NCBI RefSeq assembly: GCF_030813915.1
Contig: NZ_JAUSUJ010000003.1
Location: 248,001-312,000 of the forward strand
Source of the DNA: Rhodoplanes tepidamans
GTDB taxonomy: Bacteria > Pseudomonadota > Alphaproteobacteria > Rhizobiales > Xanthobacteraceae
Reading direction: 5' to 3'
Length of the DNA: 64,000 bases
Shown: positions 1-64,000 of the stretch, piece after piece
How positions within the stretch are numbered: the first letter of the stretch is position 1
Layout: the number at the start of each line of letters is the position of its first letter
The notes under the pieces: generated by a model
Database searches by the model: none
The model's input: the letters and a program-made list of their open reading frames with translations, nothing else
Told to the model about the DNA's origin: nothing
Program-made: the position numbers and the translations under genes

Positions 1-3000
1 ATCACCCATCTCCTGTCGAACGGCCGTTACAGCGTGATGCTGACGGCCGCCGGCTCCGGCTACAGTCGCTGGCGCGACATCGCCGTCACCCGCTGGCGCG
101 AGGACGCGACCCAGGACGACTGGGGCTCCTATATCGTCCTTCGCGATGTGCGCAGCGGGCGCGTCTGGTCGGCCGGCGTACAGCCGATCGGTGCAGCCGA
201 CAGCAGCGACGTCGTGTTCGGCGAGGATCACGCCGCGTTCGTCCGCCACGACGGCACGCTGACGACCGCCATGGAGGTGCTGGTCTCCGGCGAGCACGAC
301 GGCGAGGTCCGCCGCGTCACGCTGACCAACAACGGACGTCAGACGTGCGACATCGAGCTCACCTCTTATGCCGAGGTGGTGCTGACGACGCCAGCCGCCG
401 ACGCGGCGCATCCGGCCTTCGCCAAGCTGTTCGTCGAGACCGAGCACGTCGCCGAGCTCGGGGCGCTCGTCGCGACACGCCGCCCACGCGCGCACGGCGA
501 GCCGCAGGTGTTCGCCGCGCACTTCGCCGTTGTGGAGGGCGAGATCGCCGCCGATCCGCAATACGAGACGGATCGGGCCCGCTTCGTCGGACGCGGCCGC
601 ACCGTCGCCACGGCGGCCGGGTTCCTCGACGGCCGGCCGTTGTCCAACACGGTCGGCACGGTCCTCGACCCGATCTTCGCGCAGCGGCGGCGCGTGGTGG
701 TTCCGCCGGGACGGACCGTGCGGGTGGCGTTCTGGACCGTCGTCGCATCGTCGCGTGCCGAGCTGCTCGATCTCGTCGACACGCTGCACGACCGCAACGC
801 TTACGACCGCGCCGGGACGCTCGCCTGGACGCAAGCCCAGGTCCAGCTCCGCCATCTCGGCATCGACGCCGAGGAAGCCGCGGACTTCCAGGATCTCGCG
901 GCCCCGATCCTCTATGCCGACCGGCGCTTCCGGGCGGCCCCCGACGCGATCCTGCGCGGGGCCGGCTCGCAAACCGGCCTGTGGCCGCTCGCCATCTCGG
1001 GCGACCTGCCGATCGTGCTCCTGCGCATCGACGACGTCGAGGACATCGCCCAGGTCCGCCAGCTCCTGCGGGCGCACGAGTACTGGCGCATCAAGCGGCT
1101 CGCGGTCGATCTCGTCATCGTCAACGAGCACGCCTCGTCCTATCTGCAGGATCTCCAGGTCGCGATCGAGACCGCAGTGCGCAGCAGCCAGACCCGGCCG
1201 CGGCTCGGCGACGCGCTCGCGCAGGGGTCGGTCCACACGCTGCGTGCCGATCTGATGGGCGCCGAAGCGCGCGCCCTGCTCCAGTCGGTCGCCCGCGTCG
1301 TGCTGGTGGCGCGACGCGGGTCGATCGCCGCCCAGATCGCTCGATTGCCTGTGCCGCCGCGCCGGGCGCCGGCCGAGCCGAGGCGCAAGCCGTCGCTGCC
1401 GCCGCGGCATGTGCAAATCCGGATGCCCACGACCCTGGAGCTGTTCAACGGCCTCGGCGGCTTCGACCGGGACGGCCGCGAATACGTGATCGTGCTCGAT
1501 GGCGGCCGGACGACTCCGGCGCCGTGGATCAACGTGATCGCCAACCCGGGCTTTGGCTTCCAGGTGGCGGCGGAGGGGACCGGCTTCACCTTCGCCGAGA
1601 ACAGTCGCGAGAACCAGCTCACGCCGTGGTCGAACGATCCGGTCACCGACCCGGCCGGCGAGGCGATCTTCATCCGCGACGAGGAGACCGGGGATTTGTG
1701 GTGCCCGACGGCGCGGCCGATCGACGACGGCGGCACCTATCTGGCACGCCATGGCTGGGGCTACAGCCGGTTCGAGCATCGGGCCGACGGCATCGTGTCC
1801 GACCTCCTCCACTACGTGCCGATCATGGATCCGATCAAGATCTCGCGGTTGACGCTGCGAAACCTCTCGGGGCGGCCCCGCCGGCTCTCGGTCACCCGCT
1901 ATGCCGAGTGGGTGCTGGGCGCCTCGCGGTCGGCGTCGGGGCCGTTCATCACCACCGAGCTCGACCGCGAGACCGGCGCCATCCTGGCCCGCAACCCGTG
2001 GAGCGTCGCGTTCGCCGGCCGTGTCGCCTTTGCCGACATGGCCGGCCGGCAGACCGCCTGGACGGCGGACCGGACCGAGTTCATCGGTCGCGACGGCTCG
2101 CTCGCGGCACCGGCCGCGCTCTCCGGACGGGGACCGCTGTCGCGCGCCACCGGCGCCGGCCTCGACCCCTGCGTCGCCCAGCAACGCGTCGTCGAGCTTG
2201 CGCCGGGCGAGACGGCCGAGATCCCGATGGTCCTCGGACAATGCCCCACGGCCGACGGCGCGCGGGCGTTGATCGTTCGTTATCGAACGGCCGATCTCGA
2301 CGCGATGCTGGCGGAGGTGACGGCGGATTGGGAGACGCGGCTGCGGGCCGTGGAGGTGAAGACGCCCGACCGCGCCATGGACATCATGCTGAACGGCTGG
2401 TTGCTCTACCAGACCATCGCCTGCCGCATCCGGGCCCGCGCGGCCTTCTATCAGGCGAGCGGTGCCTACGGGTTTCGTGATCAGCTCCAGGACAGCATGG
2501 CGCTGACCTTCGCCGAGCCGGGCGCGATGCGCAGCCACCTCCTGCGCGTCGCGTCGCGGCAGTTCGTCGAAGGTGACGTCCAGCATTGGTGGCTGCCGAC
2601 CTCGGGCCTCGGCGTGCGCACCCGCATCTCCGACGACCGGGCCTGGCTCGCCTTCGCCACCGCGACCTATGTGGCCTGGTCGCGCGACACCGGCGTGCTC
2701 GACGAGTCGGTGCCGTTCCTCGAGGGGCCGGCGCTCGCGCCCGGCCAGCACGACGCGCTGTTCCAGCCGACGATCGGCGACGCGCCGGCCACGCTCTTCG
2801 AGCACTGCGCCCGCGCACTCGATCAGAGCGTCGCCCTCACCGGGGCCCACGGCCTGCCGCTGATCGGCAGCGGCGACTGGAACGACGGCATGAACCGGGT
2901 CGGCCACGAGGGCCGCGGCGAGAGCGTATGGCTCGGCTGGCTCCTGGTGCGCACGATCGCGCTGTTCGCGCCGATCGCCAAGGACCGCGACGCCGACCGG

Positions 3001-3945
3001 ACGCGACGCTGGACCGCGCATGCAGAGACGGTGCGCGCGGCGATCGAACGCGAGGCGTGGGACGGCGCCTGGTATCGCCGCGCCACGTTCGACGATGGGA
3101 CCTGGCTCGGCTCACAGGACAGCGACGAATGCCGGATCGATTCCATCGCCCAGTCCTGGGCGGTGCTGTCGGGGGCCGCCGACCCGGCCCGGGCGGCGAC
3201 CGCGATGGCGTCGCTGGACGAGCGTCTCCTGCGGCGTGGCGACGGCCTCGCGCTCCTGTTCACGCCGCCCTTCGACCGCACCTTGCACGATCCCGGCTAC
3301 ATCAAGGGCTACCCGCCGGGCCTGCGCGAGAACGGTGGCCAGTACAGCCACGCCGCCATGTGGGCGATCCTGGCCTTCGCGACGCTGCGCGACGGCGACA
3401 GGGCGGCCGGCCTGTTCGCCATGGTCAACCCGATCAACCATGCCCGCACGCCCGGCGCGGTCGCGCGCTACAGGATCGAGCCCTATGTGGTGGCAGGCGA
3501 CGTCTACTCGGTCACGCCGCATGTCGGGCACGGCGGCTGGAGCTGGTACACGGGCGCCGCCGGCTGGATGTACCGGGCCGGCATCGAGGGTATTCTCGGG
3601 CTGCGCCGGGAAGGCGCGGAGCTCGTCGTAGACCCCTGTATCCCGGCCAGCTGGCCGGGCTTCGAGGCGCGGGTGAGCGTGGGGTCGACCGGTTACGACA
3701 TTCGGGTCGAGACGGCGCCGCCCGGCACCCCCGCACAGGCTTGGCTCGACGGCGTCCCCATGCCGATCGCCGGCGTCGCGCGCGCCCCCCTGGACGGGCA
3801 GGCTCACATGCTGCGGATCGTGATCGCCGCCCGCGAAGCAACGCGCCACGGCCGCGCCGAAAGCCGGGCCGATGAAACGCGGGCGTCGCATCCGCCGCGC
3901 GCGCCGGCGCCACCGGGGGTGTCCGGAGCCGCAGGACCGTCGTGA
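1..3945 (+). CDS. ndvB: Cyclic beta-1,2-glucan synthase, C-terminal part (5' end outside window)
   Basis: The reading frame is already open at base 1 and stops at 3945, so only about the last 1,314 residues are present. The family (NdvB/ChvB) is an inner-membrane protein of about 2,800 residues that makes periplasmic cyclic beta-1,2-glucan. Visible here are two copies of the GH94-type carbohydrate-binding/beta-sandwich unit (one beginning at the first residues with LLSNGRYSVMLTAAGSGYS, one from about base 1430 with GFGFQVAAEGTGFTFAENS), followed by an (alpha/alpha)6 catalytic region. The GH94 acid motif GSGDWNDGM lies near 2868-2892. In this family the GH94 part trims the linear glucan by phosphorolysis and sets ring size. 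A proline/alanine-rich tail closes the protein. The gene converges on the exbB-like gene, whose frame overlaps its last 142 bases. It is probably chromosomal backbone flanking the siderophore locus rather than part of it. Confidence 0.9.
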   Translation: MTHLLSNGRYSVMLTAAGSGYSRWRDIAVTRWREDATQDDWGSYIVLRDVRSGRVWSAGVQPIGAADSSDVVFGEDHAAFVRHDGTLTTAMEVLVSGEHDGEVRRVTLTNNGRQTCDIELTSYAEVVLTTPAADAAHPAFAKLFVETEHVAELGALVATRRPRAHGEPQVFAAHFAVVEGEIAADPQYETDRARFVGRGRTVATAAGFLDGRPLSNTVGTVLDPIFAQRRRVVVPPGRTVRVAFWTVVASSRAELLDLVDTLHDRNAYDRAGTLAWTQAQVQLRHLGIDAEEAADFQDLAAPILYADRRFRAAPDAILRGAGSQTGLWPLAISGDLPIVLLRIDDVEDIAQVRQLLRAHEYWRIKRLAVDLVIVNEHASSYLQDLQVAIETAVRSSQTRPRLGDALAQGSVHTLRADLMGAEARALLQSVARVVLVARRGSIAAQIARLPVPPRRAPAEPRRKPSLPPRHVQIRMPTTLELFNGLGGFDRDGREYVIVLDGGRTTPAPWINVIANPGFGFQVAAEGTGFTFAENSRENQLTPWSNDPVTDPAGEAIFIRDEETGDLWCPTARPIDDGGTYLARHGWGYSRFEHRADGIVSDLLHYVPIMDPIKISRLTLRNLSGRPRRLSVTRYAEWVLGASRSASGPFITTELDRETGAILARNPWSVAFAGRVAFADMAGRQTAWTADRTEFIGRDGSLAAPAALSGRGPLSRATGAGLDPCVAQQRVVELAPGETAEIPMVLGQCPTADGARALIVRYRTADLDAMLAEVTADWETRLRAVEVKTPDRAMDIMLNGWLLYQTIACRIRARAAFYQASGAYGFRDQLQDSMALTFAEPGAMRSHLLRVASRQFVEGDVQHWWLPTSGLGVRTRISDDRAWLAFATATYVAWSRDTGVLDESVPFLEGPALAPGQHDALFQPTIGDAPATLFEHCARALDQSVALTGAHGLPLIGSGDWNDGMNRVGHEGRGESVWLGWLLVRTIALFAPIAKDRDADRTRRWTAHAETVRAAIEREAWDGAWYRRATFDDGTWLGSQDSDECRIDSIAQSWAVLSGAADPARAATAMASLDERLLRRGDGLALLFTPPFDRTLHDPGYIKGYPPGLRENGGQYSHAAMWAILAFATLRDGDRAAGLFAMVNPINHARTPGAVARYRIEPYVVAGDVYSVTPHVGHGGWSWYTGAAGWMYRAGIEGILGLRREGAELVVDPCIPASWPGFEARVSVGSTGYDIRVETAPPGTPAQAWLDGVPMPIAGVARAPLDGQAHMLRIVIAAREATRHGRAESRADETRASHPPRAPAPPGVSGAAGPS

Positions 3946-4898
3946 TCAGCCCGCAGTCGCCAGCCGCGACGCCACCGATGCGAGCAGAATGCCATCGGCG
4001 CGGTTGACGATGTCGTATCGCGGCCCGCCAGGCGCAGGAGGTCGTTCGACAGATCCTCGAGCGCCGCGCGGTGGTCGGCGATCCTGCGGGTTGTGGCGTT
4101 GTAGATCACCACGGCCGGGATCGCCGCGAACAGGCCGAGCGCGGTGGCGAGCAGTGCCCCGGCGATGCCGGGCGCCACCACGGCGAGATTGGTGGTCTGC
4201 GCCCGCGAGATGCCGATGAAGCTGTTCATGATGCCCCAGACGGTCCCGAACAGCCCGACGAACGGTGCCGTCGCCCCGATGGTGGCGAGCGAGCCGGCGC
4301 CGCGCCGCAGCCGTCGGATCGTCACGGCCACGCTCTGCGACAGGGCGAGGGCGATCCGGTCCTTCACACCATCCGACGGCAGCCCGTCGGACTGCGCGAG
4401 CTCCTCGGCCGCCGCCGCGGCCACCATGGCCGGGACGCCGCCGCGCGCCTCCAGCACCGCCGCCGTATCGGTGAAGCGCATCCCACCGGTCAGCGCGGCG
4501 CGTGCGCCGGCGACGCGCCGCCGCTCGCCGCCGAGCTCGGAGATCTCGGCGATCGCCACCGTCCAGGTCAGCACCGAGACGGCCGCGAGTCCCCCCATCA
4601 CGATCTTCGCCACGATGTCGGCGGCCAGGAACATGCCCCATGGCGAGAGGTCGCGCGGCAGCGCCGCCAGCGTCGCCGGAGGGCCCTCCCCGCTCCCGGC
4701 GGGTGCGTTCACGCCTCCGGGGACTGGTCGTTCCGGATCACGTCGTTCCACGCCGTCGGACGCGGCCGGTTGCTCGGCTGCATCGCCCCTGGCAGGCAGG
4801 TCCTGCGCGACGCCCGGAGATCGTCCGAGCATCACGACCAGGCAGAGGAGCGTCGCCGCGATGCGGCCGCTGCGGCGAGTGAGGAGACGAGACAGCAC
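3804..4898 (-). CDS. exbB: ExbB/TolQ/MotA-type proton channel protein
   Basis: Inner-membrane proton channel of the TonB system, which energises outer-membrane siderophore uptake. I chose the GTG at 4898-4896 because an AGGGA sequence lies six bases upstream and the protein then opens with a short basic stretch and a hydrophobic signal-like segment ending in GVAQ. A longer frame from a GTG at 5018 is possible. Three transmembrane segments are visible: one after SPWGMFLAADIV, one around GATAPFVGLFGTVWGIMNS, and one around VVAPGIAGALLATALGLFA. This is the TolQ/ExbB arrangement. The body ends in the family-like LLRLAGRD; the last ~65 residues are arginine-rich, unlike the family, and overlap the 3' end of the glucan synthase gene. 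Another frame over the same DNA stops at 3946, exactly abutting that gene, so a frameshift near 4010-4025 is possible. No exbD or tonB lies nearby. The gene follows the TonB-dependent receptor on the same strand. Confidence 0.85.
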   Translation of the reverse strand: MLSRLLTRRSGRIAATLLCLVVMLGRSPGVAQDLPARGDAAEQPAASDGVERRDPERPVPGGVNAPAGSGEGPPATLAALPRDLSPWGMFLAADIVAKIVMGGLAAVSVLTWTVAIAEISELGGERRRVAGARAALTGGMRFTDTAAVLEARGGVPAMVAAAAAEELAQSDGLPSDGVKDRIALALSQSVAVTIRRLRRGAGSLATIGATAPFVGLFGTVWGIMNSFIGISRAQTTNLAVVAPGIAGALLATALGLFAAIPAVVIYNATTRRIADHRAALEDLSNDLLRLAGRDTTSSTAPMAFCSHRWRRGWRLRADHDGPAAPDTPGGAGARGGCDARVSSARLSARPWRVASRAAITIRSM

Positions 4899-5097
4899 GA
4901 CCGGTCCCTGACGTGGCACGGCGGACGAGGCCGGGCATGGCGACCGCCGAAGACGGCACCGGACAGACGGGCCGGCACATCGCAGGGACTGGAGGCCGAC
5001 CTGCGACCGCCGGCTCACAGGCTGCCGGAGGACCGGCAGCCTGCTTCGCGGGAGAAGACCGCCGGCGGCACCGACGCGGCGCCCGTCGCCGCGGCCG

Positions 5098-7425
5098 TCA
5101 GAACCGCACCGCCGCGCCGACGCCGACCACTGCCCCGCGCGACCACGCGCTGCCGCGGATCGCGGAGTTGCCGCTCAGGTTGATGAGCTGGGTCAGGATC
5201 AGGTACTGCTGATCGAGCAGGTTCTCGCCGAACACATAGGCCTCGCCGCCGCCCCAGTCGAAGCCCAGCCGCGCCGACACCAGATGGATGGCGTCGAGCT
5301 CGTTCTGATTGCCGGTGTCGTAGAAGCGTTCGGAGTAGTAGTTGTAGCCGACGCGGCCGTACACGGTCTGGCCGCCGATCCAGCCGCCGAAGCCGAGCTC
5401 GCTCGCCGGCGCCCGGTAGGCGACCGACGCCTTGACCGACCACGGCGGCACGTTCGGAACCTGGTTGCCGTCGGCGAGACCCGGCGTGGTCGCGGCGAGT
5501 CCCGCCGTGACGTTGTAGAGCCGCGCGTCGGTGTAGCCGACGCCGCCCGCCAGCGTCCAATACGGCGTCGCCTTCCAGGTCGCTTCGACCTCGAAGCCTT
5601 TGCTGGTCGTGTCGATGTTGACGTAGTAGGCGGTGAGGCCGCTCGGGTCGAGCTGCAGGATCTGCTCGTCCTTCACGTCGTTGTAGAACGCCGCGGCGTT
5701 GATCAGCAGCCGCCCGTCGAGCAGCGACGCCCGCCCGCCGGCCTCGTAGGTCATGCCCTTGGCCGGGTCGTAAGGCTCCCGCGCCACGCCCGCGTAGGTG
5801 AGCGAGAAGTACTCCCCGTAGCCGCCGGTCTTGTAGCTGCGCGCCGCGCTGGCATAGGTGGTGAGGTGGTTGTTCCATTCGTAGGAGAGCGCCGCCCGGC
5901 CGGTCCAGAACTTGTAGACGGTCTCGTCCTCCTCCGCGAAGTACGGCACGATGGGCAAGCCCCCGGCCATGACGAAGATCGGGTTGTTGGCGATCGTGCC
6001 GTCGGCGAAGTACTCGCTGGAGAACTCCTTCGTCTCGCGCGAGAGCCGGCCGCCCAGCGACAGCTTGAGGCGATCGACCAGCGGCTGCGTGACCTCGCCG
6101 AAGCCCGAGTAGCCGGTGGTCGTCAGATCGTAGGTGGTCAGGCCCGAGAACGACGGAAAGAAGTTCATCAGGTTCATGCTGCGGTCGATGTTCGCCGTGT
6201 CGCGATAGTAGGCGAGGCCGCCGATCCAGGTCGTCGTCGCGTTCTCGGGCGAGGTCAGCCGGACCTCCTGGGTGAACCTCGAGATCTCCCGCTCCGTGTT
6301 GGTGTAGTTGTAGCGGGGATCGGTGAGCGGCTGCCCGTACGTGGCGATGAGCATCTGGATCATGGGATCCAGGCCCTGCACGACCTGCTGGCCGAGGAGC
6401 ATGTCGAAATTGTTGAAGTTCTGGACGTTGTCGAGCTTGCTGTAGGAGGTCTGCACGGTCAGCGTCGACCAGTCCATGGTGTACTCGAACTTCGAGTTGA
6501 GCACCGCGAGCTCGTTGTTGTCCTTGCCGAGATTGCGGGCCGCGAGCATGCCGAGCCCGGGCGCGTCCAGCATCGAGTAGACCGGAACCGCGTCGGCCTT
6601 CTCGTAGGTCGCGCTGACCAGCCAGCGGATGTCCGAGGTCGGCGTGAACAGGAACGACGCGCGTCCGGCCAGCACCTGGTCCTCGCCGAGATCGGACCCG
6701 GCGATGTTGGTGACATAGCCGCCGGCGCCGCTCTTGCGGAAGGCGAAGCGGGCCGCCAGCTTGTCCTGCACCAGCGTGCCGCCCACCGCGCCCTCGATCC
6801 GGTGGGTGGAGTCGGTGCCGTACTCGGCGCGGATGTAGCCGCTCGTCGCGAAGGCCGGCTCGACCGGGACGACGCTGATCGCGCCGCCCATGGTGTTGCG
6901 GCCGAACAGCACGTTCTGCGGCCCCTTCAGCACCTCGACGCGCTCGACGTCGAAGATCGCCGAGTTGGCGGCGCCGACCGGCAGCGGCACGCCGTCGACG
7001 AAGGTGATGACGGAGCTGTCGTCCGGGCTGAGCGCACCGCCGATCGGGCCGACGCCGCGGATCGTGATGGTGTTGTTGATCCGGTCGCCGGAGCTGGTCA
7101 CCCCGACGCCCGGAACGTCCCGCAGGGCCTCGAGCGTGTCGAGGGCGCGCTTCTCCTCGAGCTGCTCGCCGCTCTGCACGTCGACCGAGAACGGGATCTC
7201 CCACAGCTTCTCGTCGCGGCGGCGCGAGGTGACGACGAGCTCGTCGAGCTGCACCGCGCCCGCGGTCTCGGCCGTCTGGGCGAGCGCGCGGTGGACGGCG
7301 ACGTCGACGACCGGCATCAGGATCGTGCTGCCGAGCAGCGCCGCGATCGAGCCGGTGAGCAGTCCGCGCCCAGGCCTGCGCCCGTCGGCCCGACGGATCG
7401 CGGCGTCGCGAGTCGTGATGATCAT
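5098..7425 (-). CDS. TonB-dependent outer-membrane (ferri-siderophore) receptor
   Basis: 775-residue outer-membrane beta-barrel predicted to import a ferric chelate, most likely the product of this locus. The ATG at 7425-7423 is preceded by AGAGGA at seven bases; upstream in-frame codons give no plausible signal peptide. Residues 1-50 form a long signal peptide with an arginine-rich front and a cleavage site near ALAQ-TAET. A TonB-box-like LDELVVTSRR follows, then a plug domain (IPFSVDVQSGEQLEE, TITIRGVG, ERVEVLKGPQNVLFGRNTMGG) and about 600 residues of amphipathic strands. The chain ends in aromatic AAVRF, the usual barrel C-terminus. The 5' leader (7426-7726) carries a direct repeat and a weak promoter-like element. 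exbB follows about 200 bases downstream on the same strand. The ligand cannot be read from the sequence and is inferred from context. Confidence 0.93.
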   Translation of the reverse strand: MIITTRDAAIRRADGRRPGRGLLTGSIAALLGSTILMPVVDVAVHRALAQTAETAGAVQLDELVVTSRRRDEKLWEIPFSVDVQSGEQLEEKRALDTLEALRDVPGVGVTSSGDRINNTITIRGVGPIGGALSPDDSSVITFVDGVPLPVGAANSAIFDVERVEVLKGPQNVLFGRNTMGGAISVVPVEPAFATSGYIRAEYGTDSTHRIEGAVGGTLVQDKLAARFAFRKSGAGGYVTNIAGSDLGEDQVLAGRASFLFTPTSDIRWLVSATYEKADAVPVYSMLDAPGLGMLAARNLGKDNNELAVLNSKFEYTMDWSTLTVQTSYSKLDNVQNFNNFDMLLGQQVVQGLDPMIQMLIATYGQPLTDPRYNYTNTEREISRFTQEVRLTSPENATTTWIGGLAYYRDTANIDRSMNLMNFFPSFSGLTTYDLTTTGYSGFGEVTQPLVDRLKLSLGGRLSRETKEFSSEYFADGTIANNPIFVMAGGLPIVPYFAEEDETVYKFWTGRAALSYEWNNHLTTYASAARSYKTGGYGEYFSLTYAGVAREPYDPAKGMTYEAGGRASLLDGRLLINAAAFYNDVKDEQILQLDPSGLTAYYVNIDTTSKGFEVEATWKATPYWTLAGGVGYTDARLYNVTAGLAATTPGLADGNQVPNVPPWSVKASVAYRAPASELGFGGWIGGQTVYGRVGYNYYSERFYDTGNQNELDAIHLVSARLGFDWGGGEAYVFGENLLDQQYLILTQLINLSGNSAIRGSAWSRGAVVGVGAAVRF

Positions 7426-7654
7426 GTGTCTGTCCTCTCGAACTGCGGCGCGCGGACAGTCTCCCGCGCTCCGCGACGGCCTGGGACGAGCGACCGCAGC
7501 GACCGGATTGTTCTCGCCGGCGCCGCCGGCGTTCTCCGAGCATGCTCGCACCGTCCCGCCACACGGACAGGACAGGACCGGCCGGCGTCCCCTGAGCCCC
7601 ACAGCACCGGCGGTCCGGCAACTCTAGGCACAGCCGAGGAATCATGACGCGGTG

Positions 7655-7687
7655 GATGGTGCGCCGAATCGTGGAAATGTGCGCCGA
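7655..7687. promoter_or_regulatory. Candidate AraC-type activator site upstream of the receptor gene
   Basis: Two identical 9-bp direct repeats, GTGCGCCGA, lie at 7659-7667 and 7679-7687, exactly 20 bp apart. The left one overlaps GATGGTG-N6-ATCGT (7655-7672). About 28 bp closer to the receptor gene is ACTCTA (7621-7626), which reads TAGAGT as a weak -10 hexamer towards that gene. Tandem sites two helical turns apart just upstream of the -35 region are the usual layout for AraC-family activators such as YbtA and PchR, and an AraC gene is present at 34489. The rest of the 301-bp gap 7426-7726 holds no gene. Binding is inferred only. Confidence 0.35.
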
Positions 7688-7704
7688 CACACGTCGGAGC
7701 CACC

Positions 7705-7728
7705 GATCAGAACGCTTCGAAACTGATC
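7705..7728 (-). terminator. Possible hairpin at the end of the ABC transporter operon
   Basis: An inverted repeat GATCAG (7705-7710) and CTGATC (7723-7728) encloses a 12-base loop and overlaps the stop codon of the downstream half-transporter gene. No U-tract follows, so it would be at best a weak terminator or an mRNA-stabilising hairpin. It may separate the ABC operon from the receptor gene. Confidence 0.25.
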
Positions 7729-9511
7729 ACGTCGCGGCCGGCGTCGCCTCGCCGTCGCCCGCGGCTGTCGACAGGCGCCACGCGGCGGCCCGCTGCTCGG
7801 CCGCCCAGAAGCGCGCATAGACGCCGCCGGCGGCGACGAGTTCCGCATGCGTGCCGGTCCCGACGACGCGGCCGTCGTCGACGACGACGATGCGGTCCGC
7901 CGCCGCGGCGATCGACAGGCGATGCGTGACGATCAGCACGGTGCGGCCGGCGAAGCGGCGCGCCAGCGCGCGGCGGACCAGGGCCTCGGTGTCGGCGTCG
8001 AGCGACGAGGTCGCCTCGTCGAGCAGCACGATCGGCGCCTCGGCCAGCACGGCGCGGGCGATCGCCACGCGCTGGCGCTCGCCCCCCGACAGCGTGCCGC
8101 CGGCCTCGCCGACGACCGTGTCCCAGCCGGCCGCCAGATTCGCCACCACCTCGTCGAGGCCGACGTCGCGGGCGAGCGCCTCGAGCTCGGCGTCGGTCGC
8201 GCCGGGCCGTCCCAGCCTCACGTTCTCGGCGAGCGAGCGGTCGAACAGGAACGGCTCCTGCTCGACGAAGGTGACCAGCCGGGCGAGGTCGTCGGGCGGG
8301 ATGCGGCGGATGTCGACGCCGCCGATCTCGACCGTCCCGGCGACCGGATCGCGATGGCGGGCGACGAGGCCGAGGATCGAGCTCTTGCCGGCGCCGCTCG
8401 GGCCGACGATCGCCGTCACGCGCCCGGCCGGCGCCGCGAAGGAGAGGCCGGACAAGGCGGTCGCGTCCCGTCCCTCGTAGGTCAGCGCGACGTCCCGGAA
8501 GGTGATGTCGAACCGCTCCGGCGTCGCGGCCGGGGCCGCCCGCGGCAGCACCGGCTCGGCCAGGAAGGCGTCGACCTCGCGGGCGGCGCCCTCGCCGAGC
8601 CGCAGGAAGGCGAGATAGGCCGAGGCGCGCGCCAGCGCCCGGTTGGCGCCGAGCGCCAGCACGCCGGCGCAGGCGACGAGCGCCAGACCGCCGGGCGCCG
8701 CCCCGCCGGGCACGTCCGCCGCGGACGCCAACGCGAGAGCGACCCCGAGGATCACGGCGACGTCGGTCACCACGGCGCCCGATCGCACCGCTCCGGAGAC
8801 CATCAGGCTCTGCGCCGTCAGGATGTCGCGGACGCGCCCGACCGCCGTGGCGAGCGCCGCCTCGCGCGAAGCCCGCGCGCCCTGCGCCCGGATGGTGGCG
8901 AGCCCCTGCACGTGCTCCTCGATCCGCCGCGCCGCGTCGGTGGTCGCCGGCGCGAGCTGCGCGAGGGCGCCGCCGATCAGGCGGTCGCTCCACAGGCTGG
9001 TCGCGGCGTGCAGCGCGACGCCGGCGACCGCTGCGAGGCCGACCGGCACGCTCAACACCGCGGCCAGCGCGACCAGGGCCGCCGCCGTCCCGGCGCAGGC
9101 TGCGAGTTCCCCGGCCGCGAAGCTGACGGCGATCTCGACCTTGCGGACCTGGTCGGTGGCGACCAGGCCGAGCCGTGCCGAAGACCAGCGCGAGAAGGTG
9201 CCGAGCGGCACGTCGACGACGTGGCGGAGCAGCATGCGGCGCAGCCCCGTGGTCAGCGCGAAGGCCGCCGGCATGCCGACCCGGCCGGCCGCGACCGTGG
9301 CGACGATCCGCCCGGCGACGGCGGCCGCCACGCCGAGCCCGGCGAGCAGGCCCGGCCCGGCGACGTCGCCCGGCGCTACGAGGCCCGGCAGGGCGACGGC
9401 GGCGACCGCGAGCGCCCCGGCCAGCCCGGCGACGGCGTGGAGCACGAGTTGCAGCAGGAGCCCGCGCCGGACGCCGGGCGGCACGCGGGCGAGAAGACCG
9501 GTCAGCCTCAT
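7727..9511 (-). CDS. ABC transporter, fused permease/ATPase (YbtQ/IrtB-like half)
   Basis: 594 residues. An N-terminal membrane domain of about 300 residues has several hydrophobic segments. The C-terminal nucleotide-binding domain contains Walker A GPSGAGKS, Q-loop FVEQEPF, signature LSGGERQ, Walker B IVLLDEATSSLD and switch histidine THRLS. Its ATG overlaps the stop of the preceding half-transporter gene by four bases, so the two are almost certainly translated together and form a heterodimer. In yersiniabactin and mycobactin loci, such pairs with an exporter fold (YbtP/YbtQ, IrtA/IrtB) sit in the inner membrane and import the ferri-siderophore. The position beside a TonB-dependent receptor favours the same role, but export cannot be excluded. 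Substrate is inferred. Confidence 0.88.
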   Translation of the reverse strand: MRLTGLLARVPPGVRRGLLLQLVLHAVAGLAGALAVAAVALPGLVAPGDVAGPGLLAGLGVAAAVAGRIVATVAAGRVGMPAAFALTTGLRRMLLRHVVDVPLGTFSRWSSARLGLVATDQVRKVEIAVSFAAGELAACAGTAAALVALAAVLSVPVGLAAVAGVALHAATSLWSDRLIGGALAQLAPATTDAARRIEEHVQGLATIRAQGARASREAALATAVGRVRDILTAQSLMVSGAVRSGAVVTDVAVILGVALALASAADVPGGAAPGGLALVACAGVLALGANRALARASAYLAFLRLGEGAAREVDAFLAEPVLPRAAPAATPERFDITFRDVALTYEGRDATALSGLSFAAPAGRVTAIVGPSGAGKSSILGLVARHRDPVAGTVEIGGVDIRRIPPDDLARLVTFVEQEPFLFDRSLAENVRLGRPGATDAELEALARDVGLDEVVANLAAGWDTVVGEAGGTLSGGERQRVAIARAVLAEAPIVLLDEATSSLDADTEALVRRALARRFAGRTVLIVTHRLSIAAAADRIVVVDDGRVVGTGTHAELVAAGGVYARFWAAEQRAAAWRLSTAAGDGEATPAAT

Positions 9512-11331
9512 GCCGCCCCCTCCCCCGCGATGCCGGCCGCGTCGCCGGCGTCAGGCGCATCGTCCGTCTGGCGGCGCCACAGCCGCGCATAGAGTCCGTC
9601 CGCCCCCATCAGGTCGTCGTGGCGGCCCGCCTCCACCAGCCGGCCGCGATCGAGCACCAGGATGCGGTCGGCCCGGCAGACGGTGCGCAGCCGGTGCGCC
9701 ACCACGATCACGGTGCGGCCGCGGACGATCTCGTCGAGCGCCGCCTGGATCAGCACCTCGTTCTCCGGATCCGCGTAGGCGGTCGCCTCGTCGAGCACCA
9801 GCACGGGCGTGTCGCGCAGCAGTGCCCGGGCGATCGACAGGCGCTGGCGCTCGCCGCCCGAGAGGCCGGCGCCGCGATCGTCCAGCACGGTGTCGTAGCC
9901 GTCCGGCAGGCGGCGGACGAAATCGTCGGCGCGGGCCCGCCGGGCGGCCGTCTCGATCTCGGCCCGGGAGGCGCCGGGGCGGCCGAGCGCGATGTTGTCG
10001 GCGATGGTCCCGCGGAACAGGAAGACGTCCTGCAGCACGAACGACACCGTGGCGGCGAGCGTGTCCGCATCCATGTCGCGCAGGTCGACGCCGCCGATCG
10101 CGATGCGCCCTTCGTCGACGTCGAAGAAGCGTCCGATCAGCCGAACGATCGTGCTCTTGCCGGCGCCGCTCGGGCCGACCACCGCGGCGACCGATCCGGC
10201 CGGGACGACGAAGCTCACGCGGTCGAGGGCCGATCGCGCCCCGTAACGGAAGCTCACGTCCTCGAAGGCGAGCGCGGCCCCGGCGGGCCGCCGCGGCACG
10301 GCCGGCACGGCCTGTGGCGGCGCGTCGAGCAGCGTGCGCACGAGCGCGTGCGACTCGGCGATCTGCTCGACCCGGAACGACAGGCTGGTGGCCGAGGTGA
10401 ACAGGTCGTCGATGCCGAGCGCGAAGGCGACCGCGACCAGCGCGGTCGGCCAGTCGACGGCGCCGAGGCCGACCAGCACGACGCCGGCCGCCGCCGTCGC
10501 GGCGGCGCTCGACGACATCACCCCGTTGGCGATCCCCATCGGCCGCGCGAGGTCGGCGATCCAGGCGTGCGCGAAGGCGACGTAGCGGTCGTACAGCCGG
10601 TCGATCTCGGCCAGCGCCGCGCCGTCCTGGCGGAACACCTTCATGGTCGGCACGGCGCGCACCGCGTCCGCGGTCGCCGCGCCGATGCGGCCGACGATCT
10701 CGTAATAGGCGCGTGCCGCGCCCTCGCCGCGCCGCATGAAGCCGGCGAACAGCGCGAGGCCGGCGAGCGACGGGAGAAGCGCCGCCAGCGCCAGCCGCCA
10801 GTCCAGCACGACGAGGCTCGCCAGCGCCACCAGCGGCGCGCACACGGCCGCGGTCGTCTCCGGCACCAGATGGGCGATGCCGTCCTCCAGCTTGTCGATG
10901 TCGTCGAGCACGATCTTGCGCAGCGATCCGGAATGCCGCCCGACCAGGAAGCCGAGCGCGGTGCGCCCGAGCGCCGCGAGCGCCGCGACCCGCAGCCGCG
11001 CCTGGATCCGGAAGGCGACCCGATGGGCGAGCCCGCCCGACAGCGCCGTCGCGGCGCGCCCCGCCACCACGGCGGCGATCACCACGGCGACGCCCGCGGC
11101 CTGATGATCGCCGGCGCCCGGCCCGAACAGCCACCACAGCCAGAACTGCGGCGCGAAGGAGAGCACGCCGCCCAGCACGGCGAGCCCGACGCCGGCGACC
11201 ACGGCGGCCCGGTGCGCCCGCATCTCGCCGAGCAGGAAGCGCAGCGCCGCGGCCTGGTCGGGCCGTCCCGCCGGCGCGCGCGCGGCGGTGCCGTCGCCGG
11301 TGATCGTCGCGGGCTCGGAGAGCGTCGTCAC
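9508..11331 (-). CDS. ABC transporter, fused permease/ATPase (YbtP/IrtA-like half)
   Basis: 607 residues, starting at a GTG that overlaps the preceding ATPase gene by four bases (GTGA). The N-terminal membrane domain spans roughly residues 35-330. The nucleotide-binding domain has Walker A GPSGAGKST, Q-loop FVLQDVFLF, signature LSGGERQ, a Walker B region VLVLDEATAYADPENE, and switch histidine AHRLR. The DEATAxADPENE form resembles the siderophore-linked YbtP/IrtA group, as I recall it, rather than typical lipid or drug exporters. No siderophore-interacting reductase domain of the IrtA kind is fused at the N-terminus. It probably pairs with the next gene to carry the ferri-siderophore, or the siderophore itself, across the inner membrane. 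Confidence 0.88.
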   Translation of the reverse strand: MTTLSEPATITGDGTAARAPAGRPDQAAALRFLLGEMRAHRAAVVAGVGLAVLGGVLSFAPQFWLWWLFGPGAGDHQAAGVAVVIAAVVAGRAATALSGGLAHRVAFRIQARLRVAALAALGRTALGFLVGRHSGSLRKIVLDDIDKLEDGIAHLVPETTAAVCAPLVALASLVVLDWRLALAALLPSLAGLALFAGFMRRGEGAARAYYEIVGRIGAATADAVRAVPTMKVFRQDGAALAEIDRLYDRYVAFAHAWIADLARPMGIANGVMSSSAAATAAAGVVLVGLGAVDWPTALVAVAFALGIDDLFTSATSLSFRVEQIAESHALVRTLLDAPPQAVPAVPRRPAGAALAFEDVSFRYGARSALDRVSFVVPAGSVAAVVGPSGAGKSTIVRLIGRFFDVDEGRIAIGGVDLRDMDADTLAATVSFVLQDVFLFRGTIADNIALGRPGASRAEIETAARRARADDFVRRLPDGYDTVLDDRGAGLSGGERQRLSIARALLRDTPVLVLDEATAYADPENEVLIQAALDEIVRGRTVIVVAHRLRTVCRADRILVLDRGRLVEAGRHDDLMGADGLYARLWRRQTDDAPDAGDAAGIAGEGAA

Positions 11332-12044
11332 GGCCGCCTCTCGTCGTCGACGATGCGGCCGTCGACCATGTGGATGCGCCGGTCGGCCCCGGCGGCGAAC
11401 TCGGGCGAATGGGTGACGGCCACCACGGTGGTGCCGTCACGGTCGACGAGGTCGCGCAGCAGCCGGAACACCTGCTCGCCCGAGCGGGTGTCGAGCGAGC
11501 CGGTCGGCTCGTCGGCGAGGATCACGGCCGGCGCGTTGGCGAGCGCGCGCGCCACGGCGACCCGCTGCCGCTGGCCGCCCGACATCTGGTCCGGCCGCTT
11601 GCCGGCGTGGTCGGCGAGGCCGAGGCTCGCCAGGATCGCCTCGGCCCGCTCGCGCATCTCGGCCGCGCCCACGCGACCGAGCGCCCGCATCGGCAGCATG
11701 ACGTTGTCGCGCGCCGTGAACTCGGGCAGCAGGAAGTGGAACTGGAAGACGAAGCCGAGCGTCGCGAGCCGCAGCCGCGCCCGCGCGTCGCCGTCGAGCC
11801 CCGCGGTCGGCGCCCCGAGCAGCCGGATCTCGCCGCGGCTCGGCTGGTCGAGCAGGCCGAGCAGATAGAGCAGCGACGACTTGCCCGAGCCGGACGGGCC
11901 GGTGACGGCGACGAACTCGCCGGCCGCCACGGCGAGGTCGGCATCCTCGACCAGCGTCACCGGCACGGTCTCGGGCAGCACGCGGGTGAGCCGCACCGCC
12001 TCGATCAGCGGACCGGTGGGGGCTACCGGGGCGGCGGCGCTCAC
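11328..12044 (-). CDS. ABC transporter ATP-binding protein (MacB/LolD type)
   Basis: 238-residue stand-alone ATPase. The start is the GTG at 12044-12042, which overlaps the stop of the permease gene as GTGA; a longer open frame continues upstream but merely crosses the permease gene out of phase. Motifs: Walker A GPSGSGKSS, Q-loop FVFQFHFLL, signature MSGGQRQ, Walker B AVILADEPTGSLD, switch THSPE. The ADEPTGSLD form is typical of the LolD/MacB/FtsE group that works with FtsX-like permeases. With the permease and adaptor encoded just upstream it makes a complete Dev/MacAB-like tripartite pump lacking only the outer-membrane channel. Its likely role is siderophore export or recycling, inferred from position. 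Confidence 0.9.
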   Translation of the reverse strand: MSAAAPVAPTGPLIEAVRLTRVLPETVPVTLVEDADLAVAAGEFVAVTGPSGSGKSSLLYLLGLLDQPSRGEIRLLGAPTAGLDGDARARLRLATLGFVFQFHFLLPEFTARDNVMLPMRALGRVGAAEMRERAEAILASLGLADHAGKRPDQMSGGQRQRVAVARALANAPAVILADEPTGSLDTRSGEQVFRLLRDLVDRDGTTVVAVTHSPEFAAGADRRIHMVDGRIVDDERRP

Positions 12045-13279
12045 GTCGCCCCCCGGATGATCGCGACCGGATGCTGGCGCGCCGCCTTGCGGGCCGGCAG
12101 GAAGCCGGCGACACCCGACGACACCAGCGCGACCGCCGTCGCCGTCACGTAGTGGGCCGGCGAATAGAGGATCGGCATCCGGGTCATGTCGGTGAAGGCG
12201 GAGAACTCGAACTCCAGCGAGCCGAGGAACAGGCACAGCGCGAATCCGAGCAGCGAGCCGAGGGCCGCGCCGGCGGCGCCGATCATCAGCGCCTCCAGCA
12301 CGAAGATGCGCCGCACCGTCCGCTCGCGCAGCCCGAGCGACTTCATGATGGCGATGTCGCGCGCCTTCTCGTGCGTGATGGTGGAGACGATGTTGTAGGT
12401 GCCGAAGCTCGCCACCAGCAGGATCGCCCCGATCATCAGCACCGTGATGTTCTCGCGCAGCCGGAAGGCCGACAGCAGCTCCTCGTGCGCCTCGTCCCAG
12501 CTCACCGCGAGGTAGCCGGTCTCGGCCGTGATCCGTCCGGCGACGTCGCGGGCGATCATCGGATCGGCGAGCTTGAAGCGCATCTCGTTGACGAGCCCGA
12601 TCTGGTCGGCGAGGATCTGCGCCGTCTTGGCCAGCGTGTAGATGGTCCCCTCGTCGGCGGTCCGCACGCCGAGATGGAAGATGCCGACCACCTCGGCATT
12701 CATGCGCACGTTGTTGGGCGGCGTCAGGGACACGTTGGAGCCGACGCGCGCGCCGATCTTGCGGGCCAGCCGCGAGCCGAGCAGCACCCCGTTGGTGGCG
12801 CGATAGAGCGAGCGGATCGTGCCCTGCCGCATCTTGACGGCGAGGTTGGAGACCTGCGGCTCGCGCGCCGGGTCGACCCCCACCACGGTCGCCGAGACGT
12901 CGCGGCCGGAGTAGCTCATGATCACCTGGGTGTTGACGGCCGGCGCGATCGCCCCCGGCATCCAGCCTTCCAGCGCCGCCATGGTGGCGAGCGGGTTCTT
13001 GATGCCCTTGCGCCGCCTGTGCGGGATCAGCCCGTGAATCTCGGCACTGGCGTAGAGGCGCTCGGCCGGCTGCACGGTGGGAGCCGGCCGGTCGTCGCTC
13101 AGCGTGATGTGCGGCAGGGCGTTCACCAGGGCCTGGACGAAATCGACCTGAGAGCCCTGCATCAGAGCGGACATCATGATGGCGAATCCGACCCCGGTGG
13201 CGACGCCGAGCACCGCGACCAGCGACTGGCGGGCCCGCGCCCGCACATGCGTCGTGGCGATCTCCAGCACCAGGCTCAT
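12041..13279 (-). CDS. ABC transporter permease, FtsX/LolC-like
   Basis: 412 residues with the architecture of MacB/LolC/DevC permeases: one transmembrane helix near residues 15-35 (VLGVATGVGFAIMMSAL), a periplasmic domain of about 220 residues, then three helices near the C-terminus, ending in the cytoplasmic tail FLPARKAARQHPVAIIRG. The FtsX family is recognisable from HEKARDIAIMKSLGL between helices two and three. The ATG overlaps the adaptor gene stop by four bases, and the stop overlaps the ATPase start by four bases. It should transmit ATP-driven conformational change to the periplasmic adaptor, in the manner of PvdT or MacB in siderophore export. Substrate is inferred from the locus. 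Confidence 0.9.
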   Translation of the reverse strand: MSLVLEIATTHVRARARQSLVAVLGVATGVGFAIMMSALMQGSQVDFVQALVNALPHITLSDDRPAPTVQPAERLYASAEIHGLIPHRRRKGIKNPLATMAALEGWMPGAIAPAVNTQVIMSYSGRDVSATVVGVDPAREPQVSNLAVKMRQGTIRSLYRATNGVLLGSRLARKIGARVGSNVSLTPPNNVRMNAEVVGIFHLGVRTADEGTIYTLAKTAQILADQIGLVNEMRFKLADPMIARDVAGRITAETGYLAVSWDEAHEELLSAFRLRENITVLMIGAILLVASFGTYNIVSTITHEKARDIAIMKSLGLRERTVRRIFVLEALMIGAAGAALGSLLGFALCLFLGSLEFEFSAFTDMTRMPILYSPAHYVTATAVALVSSGVAGFLPARKAARQHPVAIIRGAT

Positions 13280-14331
13280 CGCGGGCCACTCTGCGCTGCG
13301 GCGGTGGCGGTCGGGGTCGCGGCAGCCGCGGCCGCGACGTCGCGGACCCGGCCGCCGGCCCGGCTCGCCGGCGGCGCCGGCGAGATCGGCCGGTCCTCGT
13401 CGGCGAGGCCGGCGACGATCTCGACGGTGCGTGGACCGCGGATGCCGGTGCGGACCGGGCGGCGCACTGCACGGCCGCCCTCGATGACGAACACGGCGCC
13501 GTCGCGCACCGCCTCGATCGGCGCCAGCAGCGCACCGGCCTGCTCGCGCACCACGATGTTGGCCTCGACGCTCATCCCGATCGCCAGCGGCGTGTCGTCG
13601 GGCAGCCGGATGCGCACCCGGAACGTCTTGGCGACCGCGTCGCCGGCCGGCGTGATGTCGTGCACGCGGGCTTCGAGGTCGCGGTCCGGGAACGCGTCGG
13701 CCCGGATCCAGACGCGCTGGCCGACCGCGACGAGCGGGATGTCCTCCTCGTTCACCTCGGCGACGAGCCGCAGCGGCCGCGGCTCGCCGACCCGGTAGAG
13801 CACCGCCGCGGTGTCGACCATCTCGCCGACCTCGCCGTCCTCGCGCAGCACCATGCCGGCGAGCGGCGCCACCAGGCGGTAGTTCTCGATGCGCTCGGCC
13901 TGGGCGGCGATCAGCGCCTCGAGCTGACGCAGCTCGGTGAGGGCGCGCTCCTGCGCCTGCGGCGCCGCGACGCCGCGGGCGGCGAGCTCGACCTGACGGT
14001 CGCGATCGCGCCGCGCCTGATCACGCCGCGCCTCGAGCTCCTGCAGGGTATGGCGCGCCTCGCGGTCGTCGAGCCGCGCGAGCACGTGCCCGGCGGCGAC
14101 GGTCTGCCCCTCGCAGCGGCAGCGCGCGACGATGCGGCCGCGCACCGCCGGCCCGATCTTGGCCCAGGTCACCGGCTCGACCACGCCGGTCGCGTAGACG
14201 ATCTGGGCCGCGGTGCCGCGGGTGAGCCCGACCGTCGCGACCGCCGGGCCGCGTCCGACGAGCCACCACCAGCTCCCGGCGGCGAGGAGGCCGAGGACGC
14301 CGACGATGGAAACGGAGCGCAGGAGCTTCAC
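13276..14331 (-). CDS. HlyD/MacA-family periplasmic adaptor protein
   Basis: 351 residues from the GTG at 14331-14329, which places a single membrane anchor (VSIVGVLGLLAAGSWWWLV) at the N-terminus; an upstream in-frame extension lacks any signal and looks non-coding. A lipoyl/biotinyl-like half motif (GRIVARCRCEGQTVAAGHVL) is followed by a coiled-coil hairpin rich in Arg, Glu and Gln, the second lipoyl half (YRLVAPLAGMVLREDGEVGEMV), then beta-barrel and membrane-proximal domains. This is the MacA/DevB/PvdR pattern. The C-terminus is alanine-rich and low in complexity. A gap of 184 bases separates it from entA, so it may have its own promoter. It forms a tripartite exporter with the two following genes. 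Confidence 0.87.
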   Translation of the reverse strand: MKLLRSVSIVGVLGLLAAGSWWWLVGRGPAVATVGLTRGTAAQIVYATGVVEPVTWAKIGPAVRGRIVARCRCEGQTVAAGHVLARLDDREARHTLQELEARRDQARRDRDRQVELAARGVAAPQAQERALTELRQLEALIAAQAERIENYRLVAPLAGMVLREDGEVGEMVDTAAVLYRVGEPRPLRLVAEVNEEDIPLVAVGQRVWIRADAFPDRDLEARVHDITPAGDAVAKTFRVRIRLPDDTPLAIGMSVEANIVVREQAGALLAPIEAVRDGAVFVIEGGRAVRRPVRTGIRGPRTVEIVAGLADEDRPISPAPPASRAGGRVRDVAAAAAATPTATAAAQSGPR

Positions 14332-14515
14332 GGCCGAACCGGTCCACGGATGCGGGCACGCAGCCCGGAACTGTCTGGAAACTCTCGAAACAAGCGGGGA
14401 ACCGAGCATCGACCATGCGGCACGGCGGCCGATCCCGCTATCGATTTTGTGCCCCGACCACGGCGCACGCGCCGGGCTGCGACGACCGGACGGACGACGA
14501 CCGCACCGGCGCCGC

Positions 14516-15292
14516 TCACGTCGTCTGGGCGGCACCTCCGTCGACAGCGACCACCGCCATGGTGACGTGCGCAGCTTGGTCGGAAAGCAGGAACAGCACG
14601 GCGTTCGCGACATCCTGCGGCTCGCCGATGCGGCCGAGCGGAATCCCGGGCTTGAACGTCTCCAGCGAGCCGGCGATCACCTGCGCCTCGTCCGACGGAT
14701 CCCTCCACAGGGCGGAGAGCATGGCGGTGCGGGTCGAGCCCGGCGCCACCACGTTGCAGCGGATGCCGTGGCGGCCGAGCTCGAGGCCGAGGCTGCGCGT
14801 GATCATCACGGCCGCCGCCTTCGAGGCCGCATAGGCCGCCATGCCGTGGCGCGGCACGCCGGCCGCGTTGGACGCCACCGTGACGATGCCGCCCTGCCGG
14901 CGCGGCAGCATCCGGCGCGCCACGGCGCGGGAGACGAGAAAGGCGCCGCGGGCGTTGACGTCGAACATGGCGTCCCACGCCGCCGCGTCGGTCTCCAGCG
15001 CAGGCGCCGCCACCAGCACGCCGGCGACGTTGACCAGACAGGCGATCGGTCCGAGATCGCGCTCGACGCGGTCGACCACGGGATCGATGTCGTCCGCCCG
15101 GCGCAGGTCGAGACCGTAGCCATGGGCGCCGGCGCCGATCTCCCGGGCCAGCGCCGCGCAGGCGGCAGCGTCGCGATCCAGCGCCGCGACGACGGCGCCC
15201 GCGTCGTGCAGGCTCTTCATCACGGCGCGCCCGATGCCTCCGGTGGCCCCGGTGACGATCGCGACCCGTTCGTCGAACCCGGCCAGCTCCAT
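14516..15292 (-). CDS. entA: 2,3-dihydro-2,3-dihydroxybenzoate dehydrogenase
   Basis: 258-residue short-chain dehydrogenase that oxidises 2,3-dihydro-DHB to 2,3-dihydroxybenzoate with NAD. The start ATG lies nine bases after the isochorismatase stop, with TGAGGA overlapping that stop as ribosome site. Visible motifs: nucleotide-binding GATGGIG near residue 14, NVAGV, active-site segment VASNAAGVPRHGMAAYAASK carrying Tyr-x-x-x-Lys, and VAPGSTRTAM, which matches EntA/DhbA. A general SDR role would be possible from the fold alone. The adjacent isochorismatase and isochorismate synthase genes make the EntA assignment strong. It is the last step in supplying the aryl cap of the siderophore. Confidence 0.93.
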   Translation of the reverse strand: MELAGFDERVAIVTGATGGIGRAVMKSLHDAGAVVAALDRDAAACAALAREIGAGAHGYGLDLRRADDIDPVVDRVERDLGPIACLVNVAGVLVAAPALETDAAAWDAMFDVNARGAFLVSRAVARRMLPRRQGGIVTVASNAAGVPRHGMAAYAASKAAAVMITRSLGLELGRHGIRCNVVAPGSTRTAMLSALWRDPSDEAQVIAGSLETFKPGIPLGRIGEPQDVANAVLFLLSDQAAHVTMAVVAVDGGAAQTT

Positions 15293-15300
15293 CGCAGTCC

Positions 15301-15933
15301 TCACAAGATCTTCAGGAGATCGTCGGTGGAGATCACGCGGCCGCAGCGGTCGGCCACGTAAGCGAGCGCCGCGTCGTGCCGTGTGCGTGAAAAATCGGCG
15401 ACGGCGTCGGCCACCAGGAAGGGCTCGATGTCGCGCATGAAGGCGTCCGCCGCGGTCAGCATGCAGCCGATATGCGCATAGACGCCGACCACGATCAGCT
15501 GACGGCGACCGCGGGCGCGCAGCATCGGCTCGAGGGTGGTGCGCTGGAAGGCGCTGTAGCGCCACTTGGTGATCACGAGGTCGCCCGGCTCCGGCGCGAG
15601 CTCGGCGACGATGTCGCTGTCGGCTCCGTCCTCGCCCATGCCGGGGCCCCAGATGTCGCCCTGCAGGCCGCGGTCGCGCGGATCCTGGCGGCCCGGCTGG
15701 GCGCTGTAGATCACCGGCACGCCGCGGGCCCGGCAGTGCGCGGCGAGCCGCGCGATGTTGGCCAGCATCGGCGCGATCGGCGCCGCGCGCGGCGGAAAGG
15801 CGCGCACGAAGTAGCCCTGCATGTCGTGGACGAGCAGCGCCGCCGCAGCCGCGTCGGGCCGCCAGCCGACCCGGCACGTCGGCAGCTCGTCCCGGGCCGG
15901 CAGCGCATAGCCGGCGATCTCGGGCAGTCCCAT
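15301..15933 (-). CDS. entB: Isochorismatase (EntB N-terminal type, no aryl carrier domain)
   Basis: 210 residues, ATG at 15933-15931 preceded by GGGAGGGAGA. Hydrolyses isochorismate to 2,3-dihydro-2,3-dihydroxybenzoate and pyruvate. Diagnostic segments include LLVHDMQGYFV (catalytic Asp), VITKWRYSAF (catalytic Lys) and GVYAHIGCMLTAADAF, all very close to EntB/PhzD-type isochorismatases. The protein ends at ISTDDLLKIL, where E. coli EntB continues into an aryl carrier domain, so that domain is absent here and is instead found at the N-terminus of NRPS1. The gene lies between those for isochorismate synthase and EntA on one transcript, which fits stepwise flux from chorismate to DHB. Confidence 0.93.
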   Translation of the reverse strand: MGLPEIAGYALPARDELPTCRVGWRPDAAAAALLVHDMQGYFVRAFPPRAAPIAPMLANIARLAAHCRARGVPVIYSAQPGRQDPRDRGLQGDIWGPGMGEDGADSDIVAELAPEPGDLVITKWRYSAFQRTTLEPMLRARGRRQLIVVGVYAHIGCMLTAADAFMRDIEPFLVADAVADFSRTRHDAALAYVADRCGRVISTDDLLKIL

Positions 15934-15968
15934 GGTGTCGGTCTCTCCCTCCCGGCCGCGTGCGTGTC

Positions 15969-17120
15969 TCAGACGTCGTCCACGACGGCGACGCCGAGCG
16001 CCGCCAGCAGCGCACCGAACTTGGCCCGCGTCTCGCGGGTCTCCTCGCCCGGATCCGACCCCGGCACGATGCCGGCGCCGGCATAGAGCCGCGCCGTACA
16101 GCCGGTGAACTCGGCGCAACGCAGCGTCACGTACCAGCGGCCGTCGCCACGGGCGTCCGTCCAGCCGATCGCGCCGGCGTAGAAGCCGCGGTCGAACGGC
16201 TCCAGCTCGCGGATCAGCGCGGCGGCGCGCTCGCGCGGCTCGCCGCACACCGCCGGCGTCGGATGCAGGCGCGCCGCCAGCTCGAGCGACGACACTTCCG
16301 GATCCTTCAGCTCGCCCGCGATGCGGCTGCCGAGATGCCACATGGTGGCGGTGGCGACCGGCGACGGGACGGACGGAACGTCGAGGCGCCGGCAGAACGG
16401 CGCCAGGCCGTCGGCGATCGCCTCGACCACGGCGGCGTGCTCACGCCGGTCCTTGTCGGAGGCGAGGAGCGCGCGCGCCGCGGCGGCGTCGGCGGCCGGG
16501 TCGGCGCGCCGGCACGCCGATCCGGCGAGCGGCCACGACACCACCGTCCCGCCGGTCTTCTCGACCAGCAGCTCGGGCGTCGCCCCGATCAGCATCCCGG
16601 TGTCGAGCGGCACCCGGAAGATGGTCACGGCACGGTCGCGGGCGAGGCGGCGGATCACGGCGGCGAGGTCGAAGCCGCCGGCCGCACTCACGACGAGGCT
16701 GCGCGCCAGCACCACCTTGCGCAGCGGGCAGGCCTCGTGCGCCGAGCCGGCGATCGCCGCGAGCGCGCTCGCCACGCCGGCGGCGTAGATCTGCGGATGC
16801 GGCATCGCCGACAGCACGGCGTCGCCGGCGCAAGGTGCGGGCGACGGCTCCGCCCACGGCGCGGTGCGGGCACGGCCGAACCGGCACGGCTGATAGAGAT
16901 GCGCGGGGCGGTCGCGATCGAACGGCAGCGCGCCGACGACGATCGCCGGATCGCCCGGCTCGCCGGCGGCGAGGAAGTCCCGCACGACGTTCGTGCCGAG
17001 TTCACGCACCGCCAGCGGCAGGCGGCGGCGCACGCCTTCGCCGCAGATCTGCTCGCCGTCGCGGACCAGCGCGAACGGCATCGCCACGCCGACGACGTCG
17101 ATCCGACTGCAGTCGTCCAT
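15969..17120 (-). CDS. entC: Isochorismate synthase
   Basis: 383 residues; converts chorismate to isochorismate. The C-terminal chorismate-utilising domain shows the EntC/DhbC pattern: FRVPLDTGMLIGATPELLVE, SWPLAGSACRR, the segment LLASDKDRREHAAVVEAI, LHPTPAVCGEP and FDRGFYAGAIGW, with Glu and His at the usual metal and substrate positions. Because isochorismatase and EntA genes follow directly, the end product is DHB rather than salicylate. ATG at 17120-17118. A 132-bp gap separates it from the transferase gene upstream; it contains an AT-richer patch (about 17205-17250) that could hold a promoter, but no convincing -35/-10 pair was found. Confidence 0.93.
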   Translation of the reverse strand: MDDCSRIDVVGVAMPFALVRDGEQICGEGVRRRLPLAVRELGTNVVRDFLAAGEPGDPAIVVGALPFDRDRPAHLYQPCRFGRARTAPWAEPSPAPCAGDAVLSAMPHPQIYAAGVASALAAIAGSAHEACPLRKVVLARSLVVSAAGGFDLAAVIRRLARDRAVTIFRVPLDTGMLIGATPELLVEKTGGTVVSWPLAGSACRRADPAADAAAARALLASDKDRREHAAVVEAIADGLAPFCRRLDVPSVPSPVATATMWHLGSRIAGELKDPEVSSLELAARLHPTPAVCGEPRERAAALIRELEPFDRGFYAGAIGWTDARGDGRWYVTLRCAEFTGCTARLYAGAGIVPGSDPGEETRETRAKFGALLAALGVAVVDDV

Positions 17121-17252
17121 GGCCGCGGTCCATCCTCTCGTTCGTTGCAGGCGCGAGGGTTGGTTAGGCGAGAAGGTCGAGAGCGGCGACGCGTTTCGTG
17201 CGGCTCGCCCTCGTTATTTGCTCAATCGGTCCTCTCGATAGGAATTGTAATG

Positions 17253-18008
17253 TCACGTCGCCGCGCCATTCCGCGCCAGGCTCCGGCAGCCGTCCCACGG
17301 TGACGACCAGACGCAGCCGATCGCGATCACGCGGACGAATGTCGTCGCGGCGTCGAAGGCGACGGCGCCGCCGTGACGGCCGCCATCTTCCTCCAGATCC
17401 ACGACCCGCAGCCCCTCGCCGATCGGCAGCACCGGCGCGACCAGGTCGGGCCGCGTCGCGATCGTCGTCGGCTCCCGGGCGAAGCCGACCCCGAGCGCCT
17501 TCAGCACCGCCTCCTTGCGGGTCCAGCAGCGCAGCCTGCGCATCGGCCGCTCGGCGTCGTCGCCCGCGCCGAGCCAGGCGCGCTCGTCCGCATCGGCGAT
17601 GGCGAACGCTTCGTCGGCACGGCGCGCGAACGCGGCCTGCGCCTCGACGTCGAGCCCGATCGGCTCGGCCGGCGCCACGGCGAGCGCCACCGTCCCGGCC
17701 GCGTGCGAGATGCTGAAGGCCGGGCCGTCGGGCAGCCACGGCTTGCCGTAGGGTCCGAACAGCAGCGGCACGCCGGCCTGCCCGGGCAGAGCGGCGCGCA
17801 AGAGCGCGCGGCCGAGCGCGAAGCGGCGCCGGTCGCCGTCGCGCATGTAGCGGGCGCGCCGCTCGGTCTCCGCCGCGCTCAGGCAGGCGCCGGAGACCGG
17901 CCAGGAGTCGAGCGTCGTCATCACGACGAGCACGCCGCCGTCGGCGAGCGTGCGCCGGCACGCGGACGCGAGCGCCCCGCCGGCGTCGGCTTGCGGCGGC
18001 GCCGTCAC
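17253..18008 (-). CDS. Sfp-type 4'-phosphopantetheinyl transferase
   Basis: 251 residues starting at a GTG that overlaps the NRPS1 stop (GTGA). Transfers phosphopantetheine from CoA to the serine of carrier domains, and so activates every PCP, ACP and ArCP of this locus. Family motifs: GPYGKPWLPDG, FSISHAAGTVALAVA, IGLDVEAQ (magnesium-binding Asp/Glu), and WTRKEAVLKALGVGF. Length is within the Sfp/Gsp range of about 220-250. Coupling to the NRPS gene argues for a dedicated enzyme. Loss of it would be expected to abolish product formation unless another broad-range transferase exists elsewhere in the genome. Confidence 0.94.
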   Translation of the reverse strand: MTAPPQADAGGALASACRRTLADGGVLVVMTTLDSWPVSGACLSAAETERRARYMRDGDRRRFALGRALLRAALPGQAGVPLLFGPYGKPWLPDGPAFSISHAAGTVALAVAPAEPIGLDVEAQAAFARRADEAFAIADADERAWLGAGDDAERPMRRLRCWTRKEAVLKALGVGFAREPTTIATRPDLVAPVLPIGEGLRVVDLEEDGGRHGGAVAFDAATTFVRVIAIGCVWSSPWDGCRSLARNGAAT

Positions 18009-21000
18009 GCCGCGCCGCTCGGCAGCGCGCGGCGGCGGGCGCCGCGCCGCATCGCCGCCTCCACCATCGCGGTCTCGGCCGCGGCGCTCTTCTCCTCGCC
18101 GGCGAACAGGCGGGCCTGCGCCGCGACGGTCGGGTTGCGGAAGACCGTCAGCACCGGGACGGGCCGCCCGAACCGGCGCGCCAGCCGGTCGCCGAGCCGG
18201 ATGGCGAGCAGCGATGTGCCGCCGGCCTCGAAGAAGTTGAGATCGACGCCGGCCGGCGGCCGCGACAGCACCTCGGCCCAGACCTCCGCCACGGCCCGCT
18301 CGGTCTCGCTCGCCGCCGGTGCCGCCGCGCGAGCCGCGCCCTCGTCCCGCCGGACCGCCTCGGCGAGCAGCGCCGCCCGGTCGATCTTGCCGTTGCGGGT
18401 GAGCGGCAGCGCCGCGATGCGATGCACGGTGGTCGGGATCAGGGCGGCCGGCAGCCGCTCGCGCAGGGCGACGCGGACGGCCTCGCCGTCGACCGGCCCG
18501 ACACCGGCCGCGTCGACCTCGGCCGCGTCGCCGCCGTCGACGACGAACGCCACCAGCCGGTCGCCCTCGGCGGAGCGGATCACCAGCGCGGCGGCCTGGC
18601 GGATGCGCTCGTCGTGGCACAGCGCGCTCTCGATCTCGCCGAGTTCGACCCGCAGGCCGTTGACCTTGACCTGATCGTCCTCGCGGCCGAGGAAGCGGAT
18701 CGACCCGTCGGGCAGCCGGCAGCCGAGATCGCCGGTGCGGTAGAGCCGCTCGCCGGTCTCCGGATGGATCAGGAAGCTCGCCGCCGTGCGGGCCGCGTCC
18801 TCCCAGTAGCCGCGCGCCAGCCCCGCCCCGCCGATGTAGAGATCGCCCGGCACCCAGTCCGGCCGCGGCGCGAGCTGCCCGTCGAGCACGTGGACGCTCT
18901 GGTTGGCGAGCGGGCACCCGTAGGGAACGCTCGGCCAGTCGGGCGGCACCGCGTCGATCGGCTGCGCGATCGACCAGATCGCCGCCTCGGTGGCACCGCC
19001 CAGGCAGACGAAGCGGCGCGTGCCCGGCAGCGCCGCGATCTCCCGCGCCAGCGGCAGCGGCAGCCAGTCGCCGCTCAGCAGCACGACGCGCAGGCGCTCC
19101 AGCACGGCGAGCGCGTCGTGATCGCGCAGGTGGTCGACGAGCAGGCGCATCAGCGCCGGCACGCTGTTCCACACCGTCACGCGGTGCGCCCCGATCAGCC
19201 GCGCCCAGGCGGCCGGATCGGTCGTCTCGTCGGGCGCCGGCAGCACCAGCGCACCGCCGGCCGCCAGCACGCCGAAGATGTCGAAGACCGAGAGGTCGAA
19301 GGTCAGCGCCGACACGGCGAGCACCCGGTCGTCGGCCCCGATGCGGTACCGCGCGGCGACGTCGAGCACGGTGTTGAGCGCCGCGCGGTGCTCGATCATC
19401 ACGCCCTTCGGCTCGCCCGTGGAGCCGGACGTGAAGATCACGTAGGCGAGATCCTCCGGCGCCGCCGGCGCGGCGACCGCGGCGACTTCGGCACCGTCGA
19501 GCAGGGCGTCGTCGAGCAGGGCGTCGTCGACCGCGAGCGCCCCGACGCCGGCCGCCCAAGGCAGCGCGTCGCCGGGCGCGGCGAGGACCACGGCGGCGCG
19601 CGTCGTCGCCATCAGGCCGCGCAGCCGCAGCGGCGGGGCCGCCGGATCGAGCGGCACATAGGCGGCCCCCGCCTTGAGCACCGCCAGCACGGCGACGATC
19701 CGCCGCCAGCCCGACGGCAGACAGACGGCGACCAGCCGGCCGGGCCCGAGCGGCACCGCGTCGAGGAGCGCCTGCGCCAGCCGGTCGCTCGCCCGGTCGA
19801 GCGCCGCGTAGGTCAGGGTGCGGTCGGGCGCGACCACGGCGACGGCCTCCGGCCGCAGCCGCGCCTGCTCGACGAACGGCGCGTGCAGCAGGCCCGCGGC
19901 CACCGGCCGGCCGGTGCGATTGGCGGCGGCCGCGCGGGCGGCCTGGGCCGGCGGCCGCAGCGCCGGCACCGGCGTGGTCCAGGCCTCCGGCGTCGCCACC
20001 AGGCGCCGCAACAGGCCGGTGTGGGCGGCGAACAGGTCGCCGATCAGCCCGTCGGGAAACAGCGCGTCGACCGAATCCCAGATCAGGCGGACTCCGCCCC
20101 GATATTCGACGACCTGATAGTCGATCCAGGTCTGCGGCGTCTGGGTGGCGCCGTGGCGCAGCCGCCCGAACCGCTCGAACGCCTCGAGATAGCCGCCGAT
20201 CCCGACCCCGCTGGTGAACACCACCGGCATGGTGGCACGCCGCGGGGCGCGCTGACGCTCGGCCGAGCGGGCCATCACCTCGACGCCGCTCACCAGCCGG
20301 TGGTCGAGGTCGCACCAGAGCTGCGACTGGATGTGCCGGGCCGCCGCCGAAAACCCCTCGCAGGGGCGCAGATCCGCCTCGACCAGCACCAGCGAGGTGA
20401 AGTCGCCGAGCGTCTCCTCGAACCCCGGGCCGGCGAGGTCGCGGTTGAACAGCGTCAGGTTGATGGTGAAGTGCCGGCTGCGGCTCCACTGCGCCAGCGC
20501 CTGGGCATAGACGGCGAGCAGCAGGCTCGACGGCGTCAGCCCCTCCTGGGCGGCGCGATGCTTGAGGACCAGCCAGTCGCCGGGCGCGATCGTCGCCTGC
20601 CGTCGGACGAAGCGCGAGACGTCGATCTCGGCGGGATCGCGCGCCAGCGGCAGATCCGGGCACGGCGGCAGGGTGGACCGACGCGCATCCCAGTAGGCCC
20701 GGGCGCGGGTGCCGGCGAGCTCGGCCCGCAGGGTCGCGATCCGCCGGACATAGTCGGCGAAGCGCGCGGTCGGCGCGGCGCGGCCGAGGCGGCCGGGCTC
20801 GTCGTACTCGGCCCGCCACTCGGTCATCCAGCGCTCGAGCGAGGCGAGGTCGATGATCAGCACGTCGAAGCCGACATGCAGCACGGTGCGCTCGCCGGGC
20901 AGCAGCGAGGCGCGGATGTCGAACAGCGGCCAGCGCTCGGCCGGGAGCACGGCCGCCTCCATGGCCTGCCGCGTGTCGAGCAGGCGCTGCTCGGCGTCGG

Positions 21001-21658
21001 CCTCGGCGAGACCGCGCCAGTCGCCGCGGGCGATGCGATAGCGGGGCACCGACGCGAGGACACGCTGGGTCCCGTCGGAGCCGACCACGGCCCGCAGCAT
21101 CGGGTGCCGCGCGATCGTCGCGTCGAGGGCCCGCTCCAGCCGGTCGAGGTCGAGGAGGCCGGCCTCGATCTCGGCATAGCCGTGCGCCGCCACCCGGCCG
21201 AGCTCGAACAGGTCGCTGCGCCCGAGCCAGTAGGCGCGCTGCACGTCGGTCAGCGGGAACGGGGCGTGCGGATCGTCGACGGACGACGACGCCGCGTCGT
21301 CCGCGGCCGGAACCGCGTCGGCGGCCGGTGGAGCCACGGCGTTCGGGGTGTCGCCCGCAAGCGACCCGCTCGCCCGCCGGGCCGCGATGATCTTCACCCA
21401 GGCCGTGACGGTCGGCTCTCGCATCAGCTCGGCGAACGTCACCGTCACGCCCTGGCGGGCGCAGGCGGTGGCGAGCCGCATCACGGTGATCGAGTCGACG
21501 CCGAGCTCGAGCATCGGGACGTCCGGCTCGATCTCGCACGGGTCGACGCCTGTCGCCCGGGCGAGCCAGCCGCACAGGCCGTCGATGCTGTCGAGGTCGG
21601 GAGCGGTGCCGGGGAGCGCCGCGCCACCGTCCGGCGCGTGCTCGTCACGGATGTCCAT
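18005..21658 (-). CDS. NRPS1: aryl carrier-cyclization-adenylation(Cys)-PCP
   Basis: 1,217 residues. Order: aryl carrier domain (about 20-95, phosphopantetheine Ser56 in LGVDSI), cyclization domain (about 133-560; heterocyclization motif Asp265-Asp270-Ser273 in DVLIIDLAS, plus LGDFTS, PVVFTSG and QTPQTWID), adenylation domain (about 590-1085; FTSGSTGEPKG, RTGDLG, NGKIDRAAL) and PCP (Ser1149 in GGTSLL). The A-domain pocket reads D-L-F-N-L-S-L-I-W plus the invariant Lys, which matches cysteine activators such as PchE. It should receive DHB from EntE, condense it with cysteine and close a 2-(2,3-dihydroxyphenyl)thiazoline. There is no epimerase, methyltransferase or thioesterase. The start overlaps the MFS gene by 14 bases. 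Layout equals the first half of HMWP2 or PchE without its modifying domain. Confidence 0.95.
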   Translation of the reverse strand: MDIRDEHAPDGGAALPGTAPDLDSIDGLCGWLARATGVDPCEIEPDVPMLELGVDSITVMRLATACARQGVTVTFAELMREPTVTAWVKIIAARRASGSLAGDTPNAVAPPAADAVPAADDAASSSVDDPHAPFPLTDVQRAYWLGRSDLFELGRVAAHGYAEIEAGLLDLDRLERALDATIARHPMLRAVVGSDGTQRVLASVPRYRIARGDWRGLAEADAEQRLLDTRQAMEAAVLPAERWPLFDIRASLLPGERTVLHVGFDVLIIDLASLERWMTEWRAEYDEPGRLGRAAPTARFADYVRRIATLRAELAGTRARAYWDARRSTLPPCPDLPLARDPAEIDVSRFVRRQATIAPGDWLVLKHRAAQEGLTPSSLLLAVYAQALAQWSRSRHFTINLTLFNRDLAGPGFEETLGDFTSLVLVEADLRPCEGFSAAARHIQSQLWCDLDHRLVSGVEVMARSAERQRAPRRATMPVVFTSGVGIGGYLEAFERFGRLRHGATQTPQTWIDYQVVEYRGGVRLIWDSVDALFPDGLIGDLFAAHTGLLRRLVATPEAWTTPVPALRPPAQAARAAAANRTGRPVAAGLLHAPFVEQARLRPEAVAVVAPDRTLTYAALDRASDRLAQALLDAVPLGPGRLVAVCLPSGWRRIVAVLAVLKAGAAYVPLDPAAPPLRLRGLMATTRAAVVLAAPGDALPWAAGVGALAVDDALLDDALLDGAEVAAVAAPAAPEDLAYVIFTSGSTGEPKGVMIEHRAALNTVLDVAARYRIGADDRVLAVSALTFDLSVFDIFGVLAAGGALVLPAPDETTDPAAWARLIGAHRVTVWNSVPALMRLLVDHLRDHDALAVLERLRVVLLSGDWLPLPLAREIAALPGTRRFVCLGGATEAAIWSIAQPIDAVPPDWPSVPYGCPLANQSVHVLDGQLAPRPDWVPGDLYIGGAGLARGYWEDAARTAASFLIHPETGERLYRTGDLGCRLPDGSIRFLGREDDQVKVNGLRVELGEIESALCHDERIRQAAALVIRSAEGDRLVAFVVDGGDAAEVDAAGVGPVDGEAVRVALRERLPAALIPTTVHRIAALPLTRNGKIDRAALLAEAVRRDEGAARAAAPAASETERAVAEVWAEVLSRPPAGVDLNFFEAGGTSLLAIRLGDRLARRFGRPVPVLTVFRNPTVAAQARLFAGEEKSAAAETAMVEAAMRRGARRRALPSGAA

Positions 21659-22925
21659 CGGCGTCTCCCCCGCGGGCCGGACGAATCCGCAGCGCGCCGG
21701 CCCACACGACGAGGGCCACGGCCAGCACGGCGACGATCAGCCAGAACGGCAGTGCCGCATCGATCTCGTACAGCCGGGTCGTCACCACCGGGGCGACGAT
21801 CATGCCGGCCCCCTGCACGGCGGAGGCCAGCCCGGCGACCGAGCCCTGCAGGGTCTCGGACACGGCCAGCGAGGCGCCCGCCATGTAGCCGGGCAGGATC
21901 AGCCCGGCGCCGAGCCCGATCAGCACGAAGGCGGCGTAGCAGCCCCACGGCGAGGCGCCGGCGAGCAGCAGCGCCACGACGCCGGCGACGAGCACCGGGA
22001 GGCCGACCGCCACCAGACGGACGGCCGGCCACCGCAGCCGCATCTGCAGCGCCTGCACGACCAGGAGGGCGAGCCCCGTCAGGGTGAGGGCGACGGCCAG
22101 CGTCCGGGCGGTGGCGAGCGCGGTCAGGCCGAGCCGGTCCTGGAGGAAGAATCCGGCATTGATCTGCAGCGTGACGATCGCGGTCATCACCGCGAGGCCG
22201 ACCAGCAGCCACGGCCACAGCCCGGCGCGCCACGGCGGCAGCCGCTCCGGCACGGCCGCCGGCCGCGGCGCGGTCCGCCGCAGCAGAGCCGTCACCAGCA
22301 CGAGGCTCGCCAGCGGCAGCAGCGTGGCGGCGTAGAGCGGCCACATCAGGCCGCCGAGCAGCAGCAGGCCGCCGAGCGCCGGGCCGAGCACCATCGCCAT
22401 GCCGTTGGCGGCGCCGATCAGGGCCATGCCGCCGCTGCGTCCGGCCGCGTCGGTCACGTCCGCCATGTAGGCCTGGGCGGCGGTCGGCACCGCCGGGACG
22501 AAGGCGCCGACCAGGGCGCGCCCGGCCACCAGGGCGGCGAACAGCGCGGTGCCGGCGAGGACGCCGGACAGCCCCGCGAGCGCGCTCGCCGTGAACACGG
22601 CGTAGCTCGCGGCGAGCCCGGCGAAGCCGGCCAGGATCACCGGACGGCGGCCGACCCGGTCGCTCCAGCGGCCCCAGCCGGTGCTCGCCAGCGCCACCGC
22701 GACGGCGCCGATCGACACCATCCAGCCGCCCTGGCTCTCGCTCAGCCCGAGCTCGCGCACCAGCGGCGAGACGATCGGCAGGATCACGGTCATGCCGAGA
22801 TAGCAGGCGAAGACGCCGAGGAAGACGACCGGCTTGGCCTGTCGCGCGGCATCCGCGTCGTGCGGCACGGCCGCGGCCTCGACCGCCGCCGCATCGGACG
22901 CCGGAAGCGACGTCGCGTCAGTCAT
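21645..22925 (-). CDS. MFS transporter, probable siderophore exporter
   Basis: 426 residues with about twelve hydrophobic helices. The major facilitator loop 2-3 signature is visible as GWGRWSDRVGRRP. The long N-terminal tail before the first helix is acidic and alanine-rich. MFS proteins of this sort (EntS, YbtX and relatives) occur in many siderophore loci, usually exporting the free siderophore across the inner membrane. The ATG overlaps the ketosynthase gene stop by eight bases, and the 3' end overlaps the NRPS1 start, so it is embedded in the biosynthetic operon. Direction of transport and substrate are inferred from context only. Confidence 0.87.
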   Translation of the reverse strand: MTDATSLPASDAAAVEAAAVPHDADAARQAKPVVFLGVFACYLGMTVILPIVSPLVRELGLSESQGGWMVSIGAVAVALASTGWGRWSDRVGRRPVILAGFAGLAASYAVFTASALAGLSGVLAGTALFAALVAGRALVGAFVPAVPTAAQAYMADVTDAAGRSGGMALIGAANGMAMVLGPALGGLLLLGGLMWPLYAATLLPLASLVLVTALLRRTAPRPAAVPERLPPWRAGLWPWLLVGLAVMTAIVTLQINAGFFLQDRLGLTALATARTLAVALTLTGLALLVVQALQMRLRWPAVRLVAVGLPVLVAGVVALLLAGASPWGCYAAFVLIGLGAGLILPGYMAGASLAVSETLQGSVAGLASAVQGAGMIVAPVVTTRLYEIDAALPFWLIVAVLAVALVVWAGALRIRPARGGDADGHP

Positions 22926-24252
22926 GGGACCACTCCTGCAGGATCACGTGGGCGTTGGTGCCGCCATAGCCGGTCGAATGGACGCCGGCGCAGCGCGGTC
23001 CGCCGTTCGCCCGCCACGGCTCCGCCGCGACCGGGGCGCGAAACGGCGAGCCGTCGAGGCCGAGCTGCGGATGCGGGCGGCGGAAGCCGGCGAGCGGCGG
23101 GATCTCCGCCGCCTTCAGGGCCAGAACGGTGCGGATGAGGCCGACGACGCCGCCGGCGGCGCCGAGATGGCCGATGTTCGCCTTGACGGCGCCGAGCGCG
23201 CAGCCGCCCGGCGCACAGCGGCCGGTATCGCCGAAGGCCGCCCGCAGCGCCGTCATCTCGATCAGGTCGCCGAGCGGCGCCGCGGTGCCGTGGGTCTCGA
23301 CGAAGCCGATGTGCTCGGGCGCCACCTCGGCGATGCCCATCGCCTCGCGCATCACCTCGGCCTGGCCGGCGGCGCTCGCCGCCGTGTAGCCGGGCCGGCC
23401 GGCGCCGTCGTTGTTGACGGCGGAGCCGCGCAGGACCGCGTGGACGCGGTCGCCGGCGGCGCGCGCGTCGGCGAGCCGGCGCAGCACCACGACGCCGAGC
23501 CCGTGGCCGCCGACCGTGCCGGAGGCCTCGGCGTCGAACGGCCGGCAAGCGCCGTCGTGCGACAGATTGATGCCGTCCTGGGCGAACCAGCCGACGCATT
23601 GCGGATCCAGCACCGCGACCCCACCGGCGACCGCCATGTCGCATTCGCCGGCGAGGAGGTGCTGTACGGCGAGATGCACCGCGACCAGCGACGACGAGCA
23701 GGCGCTCTGCACCGTCATGCTGGGGCCGCGCAGATCGAACGCGAACGACACCCGGGTCGCCAGATAGTCCTTCTCGGTGGCGACCAGCCGCCGCACCACG
23801 GCGGCGAGATCGCGCCCGCCGGGATCGAGCGCGAGCCCGCCATGCGTCCCGTAGCGGGCGCAGGCGAACACGCCGGTGCGCGGTCGCGCCCGCTCCGCCC
23901 CGTAACCGGCGTCGTCGAGCGCCGCCCGCACCCCGTCGAGGAACAGCACGTGCTGGGGATCGACGAGGTCGCGCTCCTCCGGCGCGATGCCGAGCGCCGC
24001 GAGATCGAGAGTCACGAGATCGTCCGCCGGCGCGGTCGGCATCGGGGCGGCGAACGGCAGGTAGTCGGGATCGTCGGCGACCGCGGCCGGCACGCCGGCG
24101 GCGATCAGCTCGCTCCGCTCCAGGCGGCGGATCGCCGTGCCGCCGCTGCGCACCAGGCGATCGAAGCCGGCGAGATCGGCCGCCCCGCCGCTGCGCACCG
24201 CCATGCCGACCACCGCGACGGCGTGCGGCGGCGCCGGGTCGCGCGCCGTCAT
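22918..24252 (-). CDS. Stand-alone ketosynthase (KS) domain protein
   Basis: 444 residues comprising a single PKS-type ketosynthase with no acyltransferase, reductase or carrier. All three catalytic residues are present: Cys185 in VQSACSSSL, His321 in VETHGTAAPLGD and His362 in KANIGHLGAAGG. The His321 loop reads HGTAAPLGD where HGTGTPLGD is usual. Two readings fit: a discrete KS working in trans with a carrier and AT from another protein, or a condensing/transacylating enzyme acting in chain release or starter transfer. ATG overlaps the stop of the CCR gene by four bases, suggesting that the two products function in the same step or at the same level. The region before residue 60 is poorly conserved for a KS. 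Confidence 0.9.
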   Translation of the reverse strand: MTARDPAPPHAVAVVGMAVRSGGAADLAGFDRLVRSGGTAIRRLERSELIAAGVPAAVADDPDYLPFAAPMPTAPADDLVTLDLAALGIAPEERDLVDPQHVLFLDGVRAALDDAGYGAERARPRTGVFACARYGTHGGLALDPGGRDLAAVVRRLVATEKDYLATRVSFAFDLRGPSMTVQSACSSSLVAVHLAVQHLLAGECDMAVAGGVAVLDPQCVGWFAQDGINLSHDGACRPFDAEASGTVGGHGLGVVVLRRLADARAAGDRVHAVLRGSAVNNDGAGRPGYTAASAAGQAEVMREAMGIAEVAPEHIGFVETHGTAAPLGDLIEMTALRAAFGDTGRCAPGGCALGAVKANIGHLGAAGGVVGLIRTVLALKAAEIPPLAGFRRPHPQLGLDGSPFRAPVAAEPWRANGGPRCAGVHSTGYGGTNAHVILQEWSHD

Positions 24253-25655
24253 TGCGGCCTCACCGCAGCCAGGAACGCTTCGGTTCCGAAGCGCTCGCGC
24301 GCCGCCGGATCGGTGACGCCGCGCCCCTCCTCGCGGGCGAGGCACAGCAGCGCGCACTTGCCGACATGGCGGTTGGACTGGAGCAGGTCGATCATCGCCG
24401 GCCCCTCCGCCATCGGGGCGCAGCGCGTCAGCACCGGCTGCACCAGCCCCTTGCAGACCAGCCGGTTGGCGAGCCACGCCTCGTGATAGTTGGCGCCGTG
24501 GCTGCCGATGATCGACTTCACGTGCATCCACAGGCGGCGATTGTCGAAGCGGTGCTCGTATCCACTGCTGGAGCCGCAGGTGACGACCCGGCCGCCGTGG
24601 CGGAGCAGCGTGACGCTGGCGTAGAACGTCTCGGCGCCCGGATGCTCGAACACCACGTCCGGATCCTCGTCGTCGAGCAGGCGGCGCATGATGCGACGCA
24701 GCTTGACAATGCCGCGCTCGTCCGGCGCGCCGTCCGCGGTCCACAGCGACAGGCCCTCGCGGCGGCGGTCGATCACCGCCTCGACCCCGATGCGTCTCAC
24801 CGCCGCGGCGCGCTCGTCGCTCGACACCACGGCGAGTGGCCGCGCGCCGGCCAGCAGCGCGTACTGGCAGGCCAGCATGCCCAGGCCGCCGCCGGCGCCC
24901 CAGATCAGCATGTTCTCGCCGACCCGCAGCTTCGCCCCGTGCTCGCTCACCAGCATCCGGTAGACGGTGCAGTTGACCAGCGGCAGGGTCGCCGCCTCCT
25001 CCCAGGTGAGATGCGCCGGCTTGGGCAGGATCTGGGTGGCCCGCACCAGCGCGAACTCGGCATAGGCGCCGAAATTGGTCTCGAACCCCCACGCCCGGCT
25101 GGTCGGCGCCAGCATGGAGTCCTCGTGGCATTCGCTCACCTGCTCGTCGGCCACCAGGGGATGGATGCAGACATGGTCGCCGGGCCGGCAGTTCTCGACG
25201 CCCGGGCCGAGCCGCAGCACGATGCCGGCGGCGTCGCTGCCGATGATCATGTAGGGCGCGAGATGAGCCCGGTTCTTCGGACGGTACGACGAGAACTGCT
25301 TGAGGTAGCGGAACGGCGAGGCCGGCTGGAAGGTCGCCGACCAGACGCTGTTGTAGTTCAGCCCGGCCGCCATCACGGCGATCAGCACCTCGCCGGGTCC
25401 GGGCTCCGGCGTCCGCACCCGGACATGATGGAGGAACATCGAGGCGCGCCGGTCCGGCGGCGGCACCGCGGCGACGCGCTCCTCGTCCTCGGCCAGCACG
25501 GCGAGCGCCGACATCTCCTCCGGCAGCGCGATCGCGGCGTAGTCGCGCACGGTCAGCCCCGGCATCTCGAGGAGATCGGCGATGCCGGCGCGGCCGAAAC
25601 AGGCCAGGCCGGCCAGCGCCTCCGGCGACATCGGCGATTTCGACAACAGGGACAT
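24249..25655 (-). CDS. Crotonyl-CoA carboxylase/reductase homologue (alkylmalonyl-CoA supply)
   Basis: 468 residues from the ATG at 25655, which has GGCGGAG six bases upstream; an ATG at 25670 and a TTG at 25724 overlapping the NRPS2 stop are alternatives. The protein follows the CCR family along its full length: LNYNSVW, IIGSDAAGIV, WGFETNFGAYAEF, LTWEEAATLPLVNCTVYRML, NADPH-binding IWGAGGGLGMLA, VFEHPGAETF and LCLAREEGRGVTDP. Residues reported to hold CO2 in carboxylating members (Asn in NYN, Phe-Glu in WGFET, His in GSH) are all present. The residue after that His (position 387) is Gly rather than the usual Phe, a change linked to larger acyl substrates. CCRs turn 2-enoyl-CoA plus CO2 and NADPH into alkylmalonyl-CoA, a PKS extender. 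The substrate is inferred. Confidence 0.87.
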   Translation of the reverse strand: MSLLSKSPMSPEALAGLACFGRAGIADLLEMPGLTVRDYAAIALPEEMSALAVLAEDEERVAAVPPPDRRASMFLHHVRVRTPEPGPGEVLIAVMAAGLNYNSVWSATFQPASPFRYLKQFSSYRPKNRAHLAPYMIIGSDAAGIVLRLGPGVENCRPGDHVCIHPLVADEQVSECHEDSMLAPTSRAWGFETNFGAYAEFALVRATQILPKPAHLTWEEAATLPLVNCTVYRMLVSEHGAKLRVGENMLIWGAGGGLGMLACQYALLAGARPLAVVSSDERAAAVRRIGVEAVIDRRREGLSLWTADGAPDERGIVKLRRIMRRLLDDEDPDVVFEHPGAETFYASVTLLRHGGRVVTCGSSSGYEHRFDNRRLWMHVKSIIGSHGANYHEAWLANRLVCKGLVQPVLTRCAPMAEGPAMIDLLQSNRHVGKCALLCLAREEGRGVTDPAARERFGTEAFLAAVRPQ

Positions 25656-25720
25656 GGTCGGCTCCGCCATCTGGGTCTGGTTTCCGGTCCTGCCGGTCGG
25701 CGACCGGCTCGCCGCTTCGG

Positions 25721-29136
<3,416 letters not shown>

Positions 29137-29146
<10 letters not shown>

Positions 29147-32100
29147 GATCCGACCTCCAGGGCGGCGGGGGAACCGACCGCCGCGCGTCGCGCCGGCGGC
29201 TCGTCCGCCAGCGCCTGCTCGACCGCCTCGTCCGACATGTCGAGCACCTCCAGATAGAGGCCGGCGTCGCTCTCCAGGCGGGCCGGATCGGCGGCCGTGT
29301 CGCGCAGATGCGCGGCGACGCGGCGCGGGCTCGCGGTCTCGTAGAGGGTGCGCACCGACACCTCGACGCCGAGGCTGTCGCGCAGCGCGGCGATCACGGC
29401 GAGCGCCGCGAGCGAGTCGCCGCCGAGCGCCAGGAAGCTGTCGTCGCGGCCCGGCGACGGACGGCCCAGCCGGTCGGCGAAGAGCCGCGCGATCAGCCGC
29501 TCCAGCGCGCCCGACGGCGCCTCCCCGTCGCCGGCCTCCGGCACCACCGCCGCATCGCCGCTCGGCACCGTCCCGGCCCCGGCGCCGGCGACCGCGAAGC
29601 GCGCCATCGCGCCGCCCATGGTCTGGCGCACCGCCTCGCGCAGCACGTCGAGCGGCAGCGTCGACACCACCGCCTCGCGCCGCCCGTCGGCGAGCAGGCG
29701 GCGGAACCACAGCGCACCGTCGTCGGGCCGCAGGCCGTGGTCGAGATCGTGGCCGGTCAGCTCCTTGTGGCGTTGCGCCAGGCGGCGGACCAGGCCGACC
29801 TCGCGCCAGACGTCCCAGGCGATGGTGATCACGCGGGCGCAGCGCGGCAGCCGGCCGGCGCCTGCGTAGACGTCGAGAAACCGGTTGGCGGCGACGTTGT
29901 CGGCCTGCCCGGCGGCGCCGAAGCGCGAGCCGAGCGACGAGGTGAGCACCAGGACGTCGAGGGGCTGGTCGCGCAGCTGATCCTGCAGCAGATCCTGCAG
30001 GCCGAGCACCGCCGCGACCTTGATCTCGCGGTTGCTGTCGCGGCCGGTCGGCAGCGCCGCCTGGACGAGGCCGCCGCCGGTGACGCCGGCCGCGTGGATC
30101 ACGCCGTCGAGCCCGTCGAGCGCCGCGACGGCGCGAAGCACCACGGCGCGCAGCGCGGCCGGATCGGCGAGGTCGGCGTGATCGAGCACCACGGTGGCGC
30201 CGTGCCGGTCGGCGAGCTCGCGCCGCAGCGCCTGAAGCTCGGCCGCGCGCGACGATCCGGGCTCCGGCGGCGCCGACCCGACCAGCACGAGGCGGGCGCC
30301 GGGGCTCGCCTCGGCCAGCACGCGGGCGAGTGTCGTGCCGATGCCGCCGGTGCCGCCCAGCACCAGATAACGGCCGCGCTCGCGCAGCGGCAGCGGTGCC
30401 GGGTCCGGTGGCGACGGCGCCCGGCGCAGGAAGGTGTCGCTGGCGCGCAGCTCCTCGCGCCAGATCGCCCGGTTGCGCACGGCGAAGAGCTGGTCGAGCG
30501 GCGTCTCGGGCGGCGGCGCGGCGACGATGCGGACCAGCCGGTCGGCCACCTCGGGCGCATCGACCGCCACCTCCAGCCGGTCGAGATCGACGGTCCGGCA
30601 GACCGCGCCGGGGATCTCCTGCGGCAGCGTGCGCAGCAGCCCGTCGAGCGGCGCCAGCTCCGGCGCCATCGCCTCGCCGCCGCCGATCCGGCCGAGGCCG
30701 TGGACCAGCAGGACGAGCCGCGGCGGTCGTCCTGCGGACAGGCGGGCATGCGTGCCGATCAGCGCCACCAGGCGATCGAAGGCCGGCGCGGCGACGCGGC
30801 GATAGTGGTCGAGCGCCGTCTCGTGGGTGCTGCGCGGCGGCGTGTCGAGCGGCCACAGGCACCAGAGCGTCGCGGCCGGGTCGATGTCGGCGTCGTCCAC
30901 GGCCCGCACCGCCGCCCCGGCGGCCTCGAGCCGGGCTTTCAGCGGCGCAGCGAACGCCCCGCCGCCGACCAGCAGATGGGTCTCGCCGGCGAGCGACGCC
31001 CAGGCAGGCAACGGATGCTGGGCCCACACCGGATGCGCCAGCCAGGCGTCGACCGGGGCTGCCGCCGGCCGGCCCGCGGCACCTGCCGACGCCGCCTCGC
31101 CGTCGTGGGTCCCCTCCTGCCGCGACGCCACCGGCAGCCAGTGGCGCTCGCGGGCGAACGCGTAGGTCGGCAGTGGAATCCGGTTCCCCGGCCGGCGGGC
31201 GGCGAGCCGCGCCGGCGCGCCGTCGGCCGCGCCGAGGGTCCACAGCCGGGCGAGCGCGGCCCCGATCGCCACGTCGTCGCCGTCCGACGCCTCGGCGGCC
31301 CGCAGCAGCGGGACGAGCTGCAGGGCCTTGGCCGCCGGATGCCGTTTCGCCAGCGCGGTCAGCCCCTGCCCCGGCCCGACCTCGACGAGCACCGGGGCGT
31401 CGAGACGCTGCACGGCGGCGTCGAGGCCGTCCGAAAACCGCACCGTCTCGCGCAGGTGGCGGACCCAGTAGCCGGCAGTCGCGACGAGATCGGGATCGGC
31501 CCAGTCGCCGCTCAAGTTGGAGACGAAGGGGCGGGTCGGACGCGCCAGCGGATGGGCGGCGAGCGCCCCCGCGAAGTCCGGCAGCACCGGATCGAGCAGC
31601 GCCGAATGCCCGGCCCGCGTCACCGGCAGGCGCGACACGACGCGCCGCTCGGCCCGCAGCGCGCGCTCCAGCGCGTCCACCGCATCGACCGGGCCGGAGA
31701 CCATCACGAGCGACGGCGTGTTGACGGCGGCGACCGACAGGCCGGCGCGGGCGAGGTCGTCCGCCGTGCGGGCGTCCGCCGGCATCAGCAGCATGCCGCC
31801 TGCGGCCGTCGCCTCGATCAGGGCGGTCCGGCGCAGCACGATCGCCACGGCAGCCTCGACCGGGAACACGCCGGCCAGGCAGGCCGCCGCGTACTCGCCG
31901 AGGCTGTGGCCGATCATCCCGGCCGGCTCGACGCCGGCCTCGACCAGCGCCGTGGCGAGGCCGATCTCCAGGGCGAGCAGCGCGATCATCTGGTCGGCGG
32001 GAGGCGTCGCCGGATCGTCCGGCGTCGTCTCGTCCGATCCGCGAGCATCCGGGCGCGCGAACAGCAGGTCGCGCGGATCGGCGGCGCCGTGGGCCACGGC

Positions 32101-33759
32101 CGCCGCCGCCACCCGGTCGACCGCGGCGCGGAACGCCGGCTCGGCCGCGTAGAGGGCGGCCCCGCGGCCACGGCACGGGGTCCCGGCGCCCGGGAACAGA
32201 AACACGACCGGGCGACGCGACACGGCGCAGGCCGGCATCGCGGCGCGCAGCGACGCAGCGGCCTCGGCGGCGGTCCGGCCGGCGGCGGCGAGCCGCCGCT
32301 CGAAATCGCGGCGGCCGTGCACCAGCGTGTGGGCGACGTCGGCGAGATCGGGCGGATCGGCGGACTCCAGACGGTCGAGCAGCCGCGCGCGCGCGGCCGC
32401 CAGCGCCGCCTCGGTGCGGGCCGACAGCGGCAGCACCACGACGCCGTCCGGCGATCCCGACGGCAGCTCGCGCGACGGCGCCTCCTCGATCACCAGATGG
32501 ACGTTGGTGCCGCCGATGCCGAACGAGCTGACGCCGGCGCGGCGCGGCCCGTCCGGCCGCCATGCCACGGGGGCCGTGTCGATCACGAAGCCGCCGTCGG
32601 CGAGCCGACATTCCGGACTGGGCGCCGCGAAGGTCGGATGCGGCGGGACGACGCCGCGCTCGACCACCAGCGCCGCCTTGATCAGGCCGGCGACGCCGGC
32701 GGCCGCCCCCATGTGCCCGAAATTCGCCTTGAGGGCGCCGAGCCGGCACGGGTCCGTCGTGCCGCGCGCCCGCCGCAGCGCCGCGATCTCGATCGGATCG
32801 CCGATCGCCGTGCCGGTGCCGTGGGTCTCGACGAAGCCGACGCTCCCGGCCGGCACCCCGGCCATGTCGAGCGCCGCCCGGATGGCGCGCGCCTGCCCCT
32901 CGACGCTCGGCGCGATGAAGCTCGCCTTGACGGCGCCGTCGTTGGTCATCCCGATGCCGGTGATCACCGCATGGACGTGATCACGATCGGCGATCGCGTC
33001 GGCGAGCCGCCGGAGCACCACCACACCGACGCCACTGCTGTCGACCAGGCCGGAGGCGCCGGCGTCGAACGGCCGGCAGACGCCGTCGCGCGCCAGCACG
33101 CCCTCGTGCTGGCGCAGATAGCCGCTGCGCTGGATCGCCCGCACGCCGGCGCCCCCGGCGAGCGCCATGTCGCAGCCGCCGGCGAGCAGGTCGCGCGCGG
33201 CGACGGCGACGGCCGCGAGCGAGGTCGAGCACGCCGTCTGCACGCACAGCGCCGGACCGGTGAGCCCGAGCCGGTGGGCGGTGCGCCCGGCCACGTAGTC
33301 CTTGTCGTCGGTGAGCACGACATCGACGTAGTCCTCCGGCCGCGAGACCGGCATGGTGCGGCGCAGGAGGGGCGCATAGCTGTTGTAGTTGACGCCGGCA
33401 TAGACGCCGATCACGGCCGCCGTCTTGTCCGGGACGTGGCCGGCATCCTCGAGCGCCGCCCAGGCGCATTCGAGGAACAGCCGATGCTGCGGATCGAGGG
33501 CCGCCGCCTCGCGCGGGGCGATGCCGAAGAAGGCGGCGTCGAAACGGTCGATGTCGTCGAGCACGTAGGCGGCCCGGACGAAGCGCGGATCGGCCAGCAC
33601 CTCGGCCGCCTGCCTCTCCTCCATCTCGTCGTCCGTGAAGCGGGTGAGCGGCATGCGGCCGGCGACGAGCGCCGACCAGAACGCCGCGATGTCGGGGCAT
33701 CCGGGGAACCGGCCGGCCATGCCGACGACGGCGACGCCCTGCAACGCGCGAGTGGTCAC
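29137..33759 (-). CDS. PKS1: KS-AT(alkylmalonyl-type)-KR(probably inactive)-ACP
   Basis: 1,540 residues from a GTG overlapping the upstream carrier-protein stop (GTGA), with AGGAGG ten bases before. KS: Cys177 (VQTACSTS), His313 (ETHGTGTAIGD), His349 (KANFGHMG). AT: Ser619 in GHSLGEYAA and specificity motif RAGH at 715-718, the xAGH class seen in ethylmalonyl- and alkylmalonyl-selecting ATs, not HAFH (malonyl) or YASH (methylmalonyl). Its N-terminal loop is FPGAGTPCRGRG. KR: nucleotide loop VLGGTGGIG, Ser in LTSSLGS and the catalytic Lys are present, but the Tyr of GQxxYxAAN is Asn1288 (codon 29898-29896), so reduction is doubtful. ACP: Ser1449 in LGGDSL. The C-terminal tail (LEVLDMSDEAVEQALAD) resembles PKS tails that bind TubC-type docking domains. 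Operon-mates are the CCR and NRPS2. Confidence 0.94.
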
Positions 33760-34199
33760 GACGCGACGTCCTCCTGATCACGATGGCGGCTGTCCAGGAA
33801 CGCCGCCTGGGCCGCGATGGTCGGGTGCTCGAACAGCGCCGCGATCGGCACGACGCGCGAGAAGCCCGCCTCCAGCTCGGCCTGCAGGCGAAGCGCGAGG
33901 CGCGACGAGCCGCCGGCCTCGAAGAACGGCCGGTCGTCCGGCACCGTGCTCCCGAGCACGCGCCGCCAGCAGGCCGCCACGATCGCGCGGGCGTCGGCCC
34001 CGCGGGCATCCGCCGTGTCGCCACCGCCGGGCGAGGCCGCGCACAGCGCCGCCAGGATCGCCTCCCGCCGCGCCGCGATCGCGTCGCGGGTCGGCTGGTC
34101 CAGACGTCCCGGCGGACCGCGGAAGCGCAGCCGCCCGTCCTCGGCCCAGATCTCGATCCCGTCCGCCCGCAGGCGGGTCATGAAGGCGTCGATCGACAC
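33756..34199 (-). CDS. Small protein: TubC-type docking domain fused to a carrier protein
   Basis: About 147 residues from the GTG at 34199, with CGGGGA eight bases upstream. A longer frame to 34346 has no conserved content. Residues 1-50 form a TubC N-terminal docking domain (LRADGIEIWAEDGRLRFRG then AARREAILAAL), which binds the C-terminal tail of an upstream megasynthase. Residues about 70-147 are a carrier domain with phosphopantetheine Ser in FFEAGGSSRL. There is no condensation, adenylation or AT domain. The docking part is strikingly like the N-terminus of NRPS4. It is the first gene of the long minus-strand operon, directly upstream of PKS1. It may be an inserted relay carrier between two synthases, or a platform for an aminoacyl or acyl unit modified in trans. 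Confidence 0.82.
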   Translation of the reverse strand: MSIDAFMTRLRADGIEIWAEDGRLRFRGPPGRLDQPTRDAIAARREAILAALCAASPGGGDTADARGADARAIVAACWRRVLGSTVPDDRPFFEAGGSSRLALRLQAELEAGFSRVVPIAALFEHPTIAAQAAFLDSRHRDQEDVAS

Positions 34200-34394
34200 G
34201 CCGCGATTCCCCGATGTCGTCGGACGGCCGATCCCCGGCGCTCCGCCCGCGCCGTGCTGCGCACGGACGTGAGGGACAGCCTCGTGGGGCACAGCCCCGG
34301 GACCCACCGGCGCGACAGCGCGCCGCCCCGATCCCGTTTCGACCACCAGTTAAGCCGACGGGATAACGTACTCTACCTATTTTGCGCTGCGACA

Positions 34395-34410
34395 GATGGT
34401 GTTGTATCGT
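34395..34410. promoter_or_regulatory. Candidate regulator site in the divergent operon/araC promoter region
   Basis: The 289-bp gap 34200-34488 between the minus-strand operon and the AraC gene contains an AT-rich core (about 34355-34490) unlike the surrounding DNA. Within it GATGGTG-N4-ATCGT (34395-34410) resembles GATGGTG-N6-ATCGT upstream of the receptor gene. ACTCTA (34370-34375) again lies on the operon side, 19 bp away, as a weak -10-like TAGAGT. This could be the AraC protein's own site. No other gene fits in the gap. Confidence 0.3.
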
Positions 34411-34488
34411 CGACCGTAAACTATTTAGCGATCTCAGTGCTTACATAAGAACAATTCAAAAGTGCCAGATCGGAATTTGGAGATAATG

Positions 34489-35340
34489 ATGCTCGGAGAG
34501 TGTTTAAAGCTCAAAGGGATGCACAGCTCGGTCCTGTATTGCAGCCCCGGCCTGTGCGTCGTCGAGCTGTCCTGCTCCTGCTGCACCGGGCCGTTCCGGG
34601 CGCCACCGCTCGAGTGCTTCACGCTGTGCCTCGCCGGCCGCGGCCGCATCGTCCAGCGCAGCGCGGCCCAGAACCTCTCCGGCTTCGTGGAGCCGGGCAG
34701 CGTGACCATCACGCCGGCGAACAGCCACGGCACCGGCGAATGGCCGCGCGCCTGCGGATTCGGCATCGGCGTCGCGCCGGACTTCGTGCGCGAGGTCATG
34801 TCGGCGGCCTGTGCCTACGGCGAGTCCGACGCCTCCCGGCTGGCGTCGCGGCCGCACCGCTCGGCGCTGCTGCGCGAGGGCCTGCTGGCGGTGCGGCGCG
34901 AGGTGCTGCGCGGCACGCTGTGCGAGGCCCGCGCGCGGCAGCTGCTCGCCTCCGGCCTGCTCGACCTCGTGCTCGCCGGCCAGGAGACGCCGGTGCCCGA
35001 CTCGGCCGCGACGGCGTTGACGCCGGCCCGCCTGCGGCGGGTGAGCGACTACATCGAGGCGAATCTCTCGAAGGACCTGAAGATCACCGAGCTGGCCGAG
35101 ACAGTGGGGCTGAGCCGCTCGCACTTCACCCGCGCGTTCCGGGCCGCGACCGGCATGACGCCGCACCGGTTCCTGCAGAAGCAGCGCATCGCCAAGGCGA
35201 CGCATCTGCTGGAGACGAGCGAGGAGTCGATCACCGAGATCGCCTTCTCGCTCGGCTTCAGCAATCCGAGCATCTTCGCCTCGACGTTCCGGGCCCACAC
35301 CGGCATGAACCCGACCGCGTGGCGCCGGCACACGCAGTGA
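34489..35340 (+). CDS. AraC-family transcriptional regulator (YbtA/PchR-like by context)
   Basis: About 283 residues. Two adjacent ATG codons (34486, 34489) follow GGAG; the second has the better six-base spacing. The C-terminal ~100 residues hold the two helix-turn-helix motifs of the AraC family: KITELAETVGLSRSHFTRAF, then ITEIAFSLGFSNPSIFASTFRAHTGMNPTAWRR. The N-terminal part is a ligand-sensing cupin-like domain with several cysteines near the front (CSCCTG). In yersiniabactin and pyochelin loci such regulators are activated by the siderophore and switch on synthesis and receptor genes. It is divergent from the main minus-strand operon and convergent, with a six-base gap, to the KS gene at 35347. 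Lower GC upstream marks the promoter region. Confidence 0.92.
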   Translation: MLGECLKLKGMHSSVLYCSPGLCVVELSCSCCTGPFRAPPLECFTLCLAGRGRIVQRSAAQNLSGFVEPGSVTITPANSHGTGEWPRACGFGIGVAPDFVREVMSAACAYGESDASRLASRPHRSALLREGLLAVRREVLRGTLCEARARQLLASGLLDLVLAGQETPVPDSAATALTPARLRRVSDYIEANLSKDLKITELAETVGLSRSHFTRAFRAATGMTPHRFLQKQRIAKATHLLETSEESITEIAFSLGFSNPSIFASTFRAHTGMNPTAWRRHTQ

Positions 35341-35346
35341 GGCCGT

Positions 35347-37536
35347 TCAGAGAACGCCCTCCTCCATCTGCGCCGCGAGGTCGTCCGATGCGACGGGGTC
35401 CGCCGCGACGTCGGCACACGTCTCGGCCGGGTCGCCCCTCGACGTCGGCGCGCCGGCATCCGGCCACACCTCGGTCGCGTCGAAGACGGTCGGCGGCAGC
35501 GACGCCCACGGGCCCGGCCGGGCGGCGTGGAGGGCACGCAGCGGCGCGTCGACGCCGTGCCGGAACAGCGCCGCGACGAGATCGGTGAGACCCGCGTCGT
35601 CGCCGGCGCACACGAAGACATCGGCACCGGAGAGCGTGGCCCGGAGATCCGCGTCGCGGCGGTCGTCGGCCTCGCCGAGCACGATGACGAGATCCGGATC
35701 GTGCGCGCACAGCGACGCGGCGTCGCCGAACAGCGGGACATCGCCCTCGCGCGCGGGCCAGCCATCCGGACCAACGCCGGATCGATCGGCCTGCGATCGC
35801 GCCGAAGCGTCGGCGAGATCGGCCGCGCCCGCCAGCACGGCCGCCGCGAAGACGCCGGTGCCGACGCCGGCGATCGCCACCGGCGTCACCTGCCAGGCGG
35901 CGAGCCGTCCGCCGAGCGCGACACGGCGTGACAGCGCGGCGTCTCCCGGCTCCGGATCGTGCGGCACCAGCAGGGCGATTCTGGAGGGAGCCGCCGCACG
36001 GCGCGGCGGCGTGCCGGCGAGCGCGGTACGCGCCTCGGCGGCGGTCGCCGCGGCGACCGCGATCCGCCACGGCCGCGGGCTCCGTCGCAGCGCGAGGGTG
36101 CGGGCCTGGCGGGCGAGCATACGATCGTCGAGCACGGGCGCGGTCGCGGCGATCAGCGCCGCGAGGCTCGTCTCGCTGTGCGCCGACAGCGCGATCACGG
36201 TGCGGCCGGCCGGCTCCATCTCATCGTTGCACGGCGGCGGCCCCGCGACGACGACGTGGCAATTGGTGCCGCCGACCCCGAACGAGCTGACCCCGGCGAT
36301 GCGCCGGCCGCCGTCCGCCTCCCATGCCGCCGCCGCCTCGACCAGCACGAACGGCGAGGCGTCGAGGTCGAGCCACGGATTGACCGGCCGGCAGAACAGC
36401 GTCGGCGGGCGGACGCCGTCGCGCACCGCGAGAACGGCCTTGGCGAAGGAGACGACGCCGGCCGCGGTGTCGAGATGGCCGACATTGCCCTTCACGGAGC
36501 CGAGCCCGCAGAAGCCGCGCGCGGCGGTGTCGCGGCGGAACGCCGCCGCGAGCGCCGCGACCTCGATCGAATCGCCGAGCGGCGTGCCGGTGCCGTGCGC
36601 CTCGACGAGGCCGATCTCGCGCGCCGAGACGCCGGCCGACGCGAGCGCCGCCTCGATCACCCGCCGCTGCCCGGCGAGGCCGGGCGCCGCGAAGCCGACC
36701 CGCTCGGCGCCGTCGTTGCCGACCGCCGAGCCGAGGATCACGGCGTGCACGACGTCGCCGCTCGCCACGACGTCGGCGAGCCGCGCCAGCACCACGACCG
36801 CGAGCCCGTTGCCGGTGACGATGCCGCTGCCGTCGCGGCCGAACGGACGGCACACGCCGTCCTTCGCGAAGACGGAGCCGTCGCGGCGGCGATAGCCGAC
36901 GCCCTGCGGCAGCGAGATCCCGACGCCGCCGGCGAGCGCCAGATCGCACTCGCCGCTCTGCAGGCTGCGGCAGGCGAGATGGATCGCCACGAGCGAGCTC
37001 GAGCACGCGGTCTGCACCGACAGGGCCGGCCCCGACAGGCCGAGCTTGTAGGCGACGCGGGTCGCCAGATAGTCCTTGTCGGTGCCGGCCAGCACCGCGA
37101 AGGCGAGCGGGTCCGACGTCTCCTCGGCGGCGAAGCGCGGCAGCAGCGCCTCGTAGCTCGACCTGCGGCAGCTGGCGAACACCCCGACGCGGCTGCCGCA
37201 CAGCGCCCGCAGCAACGCCGGCGGGCGGTTCGCGTGATCGAGCGCCCGCACGCACTCCTCGAGGAACAGGCGCTGCTGCGGGTCGATCAGCATCGCCTCG
37301 TCGCGCCCGTAGCCGAAATAGGCGTGATCGAAGGCCGCGACGTCCGGCACCGCCGTGCCGGCATTGACGAAGTCCGGATCGCCGGCGAAGTCGCCGCGGC
37401 CGAGCGCCGCGAGCCGGTCGTCCGACAGCGCCTCGATGGACGAGCGTCCCTCCAGCAGATTGCACCAGAACCGGTCGATGTCGCGCGCACCCGGCACACG
37501 ACAGGCCAGTCCCAGCACGGCGATCGGTTCGGCCAT
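35347..37536 (-). CDS. Ketosynthase with C-terminal decayed acyltransferase
   Basis: 729 residues from the ATG at 37536, with AGGAGGT six bases upstream. Residues 1-430 are a full KS with Cys178 (VQTACSSSL), His314 (VEAHGTGTPLGD) and His354 (KGNVGHLDTAAG). The remaining ~300 residues follow the usual KS-AT linker (SAHSETSLAALIAA) and then an AT-like skeleton that has lost its core: the GHSxGE nucleophile motif is replaced by GVGTG (557-561) in an otherwise matching context (AAAVLAGAADLADA), the FPGQGSQ loop is missing, and the post-AT segment LVAALFRHGVDAPL is retained. No carrier is present. It is probably an iterative or trans-acting condensing enzyme, or one with a structural AT. It is transcribed alone, divergent from PKS2. 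Confidence 0.87.
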   Translation of the reverse strand: MAEPIAVLGLACRVPGARDIDRFWCNLLEGRSSIEALSDDRLAALGRGDFAGDPDFVNAGTAVPDVAAFDHAYFGYGRDEAMLIDPQQRLFLEECVRALDHANRPPALLRALCGSRVGVFASCRRSSYEALLPRFAAEETSDPLAFAVLAGTDKDYLATRVAYKLGLSGPALSVQTACSSSLVAIHLACRSLQSGECDLALAGGVGISLPQGVGYRRRDGSVFAKDGVCRPFGRDGSGIVTGNGLAVVVLARLADVVASGDVVHAVILGSAVGNDGAERVGFAAPGLAGQRRVIEAALASAGVSAREIGLVEAHGTGTPLGDSIEVAALAAAFRRDTAARGFCGLGSVKGNVGHLDTAAGVVSFAKAVLAVRDGVRPPTLFCRPVNPWLDLDASPFVLVEAAAAWEADGGRRIAGVSSFGVGGTNCHVVVAGPPPCNDEMEPAGRTVIALSAHSETSLAALIAATAPVLDDRMLARQARTLALRRSPRPWRIAVAAATAAEARTALAGTPPRRAAAPSRIALLVPHDPEPGDAALSRRVALGGRLAAWQVTPVAIAGVGTGVFAAAVLAGAADLADASARSQADRSGVGPDGWPAREGDVPLFGDAASLCAHDPDLVIVLGEADDRRDADLRATLSGADVFVCAGDDAGLTDLVAALFRHGVDAPLRALHAARPGPWASLPPTVFDATEVWPDAGAPTSRGDPAETCADVAADPVASDDLAAQMEEGVL

Positions 37537-37635
37537 CTTCCACCTCCTCCGCGTCGCTCCGCGGCGGCGCCCCTTTCCTTTCATCTATACGAGGACCGGC
37601 CGCCCATGGGGTTTTTGTCCACGGTCGAGCTCTTG

Positions 37636-37653
37636 TTTCGAAAGCTTCTGAAA
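37636..37653. promoter_or_regulatory. Imperfect 18-bp palindrome, possible iron-responsive operator
   Basis: TTTCGAAAGCTTCTGAAA reads as TTTC-N2-AAGCTT-N2-GAAA, symmetric at 14 of 18 positions. It also fits TTTxGAA-N3-TTCTxAAA, close to the Irr (ICE) box of Rhizobiales as I recall it, with one extra base in the right half. It lies 100 bp from the KS gene start and about 160 bp from PKS2, in the 273-bp intergenic region 37537-37809, which otherwise holds no gene. Confidence 0.35.
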
Positions 37654-37719
37654 AGAACCCGTCGATTTCCTCCTTTCCCGGTAATTCTTTCATTGCTGGC
37701 GGATATCCGACACAAAGCT

Positions 37720-37749
37720 TTGAGGTGTTCCGAAGTGCGATCGCACAAT
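37720..37749 (+). promoter_or_regulatory. Putative promoter of the PKS2-EntE operon with internal palindrome
   Basis: TTGAGG (37720-37725) and CACAAT (37744-37749), 18 bp apart, are each 4/6 matches to the -35 and -10 consensus. A perfect 12-bp palindrome GTGCGATCGCAC (37735-37746) sits in the spacer and touches the -10, where a bound repressor would block polymerase. The start site would fall near 37757, about 50 bp before the GTG assigned to PKS2. Inferred by eye only. Confidence 0.35.
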
Positions 37750-37809
37750 ACGTCCCGGACAAGCACAAAACCGGGCGCTCGGCGGCGACCCTGCCCTCTA
37801 TCAAGCCCC

Positions 37810-40800
37810 GTGGACGACGAGGGGGAGCACGACGGCGATGGCGCGCACGCACGCGGCGACGGTCCGCCGACCGTGGCGGCACCAGCCATGGCGACACCGG
37901 CCATGGCGACACCGATCGTGTCGGACCGGACCGTGACGGCCCGGACCGTGTCGACCGACCGCCACATCGCCGTGATCGGGCTCGCCGGGCGGTTCCCGGG
38001 GGCCGACGATGTCGACGCCCTGTGGGCGATGCTGAAGGCCGGGCGGAGCGGCCTCGTCGTGCTCGACGGGGACGGGAGCGAGGCCGCGACCGGGCCAGAC
38101 GCGACGCAGGATCGACCCGGACCCGTCGGCCGGCTGGTCCGCCGCGCCTTCCGGCTGCCGCATGCCGACTGCTTCGACGCGGCGTTCTTCGGCATCCCGG
38201 CCGCCGAGGCCGCCGCCATGGATCCGCAGCAGCGCGTCTTCCTCGAGGTCGCTTGGCACGCGCTGGAGCATGCCGGCCACGGCGACGCGGGCGGCCGCGG
38301 GGACGCCGGCCCGGTCGGCGTGTTCGCCGGCTGCGGCTTCAACGACCACGTCCTCAAGCATGTCGGGCCGCGGTCCTATCGCGACGGCGCCGCCGACTAC
38401 TTCGCCATGCTGCTCGGCAACGACAAGGACTTCCTGGCGTCGCGGGTCGCCTATCATCTCGGCCTGCAAGGACCGGCCGTGGTGGTGCAGAGCGCCTGCT
38501 CGAGCGCGCTGCTCGCCGTGCATGTCGCGGTCCAGTCGCTGCTCGCCGGCGAGACCGACATGGCGCTGGCCGGCGGCGCCTCGATCTGCCTCGACCTGGA
38601 GGACGGCTACGCGGCCGACGAGGGCGGCGCGCTGTCGCCGAGCGGGCGCATCGCGCCGTTCGGCCACGACGCCGACGGCATCGTCGGCGGAAACGGCGCC
38701 GCCGCCGTGGTGCTCAAGCGGCTCGCGGACGCCGAGCGCGACGGCGACACCATCCACGCCGTGATCGAGGCGACGGTCGCCAACAACGACGGCCGCCTGA
38801 AGGCCGGCTTCACCGCGCCGAGCGCCGCCGGCCAGGCCCGCGCGCTCGCCGAGGCGCTCGGACTGAGCGGCCGTGACGCCGGCGAGATCGGCTTCGTCGA
38901 GACCCACGGCACCGGGACGCCGCTCGGCGACCCGATCGAGCTGGAGGCGCTGACGCAGGTCTATGGCGGCGCCGCGACGCCCTGCCGGCTCGGCTCGATC
39001 AAGGCGAATGTCGGCCACCTCAACGCCGCCGCCGGCATCGCCGGGCTGATCGCGGCCGTGCTGGTGGTGCGCGACGGGGTGGTGCCGCCGCTGGCCGGCC
39101 ATCGCGGCACCGACCCGCGGCTCGGCCTCGCGGCGACGCGCTTCCGCATCGCCACGGCCCCCGAGACTTGGCGGCCCGAGGGTCCGCGGGTCGCCGCCGT
39201 CTCCTCGTTCGGCTTCGGCGGCACCAATGTGCACGCCATCGTCTCCGAGCCGCCGACGGCGCGCGAGCCGGCCGCGGTCGACGCGCCGCATTTGCTCGGC
39301 TGGTCGGCCCGGACGCCCGAGGACCTCGCCGCCCTCGATGCCGCGATGGCGGCGCACTGGACCGGACCTCTCGCGGGCGAGAGGCCGGACACCCTGGCCG
39401 ACCAGGCGGCGACGCTGGCCCTCGGCCGCCGCGCCTTCCCGCATCGCCATGCCGTCGTCGCCGCGAGCGCCGCGGAGGCCGGCCGCGCCGTCGCGACCGG
39501 CGCCGTGCTGGCGGCGCGCGTGCCGGGCGCCCGGCGCGATCCGGTCTTCCTGTTTCCCGGCCAGGGCAGCCAGTTCCCCGGCATGTGCGCGTGGCTCCAC
39601 GCGACCCACGCGCCGGCGCGGGAGATCATCGACGAAGCCGCCGCGCTGCTCGCCCCCACGCTCGGCTGCGACCTGCGATCGATCGTGTTCGGCGACGACG
39701 AGGCGGCGCTGCGCCGGACGCTCAACACCCAGCTCGCGCTGTTCGTCGTCTCCTATGCGCAGGCGCGGCCGCTGGTCGACGCCGGGCTGCGGCCGGCCGC
39801 CCTGCTCGGCCACAGCATCGGCGAGTACGTCGCCGCCTGCGTCGCCGGCGTGATGTCGTTCCGCGACGCGCTGACGCTGGTCGCGGCGCGCGGCCGGCTG
39901 GTCGCGTCGCTGCCGCCGGCCGCCATGCTGGCGGTCGGGCTGCCGGAGGGGGAGCTCGGGCCGCTGCTCGGCGAGGACCTGTCGATCGCCGTCGTCGCCG
40001 CGCCGGATCGCTGCGTCGTGGCCGGCGACGGCGAGGCGATCGCGCGGCTCGAAACGGCGCTTTCGGCGCGCGACGTGCCGGCGAGCCGGCTGCGTGTCTC
40101 GCACGCCTTCCACTCGCACCGGCTGGAGCCGATCCTCGACCGCTTCGCCGAGGCTTTGGCCACGATCCGGCTCGCCCGGCCCACGATCCCGCTGGTGAGC
40201 AACGCGAGCGGGGCGCTCGCCGACCCCGACGCGGTGGCGACGCCCGACTATTGGGTGCGGCACCTGCGCGCCCCGGTGCGGCTGCACGACGGCTTCTCCA
40301 GCCTCGCGAGCGCCGTCCCGGACGCGCTGGCGCTGGAGCTCGGCCCCGGCGCGACGCTCTGCGGGCTCGCCCGCAAATGCGGCGCCGCCGCGCTCGCCGA
40401 CGCGACCCCGACCATGCGGAGCGCGGCGACGCAGCGGGCCGACTTCCTCGCCGCCATGGGCAAGGCCTGGGTCGAGGGCTGCGCGGTGGCGCCGGAGCTG
40501 CGCCTGGGCGGCCCGCCGCGCCGCCGCGTGCCGCTGCCGCTCTACCCGTTCCGCCGCACGCCGCATCGCCTGCCGCTGCTCGCCGCGGCCGGCGGCCCGG
40601 CGGTCGACGCTCTTGCTCCAGACGCCGCGTCACCACGCCGGCCGCCCGAAAAATGGTGCCACGTCCCGGTGTGGAGCCAGCATCCGGGGCCGTTCACGAA
40701 CGCCCCGCCGTGGCCCGAGGACGCCGTCTGGTTCCTGCCCGACGGGCTGTCGCCGCCGACCGGCGCCGGCGGCACCGTGGTCCGGCCCGGCCGCGAGTTC

Positions 40801-42441
40801 CGCCGCCTCGCCGACGGTTCGTTCCGGGTCCGCCCGGACGCCGCCGCCGATCATCGCGCCCTCGTCGACGCGCTCGCGCCGCGCGGCGCCCGGCTCGGCA
40901 CGATCCTGCACGCCTGGCTGCTCGACGACACCCCGACCGGCCCGCGCGAGCGCCGGGCGCTCGGCTACGGCAGTCTGGTGCGGCTCGCCCAGGCGATCGA
41001 TGCCAAGCGAACGAACGACATCGTCGGCCCGCTGGTGCTGATGACGCGGCGCCTCGCCGCGATCCAGGCGGGCGAGCCGGACGAGCCCGTCCAGGCGGCG
41101 GCGCTCGGCGCCCTGCACAGCATCGCGGTCGAGCTGGCCGTGCGGACCGCCTGGCTCGACGTCGATGCCCTGCCCGACCCGACGCTGCTGCGCCACCTGC
41201 TCGCCACCCGGCCGGACGGCGCCCGGCCCGTCGCGCTGGCGGTCCGTCAGGGCCGCGCCTGGCGGCGCAGCCTCGCGCCGGTGACGCTCGCCGCGGCCGG
41301 CCCGCCGGCGCCCGGCGGCACCTGGCTGGTGATCGGCGGGCTCGGCGGCATCGGATCGGTGCTGCTGCCGGCGCTCGCCGGACCGGGAAGCCGGATCGTG
41401 GTGGTCGGCCGCTCGATCGACCCGGACGTGGTCGCGACGCCGGCGCGCCACCCGGTCCTGAAAGCGTGCCTCGATCGCGGCGCGCGGGTCACGGCCTGGC
41501 GCGGCGACGCCGCCGACCGCGCCCTGCTCGGCCGCGTCGCCGCCGACCTCGCGGCGCAGCCCGGCCGGCTCGACGGCGTCTTCCAGCTCGCCGGCCTCTA
41601 CGTCAACCAGACGCTGGCCGACCTCTCGCTCGCTGAGACGGACAGCAATTTTCGGGCGAAGATCGAGGCGACGCTGATGCTGCGCGACGTCCTCGCGCCG
41701 CTGCGGCCGGGCTTCCTGGCGCTGTTCTCCTCGATCACGGCGGAGATCTCGGGCGTCGGCGTCGCCGATTACGCGGCCGCCAACCGGGGGCTCGACGCGA
41801 TCGCCGCGGCGGAGCCGCAGCCGTTCCCGATCGTCTCGATCGCCTGGGACGCGTGGCGCGACGTCGGCGCGCTCGGCCGGGCGCTGGCCGGCACCGACGA
41901 CTCCGGCCTGTTCGCCCGCGACATCGCCCGCGCGATCACGCCGTCCGAAGGGCTCGACACGCTGTGGCGCATCCTGACGAGCGGGCTGCGCAGGGTGCTG
42001 GTCTGCACCGGCGACATCGACGCCCGCCGCCGCGAGATCGACGCGCTCGCGGCCCGCCGCGACGCGCCGATCGTCCTGCCGTCGGACGGCGGCGCGGCCG
42101 GCGCCGCCGCGCCGCCGTCCGACGGCAGCCCGCTGGAGCGGGCGCTCTGCCTGATCTTCGCCCAGGCCCTGGGCGAGCCGGCGGTGCGGCCGGCCGACGA
42201 CTTCCTCGCGCTGGGCGGCGACTCGCTCGCCGCGGTGCGGCTGCTGTCGCGGCTGCGCCGCACCTTCCAGACCGAGCTGAGCCTGCCCGACTTCGTCGCG
42301 CACCGCTCGCCCGCGGCGCTGGCCGGCCTTCTCGCCGACCGCCCCGACATCGAGCGCACCGCCGCGGCGCTGCTGCATCTCCACGCGCTGTCGGCCGGCG
42401 AGCGCCGAGACCTCGCCCGCCGGCTGGCGTGCCCGACCTGA
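37810..42441 (+). CDS. PKS2: KS-AT(malonyl)-KR-ACP
   Basis: About 1,543 residues if the GTG at 37810 is used. Neither it nor the ATGs at 37888 and 37903 has a good ribosome site, so the start is uncertain; the conserved KS begins near 37962 (HIAVIGLAGRFPG). Numbered from 37810: KS Cys230 (VQSACSSAL) with HGTGTPLGD and KANVGHLNAAAG; AT Ser669 in GHSIGEYVAA and HAFH at 765-768, the malonyl-CoA motif; KR with GGLGGIG loop and Tyr1321 in VADYAAAN, so apparently active; ACP Ser1472 in LGGDSL. The tail (LHALSAGERRDLARRL) is helical and may dock with a TubC-type domain. There is no methyltransferase, unlike HMWP1. NRPS3 follows after 12 bases, so the expected step is malonyl extension and ketoreduction before cysteine addition. 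Confidence 0.93.
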   Translation: MDDEGEHDGDGAHARGDGPPTVAAPAMATPAMATPIVSDRTVTARTVSTDRHIAVIGLAGRFPGADDVDALWAMLKAGRSGLVVLDGDGSEAATGPDATQDRPGPVGRLVRRAFRLPHADCFDAAFFGIPAAEAAAMDPQQRVFLEVAWHALEHAGHGDAGGRGDAGPVGVFAGCGFNDHVLKHVGPRSYRDGAADYFAMLLGNDKDFLASRVAYHLGLQGPAVVVQSACSSALLAVHVAVQSLLAGETDMALAGGASICLDLEDGYAADEGGALSPSGRIAPFGHDADGIVGGNGAAAVVLKRLADAERDGDTIHAVIEATVANNDGRLKAGFTAPSAAGQARALAEALGLSGRDAGEIGFVETHGTGTPLGDPIELEALTQVYGGAATPCRLGSIKANVGHLNAAAGIAGLIAAVLVVRDGVVPPLAGHRGTDPRLGLAATRFRIATAPETWRPEGPRVAAVSSFGFGGTNVHAIVSEPPTAREPAAVDAPHLLGWSARTPEDLAALDAAMAAHWTGPLAGERPDTLADQAATLALGRRAFPHRHAVVAASAAEAGRAVATGAVLAARVPGARRDPVFLFPGQGSQFPGMCAWLHATHAPAREIIDEAAALLAPTLGCDLRSIVFGDDEAALRRTLNTQLALFVVSYAQARPLVDAGLRPAALLGHSIGEYVAACVAGVMSFRDALTLVAARGRLVASLPPAAMLAVGLPEGELGPLLGEDLSIAVVAAPDRCVVAGDGEAIARLETALSARDVPASRLRVSHAFHSHRLEPILDRFAEALATIRLARPTIPLVSNASGALADPDAVATPDYWVRHLRAPVRLHDGFSSLASAVPDALALELGPGATLCGLARKCGAAALADATPTMRSAATQRADFLAAMGKAWVEGCAVAPELRLGGPPRRRVPLPLYPFRRTPHRLPLLAAAGGPAVDALAPDAASPRRPPEKWCHVPVWSQHPGPFTNAPPWPEDAVWFLPDGLSPPTGAGGTVVRPGREFRRLADGSFRVRPDAAADHRALVDALAPRGARLGTILHAWLLDDTPTGPRERRALGYGSLVRLAQAIDAKRTNDIVGPLVLMTRRLAAIQAGEPDEPVQAAALGALHSIAVELAVRTAWLDVDALPDPTLLRHLLATRPDGARPVALAVRQGRAWRRSLAPVTLAAAGPPAPGGTWLVIGGLGGIGSVLLPALAGPGSRIVVVGRSIDPDVVATPARHPVLKACLDRGARVTAWRGDAADRALLGRVAADLAAQPGRLDGVFQLAGLYVNQTLADLSLAETDSNFRAKIEATLMLRDVLAPLRPGFLALFSSITAEISGVGVADYAAANRGLDAIAAAEPQPFPIVSIAWDAWRDVGALGRALAGTDDSGLFARDIARAITPSEGLDTLWRILTSGLRRVLVCTGDIDARRREIDALAARRDAPIVLPSDGGAAGAAAPPSDGSPLERALCLIFAQALGEPAVRPADDFLALGGDSLAAVRLLSRLRRTFQTELSLPDFVAHRSPAALAGLLADRPDIERTAAALLHLHALSAGERRDLARRLACPT

Positions 42442-42453
42442 CACGAGGCTGCC

Positions 42454-45400
42454 ATGACGCTCTCGACGACCGACCCGACCGGCTTCGACAGCGCCCTGCT
42501 GGAGCGCCTGCTGCGACTCGACGGCACGGTCGGACCACCGGGCACCGCGGCGGACGCCGCGGCGTCGATCGTCGCCGATCCGGCCCGCGAGGCGGCGCCG
42601 TTCCCGCTCACCGAGATCCAGCGCAGCTACCTGATCGGGCGTGATCCCTCGCTGCCGCTCGGCGGCACCTCCTGCCAAGTCTATTACGAGATCGACTGCG
42701 ACGCGCTCGACATCGACCGCTACGCGAGCGCGTGGAACCGGACGATCGCGCGCCACGGCATGCTGCGCGCCGTGATCGAGGACGCGACGCGCCAGCGCAT
42801 CCTGCCCGCCGTGCCGCCGCTGGTGCCGCCCGTGCACGACCTGCGCGACGCCGCCGATCCCGAGGCGATGCTGGAGCCGATCCGCACCCGGCTCGCCGGC
42901 GAGACGCGGCCGCACGACGCGTGGCCGCTGTTCGCCGTCGAGATCTCGCTGCTGCCCGACGGCCACCGGCGCGTCCACGTCGCCATGGACATGCTGATCT
43001 GCGACCAGCAGAGCTTCTTGCGCATCCTCGACGACGTCGCGACCCTCTACGCCGATCCCGACACCGTGCTGCCGCCGATCGGCCTGTCGTTCCGCGACTA
43101 CGTGCTGCAGGTCCGCGACGAGCCGGAGGCGCAGGCGCGCGACCGCGGCTACTGGCGGGCGAAGCGCGACACGCTGCCGGACGCGCCGGCGCTGCCGCTC
43201 GCCGGCCCGCTCGGCGCGGTGCCGACCCCGCCGGCGTTCGAGACGCTCGACGCCGAGATCGACCCGGCCCGCTGGAGCCGGCTCCAGGCGCTCGCCGGCC
43301 GGCTCGCGGTGACGCCGTCGGTGCTGCTGCTCGCGGTGTTCGGCGAGGTTTTGGCACGCTTCTCGGACGCGCCGCGCTTCTGCCTGAACACCACCATGTA
43401 CGACCGCCGCCCGTTGCATCCCGACGTCGACGCCCTGGTCGGCGACTTCACCTCGACCATGCTGTTCGAGATGGAGGTGCAGCCGGGCGAGACGTGGCGG
43501 GGGCTGATCGAGCGGCTGCAGCGCGACCTCTGGCGCGACATGGAGCACCGCGCCTGCAGCGGGCTCGCGATGGCGGCCGACCTCGCGCGGTATCGCGGCC
43601 GGCTCGACGGCGTGCCGATGCCGGTGGTGTTCACCAGCACGCTGACCCAGAACGACACCCGCCTGCTCGGCCGGGCCAGGGCGCAACCGGGCCGCCAGAT
43701 CTGCGTGCGCAGCCGCACCCCGCAGGTGATCCTCGACAACCAGATGATCGAGTGGGAGGGCGCGCTGCGGCTGCGCTGGGACGTGGTGCCGGCCGCCTTC
43801 GCCGGTCCGGTGCCGGCTCGCCTGCTCGCCGCCATGATGGACCACCTCGCCGCGCTCGCCGACGATCCCGGCCTGATCGACGCGCCGCCGGCGCGGCCCG
43901 ACCCGAGCGCCGCCGACCTGGTGCCGCCGCTGGTCGCGCCGGCGCCCGCCACGCGACTGCACGACCTCTGGCTCGACCGCCTGCCCGCCGCCGCGGCCCG
44001 CCCCGCCGTCGCCACCGCCTCCGGCACCGTGACGCACGGCGAACTCGCCGCCCGGGTCGCCGGCATCGCCGACCTGCTGCGCCGGCACGGCGTCCGGCCG
44101 GGCGAGCCGGTGGCCCTGCTCGGCGTCAAGGGCGTCGACCAGATCGCCGCCTGCCTCGCCGTCGCGATCGCCGGCGGCGCCTATGTGCCGATCGACGCCG
44201 CGCAGCCGGCGGCCCGCCAGTCGGCCATCCTGGCCGACCTCGCGCCGCGCCTCACGCTCGCCGCCGGAGCCCGGCCGCCGGACAGCTTCGCCGGCACCGT
44301 GATCGACGTGGCGACGGTGCCGCCGGGCGACACCGAAGACCTGACCGGCCACGCCGGTGCTTCGGCGGACCACCTCGCCTACGTGATCTACACGTCCGGC
44401 TCGACCGGCGCGCCGAAGGGCGTCGCGGTCTCGCACGCCGCCGCCGTGAACACCGTGCTGGACGTGAACGCCCGCTTCGGCCTCGGCATGGGCGACGTGG
44501 TGCTCGGCCTGTCGGCGCTGCATTTCGACCTGTCGGTGCACGACGTGTTCGGCGTGCTCGGCGCCGGCGGCTGCCTGGTGCTGCCCGACGCGGCCGAGCA
44601 GCGCAATCCGAGCCATTGGCTGGCGCTGTGCCGGCAGCACGGCGTGACCGTGTGGAACACGGTGCCGAGCCTGTTCGGGTTGTTCGTCGAGACCTGCGCG
44701 CTGGCGCCCGCCGCCAGCCGGAGCCTGGCGCTGCGCACCGCGCTGCTGAGCGGCGACTGGATCCCGGTCGACCTGCCCGGCAGGGCGCGGGCGCTGTGGC
44801 CGAACCTTGAAATGATCAGCCTCGGCGGCGCCACCGAGGCGGCGATCTGGTCGATCTTCCATCGCATCGAGACGGTCGATCCGGCCTGGACCAGCATCCC
44901 CTACGGCCGGGCCCTCGGCGGCCAGCAGGTGTTCGTGCTGGACGAGGGGCTGGCGATCGCGCCGCCCGGAAAGACCGGCGAGCTGTTCGTCGCCGGCCGC
45001 GGCCTCGCCTGCGGCTACTACGGCGACGGCGAGCGGACCGCGGCGCAGTTCCTCGCGCATCCGCGCACCGGACTGCGGCTCTACCGCACCGGCGATCTCG
45101 GCCGCTACCGCGAGGACGGGACGATCGAGTTCCTCGGCCGCCGCGACGAGCAGGTGAAGATCGACGGCCACCGGGTCGAGACCGGCGAGGTGGTGGCGGC
45201 GCTGCGCGCCCATCCGGCGGTGCGCGAGGCGGTCGTTCTCGCCACCGAGGGCCGCGCGCATCGGCGCCTCGTCGCCCATGTCGAGGCCGACGACGTCGCC
45301 TTCGTCGAGCTCGACCGCTGGCTGCGCAGCCGCCTGCCGGACCATTTCGTGCCGGCGCGCTGGTCCAGGGTGACGCGCTGGCCGCTGACCGCGAACGGCA

Positions 45401-46536
45401 AGGTCGACCGCGCCGCGCTCCGCCGCGCCGAGACGGTGCCGGCACAGCCGGACGCAGCCGCCGGCGTCGCCCCGCCCGCCGCCGCGGCGGACCCGATCGA
45501 CGACAGCCCCGCGATGGCGACGGTGCTGGCCATGGTCCGGGACATCCTCGGCGGGCCGGCCCCGACGGCGGACGACTCGCTGGTCGCACTCGGCGCCTCG
45601 TCGGTCGACCTGATCACGCTGGCGACCCGGATCGAGGCGGCGACCGGCACCCGGCCGCCGCTGCCGCGGCTCGCCGCGGCGGCGCAGCTGCGCGACCTCG
45701 CCGCGCTGGTCGCCGAGCTCGGCGGCACCGGCACCGGCGCCGAGGCGGGCCGGCCGCCGGCGCGGGCCGCCTGGTCGGCGGCCGAGCGGCGGCTCGACGA
45801 CTATGTCGCGAAGCGCCCGCCGATCCTCGACGCCGAGGCGCGCCGCCTGTTCAAGCGGAGCCTGCGCCGGTGGCGACCGGCCGGCGAGGCGATCGACCTC
45901 GCGGCGGCGCCGATCGACGACCTGATCCTCGCGCGGCGGAGCTGGCGGGCCTTCGACCGGGCGCCGTTCGCGCGCGACAGGCTCGCCGCGACGCTCGCCG
46001 TGCTGCGCGAGGCCGAGGTGGCGGGCCAGCCGCGCCGGGCCTATGCGTCCGCCGGCGGCCGGTACCCGCTCGAGACGCATGTGTGGATCGCGCCCGGCCG
46101 CGTCGCCGGGCTGGCGGCCGGCGCGTGGTGGTACGATCCGCAGAGCCACCGGCTGGTGCATCGCGTGGCGGCGCCCTGTCCGCCGATCGCCACGCCCGGC
46201 AATGCCGGCTGGCTCGACGGCGCCGCCTTCGTCCTCTGCTTCGCGCTCGCCCTCGACGTCGTCGCACCACTCTACGATCGGGCCAGCCTCGCCTTCGGGC
46301 TGATCGAGTGCGGCGCCGTCTGCCAGCTCCTGGAGACGGCGGCGATGGAGAACGGCCTCGGCCTCTGCCAGGTCGGCGACGCGCCGCTGGAGACTCTGCA
46401 CGCCGCGCTGCGGCTCGGCCCCGACCAGCCCTGCCTGCACGTCGCCGCCGGCGGCGCCATCGCGGCCGCCGATCTCGCGGCGTGGCGGGCCGCGCCGGTC
46501 GGATCGGTGGCGCCGACCCTGGAGGGCAGCCTGTGA
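42454..46536 (+). CDS. NRPS3: cyclization-adenylation(Cys)-PCP-oxidase (thiazole-forming)
   Basis: 1,360 residues. The cyclization domain (about 45-490) has Asp179-Asp184-Ser187 in DMLICDQQS, VGDFTS, PVVFTST and SRTPQVILD (Arg replaces the usual Gln). The adenylation domain (about 515-965) has YTSGSTGAPKG and pocket D-L-H-N-L-S-L-I-W plus Lys, a cysteine-type code with His at the third position. PCP Ser1050 lies in LGASSVDL. The last ~250 residues are a nitroreductase/SagB-McbC-like FMN oxidase: ARRSWRAFDRAPF, ASAGGRYPLETHVWIAP, AGAWWYDP, and ECGAVCQLLETAAMENGLGLCQVG. In epothilone, bleomycin and similar synthases such a domain oxidises thiazoline to thiazole. The gene ends in a GTGA overlap with NRPS4. 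Placement of the oxidase after the PCP, rather than within the A domain, is a known variant. Confidence 0.93.
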   Translation: MTLSTTDPTGFDSALLERLLRLDGTVGPPGTAADAAASIVADPAREAAPFPLTEIQRSYLIGRDPSLPLGGTSCQVYYEIDCDALDIDRYASAWNRTIARHGMLRAVIEDATRQRILPAVPPLVPPVHDLRDAADPEAMLEPIRTRLAGETRPHDAWPLFAVEISLLPDGHRRVHVAMDMLICDQQSFLRILDDVATLYADPDTVLPPIGLSFRDYVLQVRDEPEAQARDRGYWRAKRDTLPDAPALPLAGPLGAVPTPPAFETLDAEIDPARWSRLQALAGRLAVTPSVLLLAVFGEVLARFSDAPRFCLNTTMYDRRPLHPDVDALVGDFTSTMLFEMEVQPGETWRGLIERLQRDLWRDMEHRACSGLAMAADLARYRGRLDGVPMPVVFTSTLTQNDTRLLGRARAQPGRQICVRSRTPQVILDNQMIEWEGALRLRWDVVPAAFAGPVPARLLAAMMDHLAALADDPGLIDAPPARPDPSAADLVPPLVAPAPATRLHDLWLDRLPAAAARPAVATASGTVTHGELAARVAGIADLLRRHGVRPGEPVALLGVKGVDQIAACLAVAIAGGAYVPIDAAQPAARQSAILADLAPRLTLAAGARPPDSFAGTVIDVATVPPGDTEDLTGHAGASADHLAYVIYTSGSTGAPKGVAVSHAAAVNTVLDVNARFGLGMGDVVLGLSALHFDLSVHDVFGVLGAGGCLVLPDAAEQRNPSHWLALCRQHGVTVWNTVPSLFGLFVETCALAPAASRSLALRTALLSGDWIPVDLPGRARALWPNLEMISLGGATEAAIWSIFHRIETVDPAWTSIPYGRALGGQQVFVLDEGLAIAPPGKTGELFVAGRGLACGYYGDGERTAAQFLAHPRTGLRLYRTGDLGRYREDGTIEFLGRRDEQVKIDGHRVETGEVVAALRAHPAVREAVVLATEGRAHRRLVAHVEADDVAFVELDRWLRSRLPDHFVPARWSRVTRWPLTANGKVDRAALRRAETVPAQPDAAAGVAPPAAAADPIDDSPAMATVLAMVRDILGGPAPTADDSLVALGASSVDLITLATRIEAATGTRPPLPRLAAAAQLRDLAALVAELGGTGTGAEAGRPPARAAWSAAERRLDDYVAKRPPILDAEARRLFKRSLRRWRPAGEAIDLAAAPIDDLILARRSWRAFDRAPFARDRLAATLAVLREAEVAGQPRRAYASAGGRYPLETHVWIAPGRVAGLAAGAWWYDPQSHRLVHRVAAPCPPIATPGNAGWLDGAAFVLCFALALDVVAPLYDRASLAFGLIECGAVCQLLETAAMENGLGLCQVGDAPLETLHAALRLGPDQPCLHVAAGGAIAAADLAAWRAAPVGSVAPTLEGSL

Positions 46537-49500
46537 GCCTCTCGGATCTGCTCGACCGGCTCGATGCGCGCGGCATCCGCCTGTGGGTCGAGGACGGCCA
46601 GCTCCGCTACCAGGCTCGCGCCGGTGCGCTCGACGCTCCCCTGCGTGCCGAGATCGCCGCGAGGAAGCCGGACCTGATGGCCCGGCTCGCGACGCTCGCA
46701 GCCGCTGCCGTACCTCCGGCGGCGCCTGCGTCGCCGATCGTCCCCTGCCCGGCCGACCGGTTCCGCCCGTTTCCGCAGACGCCGATCCAGGAGGCCTACC
46801 GGGTCGGCCGGTCGGAGGCGATGGCGCTCGGCGGCGTCGCCGCCCACAGCTATGTCGAGCTGGAGCGGAGCGGCGTCGGGGTCGAGACCGTGGCGCGCTG
46901 CCTCGACGAGGTGATCACCCGCCACGACATGCTGCGGGTGGTGATGTGCGAGGGCGGGCAGCAGCGCGTGCTGGAGACGGTGCCGGCCTACGAGATCGCG
47001 ACCACGGACCTGACCGGGCTGTCCGAGTCGGACTGGGCCGCGGCGCTGGTGGCGATCCGGCGCGAGATGGAGAGCTGCACCCGCGATCCCGGCACCTGGC
47101 CGCTGTTCGAGATCCGGGCGACGCGCCGCGGCGACGTCGTGCGGCTGCATGTGAGCGTCGACCTGATCGCGCTCGACGCCTTCAGCTGGCAGCTCTTCTT
47201 CCAGGAATGGCTCGACCTCGTCGACGGCATCGTGCCGCCGCCGGCGCCGACGCTGCTGTTCCGCGACGTGCTGCTCTCCGGCCGCGACACCGGCGCGGCG
47301 CGCCGCGCCGCCGCCCGGGCCTATTGGCGGGACGCGCTTCCGGCGCTGCCGCCGGCCCCGACCCTGCCGCCGCCCGCCGCCGGCACGCCGAACCGCTTCC
47401 GCCGCTTCGCCGGCCGCCTGGAGGCGCCGCGCTGGGCGGCCTTCAAGGCGACCTGCCGGGCGACCGGCGTGACGCCGTCGATCGCGCTGTGCACCGTGTT
47501 CGCCAACGTGCTGTCGCGCTGGAGCCGCAACGAGGACGTCGCCCTCGACGTGACGCTGTTCAACCGGCCGCCGATCCATCCCGAGATCGAGCGGGTGCTG
47601 GGCGAGTTCACCGACGTCACGTTCCTGGGCTTCTGCGGCATCGAGCGGCCGCTCGCCGATCAGATGCGCGATGCCGGCACGGCGCTCCTGGAGCACATCG
47701 AGCACGGCGCCGTCGACGGCGTGACGCTGCTGCGCGAGCTCGCCCGGCTGCGCGGCGACTTCGGCGGCGCGCTGATGCCGGTCGTCTTCACCAGCATGCT
47801 GATGGGCGACGCCCGCGCCGCGCGGCCGATCTCCTGGCGGCAGGTCTACGGCCTGAGCCAGACCCCGCAGGTGGCGCTCGACCATCAGGTGATCGAGCGC
47901 GACGGCGCCATGCTGTTCAACTGGGACATCTCGGCGGCCGGCATCGACCTCAACGCCGTGCCGCCGATGCTGGCCGCCTACGAGGCGGCGCTCGACCGGC
48001 TCGCCTGCGAGCCCGAAGCCTGGACGCAGCCGCTGCCGCGCACGCTGCCGGGCGCGCAACGGGCGACGCGGGCCGCCGTGCGGGCCGAGGCGGGCGCCGC
48101 CCGCATTCCGGCCGGACCCGACGCCGGCCTCGACGCGCCGTTCTGGGCGGGCCTCGACGCACGGGCGGAGCGGCCGGCCGTGATCTGGTCGGGCGGCACG
48201 CTCACTCACGGCGCGCTGGCGGAGCGGGCGCTGGCGCTCGCCGCACGGCTCGACGCCGCCGGCGTCGCGCCCGGCGACCGGGTCGCGATCCGGCTCGCCA
48301 AGGGGCCGCTGCAGGCGGTCGCGGTGCTCGCCGTGCACGCGCTCGGCGCCGCCTATGTCCCGATCGCCCCCGACCAGCCGGCGGCGCGCGCCGCCGCCAT
48401 GACGGCCCAGGCGCGGCCCGCCGCCGTGATTTCTTCGCGCGACGGCGCGGGCGACGCCTTCGAGACCGGGCTCCCGACGGTCGCGGTCGGGCTCGACGAT
48501 CCGCTCGACATCGCGCCCGCCGCGCGCTTCGCGCGCCGCCCCAATGGTCCCGACGACCTCGCCTATGTGCTGTTCACGTCGGGCTCGACCGGCGTGCCGA
48601 AGGGCGTCGCCATGGCGCACGGCGCGGTGCGCAACACCATCGACGACATGATCGCGCGGTTCGGCTTCGGCCCCGACGATCGCGTGCTGGCGCTCTCGGC
48701 GCTCGATTTCGACCTCTCGGTCTACGACCTGTTCGCGCCGCTCGCCGCCGGCGGCGCCGTGGTGATGCCGGACCCGGACAGGACCCGCGATCCCGACCAC
48801 TGGCTGGCGCTCCTCGCCGCCCACCGGGTCACGGTGTGGAACTCGGTGCCGACCTTCCTGGCCATGCTGCTCGCCGCCTGGCGGATCGACGCGGCGGCGC
48901 TCGCCGGGCTGCGCCTCGTGCTGGCGAGCGGCGACTGGATGCCGCTCGACCTCGCCGGCCGGCTGCGTCGGCTCGCCCCGGCGGCGCGGCTGATCGTGCT
49001 CGGCGGCGCCACCGAGGCGGCGATCTGGTCGAATGCCCAGGAGGTCGAGACCGTGCCGCCGCAGTGGCGCGCGGTGCCCTACGGCCGGCCGCTGCGCGGC
49101 CAGCACTATCGGGTGCTCGACCGCGCCGGCGCCGACCGGCCCGACCTCGTCTGCGGCGAGCTCCACATCGGCGGCGCCGGGCTGGCCCTCGGCTACTGGG
49201 ACGACGCCGAGAGGACCGCCGCGGCGTTCGTCCGGCACCCCGCCGACGGCGAGCGGCTCTACCGGACCGGCGATCTCGGCCGCTTCTGGCCGGACGGCAC
49301 GCTGGAGTTCCTCGGCCGCGCCGACACACAAGTGAAGATCGGCGGCCACCGGGTCGAGCTGGGCGAGATCGAGCACGCCCTCGAATCCCATCCCGCCGTC
49401 GCCCGCGCCGTCGCCGCCGTGCAGGCCGGCGGCGCCCCGATGCTGGTCGCCCATGTGGTTCCGCGGCCCGGCGCGACGGTCGAGCCGGAGGCGCTGCGGG

Positions 49501-49895
49501 CGCATGTGCAGGGCCTGCTACCGCGCCACATGGTGCCGCGGCTGATCGGGCGCCTCGCCGCGCCGCCGCTCACCGTCAACGGCAAGATCGACCGCCGCGC
49601 CCTGCCGGTGCTCGCCGCCGCGGCGCCTTCCGCACGCCCCGCGTCACAGCTGGAGCGCCGGATCGCCGCCGTGCTCGGGCGCCTGCTCGGCCGCGCCGAC
49701 ATCCCGCCCGACGAGAACTTCTTCGAGCTCGGCGCCACCTCGGTGCTGCTCGTCGAGGCGCACGGGCGGCTGCGCGACGAACTCGGTGTCGCCCTGTCGG
49801 TGACGGATCTGTTCGCCCATCCGACCCTCGCGAGCCTCAACGCCGCGCTCGCCCACCGCGCGGCGGAGCCGCGCCCGGACACGCCTCCCGCATGA
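46533..49895 (+). CDS. NRPS4: TubC docking-cyclization-adenylation(Cys)-PCP
   Basis: 1,120 residues from a GTG overlapping the NRPS3 stop, with GGAGG eight bases upstream. Residues 1-55 are a TubC N-terminal docking domain (LDARGIRLWVEDGQLRYQA). The cyclization domain (about 80-525) carries Asp210-Asp215-Ser218 in DLIALDAFS, LGEFTD (Glu for the usual Asp), PVVFTSM and SQTPQVALD. The adenylation domain (about 550-1010) has FTSGSTGVPKG and pocket D-L-Y-N-L-S-L-I-W plus Lys, so cysteine. PCP Ser1070 lies in LGATSVLL. The protein ends about 50 residues later with no thioesterase or reductase, so it may be the last module, released in trans, or an internal one feeding PKS1 or the small carrier protein. 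The type II thioesterase gene follows with an ATGA overlap. Confidence 0.94.
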   Translation: MSLSDLLDRLDARGIRLWVEDGQLRYQARAGALDAPLRAEIAARKPDLMARLATLAAAAVPPAAPASPIVPCPADRFRPFPQTPIQEAYRVGRSEAMALGGVAAHSYVELERSGVGVETVARCLDEVITRHDMLRVVMCEGGQQRVLETVPAYEIATTDLTGLSESDWAAALVAIRREMESCTRDPGTWPLFEIRATRRGDVVRLHVSVDLIALDAFSWQLFFQEWLDLVDGIVPPPAPTLLFRDVLLSGRDTGAARRAAARAYWRDALPALPPAPTLPPPAAGTPNRFRRFAGRLEAPRWAAFKATCRATGVTPSIALCTVFANVLSRWSRNEDVALDVTLFNRPPIHPEIERVLGEFTDVTFLGFCGIERPLADQMRDAGTALLEHIEHGAVDGVTLLRELARLRGDFGGALMPVVFTSMLMGDARAARPISWRQVYGLSQTPQVALDHQVIERDGAMLFNWDISAAGIDLNAVPPMLAAYEAALDRLACEPEAWTQPLPRTLPGAQRATRAAVRAEAGAARIPAGPDAGLDAPFWAGLDARAERPAVIWSGGTLTHGALAERALALAARLDAAGVAPGDRVAIRLAKGPLQAVAVLAVHALGAAYVPIAPDQPAARAAAMTAQARPAAVISSRDGAGDAFETGLPTVAVGLDDPLDIAPAARFARRPNGPDDLAYVLFTSGSTGVPKGVAMAHGAVRNTIDDMIARFGFGPDDRVLALSALDFDLSVYDLFAPLAAGGAVVMPDPDRTRDPDHWLALLAAHRVTVWNSVPTFLAMLLAAWRIDAAALAGLRLVLASGDWMPLDLAGRLRRLAPAARLIVLGGATEAAIWSNAQEVETVPPQWRAVPYGRPLRGQHYRVLDRAGADRPDLVCGELHIGGAGLALGYWDDAERTAAAFVRHPADGERLYRTGDLGRFWPDGTLEFLGRADTQVKIGGHRVELGEIEHALESHPAVARAVAAVQAGGAPMLVAHVVPRPGATVEPEALRAHVQGLLPRHMVPRLIGRLAAPPLTVNGKIDRRALPVLAAAAPSARPASQLERRIAAVLGRLLGRADIPPDENFFELGATSVLLVEAHGRLRDELGVALSVTDLFAHPTLASLNAALAHRAAEPRPDTPPA

Positions 49896-50671
49896 CAGTT
49901 CCGCCCTGCCTGCCCTATCGCTGCCGCAAGCCGCTCGCGGCGCTCGACCTGATCTGCTTCCACTACGCGGGCGGCAACGCCGCCGTGTTCCGCCGCTGGG
50001 ACGAGCGGCTGCCGGCGTGGATCAGCGTGCGCCCGATCGAGCTGCCCGGCCACGGCGCCCGCATGGGCGAGCCGCCGCTGGCCGACCCCGAGGCGCTGGT
50101 GGCGCAGCTCGCGGCCGAGCTGATCGGGGCGCAGCACCGCCCCTTCGCGCTGCTCGGCCACAGCTTCGGCGCCGCGCTCGCCTTCCGGGTGGCGCTCGCG
50201 GCCGAGCGGGCCGGACGACCGCCGGCGCATCTGTTCGTCTCCGGACGCCATGCGCCCTCCTTCGCGGGCCGGCTGCGGCCGCGCATCGGCCTCTCCGACG
50301 CGGCGCTGCTCGCCGAGCTGCGCTTCCTCGGCGGCACCCCGGACGAGGCGCTCGCCAGCACCGAGCTGATGGCCCTGATGGGCCCGATCATCCGGGCCGA
50401 CTTCGTCGCCAGCGAGCTGATGACCCGGGCGCCGCGAACCGACGCGGTCGCCTGTCCGCTCGACGTGATCGGCGCCGACGACGACCAGGAGGTCGACCAT
50501 CGCGAGCTCGACCGCTGGCGCGCCCACACCACCGGCGCCTTCACGCTCACGGTGATGCCGGGGCGCCACTTCTTCATCCACGACAGCGTCGACGCGATCT
50601 GCCGGATCGTCGTCGACCGCCTGTCGCCCCGCCTCGGGCCATCCGGCCGCCCCGCCGTCGCCCATGCCTAA
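49892..50671 (+). CDS. Type II thioesterase
   Basis: 259 residues, an alpha/beta-hydrolase of the GrsT/PchC/YbtT group. Nucleophile Ser91 is in GHSFGAALAF. The acid is in GADDDQEVD and the histidine in GRHFFIHD, with the typical front segment ICFHYAGGNAAVF and LPGHGARMGEPP. Such enzymes hydrolyse wrongly acylated or stalled carrier domains. As no terminal thioesterase is fused to any synthase in the window, this protein could alternatively release the finished chain. ATG overlaps the NRPS4 stop by four bases, and its 3' end overlaps the acyltransferase start by eight bases. Confidence 0.92.
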   Translation: MTVPPCLPYRCRKPLAALDLICFHYAGGNAAVFRRWDERLPAWISVRPIELPGHGARMGEPPLADPEALVAQLAAELIGAQHRPFALLGHSFGAALAFRVALAAERAGRPPAHLFVSGRHAPSFAGRLRPRIGLSDAALLAELRFLGGTPDEALASTELMALMGPIIRADFVASELMTRAPRTDAVACPLDVIGADDDQEVDHRELDRWRAHTTGAFTLTVMPGRHFFIHDSVDAICRIVVDRLSPRLGPSGRPAVAHA

Positions 50672-51881
50672 CGACGGACCCGACATGGACTCCATCCCCA
50701 CCGCACCCCGGCCGCAGCGCGGCTTCGTGCCCGAGATCGACGCGCTGCGCTGCTTCGCGCTGACCGCCATCGTGCTCCTGCACAGCAACGTCGTCGCCTC
50801 CGGCTGGGGGGCGCTCTGGCTGTTCTTCGTGATCAGCGGTTTCGTGATCACGCGGTCGATCCTCGAGCACCCCGAGCGCCGCCCGACCCGGACGGCGTTC
50901 CTGCTCGGCTTCGTCCGACGGCGGGCGGCGCGGATCCTGCCCGTCTACGTCCTCTATCTGTCGATCGTCGGCGGGCTCGGCCTGCTCGACCCCGGTTCGC
51001 GCTTTCCGGAGGCCCTGCCGTTCCTCGCGACCTTCACGTACAATCTGGCGGGGCTCCACGATCCGGCACTGTTCAAGGTGGGCGGCGTCGGCCATCTGTG
51101 GTCGCTGAGCCTGGAGGAGCAGTTCTATCTGCTGCTGCCGCTCGTCTTCGCCGTCGTGGCGCCGCGCCGCGTCGTCGTGCTGCTGCTCGCCGTCGTCGCG
51201 CTGAGCCCGCTGATCCGCTGGGGCGAGAGCCAGTGGCTGGGCGCCCTCGGGGTCCCCGAGGAGATGCGGGCGCTCGGCGTGTTCATGCTGAGCCCGGGCC
51301 AGTTCGACGGCTTCGCGGCCGGCGCTCTGGTCGCGATCGCCGCCCACGAGCGCGCCGTCACGCCCCGCCTCGCCTGGACGGCGGTGCTGCTCGCCGTGAC
51401 CGCAGCGGCGCTCTATCTCGTCGTCTACTGGGACCATGCGGGCACGCCGCGGCTCGGCCTCGCGATCGGCGCCGGCCGCGAGGCGATCGTCTACTCGGTG
51501 CTGATCCTCGCCGCCGTGGCCACCATCCTCGCCATCCTGGCGCGCCTGCCGCCGATCGTGTGGATGTGCCGGCCGCTGGTGGTCCGCTACATCGGCCGCA
51601 TCTCGTATGGCGGCTACGTCTACCACGCGCTCGCGCTGTTCGCGGCGATGATCGCTCTGCCCGGCTGGATCGCCGGCTCGCCGCTGCAGCGCCTCGCCGT
51701 CTTCGCGATCGGCTACACGCTGACGATCGCCTTGGCGGCGCTGTCGTTCCATCTGTTCGAGCGCCGCTTCCTCGACGGCCCGCTCGGCCGGCCGCTGCGC
51801 CCGGCCGTCGCCGCTCCGGACGCCATTGCCGCGGGCCTGGCCGCGCCGGCCGTCGCCGGTTCCGACGGGAGGGACGCATGA
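50664..51881 (+). CDS. Membrane acyltransferase, acyltransferase-3 (OafA/YrhL) family
   Basis: 405 residues with about ten transmembrane helices. Family hallmarks: EIDALRCFALTAIVLLHS at the front (the His is the proposed catalytic residue), LFFVISGFVITRSIL, RRRAARILPVYVL and HLWSLSLEEQFYLL. These proteins move acyl groups, often acetyl from acetyl-CoA, to sugars, lipids, peptides or antibiotics at the inner membrane. The SGNH extension found in some members is absent. Its place between the thioesterase and the DHB ligase, overlapping both, makes it part of the biosynthetic operon, so O- or N-acylation of the product is plausible. I do not recall such a gene in the yersiniabactin or pyochelin loci. 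A second ATG at 50685 is an alternative start. Confidence 0.88.
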   Translation: MPNDGPDMDSIPTAPRPQRGFVPEIDALRCFALTAIVLLHSNVVASGWGALWLFFVISGFVITRSILEHPERRPTRTAFLLGFVRRRAARILPVYVLYLSIVGGLGLLDPGSRFPEALPFLATFTYNLAGLHDPALFKVGGVGHLWSLSLEEQFYLLLPLVFAVVAPRRVVVLLLAVVALSPLIRWGESQWLGALGVPEEMRALGVFMLSPGQFDGFAAGALVAIAAHERAVTPRLAWTAVLLAVTAAALYLVVYWDHAGTPRLGLAIGAGREAIVYSVLILAAVATILAILARLPPIVWMCRPLVVRYIGRISYGGYVYHALALFAAMIALPGWIAGSPLQRLAVFAIGYTLTIALAALSFHLFERRFLDGPLGRPLRPAVAAPDAIAAGLAAPAVAGSDGRDA

Positions 51882-53491
51882 TCCCGGCGCGGCAGATCTG
51901 GCCGGAGGACTTCGCCGAGCGCTATCGCCGGCTCGGCTACTGGCGCGGCGAGACCTTCGGGGCGCTGCTGCGGGCGCGCGCCGCCGCCGATCCGGCGCAT
52001 CTCGCCGTCGTCGGCGGCTGCGACCGCTGGAGCTACGCCGACCTCGACGCCCGCGCCGACGCGCTCGCCGCCGGATTTCTGCGACTCGGTCTCGTGCCGG
52101 GCGAGCGGGTGCTGCTGCAGCTCGGCAACGAGGCGCGGTTCCTGTCGCTGGTGTTCGGGCTCTTCCGGGCCGGGCTCTTGCCGGTGTTCGCGCTGCCGGC
52201 CCACCGCCGCACCGAGATCCGCCATCTGATCACGCGCGCCGAGGCGGCCGCCTGTGTGGTGCGCGACACCATCGACGGCTTCGACCACCGCGGCCTCGCC
52301 CGCGAGATGCGCACGCTCTGCCCCGGCCTGCGCCATGTCGTGGTGGCCGGCGACGCCGCAGACTGCGTGCCGCTCGATCAGCTCGAAGCCGAGGCGCCGC
52401 GCGACCTGCCCGAACGATCTCCCTCGGAAGTCGCGTTCCTGCAGCTCTCCGGCGGCTCGACCGGCCTGCCCAAGCTGATCCCGCGCACCCACGACGACTA
52501 CATCTACAGCCTGCGCGGCAGCGCCGCGATCTGCGGCCTCGGCCGCGACAGCGTGTATCTGACCGCCCTGCCGGCGGCCCACAACTTCCCGATGAGCTCG
52601 CCCGGCAGCCTCGGCACGCTCCACGCCGGCGGCACCGTCGTGATGGCGCCGTCGGCGAGCCCCGAGGAGGCCTTCGCCCTGATCGCGCGCGAGCGCGTCA
52701 CCATCACCGGTCTGGTGCCGCCGCTGGCGCTGCTGTGGGCCGAGGCGGCGCCGGGCCTGCCGCACGACCTGTCGAGCCTGAAGGTGCTGCAGGTCGGCGG
52801 CGCCAAGCTGACGCCCGCGATGGCGCGCCGCATCGTCGCCGCCTTCGGGCCGCGGCTGCAGCAGGTGTTCGGCATGGCCGAGGGCCTGGTCGCCTACACG
52901 CGGCTCGACGACGACCCGGATCGCGTCCTGGAAACCCAGGGACGGCCGATCAGCCCCGACGACGAGCTTCTGGTCGTCGACCCGGACGACCGGCCGGTGC
53001 CGCCCGGCACGCCCGGCGCCCTGCTGACCCGCGGCCCCTACACGATCCGGGCCTATCACGACGACGACGCGGCGAACGCCGCCGCCTTCACGCCGGACGG
53101 CTTCTACCGCACCGGCGACGTCGTGATCATGAGGCCGGACGGCTACCTTTCGGTGCAGGGCCGGCTCACCGACCGCATCAATCGCGGCGGCGAGAAGTTC
53201 TCCCCCGAGGAGGTCGAGGACCATCTGCTCGCCCATCCGCAGGTGCGCGACGCCGCCGTGGTGTCGGTGCCGGACCCGGTCTGGGGCGAGCGCGCCTGCG
53301 CCTTCGTCCTGCCGCGCGACGACGCGCCGACGGCGCGCGCCCTCAAGGCCTGGCTGACGGAGCGCGGCATCGCCGCCTTCAAGATCCCCGACCGCATCGT
53401 CTTCGTCGCCGCCTTCCCGGAGACCGCGGTGGGCAAGACCAGCCGCCGCGACCTGCGCGAAGCGCTGCGGAAAAGCCTCGCGACGACCTGA
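51878..53491 (+). CDS. entE: 2,3-dihydroxybenzoate-AMP ligase
   Basis: 537 residues, ATG overlapping the previous stop (ATGA) with GGGAGGGACGC upstream. Activates DHB with ATP and loads it on the aryl carrier domain of NRPS1. Family segments: [14 protein letters not shown] at the front, [35 protein letters not shown] (A3), [13 protein letters not shown] with the Asn and Ser that contact the DHB hydroxyls in Dhb[17 protein letters not shown], and a C-terminal [10 protein letters not shown] (A10 Lys). A salicylate ligase (PchD/YbtE) is closely related, but the EntABC genes point to DHB. It is the final gene of the plus-strand operon, remote from the DHB biosynthesis genes, so the two operons must be co-expressed. 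Confidence 0.94.
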
Positions 53492-53905
53492 CCGGCTTCG
53501 AAGGCTCCTGCTCGTCTCTCCGGAAGCCGTGGAGCAGGGCAATTCCTTCGCACCTCGTCGAGCCCGAGAAGCGCCGTTCCAGACAGAGCCGGTCAGACTC
53601 TCCGGTCGCGGCTTCCGCCGGCGCACTCCGTTCGTGACCGGACGGCCGCTCGATCCCCACCGCCAGCCCGAGGTCGCGGTCACGCCCGCGCGGGCCGCGC
53701 CGGGGATGCGGTCAGTATAACTTCCTGAAATTCGATCAAAATTCCGCACCGGGACGGGTCGCGAGCGAAATTTCGCCGTGGAGACACCGGGACGGAATCT
53801 CGCTCGGCGTGCGCGGTCTCGCACCACCTGATCGATGCCCGAATTCGCGACCGGTCCAGCGAACCGGCCGGACGCTGGCGTACCACCGCCGCGATCCGGC
53901 AGAGA
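53492..53905. other. Gene-free stretch after entE
   Basis: No supported coding region. An inverted repeat CCTGCTC (53507-53513) and GAGCAGG (53532-53538) just after the entE stop could fold, but it has an 18-base loop and no T-run. An AT-richer patch around 53712-53780 contrasts with flanking GC-rich DNA and may be residue of imported or promoter sequence. Confidence 0.5.
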
Positions 53906-54199
53906 ATGGCGAGCCGAGGCGTGGACCTGCACGCCCTCGTGGCGGAGCCCCCGGACGCCGATGTGCTGCGGGAGATGGGCGGCTTCGCCGCCCAGCCGCT
54001 GATGGAGCTGGAGATCGAGGAACGGACCGGAGCGGCCTCCGGCGAGACGAGCGCCGAGCGGATCGCCCGGCGCAACCGGTACCCCGGCCGCGTACTGGCA
54101 CACCCCAGCCGAACGAGGCCGAAACCGACGTGCTGGAAACCATCGCCCGGTTCGAGCGATGATCCCACCGTCAGCCTGACGGCTCTCGCCGTCGCCTGA
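53906..54199 (+). pseudogene. Remnant of an IS256 (mutator)-family transposase, N-terminal fragment
   Basis: The first ~60 codons match the N-terminus of IS256-family transposases as I know them: DADVLREMGGFAAQPLMELE, then EERTGAASGETSAERIARRN, where intact enzymes continue with a GYR and TRAGTVELRIPKLR region. Here the similarity collapses after RRNRYPGR, and the frame ends after 97 residues without the DDE catalytic domain. It is therefore a decayed fragment and not mobile. No terminal inverted repeats or target duplication could be identified. It lies between the siderophore operon and the adhesin gene and marks a probable past insertion at this boundary. Confidence 0.75.
54168..54182. terminator. 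Short perfect hairpin near the adhesin 3' end
   Basis: CCGTCA-GCC-TGACGG forms a 6-bp stem with a 3-base loop, about 140 bp beyond the adhesin stop and at the end of the transposase remnant. There is no T-tract on either strand, so terminator function is weakly supported. The remaining bases 54200-54319 show nothing recognisable. Confidence 0.25.
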
Positions 54200-54319
54200 C
54201 CTGCCGGTCGCGGAAGGCGCCGCGGCCACGGGATCGACCGAGCAAGTCTTCGGGCGGGGGTCGGCGCGTCCCGGACGACGTCGAAACGTGCAACGGCTCT
54301 CCCGAGCTCCGACCGGCTC

Positions 54320-57300
54320 TCACCGCCGCGCGAGGTTCCGCCGCTCGCCGACCGTGAGCGCCTGGAGCTGGGCCTCTCCGAGCGAACCGTTGCCGACGAG
54401 CTGCACGGCGCTGTCGACATCGTAGGGACGCGGCACCTGAGACCGCCGGTCGCGTTCGTCCGCGTCGGGCGTGCGCTCCTCTCCGCCACCGCCATAGCCG
54501 AGGATCTCGACGATGATGACCGAGGGGCGATCGCCGGTGGCCTGCTGGGTCGCGGCGGCGGCCGCCTCCGCGGCCGTCTTGTCCTGGGTCTCGACCGCGA
54601 GGGGCGCGACCTTGGTGTCCTCCTTGGGCACGCCCTTGGTCTCGCCGCTCACCTTGATGTTGTCCATGTTGAGGACGAAGCGCGCCGCGACGTTGAAGTC
54701 GCCGGAGACCCGGATGCCGGCGTCGCCGGCATTGACCGTGCCCTCCGGCGCGATCAGGTCGACGTCGCCGGGCTCGACGTCGGTGAAGCCCTCGACCGTG
54801 CCGATGCCCGAGCCGCTGAAGTCCGCCTGCGGGATGATGCGGGTGACGCCGTCCTCGTCGGTATCGATGATCGACGAGACCGGGATGCGGGTGGTCTTGG
54901 CGCCGCGTCCGGCATCGACGTCACCCACCGTCGACCAGATGGTCACGTCGCCGCCGCCGAAGGTCAGGATGCGCGAGGCGTTCACCATCACGTCGTCCCG
55001 GGCGACGATCTCGATCCGGCCGTAGTCGAGGGAGACGATGCCGTAGCCGGCGTCGGGTGCCGTGTTGAGGCTCGCCACCTGGACGCCGCCACCCGGGGCC
55101 AGCAGGCGGATGTCGCCGTCGCTCGCATTGGTTCGGACGAAGGCGTTGCCGAACTGGATGTCGCCGTCCCAGCCGTCGCCCGGGAACAGGGTCGCGATCG
55201 CCGTGTAGCCGCGATCGTAGCCGCCGGTGGTCAGGTCGCCGGACTGGTCGCGTCCGGCCGCCCGCAGCTCCTGGACATAGACCGAGCGGACGAAGCGCTG
55301 CTGCGTCAGGGCCGGCAGGGTCTGGAACACGTCCCAGGCCTCGCTCGCCGACAGCGTCCGGCCGGTGACCTGCGCGACATAGGAGACGAGGCCGAAGCGG
55401 GTCTGCTTCACCGTCCCGTCCGACAGCGTCTCGTACGCGTCGGTGAGATAGAGCGGCACGGTGACGCCACCGACCGTGGTGGTGAGCCAGCCCGACATGA
55501 CGGCGACGTTGGTCGGATCGAGATAGGCCGCCATGAACGCCGCATAGGCCGGCTGCTGGCCATTGAGGCCGGCGATCACCTCGATCGAGGCGCCGGTCTC
55601 GGGCAGGCCGTTGATGGTCCCGTACGAGGTGACGGCGCCGTCGGTCAGGCTGTAGACCTGATTGCCGCTGGCCAGGATGGACATGGGAGACGCGGAGTAG
55701 AGACCGCTGGTCGAGTAGACGTCGCGGCCGGCGGTCAGCAGCAGGCTGCCCGGACCATCGATCTGGTAGGTGCCGCCGACGATGTCGCGCCCGGCACTGA
55801 TCCACGTCGTGTCGGCCTCGTGGAGGTTGCGCATCGCGTAGGTGGGGTTGCGGATGTCGGTTCCGGCGAGGATCTGGACCGACTCGTTGGCGGTCAGGCT
55901 GCCGCCCCAGATGGTCCCGTCGAGGGCATAGATGCGGCTCGGCTCGTGGTCGCCCGCATTGGGCAACGTGGTCGGATTCCTGACGCTTTCCAGATAATTC
56001 TCGAAGGTCGGAGTGGACGAGAAGTATTGGGCTCCCGCATAGTTGGTCAACACCGTGACCCAATTGTCGGTGCCCGAATACTTGACGTATTGCGTGGCCG
56101 AGCCGGAGCCGCCGGAGGGCACGAAGGCGGAGGGCAGCATCTCGCGGACCGCGCGGCTCATCAGGATCGTGCCCGGCGTGACGTCGTCGGCCGCCAGGAT
56201 GCGCAGGTCGATCTCGCTGCCCGGCAGGATGATCATCCTGGCCAGATTGCTGACATTCCCGTCGAGGGCGACGACGGTGGTGATCGAAGGATAGAGATTG
56301 GCGCGATCGTAGTAGGCGGCGTACGAGTCCGAGCTGTCGTCGGAGACGTGGTTCGCCTGATTGACCAGGACGACGTCGCCGCCGACCGAGACGAGCTCGA
56401 GGGTCGCGCGCTCGCTCACTCCCAGCATGTACGCCTGAACATAAATGCCCGTCGCGGCATCGTAGGCCATCAGCGGATCGATCACGCCCTGCACGCGCAT
56501 GTCGCCCTTGGTGGTGACGCGGAGCGAGGCGTCGCCGAGCGACAGCACCGGGGCGACCGAATAGACCGTGCTGCCGACCGTCACGGTGTGGCCGACGGCC
56601 AGCGCGGCGGCCTCGATCTCGCCGGCGCCGCGGGCGATGTAGTAGTAGCCGGCGTAGATGGTGCCGCCGGCATCGACGCTCAGGAGGCCGCCGTTGTTCG
56701 TCACCAGTTGCTTGTCGGTCGTCGTCGTGGTGCCGCCGAGCACGCGGCCGGTGGTGGCCAGCGCCACCACCAGGTTGTCGAGGTCGCCACCCGCATCGAC
56801 CCCGACATTGCCGCCGCCGAGCGCGCCCACGCCCTGCACGAAGCCACTGTAATCGACGTACCAGGTGGACTGCTGGCCCCGATTGGTGATGCCGCTGGCG
56901 GTGTAGTCGAGGAACAGGAAGGCGCTGTTCACCGAGCCGGCCGTCTTCAGCCATTGCGCATAGTTCATGTTGGAGGTGCTGCTGCTGCCCGTCAGATAGA
57001 CCGAGCTGATGTCGCCCCCGGCGCTGATGGCGAGGTTGCCGCCCCAGACCCCGTACTGGGCGCCGCTGGGCGCGCTGAAGTTGCTGTACACGGTCGGGTC
57101 GGCGCGGCCGGCCGTGTAGATCGCCGACTGGTAATGGACGAGGCCGATGTCGCCCGCGGCCGCGATCGTGATGTCGCCGGTCCCGGTCCGGACCAGCGAC
57201 CCGGCCGTGGTGCTGCCGAGCGTCAGGCCGCCCTCGCCGTCGGCGAGCGCCGCATTGGGCCGGACCGCACTCGCGCCGGCGGATGACAGATCCGCCCCCG

Positions 57301-60300
57301 CGGCCAGCCGCAGGTTCCAGGACTCCCGGCCGAGCAGCGTGTTGCTCGACCGCGTCGCGCCGTCGAAGCCGTCGCTGATATTGCCGGTGACGACGAGATT
57401 GCCCGCCGCGCGCAGCGTCAGCGTGCCCGCATGCGCGCTCATGGTGGACAGGTCCCAGTCGGCCGTCACCGCGATGTCGCCGGTGCTGCGCACCTCGATC
57501 GCCGGCATCACGAGGATGCCGCTGGCCGCGCCGAGGCTCGAGGTCGCGGCCCAGGTCACGAAGGTCGCAGCGTCTGCCGTGTAGGCGGCGGCCAGCGCCG
57601 AATCGATGGTGACGTCGCTGTCGTAGGAATAGACGGCGACGCCGTCCAGCGTCGACAGGCGCGCGCCCGTGATGACGGGGGCCAGAGAGGCGACGGCGAT
57701 GCCGTCGTGGGTGGCGTTCTGCAGCGCCCGGAACACCACCTTGCCGCCGTCGCCGCCGGAGACGTCGATGCTGCCGCCCCGGATGTCGAGCGTGCCGCCG
57801 GTCGCCTCCAGCGTCACCCGGGCGCTGCCCAGATCGTCGGAGCTGGTGGCGGCCGCCGTCAGCACGGCGTCGCTCGTCATCGTCAGGCCGCCGCCGCCCG
57901 TGATGGTGATCGTGCCGCCATAGGTCGAGCGTGCGTCGATGGTGCCGGAGACCGTCACCGATCCGGTATCGGCGGACAGCACGAAGGTCTCGGCCGTGGT
58001 GGTGCCGTCGATGACGACGTCGCCGTTGCGGATGCGGAACGTCCGCGCGCCGCTGAAGCCGGCCGTGTCGAGCCAGGACGAGAAGGCGGAGAAGTCGGCG
58101 AGCGCCGCGACGTCGAGCGCGAACGATCCGCCTCGCCCGCTCGCCGCATGCGCGTCGATGGCACCGGCCAGCACCACGGTTCCGCCGCCCGAGGCGGTCG
58201 CCGACAGGCTGCCGGCGTCGCCGCCGCCGGCGTCGGCCGACAGAGTCAGGGCCGAGCCCGCGAGCACCCGCACGTCACCGCCGACCGCGGTCAGGGCGAT
58301 GTCGCCGGAATCCGCGTAGGCCACCACGTCGTAGAACGTCTTGGCGTAGCCGCCGACGTCGATCACGGCGCCGCTCGCCAGCGTCACGTCGCCCGCCGTC
58401 GCGGTCAGGCCGACGCTGCCGCCGAGCGCATCGATGCGGCCGGCGAGCGACACGCTGGCGCCGGTGAACGACCAGACGCCGCCCTGGCTCCCGAAATCCC
58501 GCGCGGCGGTCGACACGCCGCCCCCTCCCGGGATCACCGCCAGCATGCCGGTGGTGACGACGGACTGGTTCGATCCGCCCTCGCTGGTGATCAGCGGCGC
58601 CGCCAGGGTGAGGCCGGCCGACCCCGCATCGAGGCTGCCGGTGCCGAGCCCGCGGATCGTCGTCGCGCCGGACAACGTCACGGCGGCGAAGCCGCCGAGC
58701 GTCTTGTCGCCGGCGGCCAGCACCAGGTCGTCGGCCGCGACCACCAGCGTGCCCGACGACGTGCTGGTGCCGGCATAGCGGCCGCTGGTGTTCTGCAGCG
58801 CGATGGTGCCGGCCGCCACCGTGACGGTGCCCGAGGTGTAGCCGACCAGGCCCGCAGTATCGAGCACCACGGTGTCGAGCCCGATCGCGCCGAAATCGAC
58901 GCCGGCGTAGAAGTCGATGGTCGAGTAGCTCTGCAGCGTCAGCACCTCGGTGCCGGCGAACCGCGTCAGCGCGTCGGTCCCGAACGCCACGCCGGTGACC
59001 GCACCGGTGGCGCCGAAGCTGATCCGGCTGCTGCCGAGCGTGACCGCCGTTCCCGAGATCCCGGCCGACCCGGCGAGCGTGAACTCGCCCGTGGCGTCGA
59101 GCATCAGCGACGCCCCGCCCGCCACCACCGCGCCCTCGCCGATGGTGAGCAATGCATGGCTGCTGCTGTCCACATTGGCGCGGATCACGCCGACCGCGTC
59201 GCCGTTGGAGACCCGCAGCAGCACGCCGTGGTCGCCGGTGGCCTCCGCCTCGGTCATGATCAGGTCACCGCCGCCGCCCGCGATCGTGCCCTCGGCGCGG
59301 ATCACGCTGCCCGCCGCCACGGTGACGTCCCCGGTCGCCGCGAGGACGATCTCCGGGCCGGTGAGCGCCGTGTCCTCGTCGTTGCGCACCACGATGCTGC
59401 CGGCCGTGACGGCGATCGTCATGCCGGAGGCCGTGGGGGTGCGCACGCCGCCGAGCAGCAGGCTCTCGATCCCGAAGGCGGAGAGCTGGTCGGCGTCGAT
59501 GATCAGGTAGCCGGTGAGATCGCTGGTCGACTGGCCGGCGCCGACCACCGCGATCTTGGCCCCGGCGATGTCGACGAGCCCGCCGCGCCCGCCGTCGACG
59601 CCCGAGGACCGGAGCGTGCCGTCCAGCGTCAGGCTGGAGGTGGCCTGCAGCACCAGCGAGCCGCCGTCCATCGGCAGGCGCGGCGTCACCACGGTGGTCC
59701 CGGTCAGGCGATACTGCAGGGTCTTGAAGTCGTCCGAGGCGAAATAGGTGTTGGCGCGGGCCTCGGCGTACTCGCTGTAGGAGCGGACCACGTCGCCGGA
59801 CATCACTCGCCACAGCGAGCTCTGCTGGTCGAACGTGCCGGTCAGCCCGTTGGCCAGCGAGCCGGCCATCAGCACCGAGCCGTCGGCCAGCGTCACCGCA
59901 GACTTGATGCTGGTGCCGGTCGTGCCCGAGACGAGCTGGACCGCATAGGCGCCATCGACGAGGGCGTATTGCGCCGGCAGCAGCACATACCAGCCGGCGG
60001 CGACGCCGTTGCCGCCCGCGAGATAGATCTTGCTGCCCGCGGCGATGCCGCTGCCGGCCGGCGCCGTCACCGACGCGTAGGAGGCGAGCGGCACGATGGC
60101 GTAGGTGTTGCTCATCGCCAGCACGCTGTGCGACCCGCCGGTGCCGGCGATGAACTGCGAGGCGAACAGATCGCCGCCGCCGGAGACGTCGATCGTCGCG
60201 CCGCCGGCGATCGTCACGGTCGGCGCGTCGAGGGTCACCGACTTGGCCGGCAGCTCGGTGATGCTGTCGGGTTCCGGGTCGCTCGAGCTGGCGTACCGCG

Positions 60301-63300
60301 CCCAATACTCGCCGTCGTAGATCACCCCGTAGGGCACCACCAGACCATCACCCGAGACCGACACCAGCGCGCCCTCGCCCAGGGTCACGGAATTGGTGGC
60401 CGCGAGCGTGACCGACCCGAACGGCGCCCTCAATGTGCCGTAGACCTCGATATCGGGCGCGGACAGCGTCAGCGACCCGCCCGCGGACAGCGGCGTGGTC
60501 GAGCTGCCGTTGCCCAGCACCACGATCTTGTCGGCCGCCGTGACGGTCGCGGTGGTCTCGGTCGCGGGATAGATCTGCGCCGCCGTCATCACCAGCGTGC
60601 CGTCGACATCGAGCGTCGCGGCCGTGCCGAGAGCCGGATAGACGAAACGGATCTCGTCGGCGGCCAGCTCGGTTTCGGCGAAGCCGCGGAGGGAGGCGCG
60701 CTCGATCTCGATCAGCGACGCTTCGAGCGTGACGGTGCCGGACGAGGTCGCACTCCACGCAGGAACCGTCGACGTGCCCCGGGCCAACGTTATCGCTGCG
60801 GCCTGAATCCGTGCCACCGTATCGTCGGAAACCGGAATGATCTTCTGTGCCGTGATGTTCAGGACCGTCTGCGGCAGGCTGAGATCGAGCCCATCGGTGA
60901 GGCCCAGCGCGTTCGTCGTGTTGATGTTTATCGTCGAGAAGCCACCGTTCCGGAAGCTCGTGTCGGATACCCGCGAGAATGTCAGCGCGACATCCGCGAT
61001 GGTGATCTTGGTCGATGGAGTCGTCGCGTTGACCGTGTTGTAGAAGTACTTGTTGATCAAGTAGACGACGGCCTCGCGGATCGCCGAATTCGTCACCCAT
61101 GGATCGACAGCCATGGAAATGGCCTCGTCCGGAATCGATCCGTCGACGATGACGATTCCCCCCGCCATCGATTGTTTGAGGGCATTGATCGCGGTCCGTT
61201 CCGCGGACGTCAGCTTGATCGCGTCCGTTCCGAACTCGTCGTAGAGATCGAGATCGAAGCTCGAATAGGACTTGCGTGTGAATTTGCCGGTCGTGGGATC
61301 GTAGTATCCGAGATAGGTGGGAATCGTCGTGGTGCTTCCGCTGCTGCTCGACGCTGTCGCACCATCGATCAGCGTCAGCGTGCCGCCGGCCGCGCCGGAT
61401 CCGCCCGCCCGAGCGATCAGCGTGGCTTCGAGATCGGTTTGTCCCGGCAGAGTGATGCTGATCGATCCGCCGTCGCTCGCCAGGGTCAGCGGCTGGACCG
61501 AGCGGCCGGTGACGACGTCGATCGTCGCCGAGGTGCCGGAGGCGTCGATCACCACGGTCGTCGCGATGTCGAGGGTGGTCCCCGACAGAGTGATCGATCC
61601 GCCGTCCAGCACCTCGCCGGAGCGCAGGCCGGTGGTCGGGTCGGTGTAGACGACCGCCTCTCCCAGCGCATGCAGCCGCGCCGCTTCCCCCAGCACGACG
61701 TTGCTCGCCGAGACGGAAATGCGTCCCGCCGGCGCCGAGACGGTGCCGTTCACCCGTACGATGCCCGTGGTCGTGCTCGTATCTAACTGTGTCAGGTCGA
61801 TACTGCCGCCGACGTCGGAGGTGAGGCTGGCACCGGTTCCGATCGTGATGCTCGTGGTGGAGCTCAGGTCGATCGAAGTCGTGTCCAGGTTCGCCCGATC
61901 CACCAGATCCAGCACCCGGATGGTGCCGACCTCGCTCAGCCTGGTCCCGGTCGCCACGCTGGCCAGGTCGACGCCGATCAGGTCGATGCTGGTCGGCACC
62001 AACGTCGCCGTGACGCCGTCCGGCACCGTGATCGTGTCCGCCGTGATCGAGACGGAGCGGAAGCCGCTGTCGCCGAAGAGCGTGGCCGGAAGATAGAACG
62101 TGCCGTCGCCGGGGTCGGTGCCGCCGATCTGCACCGCACCATCGAGCGTCAGGACGAGGCTGCCGCCGGATCCGGCCGCAAAGGCCCGCAAATCGAGGGC
62201 CGCGAGGGCGGCGCTGTCGAGGCCGCCGAGCCTGATCGAGCCGGCATCGCCGTAGCTGACGCCGACCTCGCCCGCCAGTGATTTGTACCAGCCGCCGCCG
62301 GACACGTCGATGATCGCGCCCGGCGCGACCGTGAGCGCCCCGTTGAGCGCGACCGAGCCGCCGTCGACGGTCGGTGCGACCGCGCCGGTGGAGGCGCTAT
62401 TGTACCACTCCCCGCCGACGTCCAGCACCGCCGTCGAGCCGAGCGTCAGGTTGCCCGTGGTGACGTAGACGGAACCGCCGGGACTCGTGATGGAGCCGTC
62501 GAGCACCGCGTGTGTCGTGATGCTGGTCGCGGCGTTCGCGCCGATCGAAAGGCTCGTGCCGGCCGCCAGGTCGACACGGGCGTCGGCCGCCAGCGTGAAC
62601 GTGCCGTTGAAATAGAGCTCGATCGTCCCGAGGCCGGAGCCGGACAGCATGTCGTCGTTCAGATAGACCGTCTTGGCGTAGACCGCATTGGTGCCGCCGG
62701 AGATGTCGGAGAACGACGACGGCAGAGCCGACGACGCCGTGAAGCCGGACGGAAGCGTCACGGGATTCGACGTGATCACGATGTTCGAGGCGAGCCAGAG
62801 CCGGTCTTCGTTGCCGGCGCCGCCGACGATCAGCGTGCCCGCCGTCGCCGTCTGCCCGCTCGCCGCCTGGTGCTCGCCGGTGATGACCCCGGCCTCGATC
62901 GCGCCTTCGAGCACGAGGCCCGACCCCTGATAGATCGCCAGCGACCCGGCGGCTCGACCCTCGGTGTAGCCCTCCTCCCAGGTCGAGGTGCGGCGAAGCT
63001 TGTTGGAGTAGGTTTCCGTGACGCCCCAGCGGTCGTGGCCGACCACCGTGTCGCCGGCGAGGCCGACATAGACGCGGTCCGGCGTCGCCTCGCTGATGTC
63101 GTAGATCTTGCCGTCCGCGCCGAGCAGCTTGGTCGTATCGACCAACCCCGCCGTGTAGGTGACGGCACCACCCGAGATGTCGATCACCGAGCCGGAGCGG
63201 GTGATGATGTCGCCGCCGGACTTCAGCGTGATCGTGCCGCCGGTCGTCGCCAGCTCGGCCAGCGTCGTCGTCCCGGTGCCGACCCATCCGGTGACGTCGG

Positions 63301-64000
63301 CGAGCGGGGTGCCGACCCAGGCGCCGGTCTCGCCGTCCACCCAGTCGACCCCGGACATGACGCTGTCCGTGAAGGTGCCGCTCTTGCGCTTGTCGACATA
63401 GATGGTCTCGCCGGTCAGCCAGGAGTCCGCGTAGAGCACGCTGTCGCGCAGCTCGTTGACCCGCAGCTCGGCCGCGACGACGTTGCTGCTCACCGACAAC
63501 GTCACGTCGGCGAGACCCGCGACGCTCACATAGGCGTCTTCTCCGATGTAGATGCGGCTGCCGTCGTTCTGCTTGCTGGTGTCGGACGAGTTCGGCTCGT
63601 CGGAGGCGTCCGCAGCCGCGCTCGCCACCGCGACGATGGTGCCGGAGACCGCGACCACGCTGGCGTTGGATTCGATGTCGATCAGCAGGCCGCGCAGCGT
63701 GATGCTGCCCGGCGTGTAGAGTGTGTCCGTCGCGCTCGTCTCGATCGTCGAGGTGTCGGTGAGATCGGGCTCGACCAGGGTCACGCTGCCCACGCCGAGC
63801 GTCAGCGTCCCGGGCGACCAGTGATCCAGGCGACTGTAGTCGAGCGAGGAGGAGTGGGCGTACATGCCCTGGCCCCAGGCGCGCAGGATGATCTCGCCGG
63901 CCTGGTTGTCCAGCGCGGTCGTCGCGTACAGGGCGCCGAGCTGGTTCACCTCGCGTCCCTGCATGATGATCACGCCGCGCTCCGACGTGACGATGCCGGT
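54320..64000 (-). CDS. Filamentous haemagglutinin-type adhesin, C-terminal part (5' end outside window)
   Basis: The frame is open to base 64000, so more than 3,220 residues are present and the N-terminus (signal, TPS secretion domain) is missing. Composition is rich in Gly, Ala, Ser, Thr, Val and Asp with no obvious cysteine, and endless short beta-strand units such as GSITLRG, GDVTVAAGSVI and LTLSAPDIEV, the hallmark of a right-handed beta-helix. The end (DVDLIAPEGTVNAGDAGIRV, then a charged tail) matches the DUF3739-type C-terminus of filamentous haemagglutinin family proteins. These are exported by two-partner secretion through a TpsB pore and act in adhesion or aggregation. The partner pore gene is not in the window. 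It converges on the siderophore operon and is separated from it by the transposase remnant, so a functional link is unlikely. Confidence 0.88.
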   Translation of the reverse strand, partial: TGIVTSERGVIIMQGREVNQLGALYATTALDNQAGEIILRAWGQGMYAHSSSLDYSRLDHWSPGTLTLGVGSVTLVEPDLTDTSTIETSATDTLYTPGSITLRGLLIDIESNASVVAVSGTIVAVASAAADASDEPNSSDTSKQNDGSRIYIGEDAYVSVAGLADVTLSVSSNVVAAELRVNELRDSVLYADSWLTGETIYVDKRKSGTFTDSVMSGVDWVDGETGAWVGTPLADVTGWVGTGTTTLAELATTGGTITLKSGGDIITRSGSVIDISGGAVTYTAGLVDTTKLLGADGKIYDISEATPDRVYVGLAGDTVVGHDRWGVTETYSNKLRRTSTWEEGYTEGRAAGSLAIYQGSGLVLEGAIEAGVITGEHQAASGQTATAGTLIVGGAGNEDRLWLASNIVITSNPVTLPSGFTASSALPSSFSDISGGTNAVYAKTVYLNDDMLSGSGLGTIELYFNGTFTLAADARVDLAAGTSLSIGANAATSITTHAVLDGSITSPGGSVYVTTGNLTLGSTAVLDVGGEWYNSASTGAVAPTVDGGSVALNGALTVAPGAIIDVSGGGWYKSLAGEVGVSYGDAGSIRLGGLDSAALAALDLRAFAAGSGGSLVLTLDGAVQIGGTDPGDGTFYLPATLFGDSGFRSVSITADTITVPDGVTATLVPTSIDLIGVDLASVATGTRLSEVGTIRVLDLVDRANLDTTSIDLSSTTSITIGTGASLTSDVGGSIDLTQLDTSTTTGIVRVNGTVSAPAGRISVSASNVVLGEAARLHALGEAVVYTDPTTGLRSGEVLDGGSITLSGTTLDIATTVVIDASGTSATIDVVTGRSVQPLTLASDGGSISITLPGQTDLEATLIARAGGSGAAGGTLTLIDGATASSSSGSTTTIPTYLGYYDPTTGKFTRKSYSSFDLDLYDEFGTDAIKLTSAERTAINALKQSMAGGIVIVDGSIPDEAISMAVDPWVTNSAIREAVVYLINKYFYNTVNATTPSTKITIADVALTFSRVSDTSFRNGGFSTININTTNALGLTDGLDLSLPQTVLNITAQKIIPVSDDTVARIQAAAITLARGTSTVPAWSATSSGTVTLEASLIEIERASLRGFAETELAADEIRFVYPALGTAATLDVDGTLVMTAAQIYPATETTATVTAADKIVVLGNGSSTTPLSAGGSLTLSAPDIEVYGTLRAPFGSVTLAATNSVTLGEGALVSVSGDGLVVPYGVIYDGEYWARYASSSDPEPDSITELPAKSVTLDAPTVTIAGGATIDVSGGGDLFASQFIAGTGGSHSVLAMSNTYAIVPLASYASVTAPAGSGIAAGSKIYLAGGNGVAAGWYVLLPAQYALVDGAYAVQLVSGTTGTSIKSAVTLADGSVLMAGSLANGLTGTFDQQSSLWRVMSGDVVRSYSEYAEARANTYFASDDFKTLQYRLTGTTVVTPRLPMDGGSLVLQATSSLTLDGTLRSSGVDGGRGGLVDIAGAKIAVVGAGQSTSDLTGYLIIDADQLSAFGIESLLLGGVRTPTASGMTIAVTAGSIVVRNDEDTALTGPEIVLAATGDVTVAAGSVIRAEGTIAGGGGDLIMTEAEATGDHGVLLRVSNGDAVGVIRANVDSSSHALLTIGEGAVVAGGASLMLDATGEFTLAGSAGISGTAVTLGSSRISFGATGAVTGVAFGTDALTRFAGTEVLTLQSYSTIDFYAGVDFGAIGLDTVVLDTAGLVGYTSGTVTVAAGTIALQNTSGRYAGTSTSSGTLVVAADDLVLAAGDKTLGGFAAVTLSGATTIRGLGTGSLDAGSAGLTLAAPLITSEGGSNQSVVTTGMLAVIPGGGGVSTAARDFGSQGGVWSFTGASVSLAGRIDALGGSVGLTATAGDVTLASGAVIDVGGYAKTFYDVVAYADSGDIALTAVGGDVRVLAGSALTLSADAGGGDAGSLSATASGGGTVVLAGAIDAHAASGRGGSFALDVAALADFSAFSSWLDTAGFSGARTFRIRNGDVVIDGTTTAETFVLSADTGSVTVSGTIDARSTYGGTITITGGGGLTMTSDAVLTAAATSSDDLGSARVTLEATGGTLDIRGGSIDVSGGDGGKVVFRALQNATHDGIAVASLAPVITGARLSTLDGVAVYSYDSDVTIDSALAAAYTADAATFVTWAATSSLGAASGILVMPAIEVRSTGDIAVTADWDLSTMSAHAGTLTLRAAGNLVVTGNISDGFDGATRSSNTLLGRESWNLRLAAGADLSSAGASAVRPNAALADGEGGLTLGSTTAGSLVRTGTGDITIAAAGDIGLVHYQSAIYTAGRADPTVYSNFSAPSGAQYGVWGGNLAISAGGDISSVYLTGSSSTSNMNYAQWLKTAGSVNSAFLFLDYTASGITNRGQQSTWYVDYSGFVQGVGALGGGNVGVDAGGDLDNLVVALATTGRVLGGTTTTTDKQLVTNNGGLLSVDAGGTIYAGYYYIARGAGEIEAAALAVGHTVTVGSTVYSVAPVLSLGDASLRVTTKGDMRVQGVIDPLMAYDAATGIYVQAYMLGVSERATLELVSVGGDVVLVNQANHVSDDSSDSYAAYYDRANLYPSITTVVALDGNVSNLARMIILPGSEIDLRILAADDVTPGTILMSRAVREMLPSAFVPSGGSGSATQYVKYSGTDNWVTVLTNYAGAQYFSSTPTFENYLESVRNPTTLPNAGDHEPSRIYALDGTIWGGSLTANESVQILAGTDIRNPTYAMRNLHEADTTWISAGRDIVGGTYQIDGPGSLLLTAGRDVYSTSGLYSASPMSILASGNQVYSLTDGAVTSYGTINGLPETGASIEVIAGLNGQQPAYAAFMAAYLDPTNVAVMSGWLTTTVGGVTVPLYLTDAYETLSDGTVKQTRFGLVSYVAQVTGRTLSASEAWDVFQTLPALTQQRFVRSVYVQELRAAGRDQSGDLTTGGYDRGYTAIATLFPGDGWDGDIQFGNAFVRTNASDGDIRLLAPGGGVQVASLNTAPDAGYGIVSLDYGRIEIVARDDVMVNASRILTFGGGDVTIWSTVGDVDAGRGAKTTRIPVSSIIDTDEDGVTRIIPQADFSGSGIGTVEGFTDVEPGDVDLIAPEGTVNAGDAGIRVSGDFNVAARFVLNMDNIKVSGETKGVPKEDTKVAPLAVETQDKTAAEAAAAATQQATGDRPSVIIVEILGYGGGGEERTPDADERDRRSQVPRPYDVDSAVQLVGNGSLGEAQLQALTVGERRNLARR

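Follow-up and report, generated by a model that had tools for sequence, protein, structure and literature searches.

Gene content of the locus

The window, a 64,000-nucleotide stretch of the Rhodoplanes tepidamans genome, carries a dense set of biosynthesis, transport, and regulatory genes (Table 1). An initial annotation had named DHB supply genes (EntCBA) and EntE, an ArCP-started NRPS, four Cy-A(Cys)-PCP modules, two extra ketosynthase (KS) proteins, a crotonyl-CoA carboxylase/reductase (CCR), an oxidase domain, a docking-carrier protein, and genes for export, uptake, and regulation; all were recovered as intact ORFs with Pfam or NCBIfam matches, and none of the 26 gene translations examined contained a stop or a frameshift. 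The siderophore-type system extends to the left of position 14516, to about 3804, with genes for an ExbB-like protein, a TonB receptor, two ABC half-transporters, and a MacAB-like exporter, all on the minus strand, as are part of the biosynthesis genes. The phosphopantetheinyl transferase (PPTase), the stand-alone thioesterase (TE), and the membrane acyltransferase also belong to it.

Table 1. Features of the R. tepidamans locus, with positions in the window
Feature	Position	Strand	Evidence
ExbB/TolQ-like proton-channel protein	3804..5018	-	PF01618, 108.5 bits
TonB-dependent outer-membrane receptor	5098..7602	-	PF00593 and PF07715; best solved relative FyuA (4epa), 81.2 bits
ABC half-transporter, YbtQ/IrtB-like	7727..9511	-	YbtQ 253.7, YbtP 221.4 bits, best among listed ~600-aa half-transporters; double-length ABCB proteins higher in total
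ABC half-transporter, YbtP/IrtA-like	9508..11331	-	YbtP 331.5, IrtA 318.9 bits; double-length ABCB proteins higher in total
MacAB-like exporter, three genes	11328..14613	-	profile matches
MacAB-like ATPase	11328-12044	-	
FtsX/MacB permease	12041-13279	-	
HlyD-type fusion protein	13276-14613	-	coding score prefers start near 14331
EntA/DhbA-type 2,3-dihydro-2,3-DHB dehydrogenase	14516..15292	-	TIGR04316 (best family), 297 bits, just below cut-off 300
EntB-type isochorismatase, without carrier domain	15301..15933	-	PF00857
EntC/DhbC-type isochorismate synthase	15969..17120	-	TIGR00543, 262.4 bits, cut-off 224.75
4'-phosphopantetheinyl transferase	17253..18008	-	PF01648
m1: ArCP-Cy-A(Cys)-PCP	18005..21658	-	domains; 48-52% identity to Shinella/Azospirillum m1
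MFS transporter	21645..22925	-	PF07690
KS444: stand-alone KS, Cys/His/His present	22918..24252	-	isolated long branch in KS tree
Crotonyl-CoA carboxylase/reductase	24249..25670	-	TIGR01751, 433 bits, cut-off 378.55
m2: Cy-A(Cys)-PCP	25721..29146	-	domains
PKS1: KS-AT(RAGH)-KR(Tyr to Asn)-ACP	29137..33744	-	domains, motifs
TubC docking domain-PCP	33756..34199 (longer GTG start at 34346)	-	PF18563, PF00550
AraC-family regulator	34477..35340	+	PF12833, PF00165
KS745: KS plus eroded AT	35347..37584	-	KS in clade with Shinella, Azospirillum, Lysobacter back-half KSs, 100/100
PKS2: KS-AT(HAFH)-KR-ACP	37918..42441	+	clade with four relatives, 100/100 (KS tree)
m3: Cy-A(Cys)-PCP-Ox, nitroreductase-fold oxidase	42454..46536	+	PF00881; best PDB BmdB 596, PchE 454.6 bits
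m4: TubC-Cy-A(Cys)-PCP	46533..49895	+	46-59% identity to four relatives
Stand-alone thioesterase, GHSFG	49892..50671	+	PF00975
Membrane acyltransferase (Acyl_transf_3)	50664..51881	+	same family after TE in Lysobacter and Photobacterium
EntE/DhbE-type DHB-AMP ligase	51878..53491	+	motif HNFPMSSPG; best PDB DhbE (1md9), 684.4 bits

The uptake genes, FyuA-like and YbtPQ-like, are of the yersiniabactin type. The gene set is complete, and the locus is very probably a siderophore cluster, encoding biosynthesis, export, and re-import of an iron-binding molecule. The AraC-family protein may control it; among six intergenic regions (three region pairs) tested for shared regulatory words, a single 9-mer was common to two. 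A transposase-like stretch near 53.9 kb had no Pfam match, and neither Rfam nor tRNA scans of the window gave a match. A search for 16S in the genome itself gave 0 matches, as it did in 5 of 14 control genomes.

Probable DHB starter and cysteine modules

DHB is probably the starter unit: 2,3-DHB would be formed from chorismate by EntC, EntB, and EntA, and loaded by EntE onto the ArCP, which is located on m1 and not on EntB. The best PDB match of EntB was a "putative hydrolase" (7l6j, 255.5 bits), followed by EntB (2fq1, 227.2 bits) and VibB (226.5 bits); EntE scored 680.5 bits against TIGR02275 (cut-off, 723.55). The Ser-type motif of this ligase resembles that of DhbE (HNYPLSSPG), whereas the corresponding Shinella and Azospirillum ligases, encoded next to PchB-like CM_2 proteins, have the Cys-type motif HNFPFACPG, so that these close relatives look salicylate-primed. 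One of five solved ligases aligned, 5kei, is labelled a DHB ligase despite its Cys motif; we take it to be MbtA, a salicylate enzyme. A salicylate starter of the yersiniabactin or lusichelin type does not fit the locus: EntA and EntB are present, the ligase motif is Ser-type, and no salicylate synthase or PchB was among the genes called. The antiSMASH rule for 2,3-DHB NRP metallophores, as given in the accessible text of PMC12971057, combines EntC and EntA; here, the EntC score exceeds its cut-off and that of EntA falls 3 bits short.

All four Cy domains contain the DxxxxD motif, and no Cy, A, carrier, or KS domain inspected had lost catalytic residues. The A-domain codes, mapped by eye on anchor motifs in GrsA numbering, read D-L-F/Y/H/Y-N-L-S-L-I-W for m1/m2/m3/m4, presumably specifying Cys. 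No DH/ER, cMT, or terminal TE domain had a Pfam match in m1-m4, PKS1, or PKS2 at E 0.001.

PKS proteins and their companions

The two KS-AT-KR-ACP modules originally described are present, as far as domains are concerned, in PKS1 and PKS2. The KR of PKS1, however, has Asn in place of the expected catalytic Tyr, so that this description overstates reduction in the PKS1 module; the same exchange is found in Veronia, whereas the Mailhella KR retains Tyr. The cluster has only two ATs and only two ACPs. Behind the KS of KS745 lies an eroded AT that has lost GHSxGE and the RAFH segment through in-frame gaps; the KS itself shares 55-61% identity with its counterparts. The KS tree (best 40 of 43 matches plus 13 named domains) ruled out an origin of KS745 by duplication of PKS1 or PKS2. 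Its source lies in the back-half PKS-NRPS of the relatives, and it is the putative KS left stranded from the original back half. In the same tree, the KS of PKS1 pairs with that of locus L052, not with Veronia L089 (88/84). The TubC domain of TubC-PCP is 46% identical to that of m4. Its PCP is nearest to m1-type PCPs (37-40%), and the notion that it is what remains of the TubC-Cy-A-PCP protein known from Shinella was dropped.

CCR and extender unit

The CCR gene lies in an operon between those for m2 and KS444, and overlaps the latter by 4 bases; its product scored 418-446 bits against CCRs in the PDB and forms a clade with the CCRs of the Veronia and Mailhella clusters (98/98). That it is the primary CCR of the organism is ruled out by another CCR, of the primary type, encoded on contig C16 (605.9 bits), which falls into a separate clade. 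In a scan from which the best 78 loci were kept, an AT with the RAGH motif and a CCR occurred on one contig in all four RAGH clusters listed (the window, Veronia L089, Mailhella L096, and the Spirochaetales MAG locus L101), and in none of the 18 further genomes tested; 12 of these had no CCR over the cut-off, and six had one on another contig. The pairing in L101 had been forecast before the result was seen and was borne out; there, the CCR and the RAGH PKS are some 29 kb apart, and the CCR, at only 34% identity, belongs to a different CCR lineage. The four RAGH ATs form one clade (99/91; HSPs below 260 aa or with stops excluded beforehand) and thus do not represent four independent events. 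Within seven more loci, which have non-RAGH ATs (L033, L039, L042, L066, L088, L091, and L093), tblastn with the window CCR gave no match.

Because the AT of PKS2 carries HAFH, that of PKS1 is the sole candidate for a CCR-derived extender, and the RAGH AT together with the cluster CCR points to an ethylmalonyl unit. RAGH is a marker at best, because swapping the AT motif in FkbB AT4 left ethylmalonyl use unchanged, as described in the available part of PMC6090053. Paired with a CCR, it is a usable marker for genome mining. In the literature searched, no paper on ethylmalonyl (CCR) extender chemistry in thiazoline siderophores was found, and the locus would bring this chemistry into the class.

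Relatives and signs of a chimera

m1, PKS2, m3, and m4 are 48-59% identical to Shinella/Azospirillum proteins; PKS2-m3-m4 are contiguous in all four relatives, and this front half is common to Shinella, Azospirillum, Lysobacter, and Photobacterium. The Shinella yambaruensis and Azospirillum agricola clusters (L118-L120 and L124-L127) share with the locus a YbtPQ-like pair, a TonB receptor, and AraC, but differ in their putative salicylate genes (PchB-like lyase, Cys-type ligase motif) and in their back half, which is built as KS-AT(RAFH)-KR-ACP-Cy-A-MT-PCP with one more TubC module; neither genome has a CCR over the cut-off. PKS1 and m2 have their best matches (873 and 875 bits, respectively) in an adjacent gene pair of Veronia L089. 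The thiazoline clusters of Veronia pacifica (L089/L134) and Mailhella (L096/L135) likewise have a RAGH AT and KS-AT-KR-ACP followed by a Cy-A module, with a TE and then the CCR, but start differently and have other numbers of modules: the start is of PKS type in Veronia, and Mailhella begins with ArCP-Cy-A-PCP-Cy-A-PCP and ends with Cy-A-MT-PCP. The locus thus bears signs of a chimera, in which a Shinella/Azospirillum-type front half would be joined to a Veronia-like PKS1-m2-CCR back half, with a DHB starter replacing salicylate.

With m3 as the query, no comparable second cluster was found in 120 relatives, 385 class genomes, and 398 phylum genomes (overlapping samples); the class genomes gave five other matches at E<=1e-200, with 38-45% identity. 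The window CCR retrieved only itself from 391 family genomes at E<=1e-150, a limit that could miss a 47%-identical CCR.

Proposed assembly line and product

The most likely module order is EntE, m1, PKS2, m3, m4, PKS1, and m2, because the published lusichelin order is identical. With the Cy domains forming thiazolines with cysteine, PKS2 would add malonate, subsequently reduced to the alcohol, m3 a Cys ring oxidized to a thiazole by its Ox domain, m4 a thiazoline, PKS1 an ethylmalonyl unit supplied by the cluster CCR, its keto group probably retained since the KR lacks its catalytic Tyr, and m2 the last thiazoline. The line has no integrated TE at its end, and the acid would be released by the stand-alone TE or by water. 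The predicted product, DHB-thiazoline-CH(OH)CH2-thiazole-thiazoline-CO-CH(Et)-thiazoline-COOH (C25H26N4O6S4), would have an [M+H]+ of 607.0808, or of 609.0964 if both KRs work (arithmetic checked on a published lusichelin formula). This reading as a whole, with its DHB start, order, ethylmalonyl unit, and chimeric build, is probable, if well short of certain.

A DHB cap with four Cys rings, one a thiazole, and two ketides had been proposed as a new scaffold. The module set stands; the claim of novelty was too strong, because lusichelins A-E (J Nat Prod 2025), as described in the accessible text of PMC12210259, already combine salicyl-thiazoline, ketide, thiazole, thiazoline, ketide, and thiazoline, from four Cys and two PKS modules. 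Compared by that description only, the putative Lusitaniella coriacea lus cluster shares the aryl cap, four Cy-type Cys modules with Ox in the second, and the two PKS modules between them; the order aryl-Cys-ketide-Cys(Ox)-Cys-ketide-Cys, matched here in module content and by inference across proteins; and TonB, ABC, MFS, and AraC genes. Only lus has a salicylate synthase, DH in LusR, DH-ER in LusU, cMT in LusT and LusV, and TE in LusV. Its AT is of the malonyl HAFH type and the accessible text mentions no CCR, in contrast to the DHB genes, RAGH AT, CCR, and extra KS proteins found here. Thus, the plan resembles that of lusichelin, and the DHB cap, the ethyl branch predicted from the CCR and RAGH-type AT, and the stitched assembly line remain unusual and look new; the lusichelin plan, that of a cyanobacterial molecule with a salicyl cap, would gain a catechol-capped version in a bacterium with TonB.

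Systems of the yersiniabactin/piscibactin type share Cy-A(Cys) chemistry, KS-AT-KR-ACP followed by a Cy module, and FyuA/YbtPQ/YbtA-like uptake and regulation; they have a salicylate cap and fewer Cys modules and, to our knowledge, no CCR. Anguibactin/vanchrobactin-type systems share DHB activation, and in anguibactin DHB is linked to a ring derived from Cys, but we know of no multi-thiazoline PKS line among them.

KS444, KS745, and TubC-PCP have no place in the proposed scheme. They might act as extra modules in trans, adding a ketide or parking the chain, and the product would then be longer or different. All three retain catalytic or carrier residues, and in KS745 the conserved KS beside the eroded AT looks as if selection keeps the KS alone; given that they have no AT of their own in a cluster with two ATs and two ACPs, we consider this unlikely, though worth keeping in mind. 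Slightly less likely is the same line with malonyl- or methylmalonyl-CoA used by PKS1 and the CCR being anaplerotic or supplying alkylmalonyl via KS444. With malonyl, the predicted [M+H]+ would be 579.0495 or 581.0651. The PKS1 AT carries GHSLG, as do the malonyl ATs here, AT motif swaps can be silent, and the CCR and KS444 genes overlap; against this, the CCR is not the primary one and sits inside the operon, and cluster CCRs recur only with RAGH ATs among the clusters tested. That the product is a copper or zinc metallophore or a toxin-like compound of secondary metabolism, and not a siderophore, is improbable in view of the DHB cap, the FyuA-like receptor, and the YbtPQ/IrtAB-like half-transporters, even though lusichelins bind copper besides iron, according to PMC12210259. 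Least likely is a decaying cluster of recombination leftovers without a product today, for which the eroded AT, the lost Tyr, and the absence of the NRPS from five genus mates searched would speak, but which conflicts with the uninterrupted reading frames, the intact catalytic residues, and the recurrence of Asn in Veronia.

On a further reading, conceivable but at present doubtful, the product would be a catechol-capped tetra-thiazol(in)e siderophore with an ethylmalonyl-derived branch, the first of its kind, made by a line spliced from two unrelated clusters, and KS745 would still work in trans, taking the chain over from m4 and passing it to the foreign PKS1. If so, KS745 would be an adaptor, a natural example of how an existing line takes on a new module while its former ketosynthase is retained. 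With the splice traceable, the KS kept, and the AT eroded, how assembly lines accept foreign modules becomes testable by gene removal.

Module composition and nearest known counterpart

The four Cys modules and single oxidase domain of the initial annotation were borne out. DxxxxD was present in 4/4 Cy domains of the Cy-A-PCP proteins m1–m4, a Cys-type signature in all four A domains (at what we take to be the signature positions), and m3 ends with a nitroreductase-type Ox. In PKS2, a KS-AT-KR-ACP protein, the AT motif is HAFH and the KR contains Tyr; in PKS1, of the same domain order, the AT motif is RAGH and Asn stands in place of the KR Tyr, as it does in the Veronia pacifica homologue. The Mailhella KR retains the Tyr, but differs at the Asn.

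As described in PMC12210259, the putative lusichelin cluster comprises LusQ (Cys), LusR (PKS), LusS (Cys, Ox), LusT (Cys), LusU (PKS), and LusV (Cys, TE), which pair module for module with m1, PKS2, m3, m4, PKS1, and m2. This match supports the proposed order of the assembly line, and the scaffold can therefore no longer be called wholly new. Literature searches for a DHB/thiazoline/ethylmalonyl siderophore gave, by title and abstract, only reviews or unrelated work, most subscription papers being outside their coverage. With ethylmalonyl as extender, an active PKS2 KR, and an inactive PKS1 KR, the predicted product would be C25H26N4O6S4 ([M+H]+ 607.0808); with both KRs active, [M+H]+ would be 609.0964. 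The mass arithmetic used here recovers the published lusichelin value (577.1066).

Starter unit

EntC scored over its family cut-off; for EntA (297 versus 300 bits) and EntE (680.5 versus 723.55 bits), the respective families scored best, in both cases just under the equivalog cut-off. In an alignment with solved ligases, the EntE motif, HNFPMSSPG, was identical in 6e8o, and DhbE had HNYPLSSPG. The salicylate ligases 5wm2 and PchD had HNFALACPG and HNFTLCCPG; 5kei, presumably MbtA and labeled as a DHB ligase, had HNFPLACPG. The Shinella yambaruensis and Azospirillum agricola ligases carry HNFPFACPG, and PchB-like CM_2 proteins adjoin their genes. Judged from these motifs and neighbors, the starter has apparently been swapped between DHB and salicylate in this group.

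A proposed dual origin of the locus

Relatives were taken from a scan of genome contigs (best 78 loci retained). Among the matches listed, four m3 relatives were full length (A. agricola, 52%; S. yambaruensis, 50%; Lysobacter pythonis, 46%; Photobacterium chitinilyticum, 45%), and PKS2-m3-m4 were contiguous in all four. In Shinella and Azospirillum, m1 follows, together with EntC-like and EntE-like genes. The other half of these clusters is a single protein, KS-AT(RAFH)-KR-ACP-Cy-A-MT-PCP (by Pfam for Azospirillum and Lysobacter, by BLAST only for Shinella), accompanied by an additional TubC-C/Cy-A-PCP protein.

In a 53-row KS tree, whose bootstrap was not fully settled, the PKS2 KS grouped with its four counterparts (100/100). 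KS745, a KS-only protein, joined the KSs from the back halves of the Lysobacter, Shinella, and Azospirillum clusters (100/100); KS444, the other KS-only protein, was a solitary long branch. Beyond its KS, KS745 aligns to the relatives' AT with several in-frame gaps, GHSIGE having become GVGTGV and the RAFH stretch being missing. The best matches of PKS1 (873 bits) and m2 (875 bits) are an adjacent gene pair of V. pacifica, whose cluster ends with TE-CCR, and the crotonyl-CoA carboxylases/reductases (CCRs) of the window, Veronia, and Mailhella form one clade (98/98). Because of the KS745 placement and eroded AT, the Veronia matches, and the CCR clade, we read the locus as a Shinella-type front half fused to a Veronia-like PKS1-m2-CCR back half, with the old KS retained. 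In the KS tree, PKS1 has a Gemmatimonadota KS as its partner (88/84) rather than the Veronia one, and this speaks against a single, simple transfer.

Between TE and PPTase, Shinella has Lys/Orn-monooxygenase-like, Cys/Met PLP enzyme, and OsmC-like genes; Azospirillum has genes of like size at the matching position.

Pairing of RAGH ATs with CCR

RAGH ATs were located in the window, V. pacifica (L089), a Mailhella MAG (L096), and a Spirochaetales MAG (L101), and form one clade (99/91; 43-row tree). The Veronia and Mailhella genomes have a CCR over cut-off just outside the locus ends, adjoining TE in the genome stretches overlapping the loci. The Spirochaetales MAG, expected in advance to have a CCR, carries one that shares a 56,610-base contig with the RAGH PKS at a distance of ∼29 kb; this CCR shows 34% identity and belongs to a different CCR lineage. 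In 18 other genomes tested, a CCR over cut-off was absent (12/18) or on a different contig (6/18), adjacency being possible in one fragmented MAG (G520). Fisher's test gave p = 1.4e-4, which overstates the association because the RAGH ATs form one clade. An AT motif swap was without effect in published work (PMC6090053), so that caution is due in inferring the extender from the motif alone.

The Mailhella (Desulfovibrionaceae) cluster (L135 with L096) is yersiniabactin-like, with an EntE-like ligase, ArCP-Cy-A-PCP-Cy-A-PCP, KS-AT(RAGH)-KR-ACP, Cy-A-MT-PCP, TE, and CCR, and also holds a YbtPQ-like pair, AraC, a TonB receptor, and ExbB. That of V. pacifica (L142–L144, L134) is a thiazoline PKS-NRPS cluster with a PKS-type start, a RAGH AT module, a HAFH module with MT, TE, and CCR.

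Layout, uptake, and neighboring genes

The window has a GC content of 73.8% and lies in a genome of 6.86 Mb. Each gene assignment was backed by Pfam and NCBIfam matches; all called genes across the leftward series are on the minus strand, with intergenic gaps of at most ∼184 bases.

Genes of the locus and its surroundings (window positions unless a locus or the contig is named)
Feature	Position	Strand	Basis
TubC-PCP (docking-carrier protein), PKS1, m2, CCR, KS444, MFS, m1, PPTase, EntC, EntB, EntA, HlyD, MacB-type ATPase and permease, two ABC half-transporters, TonB receptor, ExbB-like	34346 leftwards to 3804	-	Pfam/NCBIfam
AraC	34477-35340	+	Pfam/NCBIfam
KS745	between AraC and the PKS2 plus-strand genes	-	Pfam/NCBIfam
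PKS2, m3, m4, TE, acyltransferase, EntE	37918-53491	+	Pfam/NCBIfam
Acyl_transf_3 acyltransferase	50664-51881; L121:8599-9717; L033:18176-19255		
Shinella gene trio	L119:5715-9335		
Glycoside hydrolase family 94 protein, ~1300 aa	34-3945	+	
Filamentous-haemagglutinin-like protein	54320-63973	-	DUF3739
Further ORF, 3358 aa	contig 316641-326717		

The nearest solved structure to the TonB receptor is FyuA (81.2 bits). Among half-length proteins, the half-transporters scored highest with YbtQ/YbtP and IrtAB; total scores were higher for double-length ABCB exporters. The membrane acyltransferase family occupies the same place after TE in Lysobacter and Photobacterium; Acyl_transf_3 lies directly 3′ of TE in three related clusters, that of the window included, and a free hydroxyl would be expected from PKS2. 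The haemagglutinin-like protein is very large and runs off the window edge.
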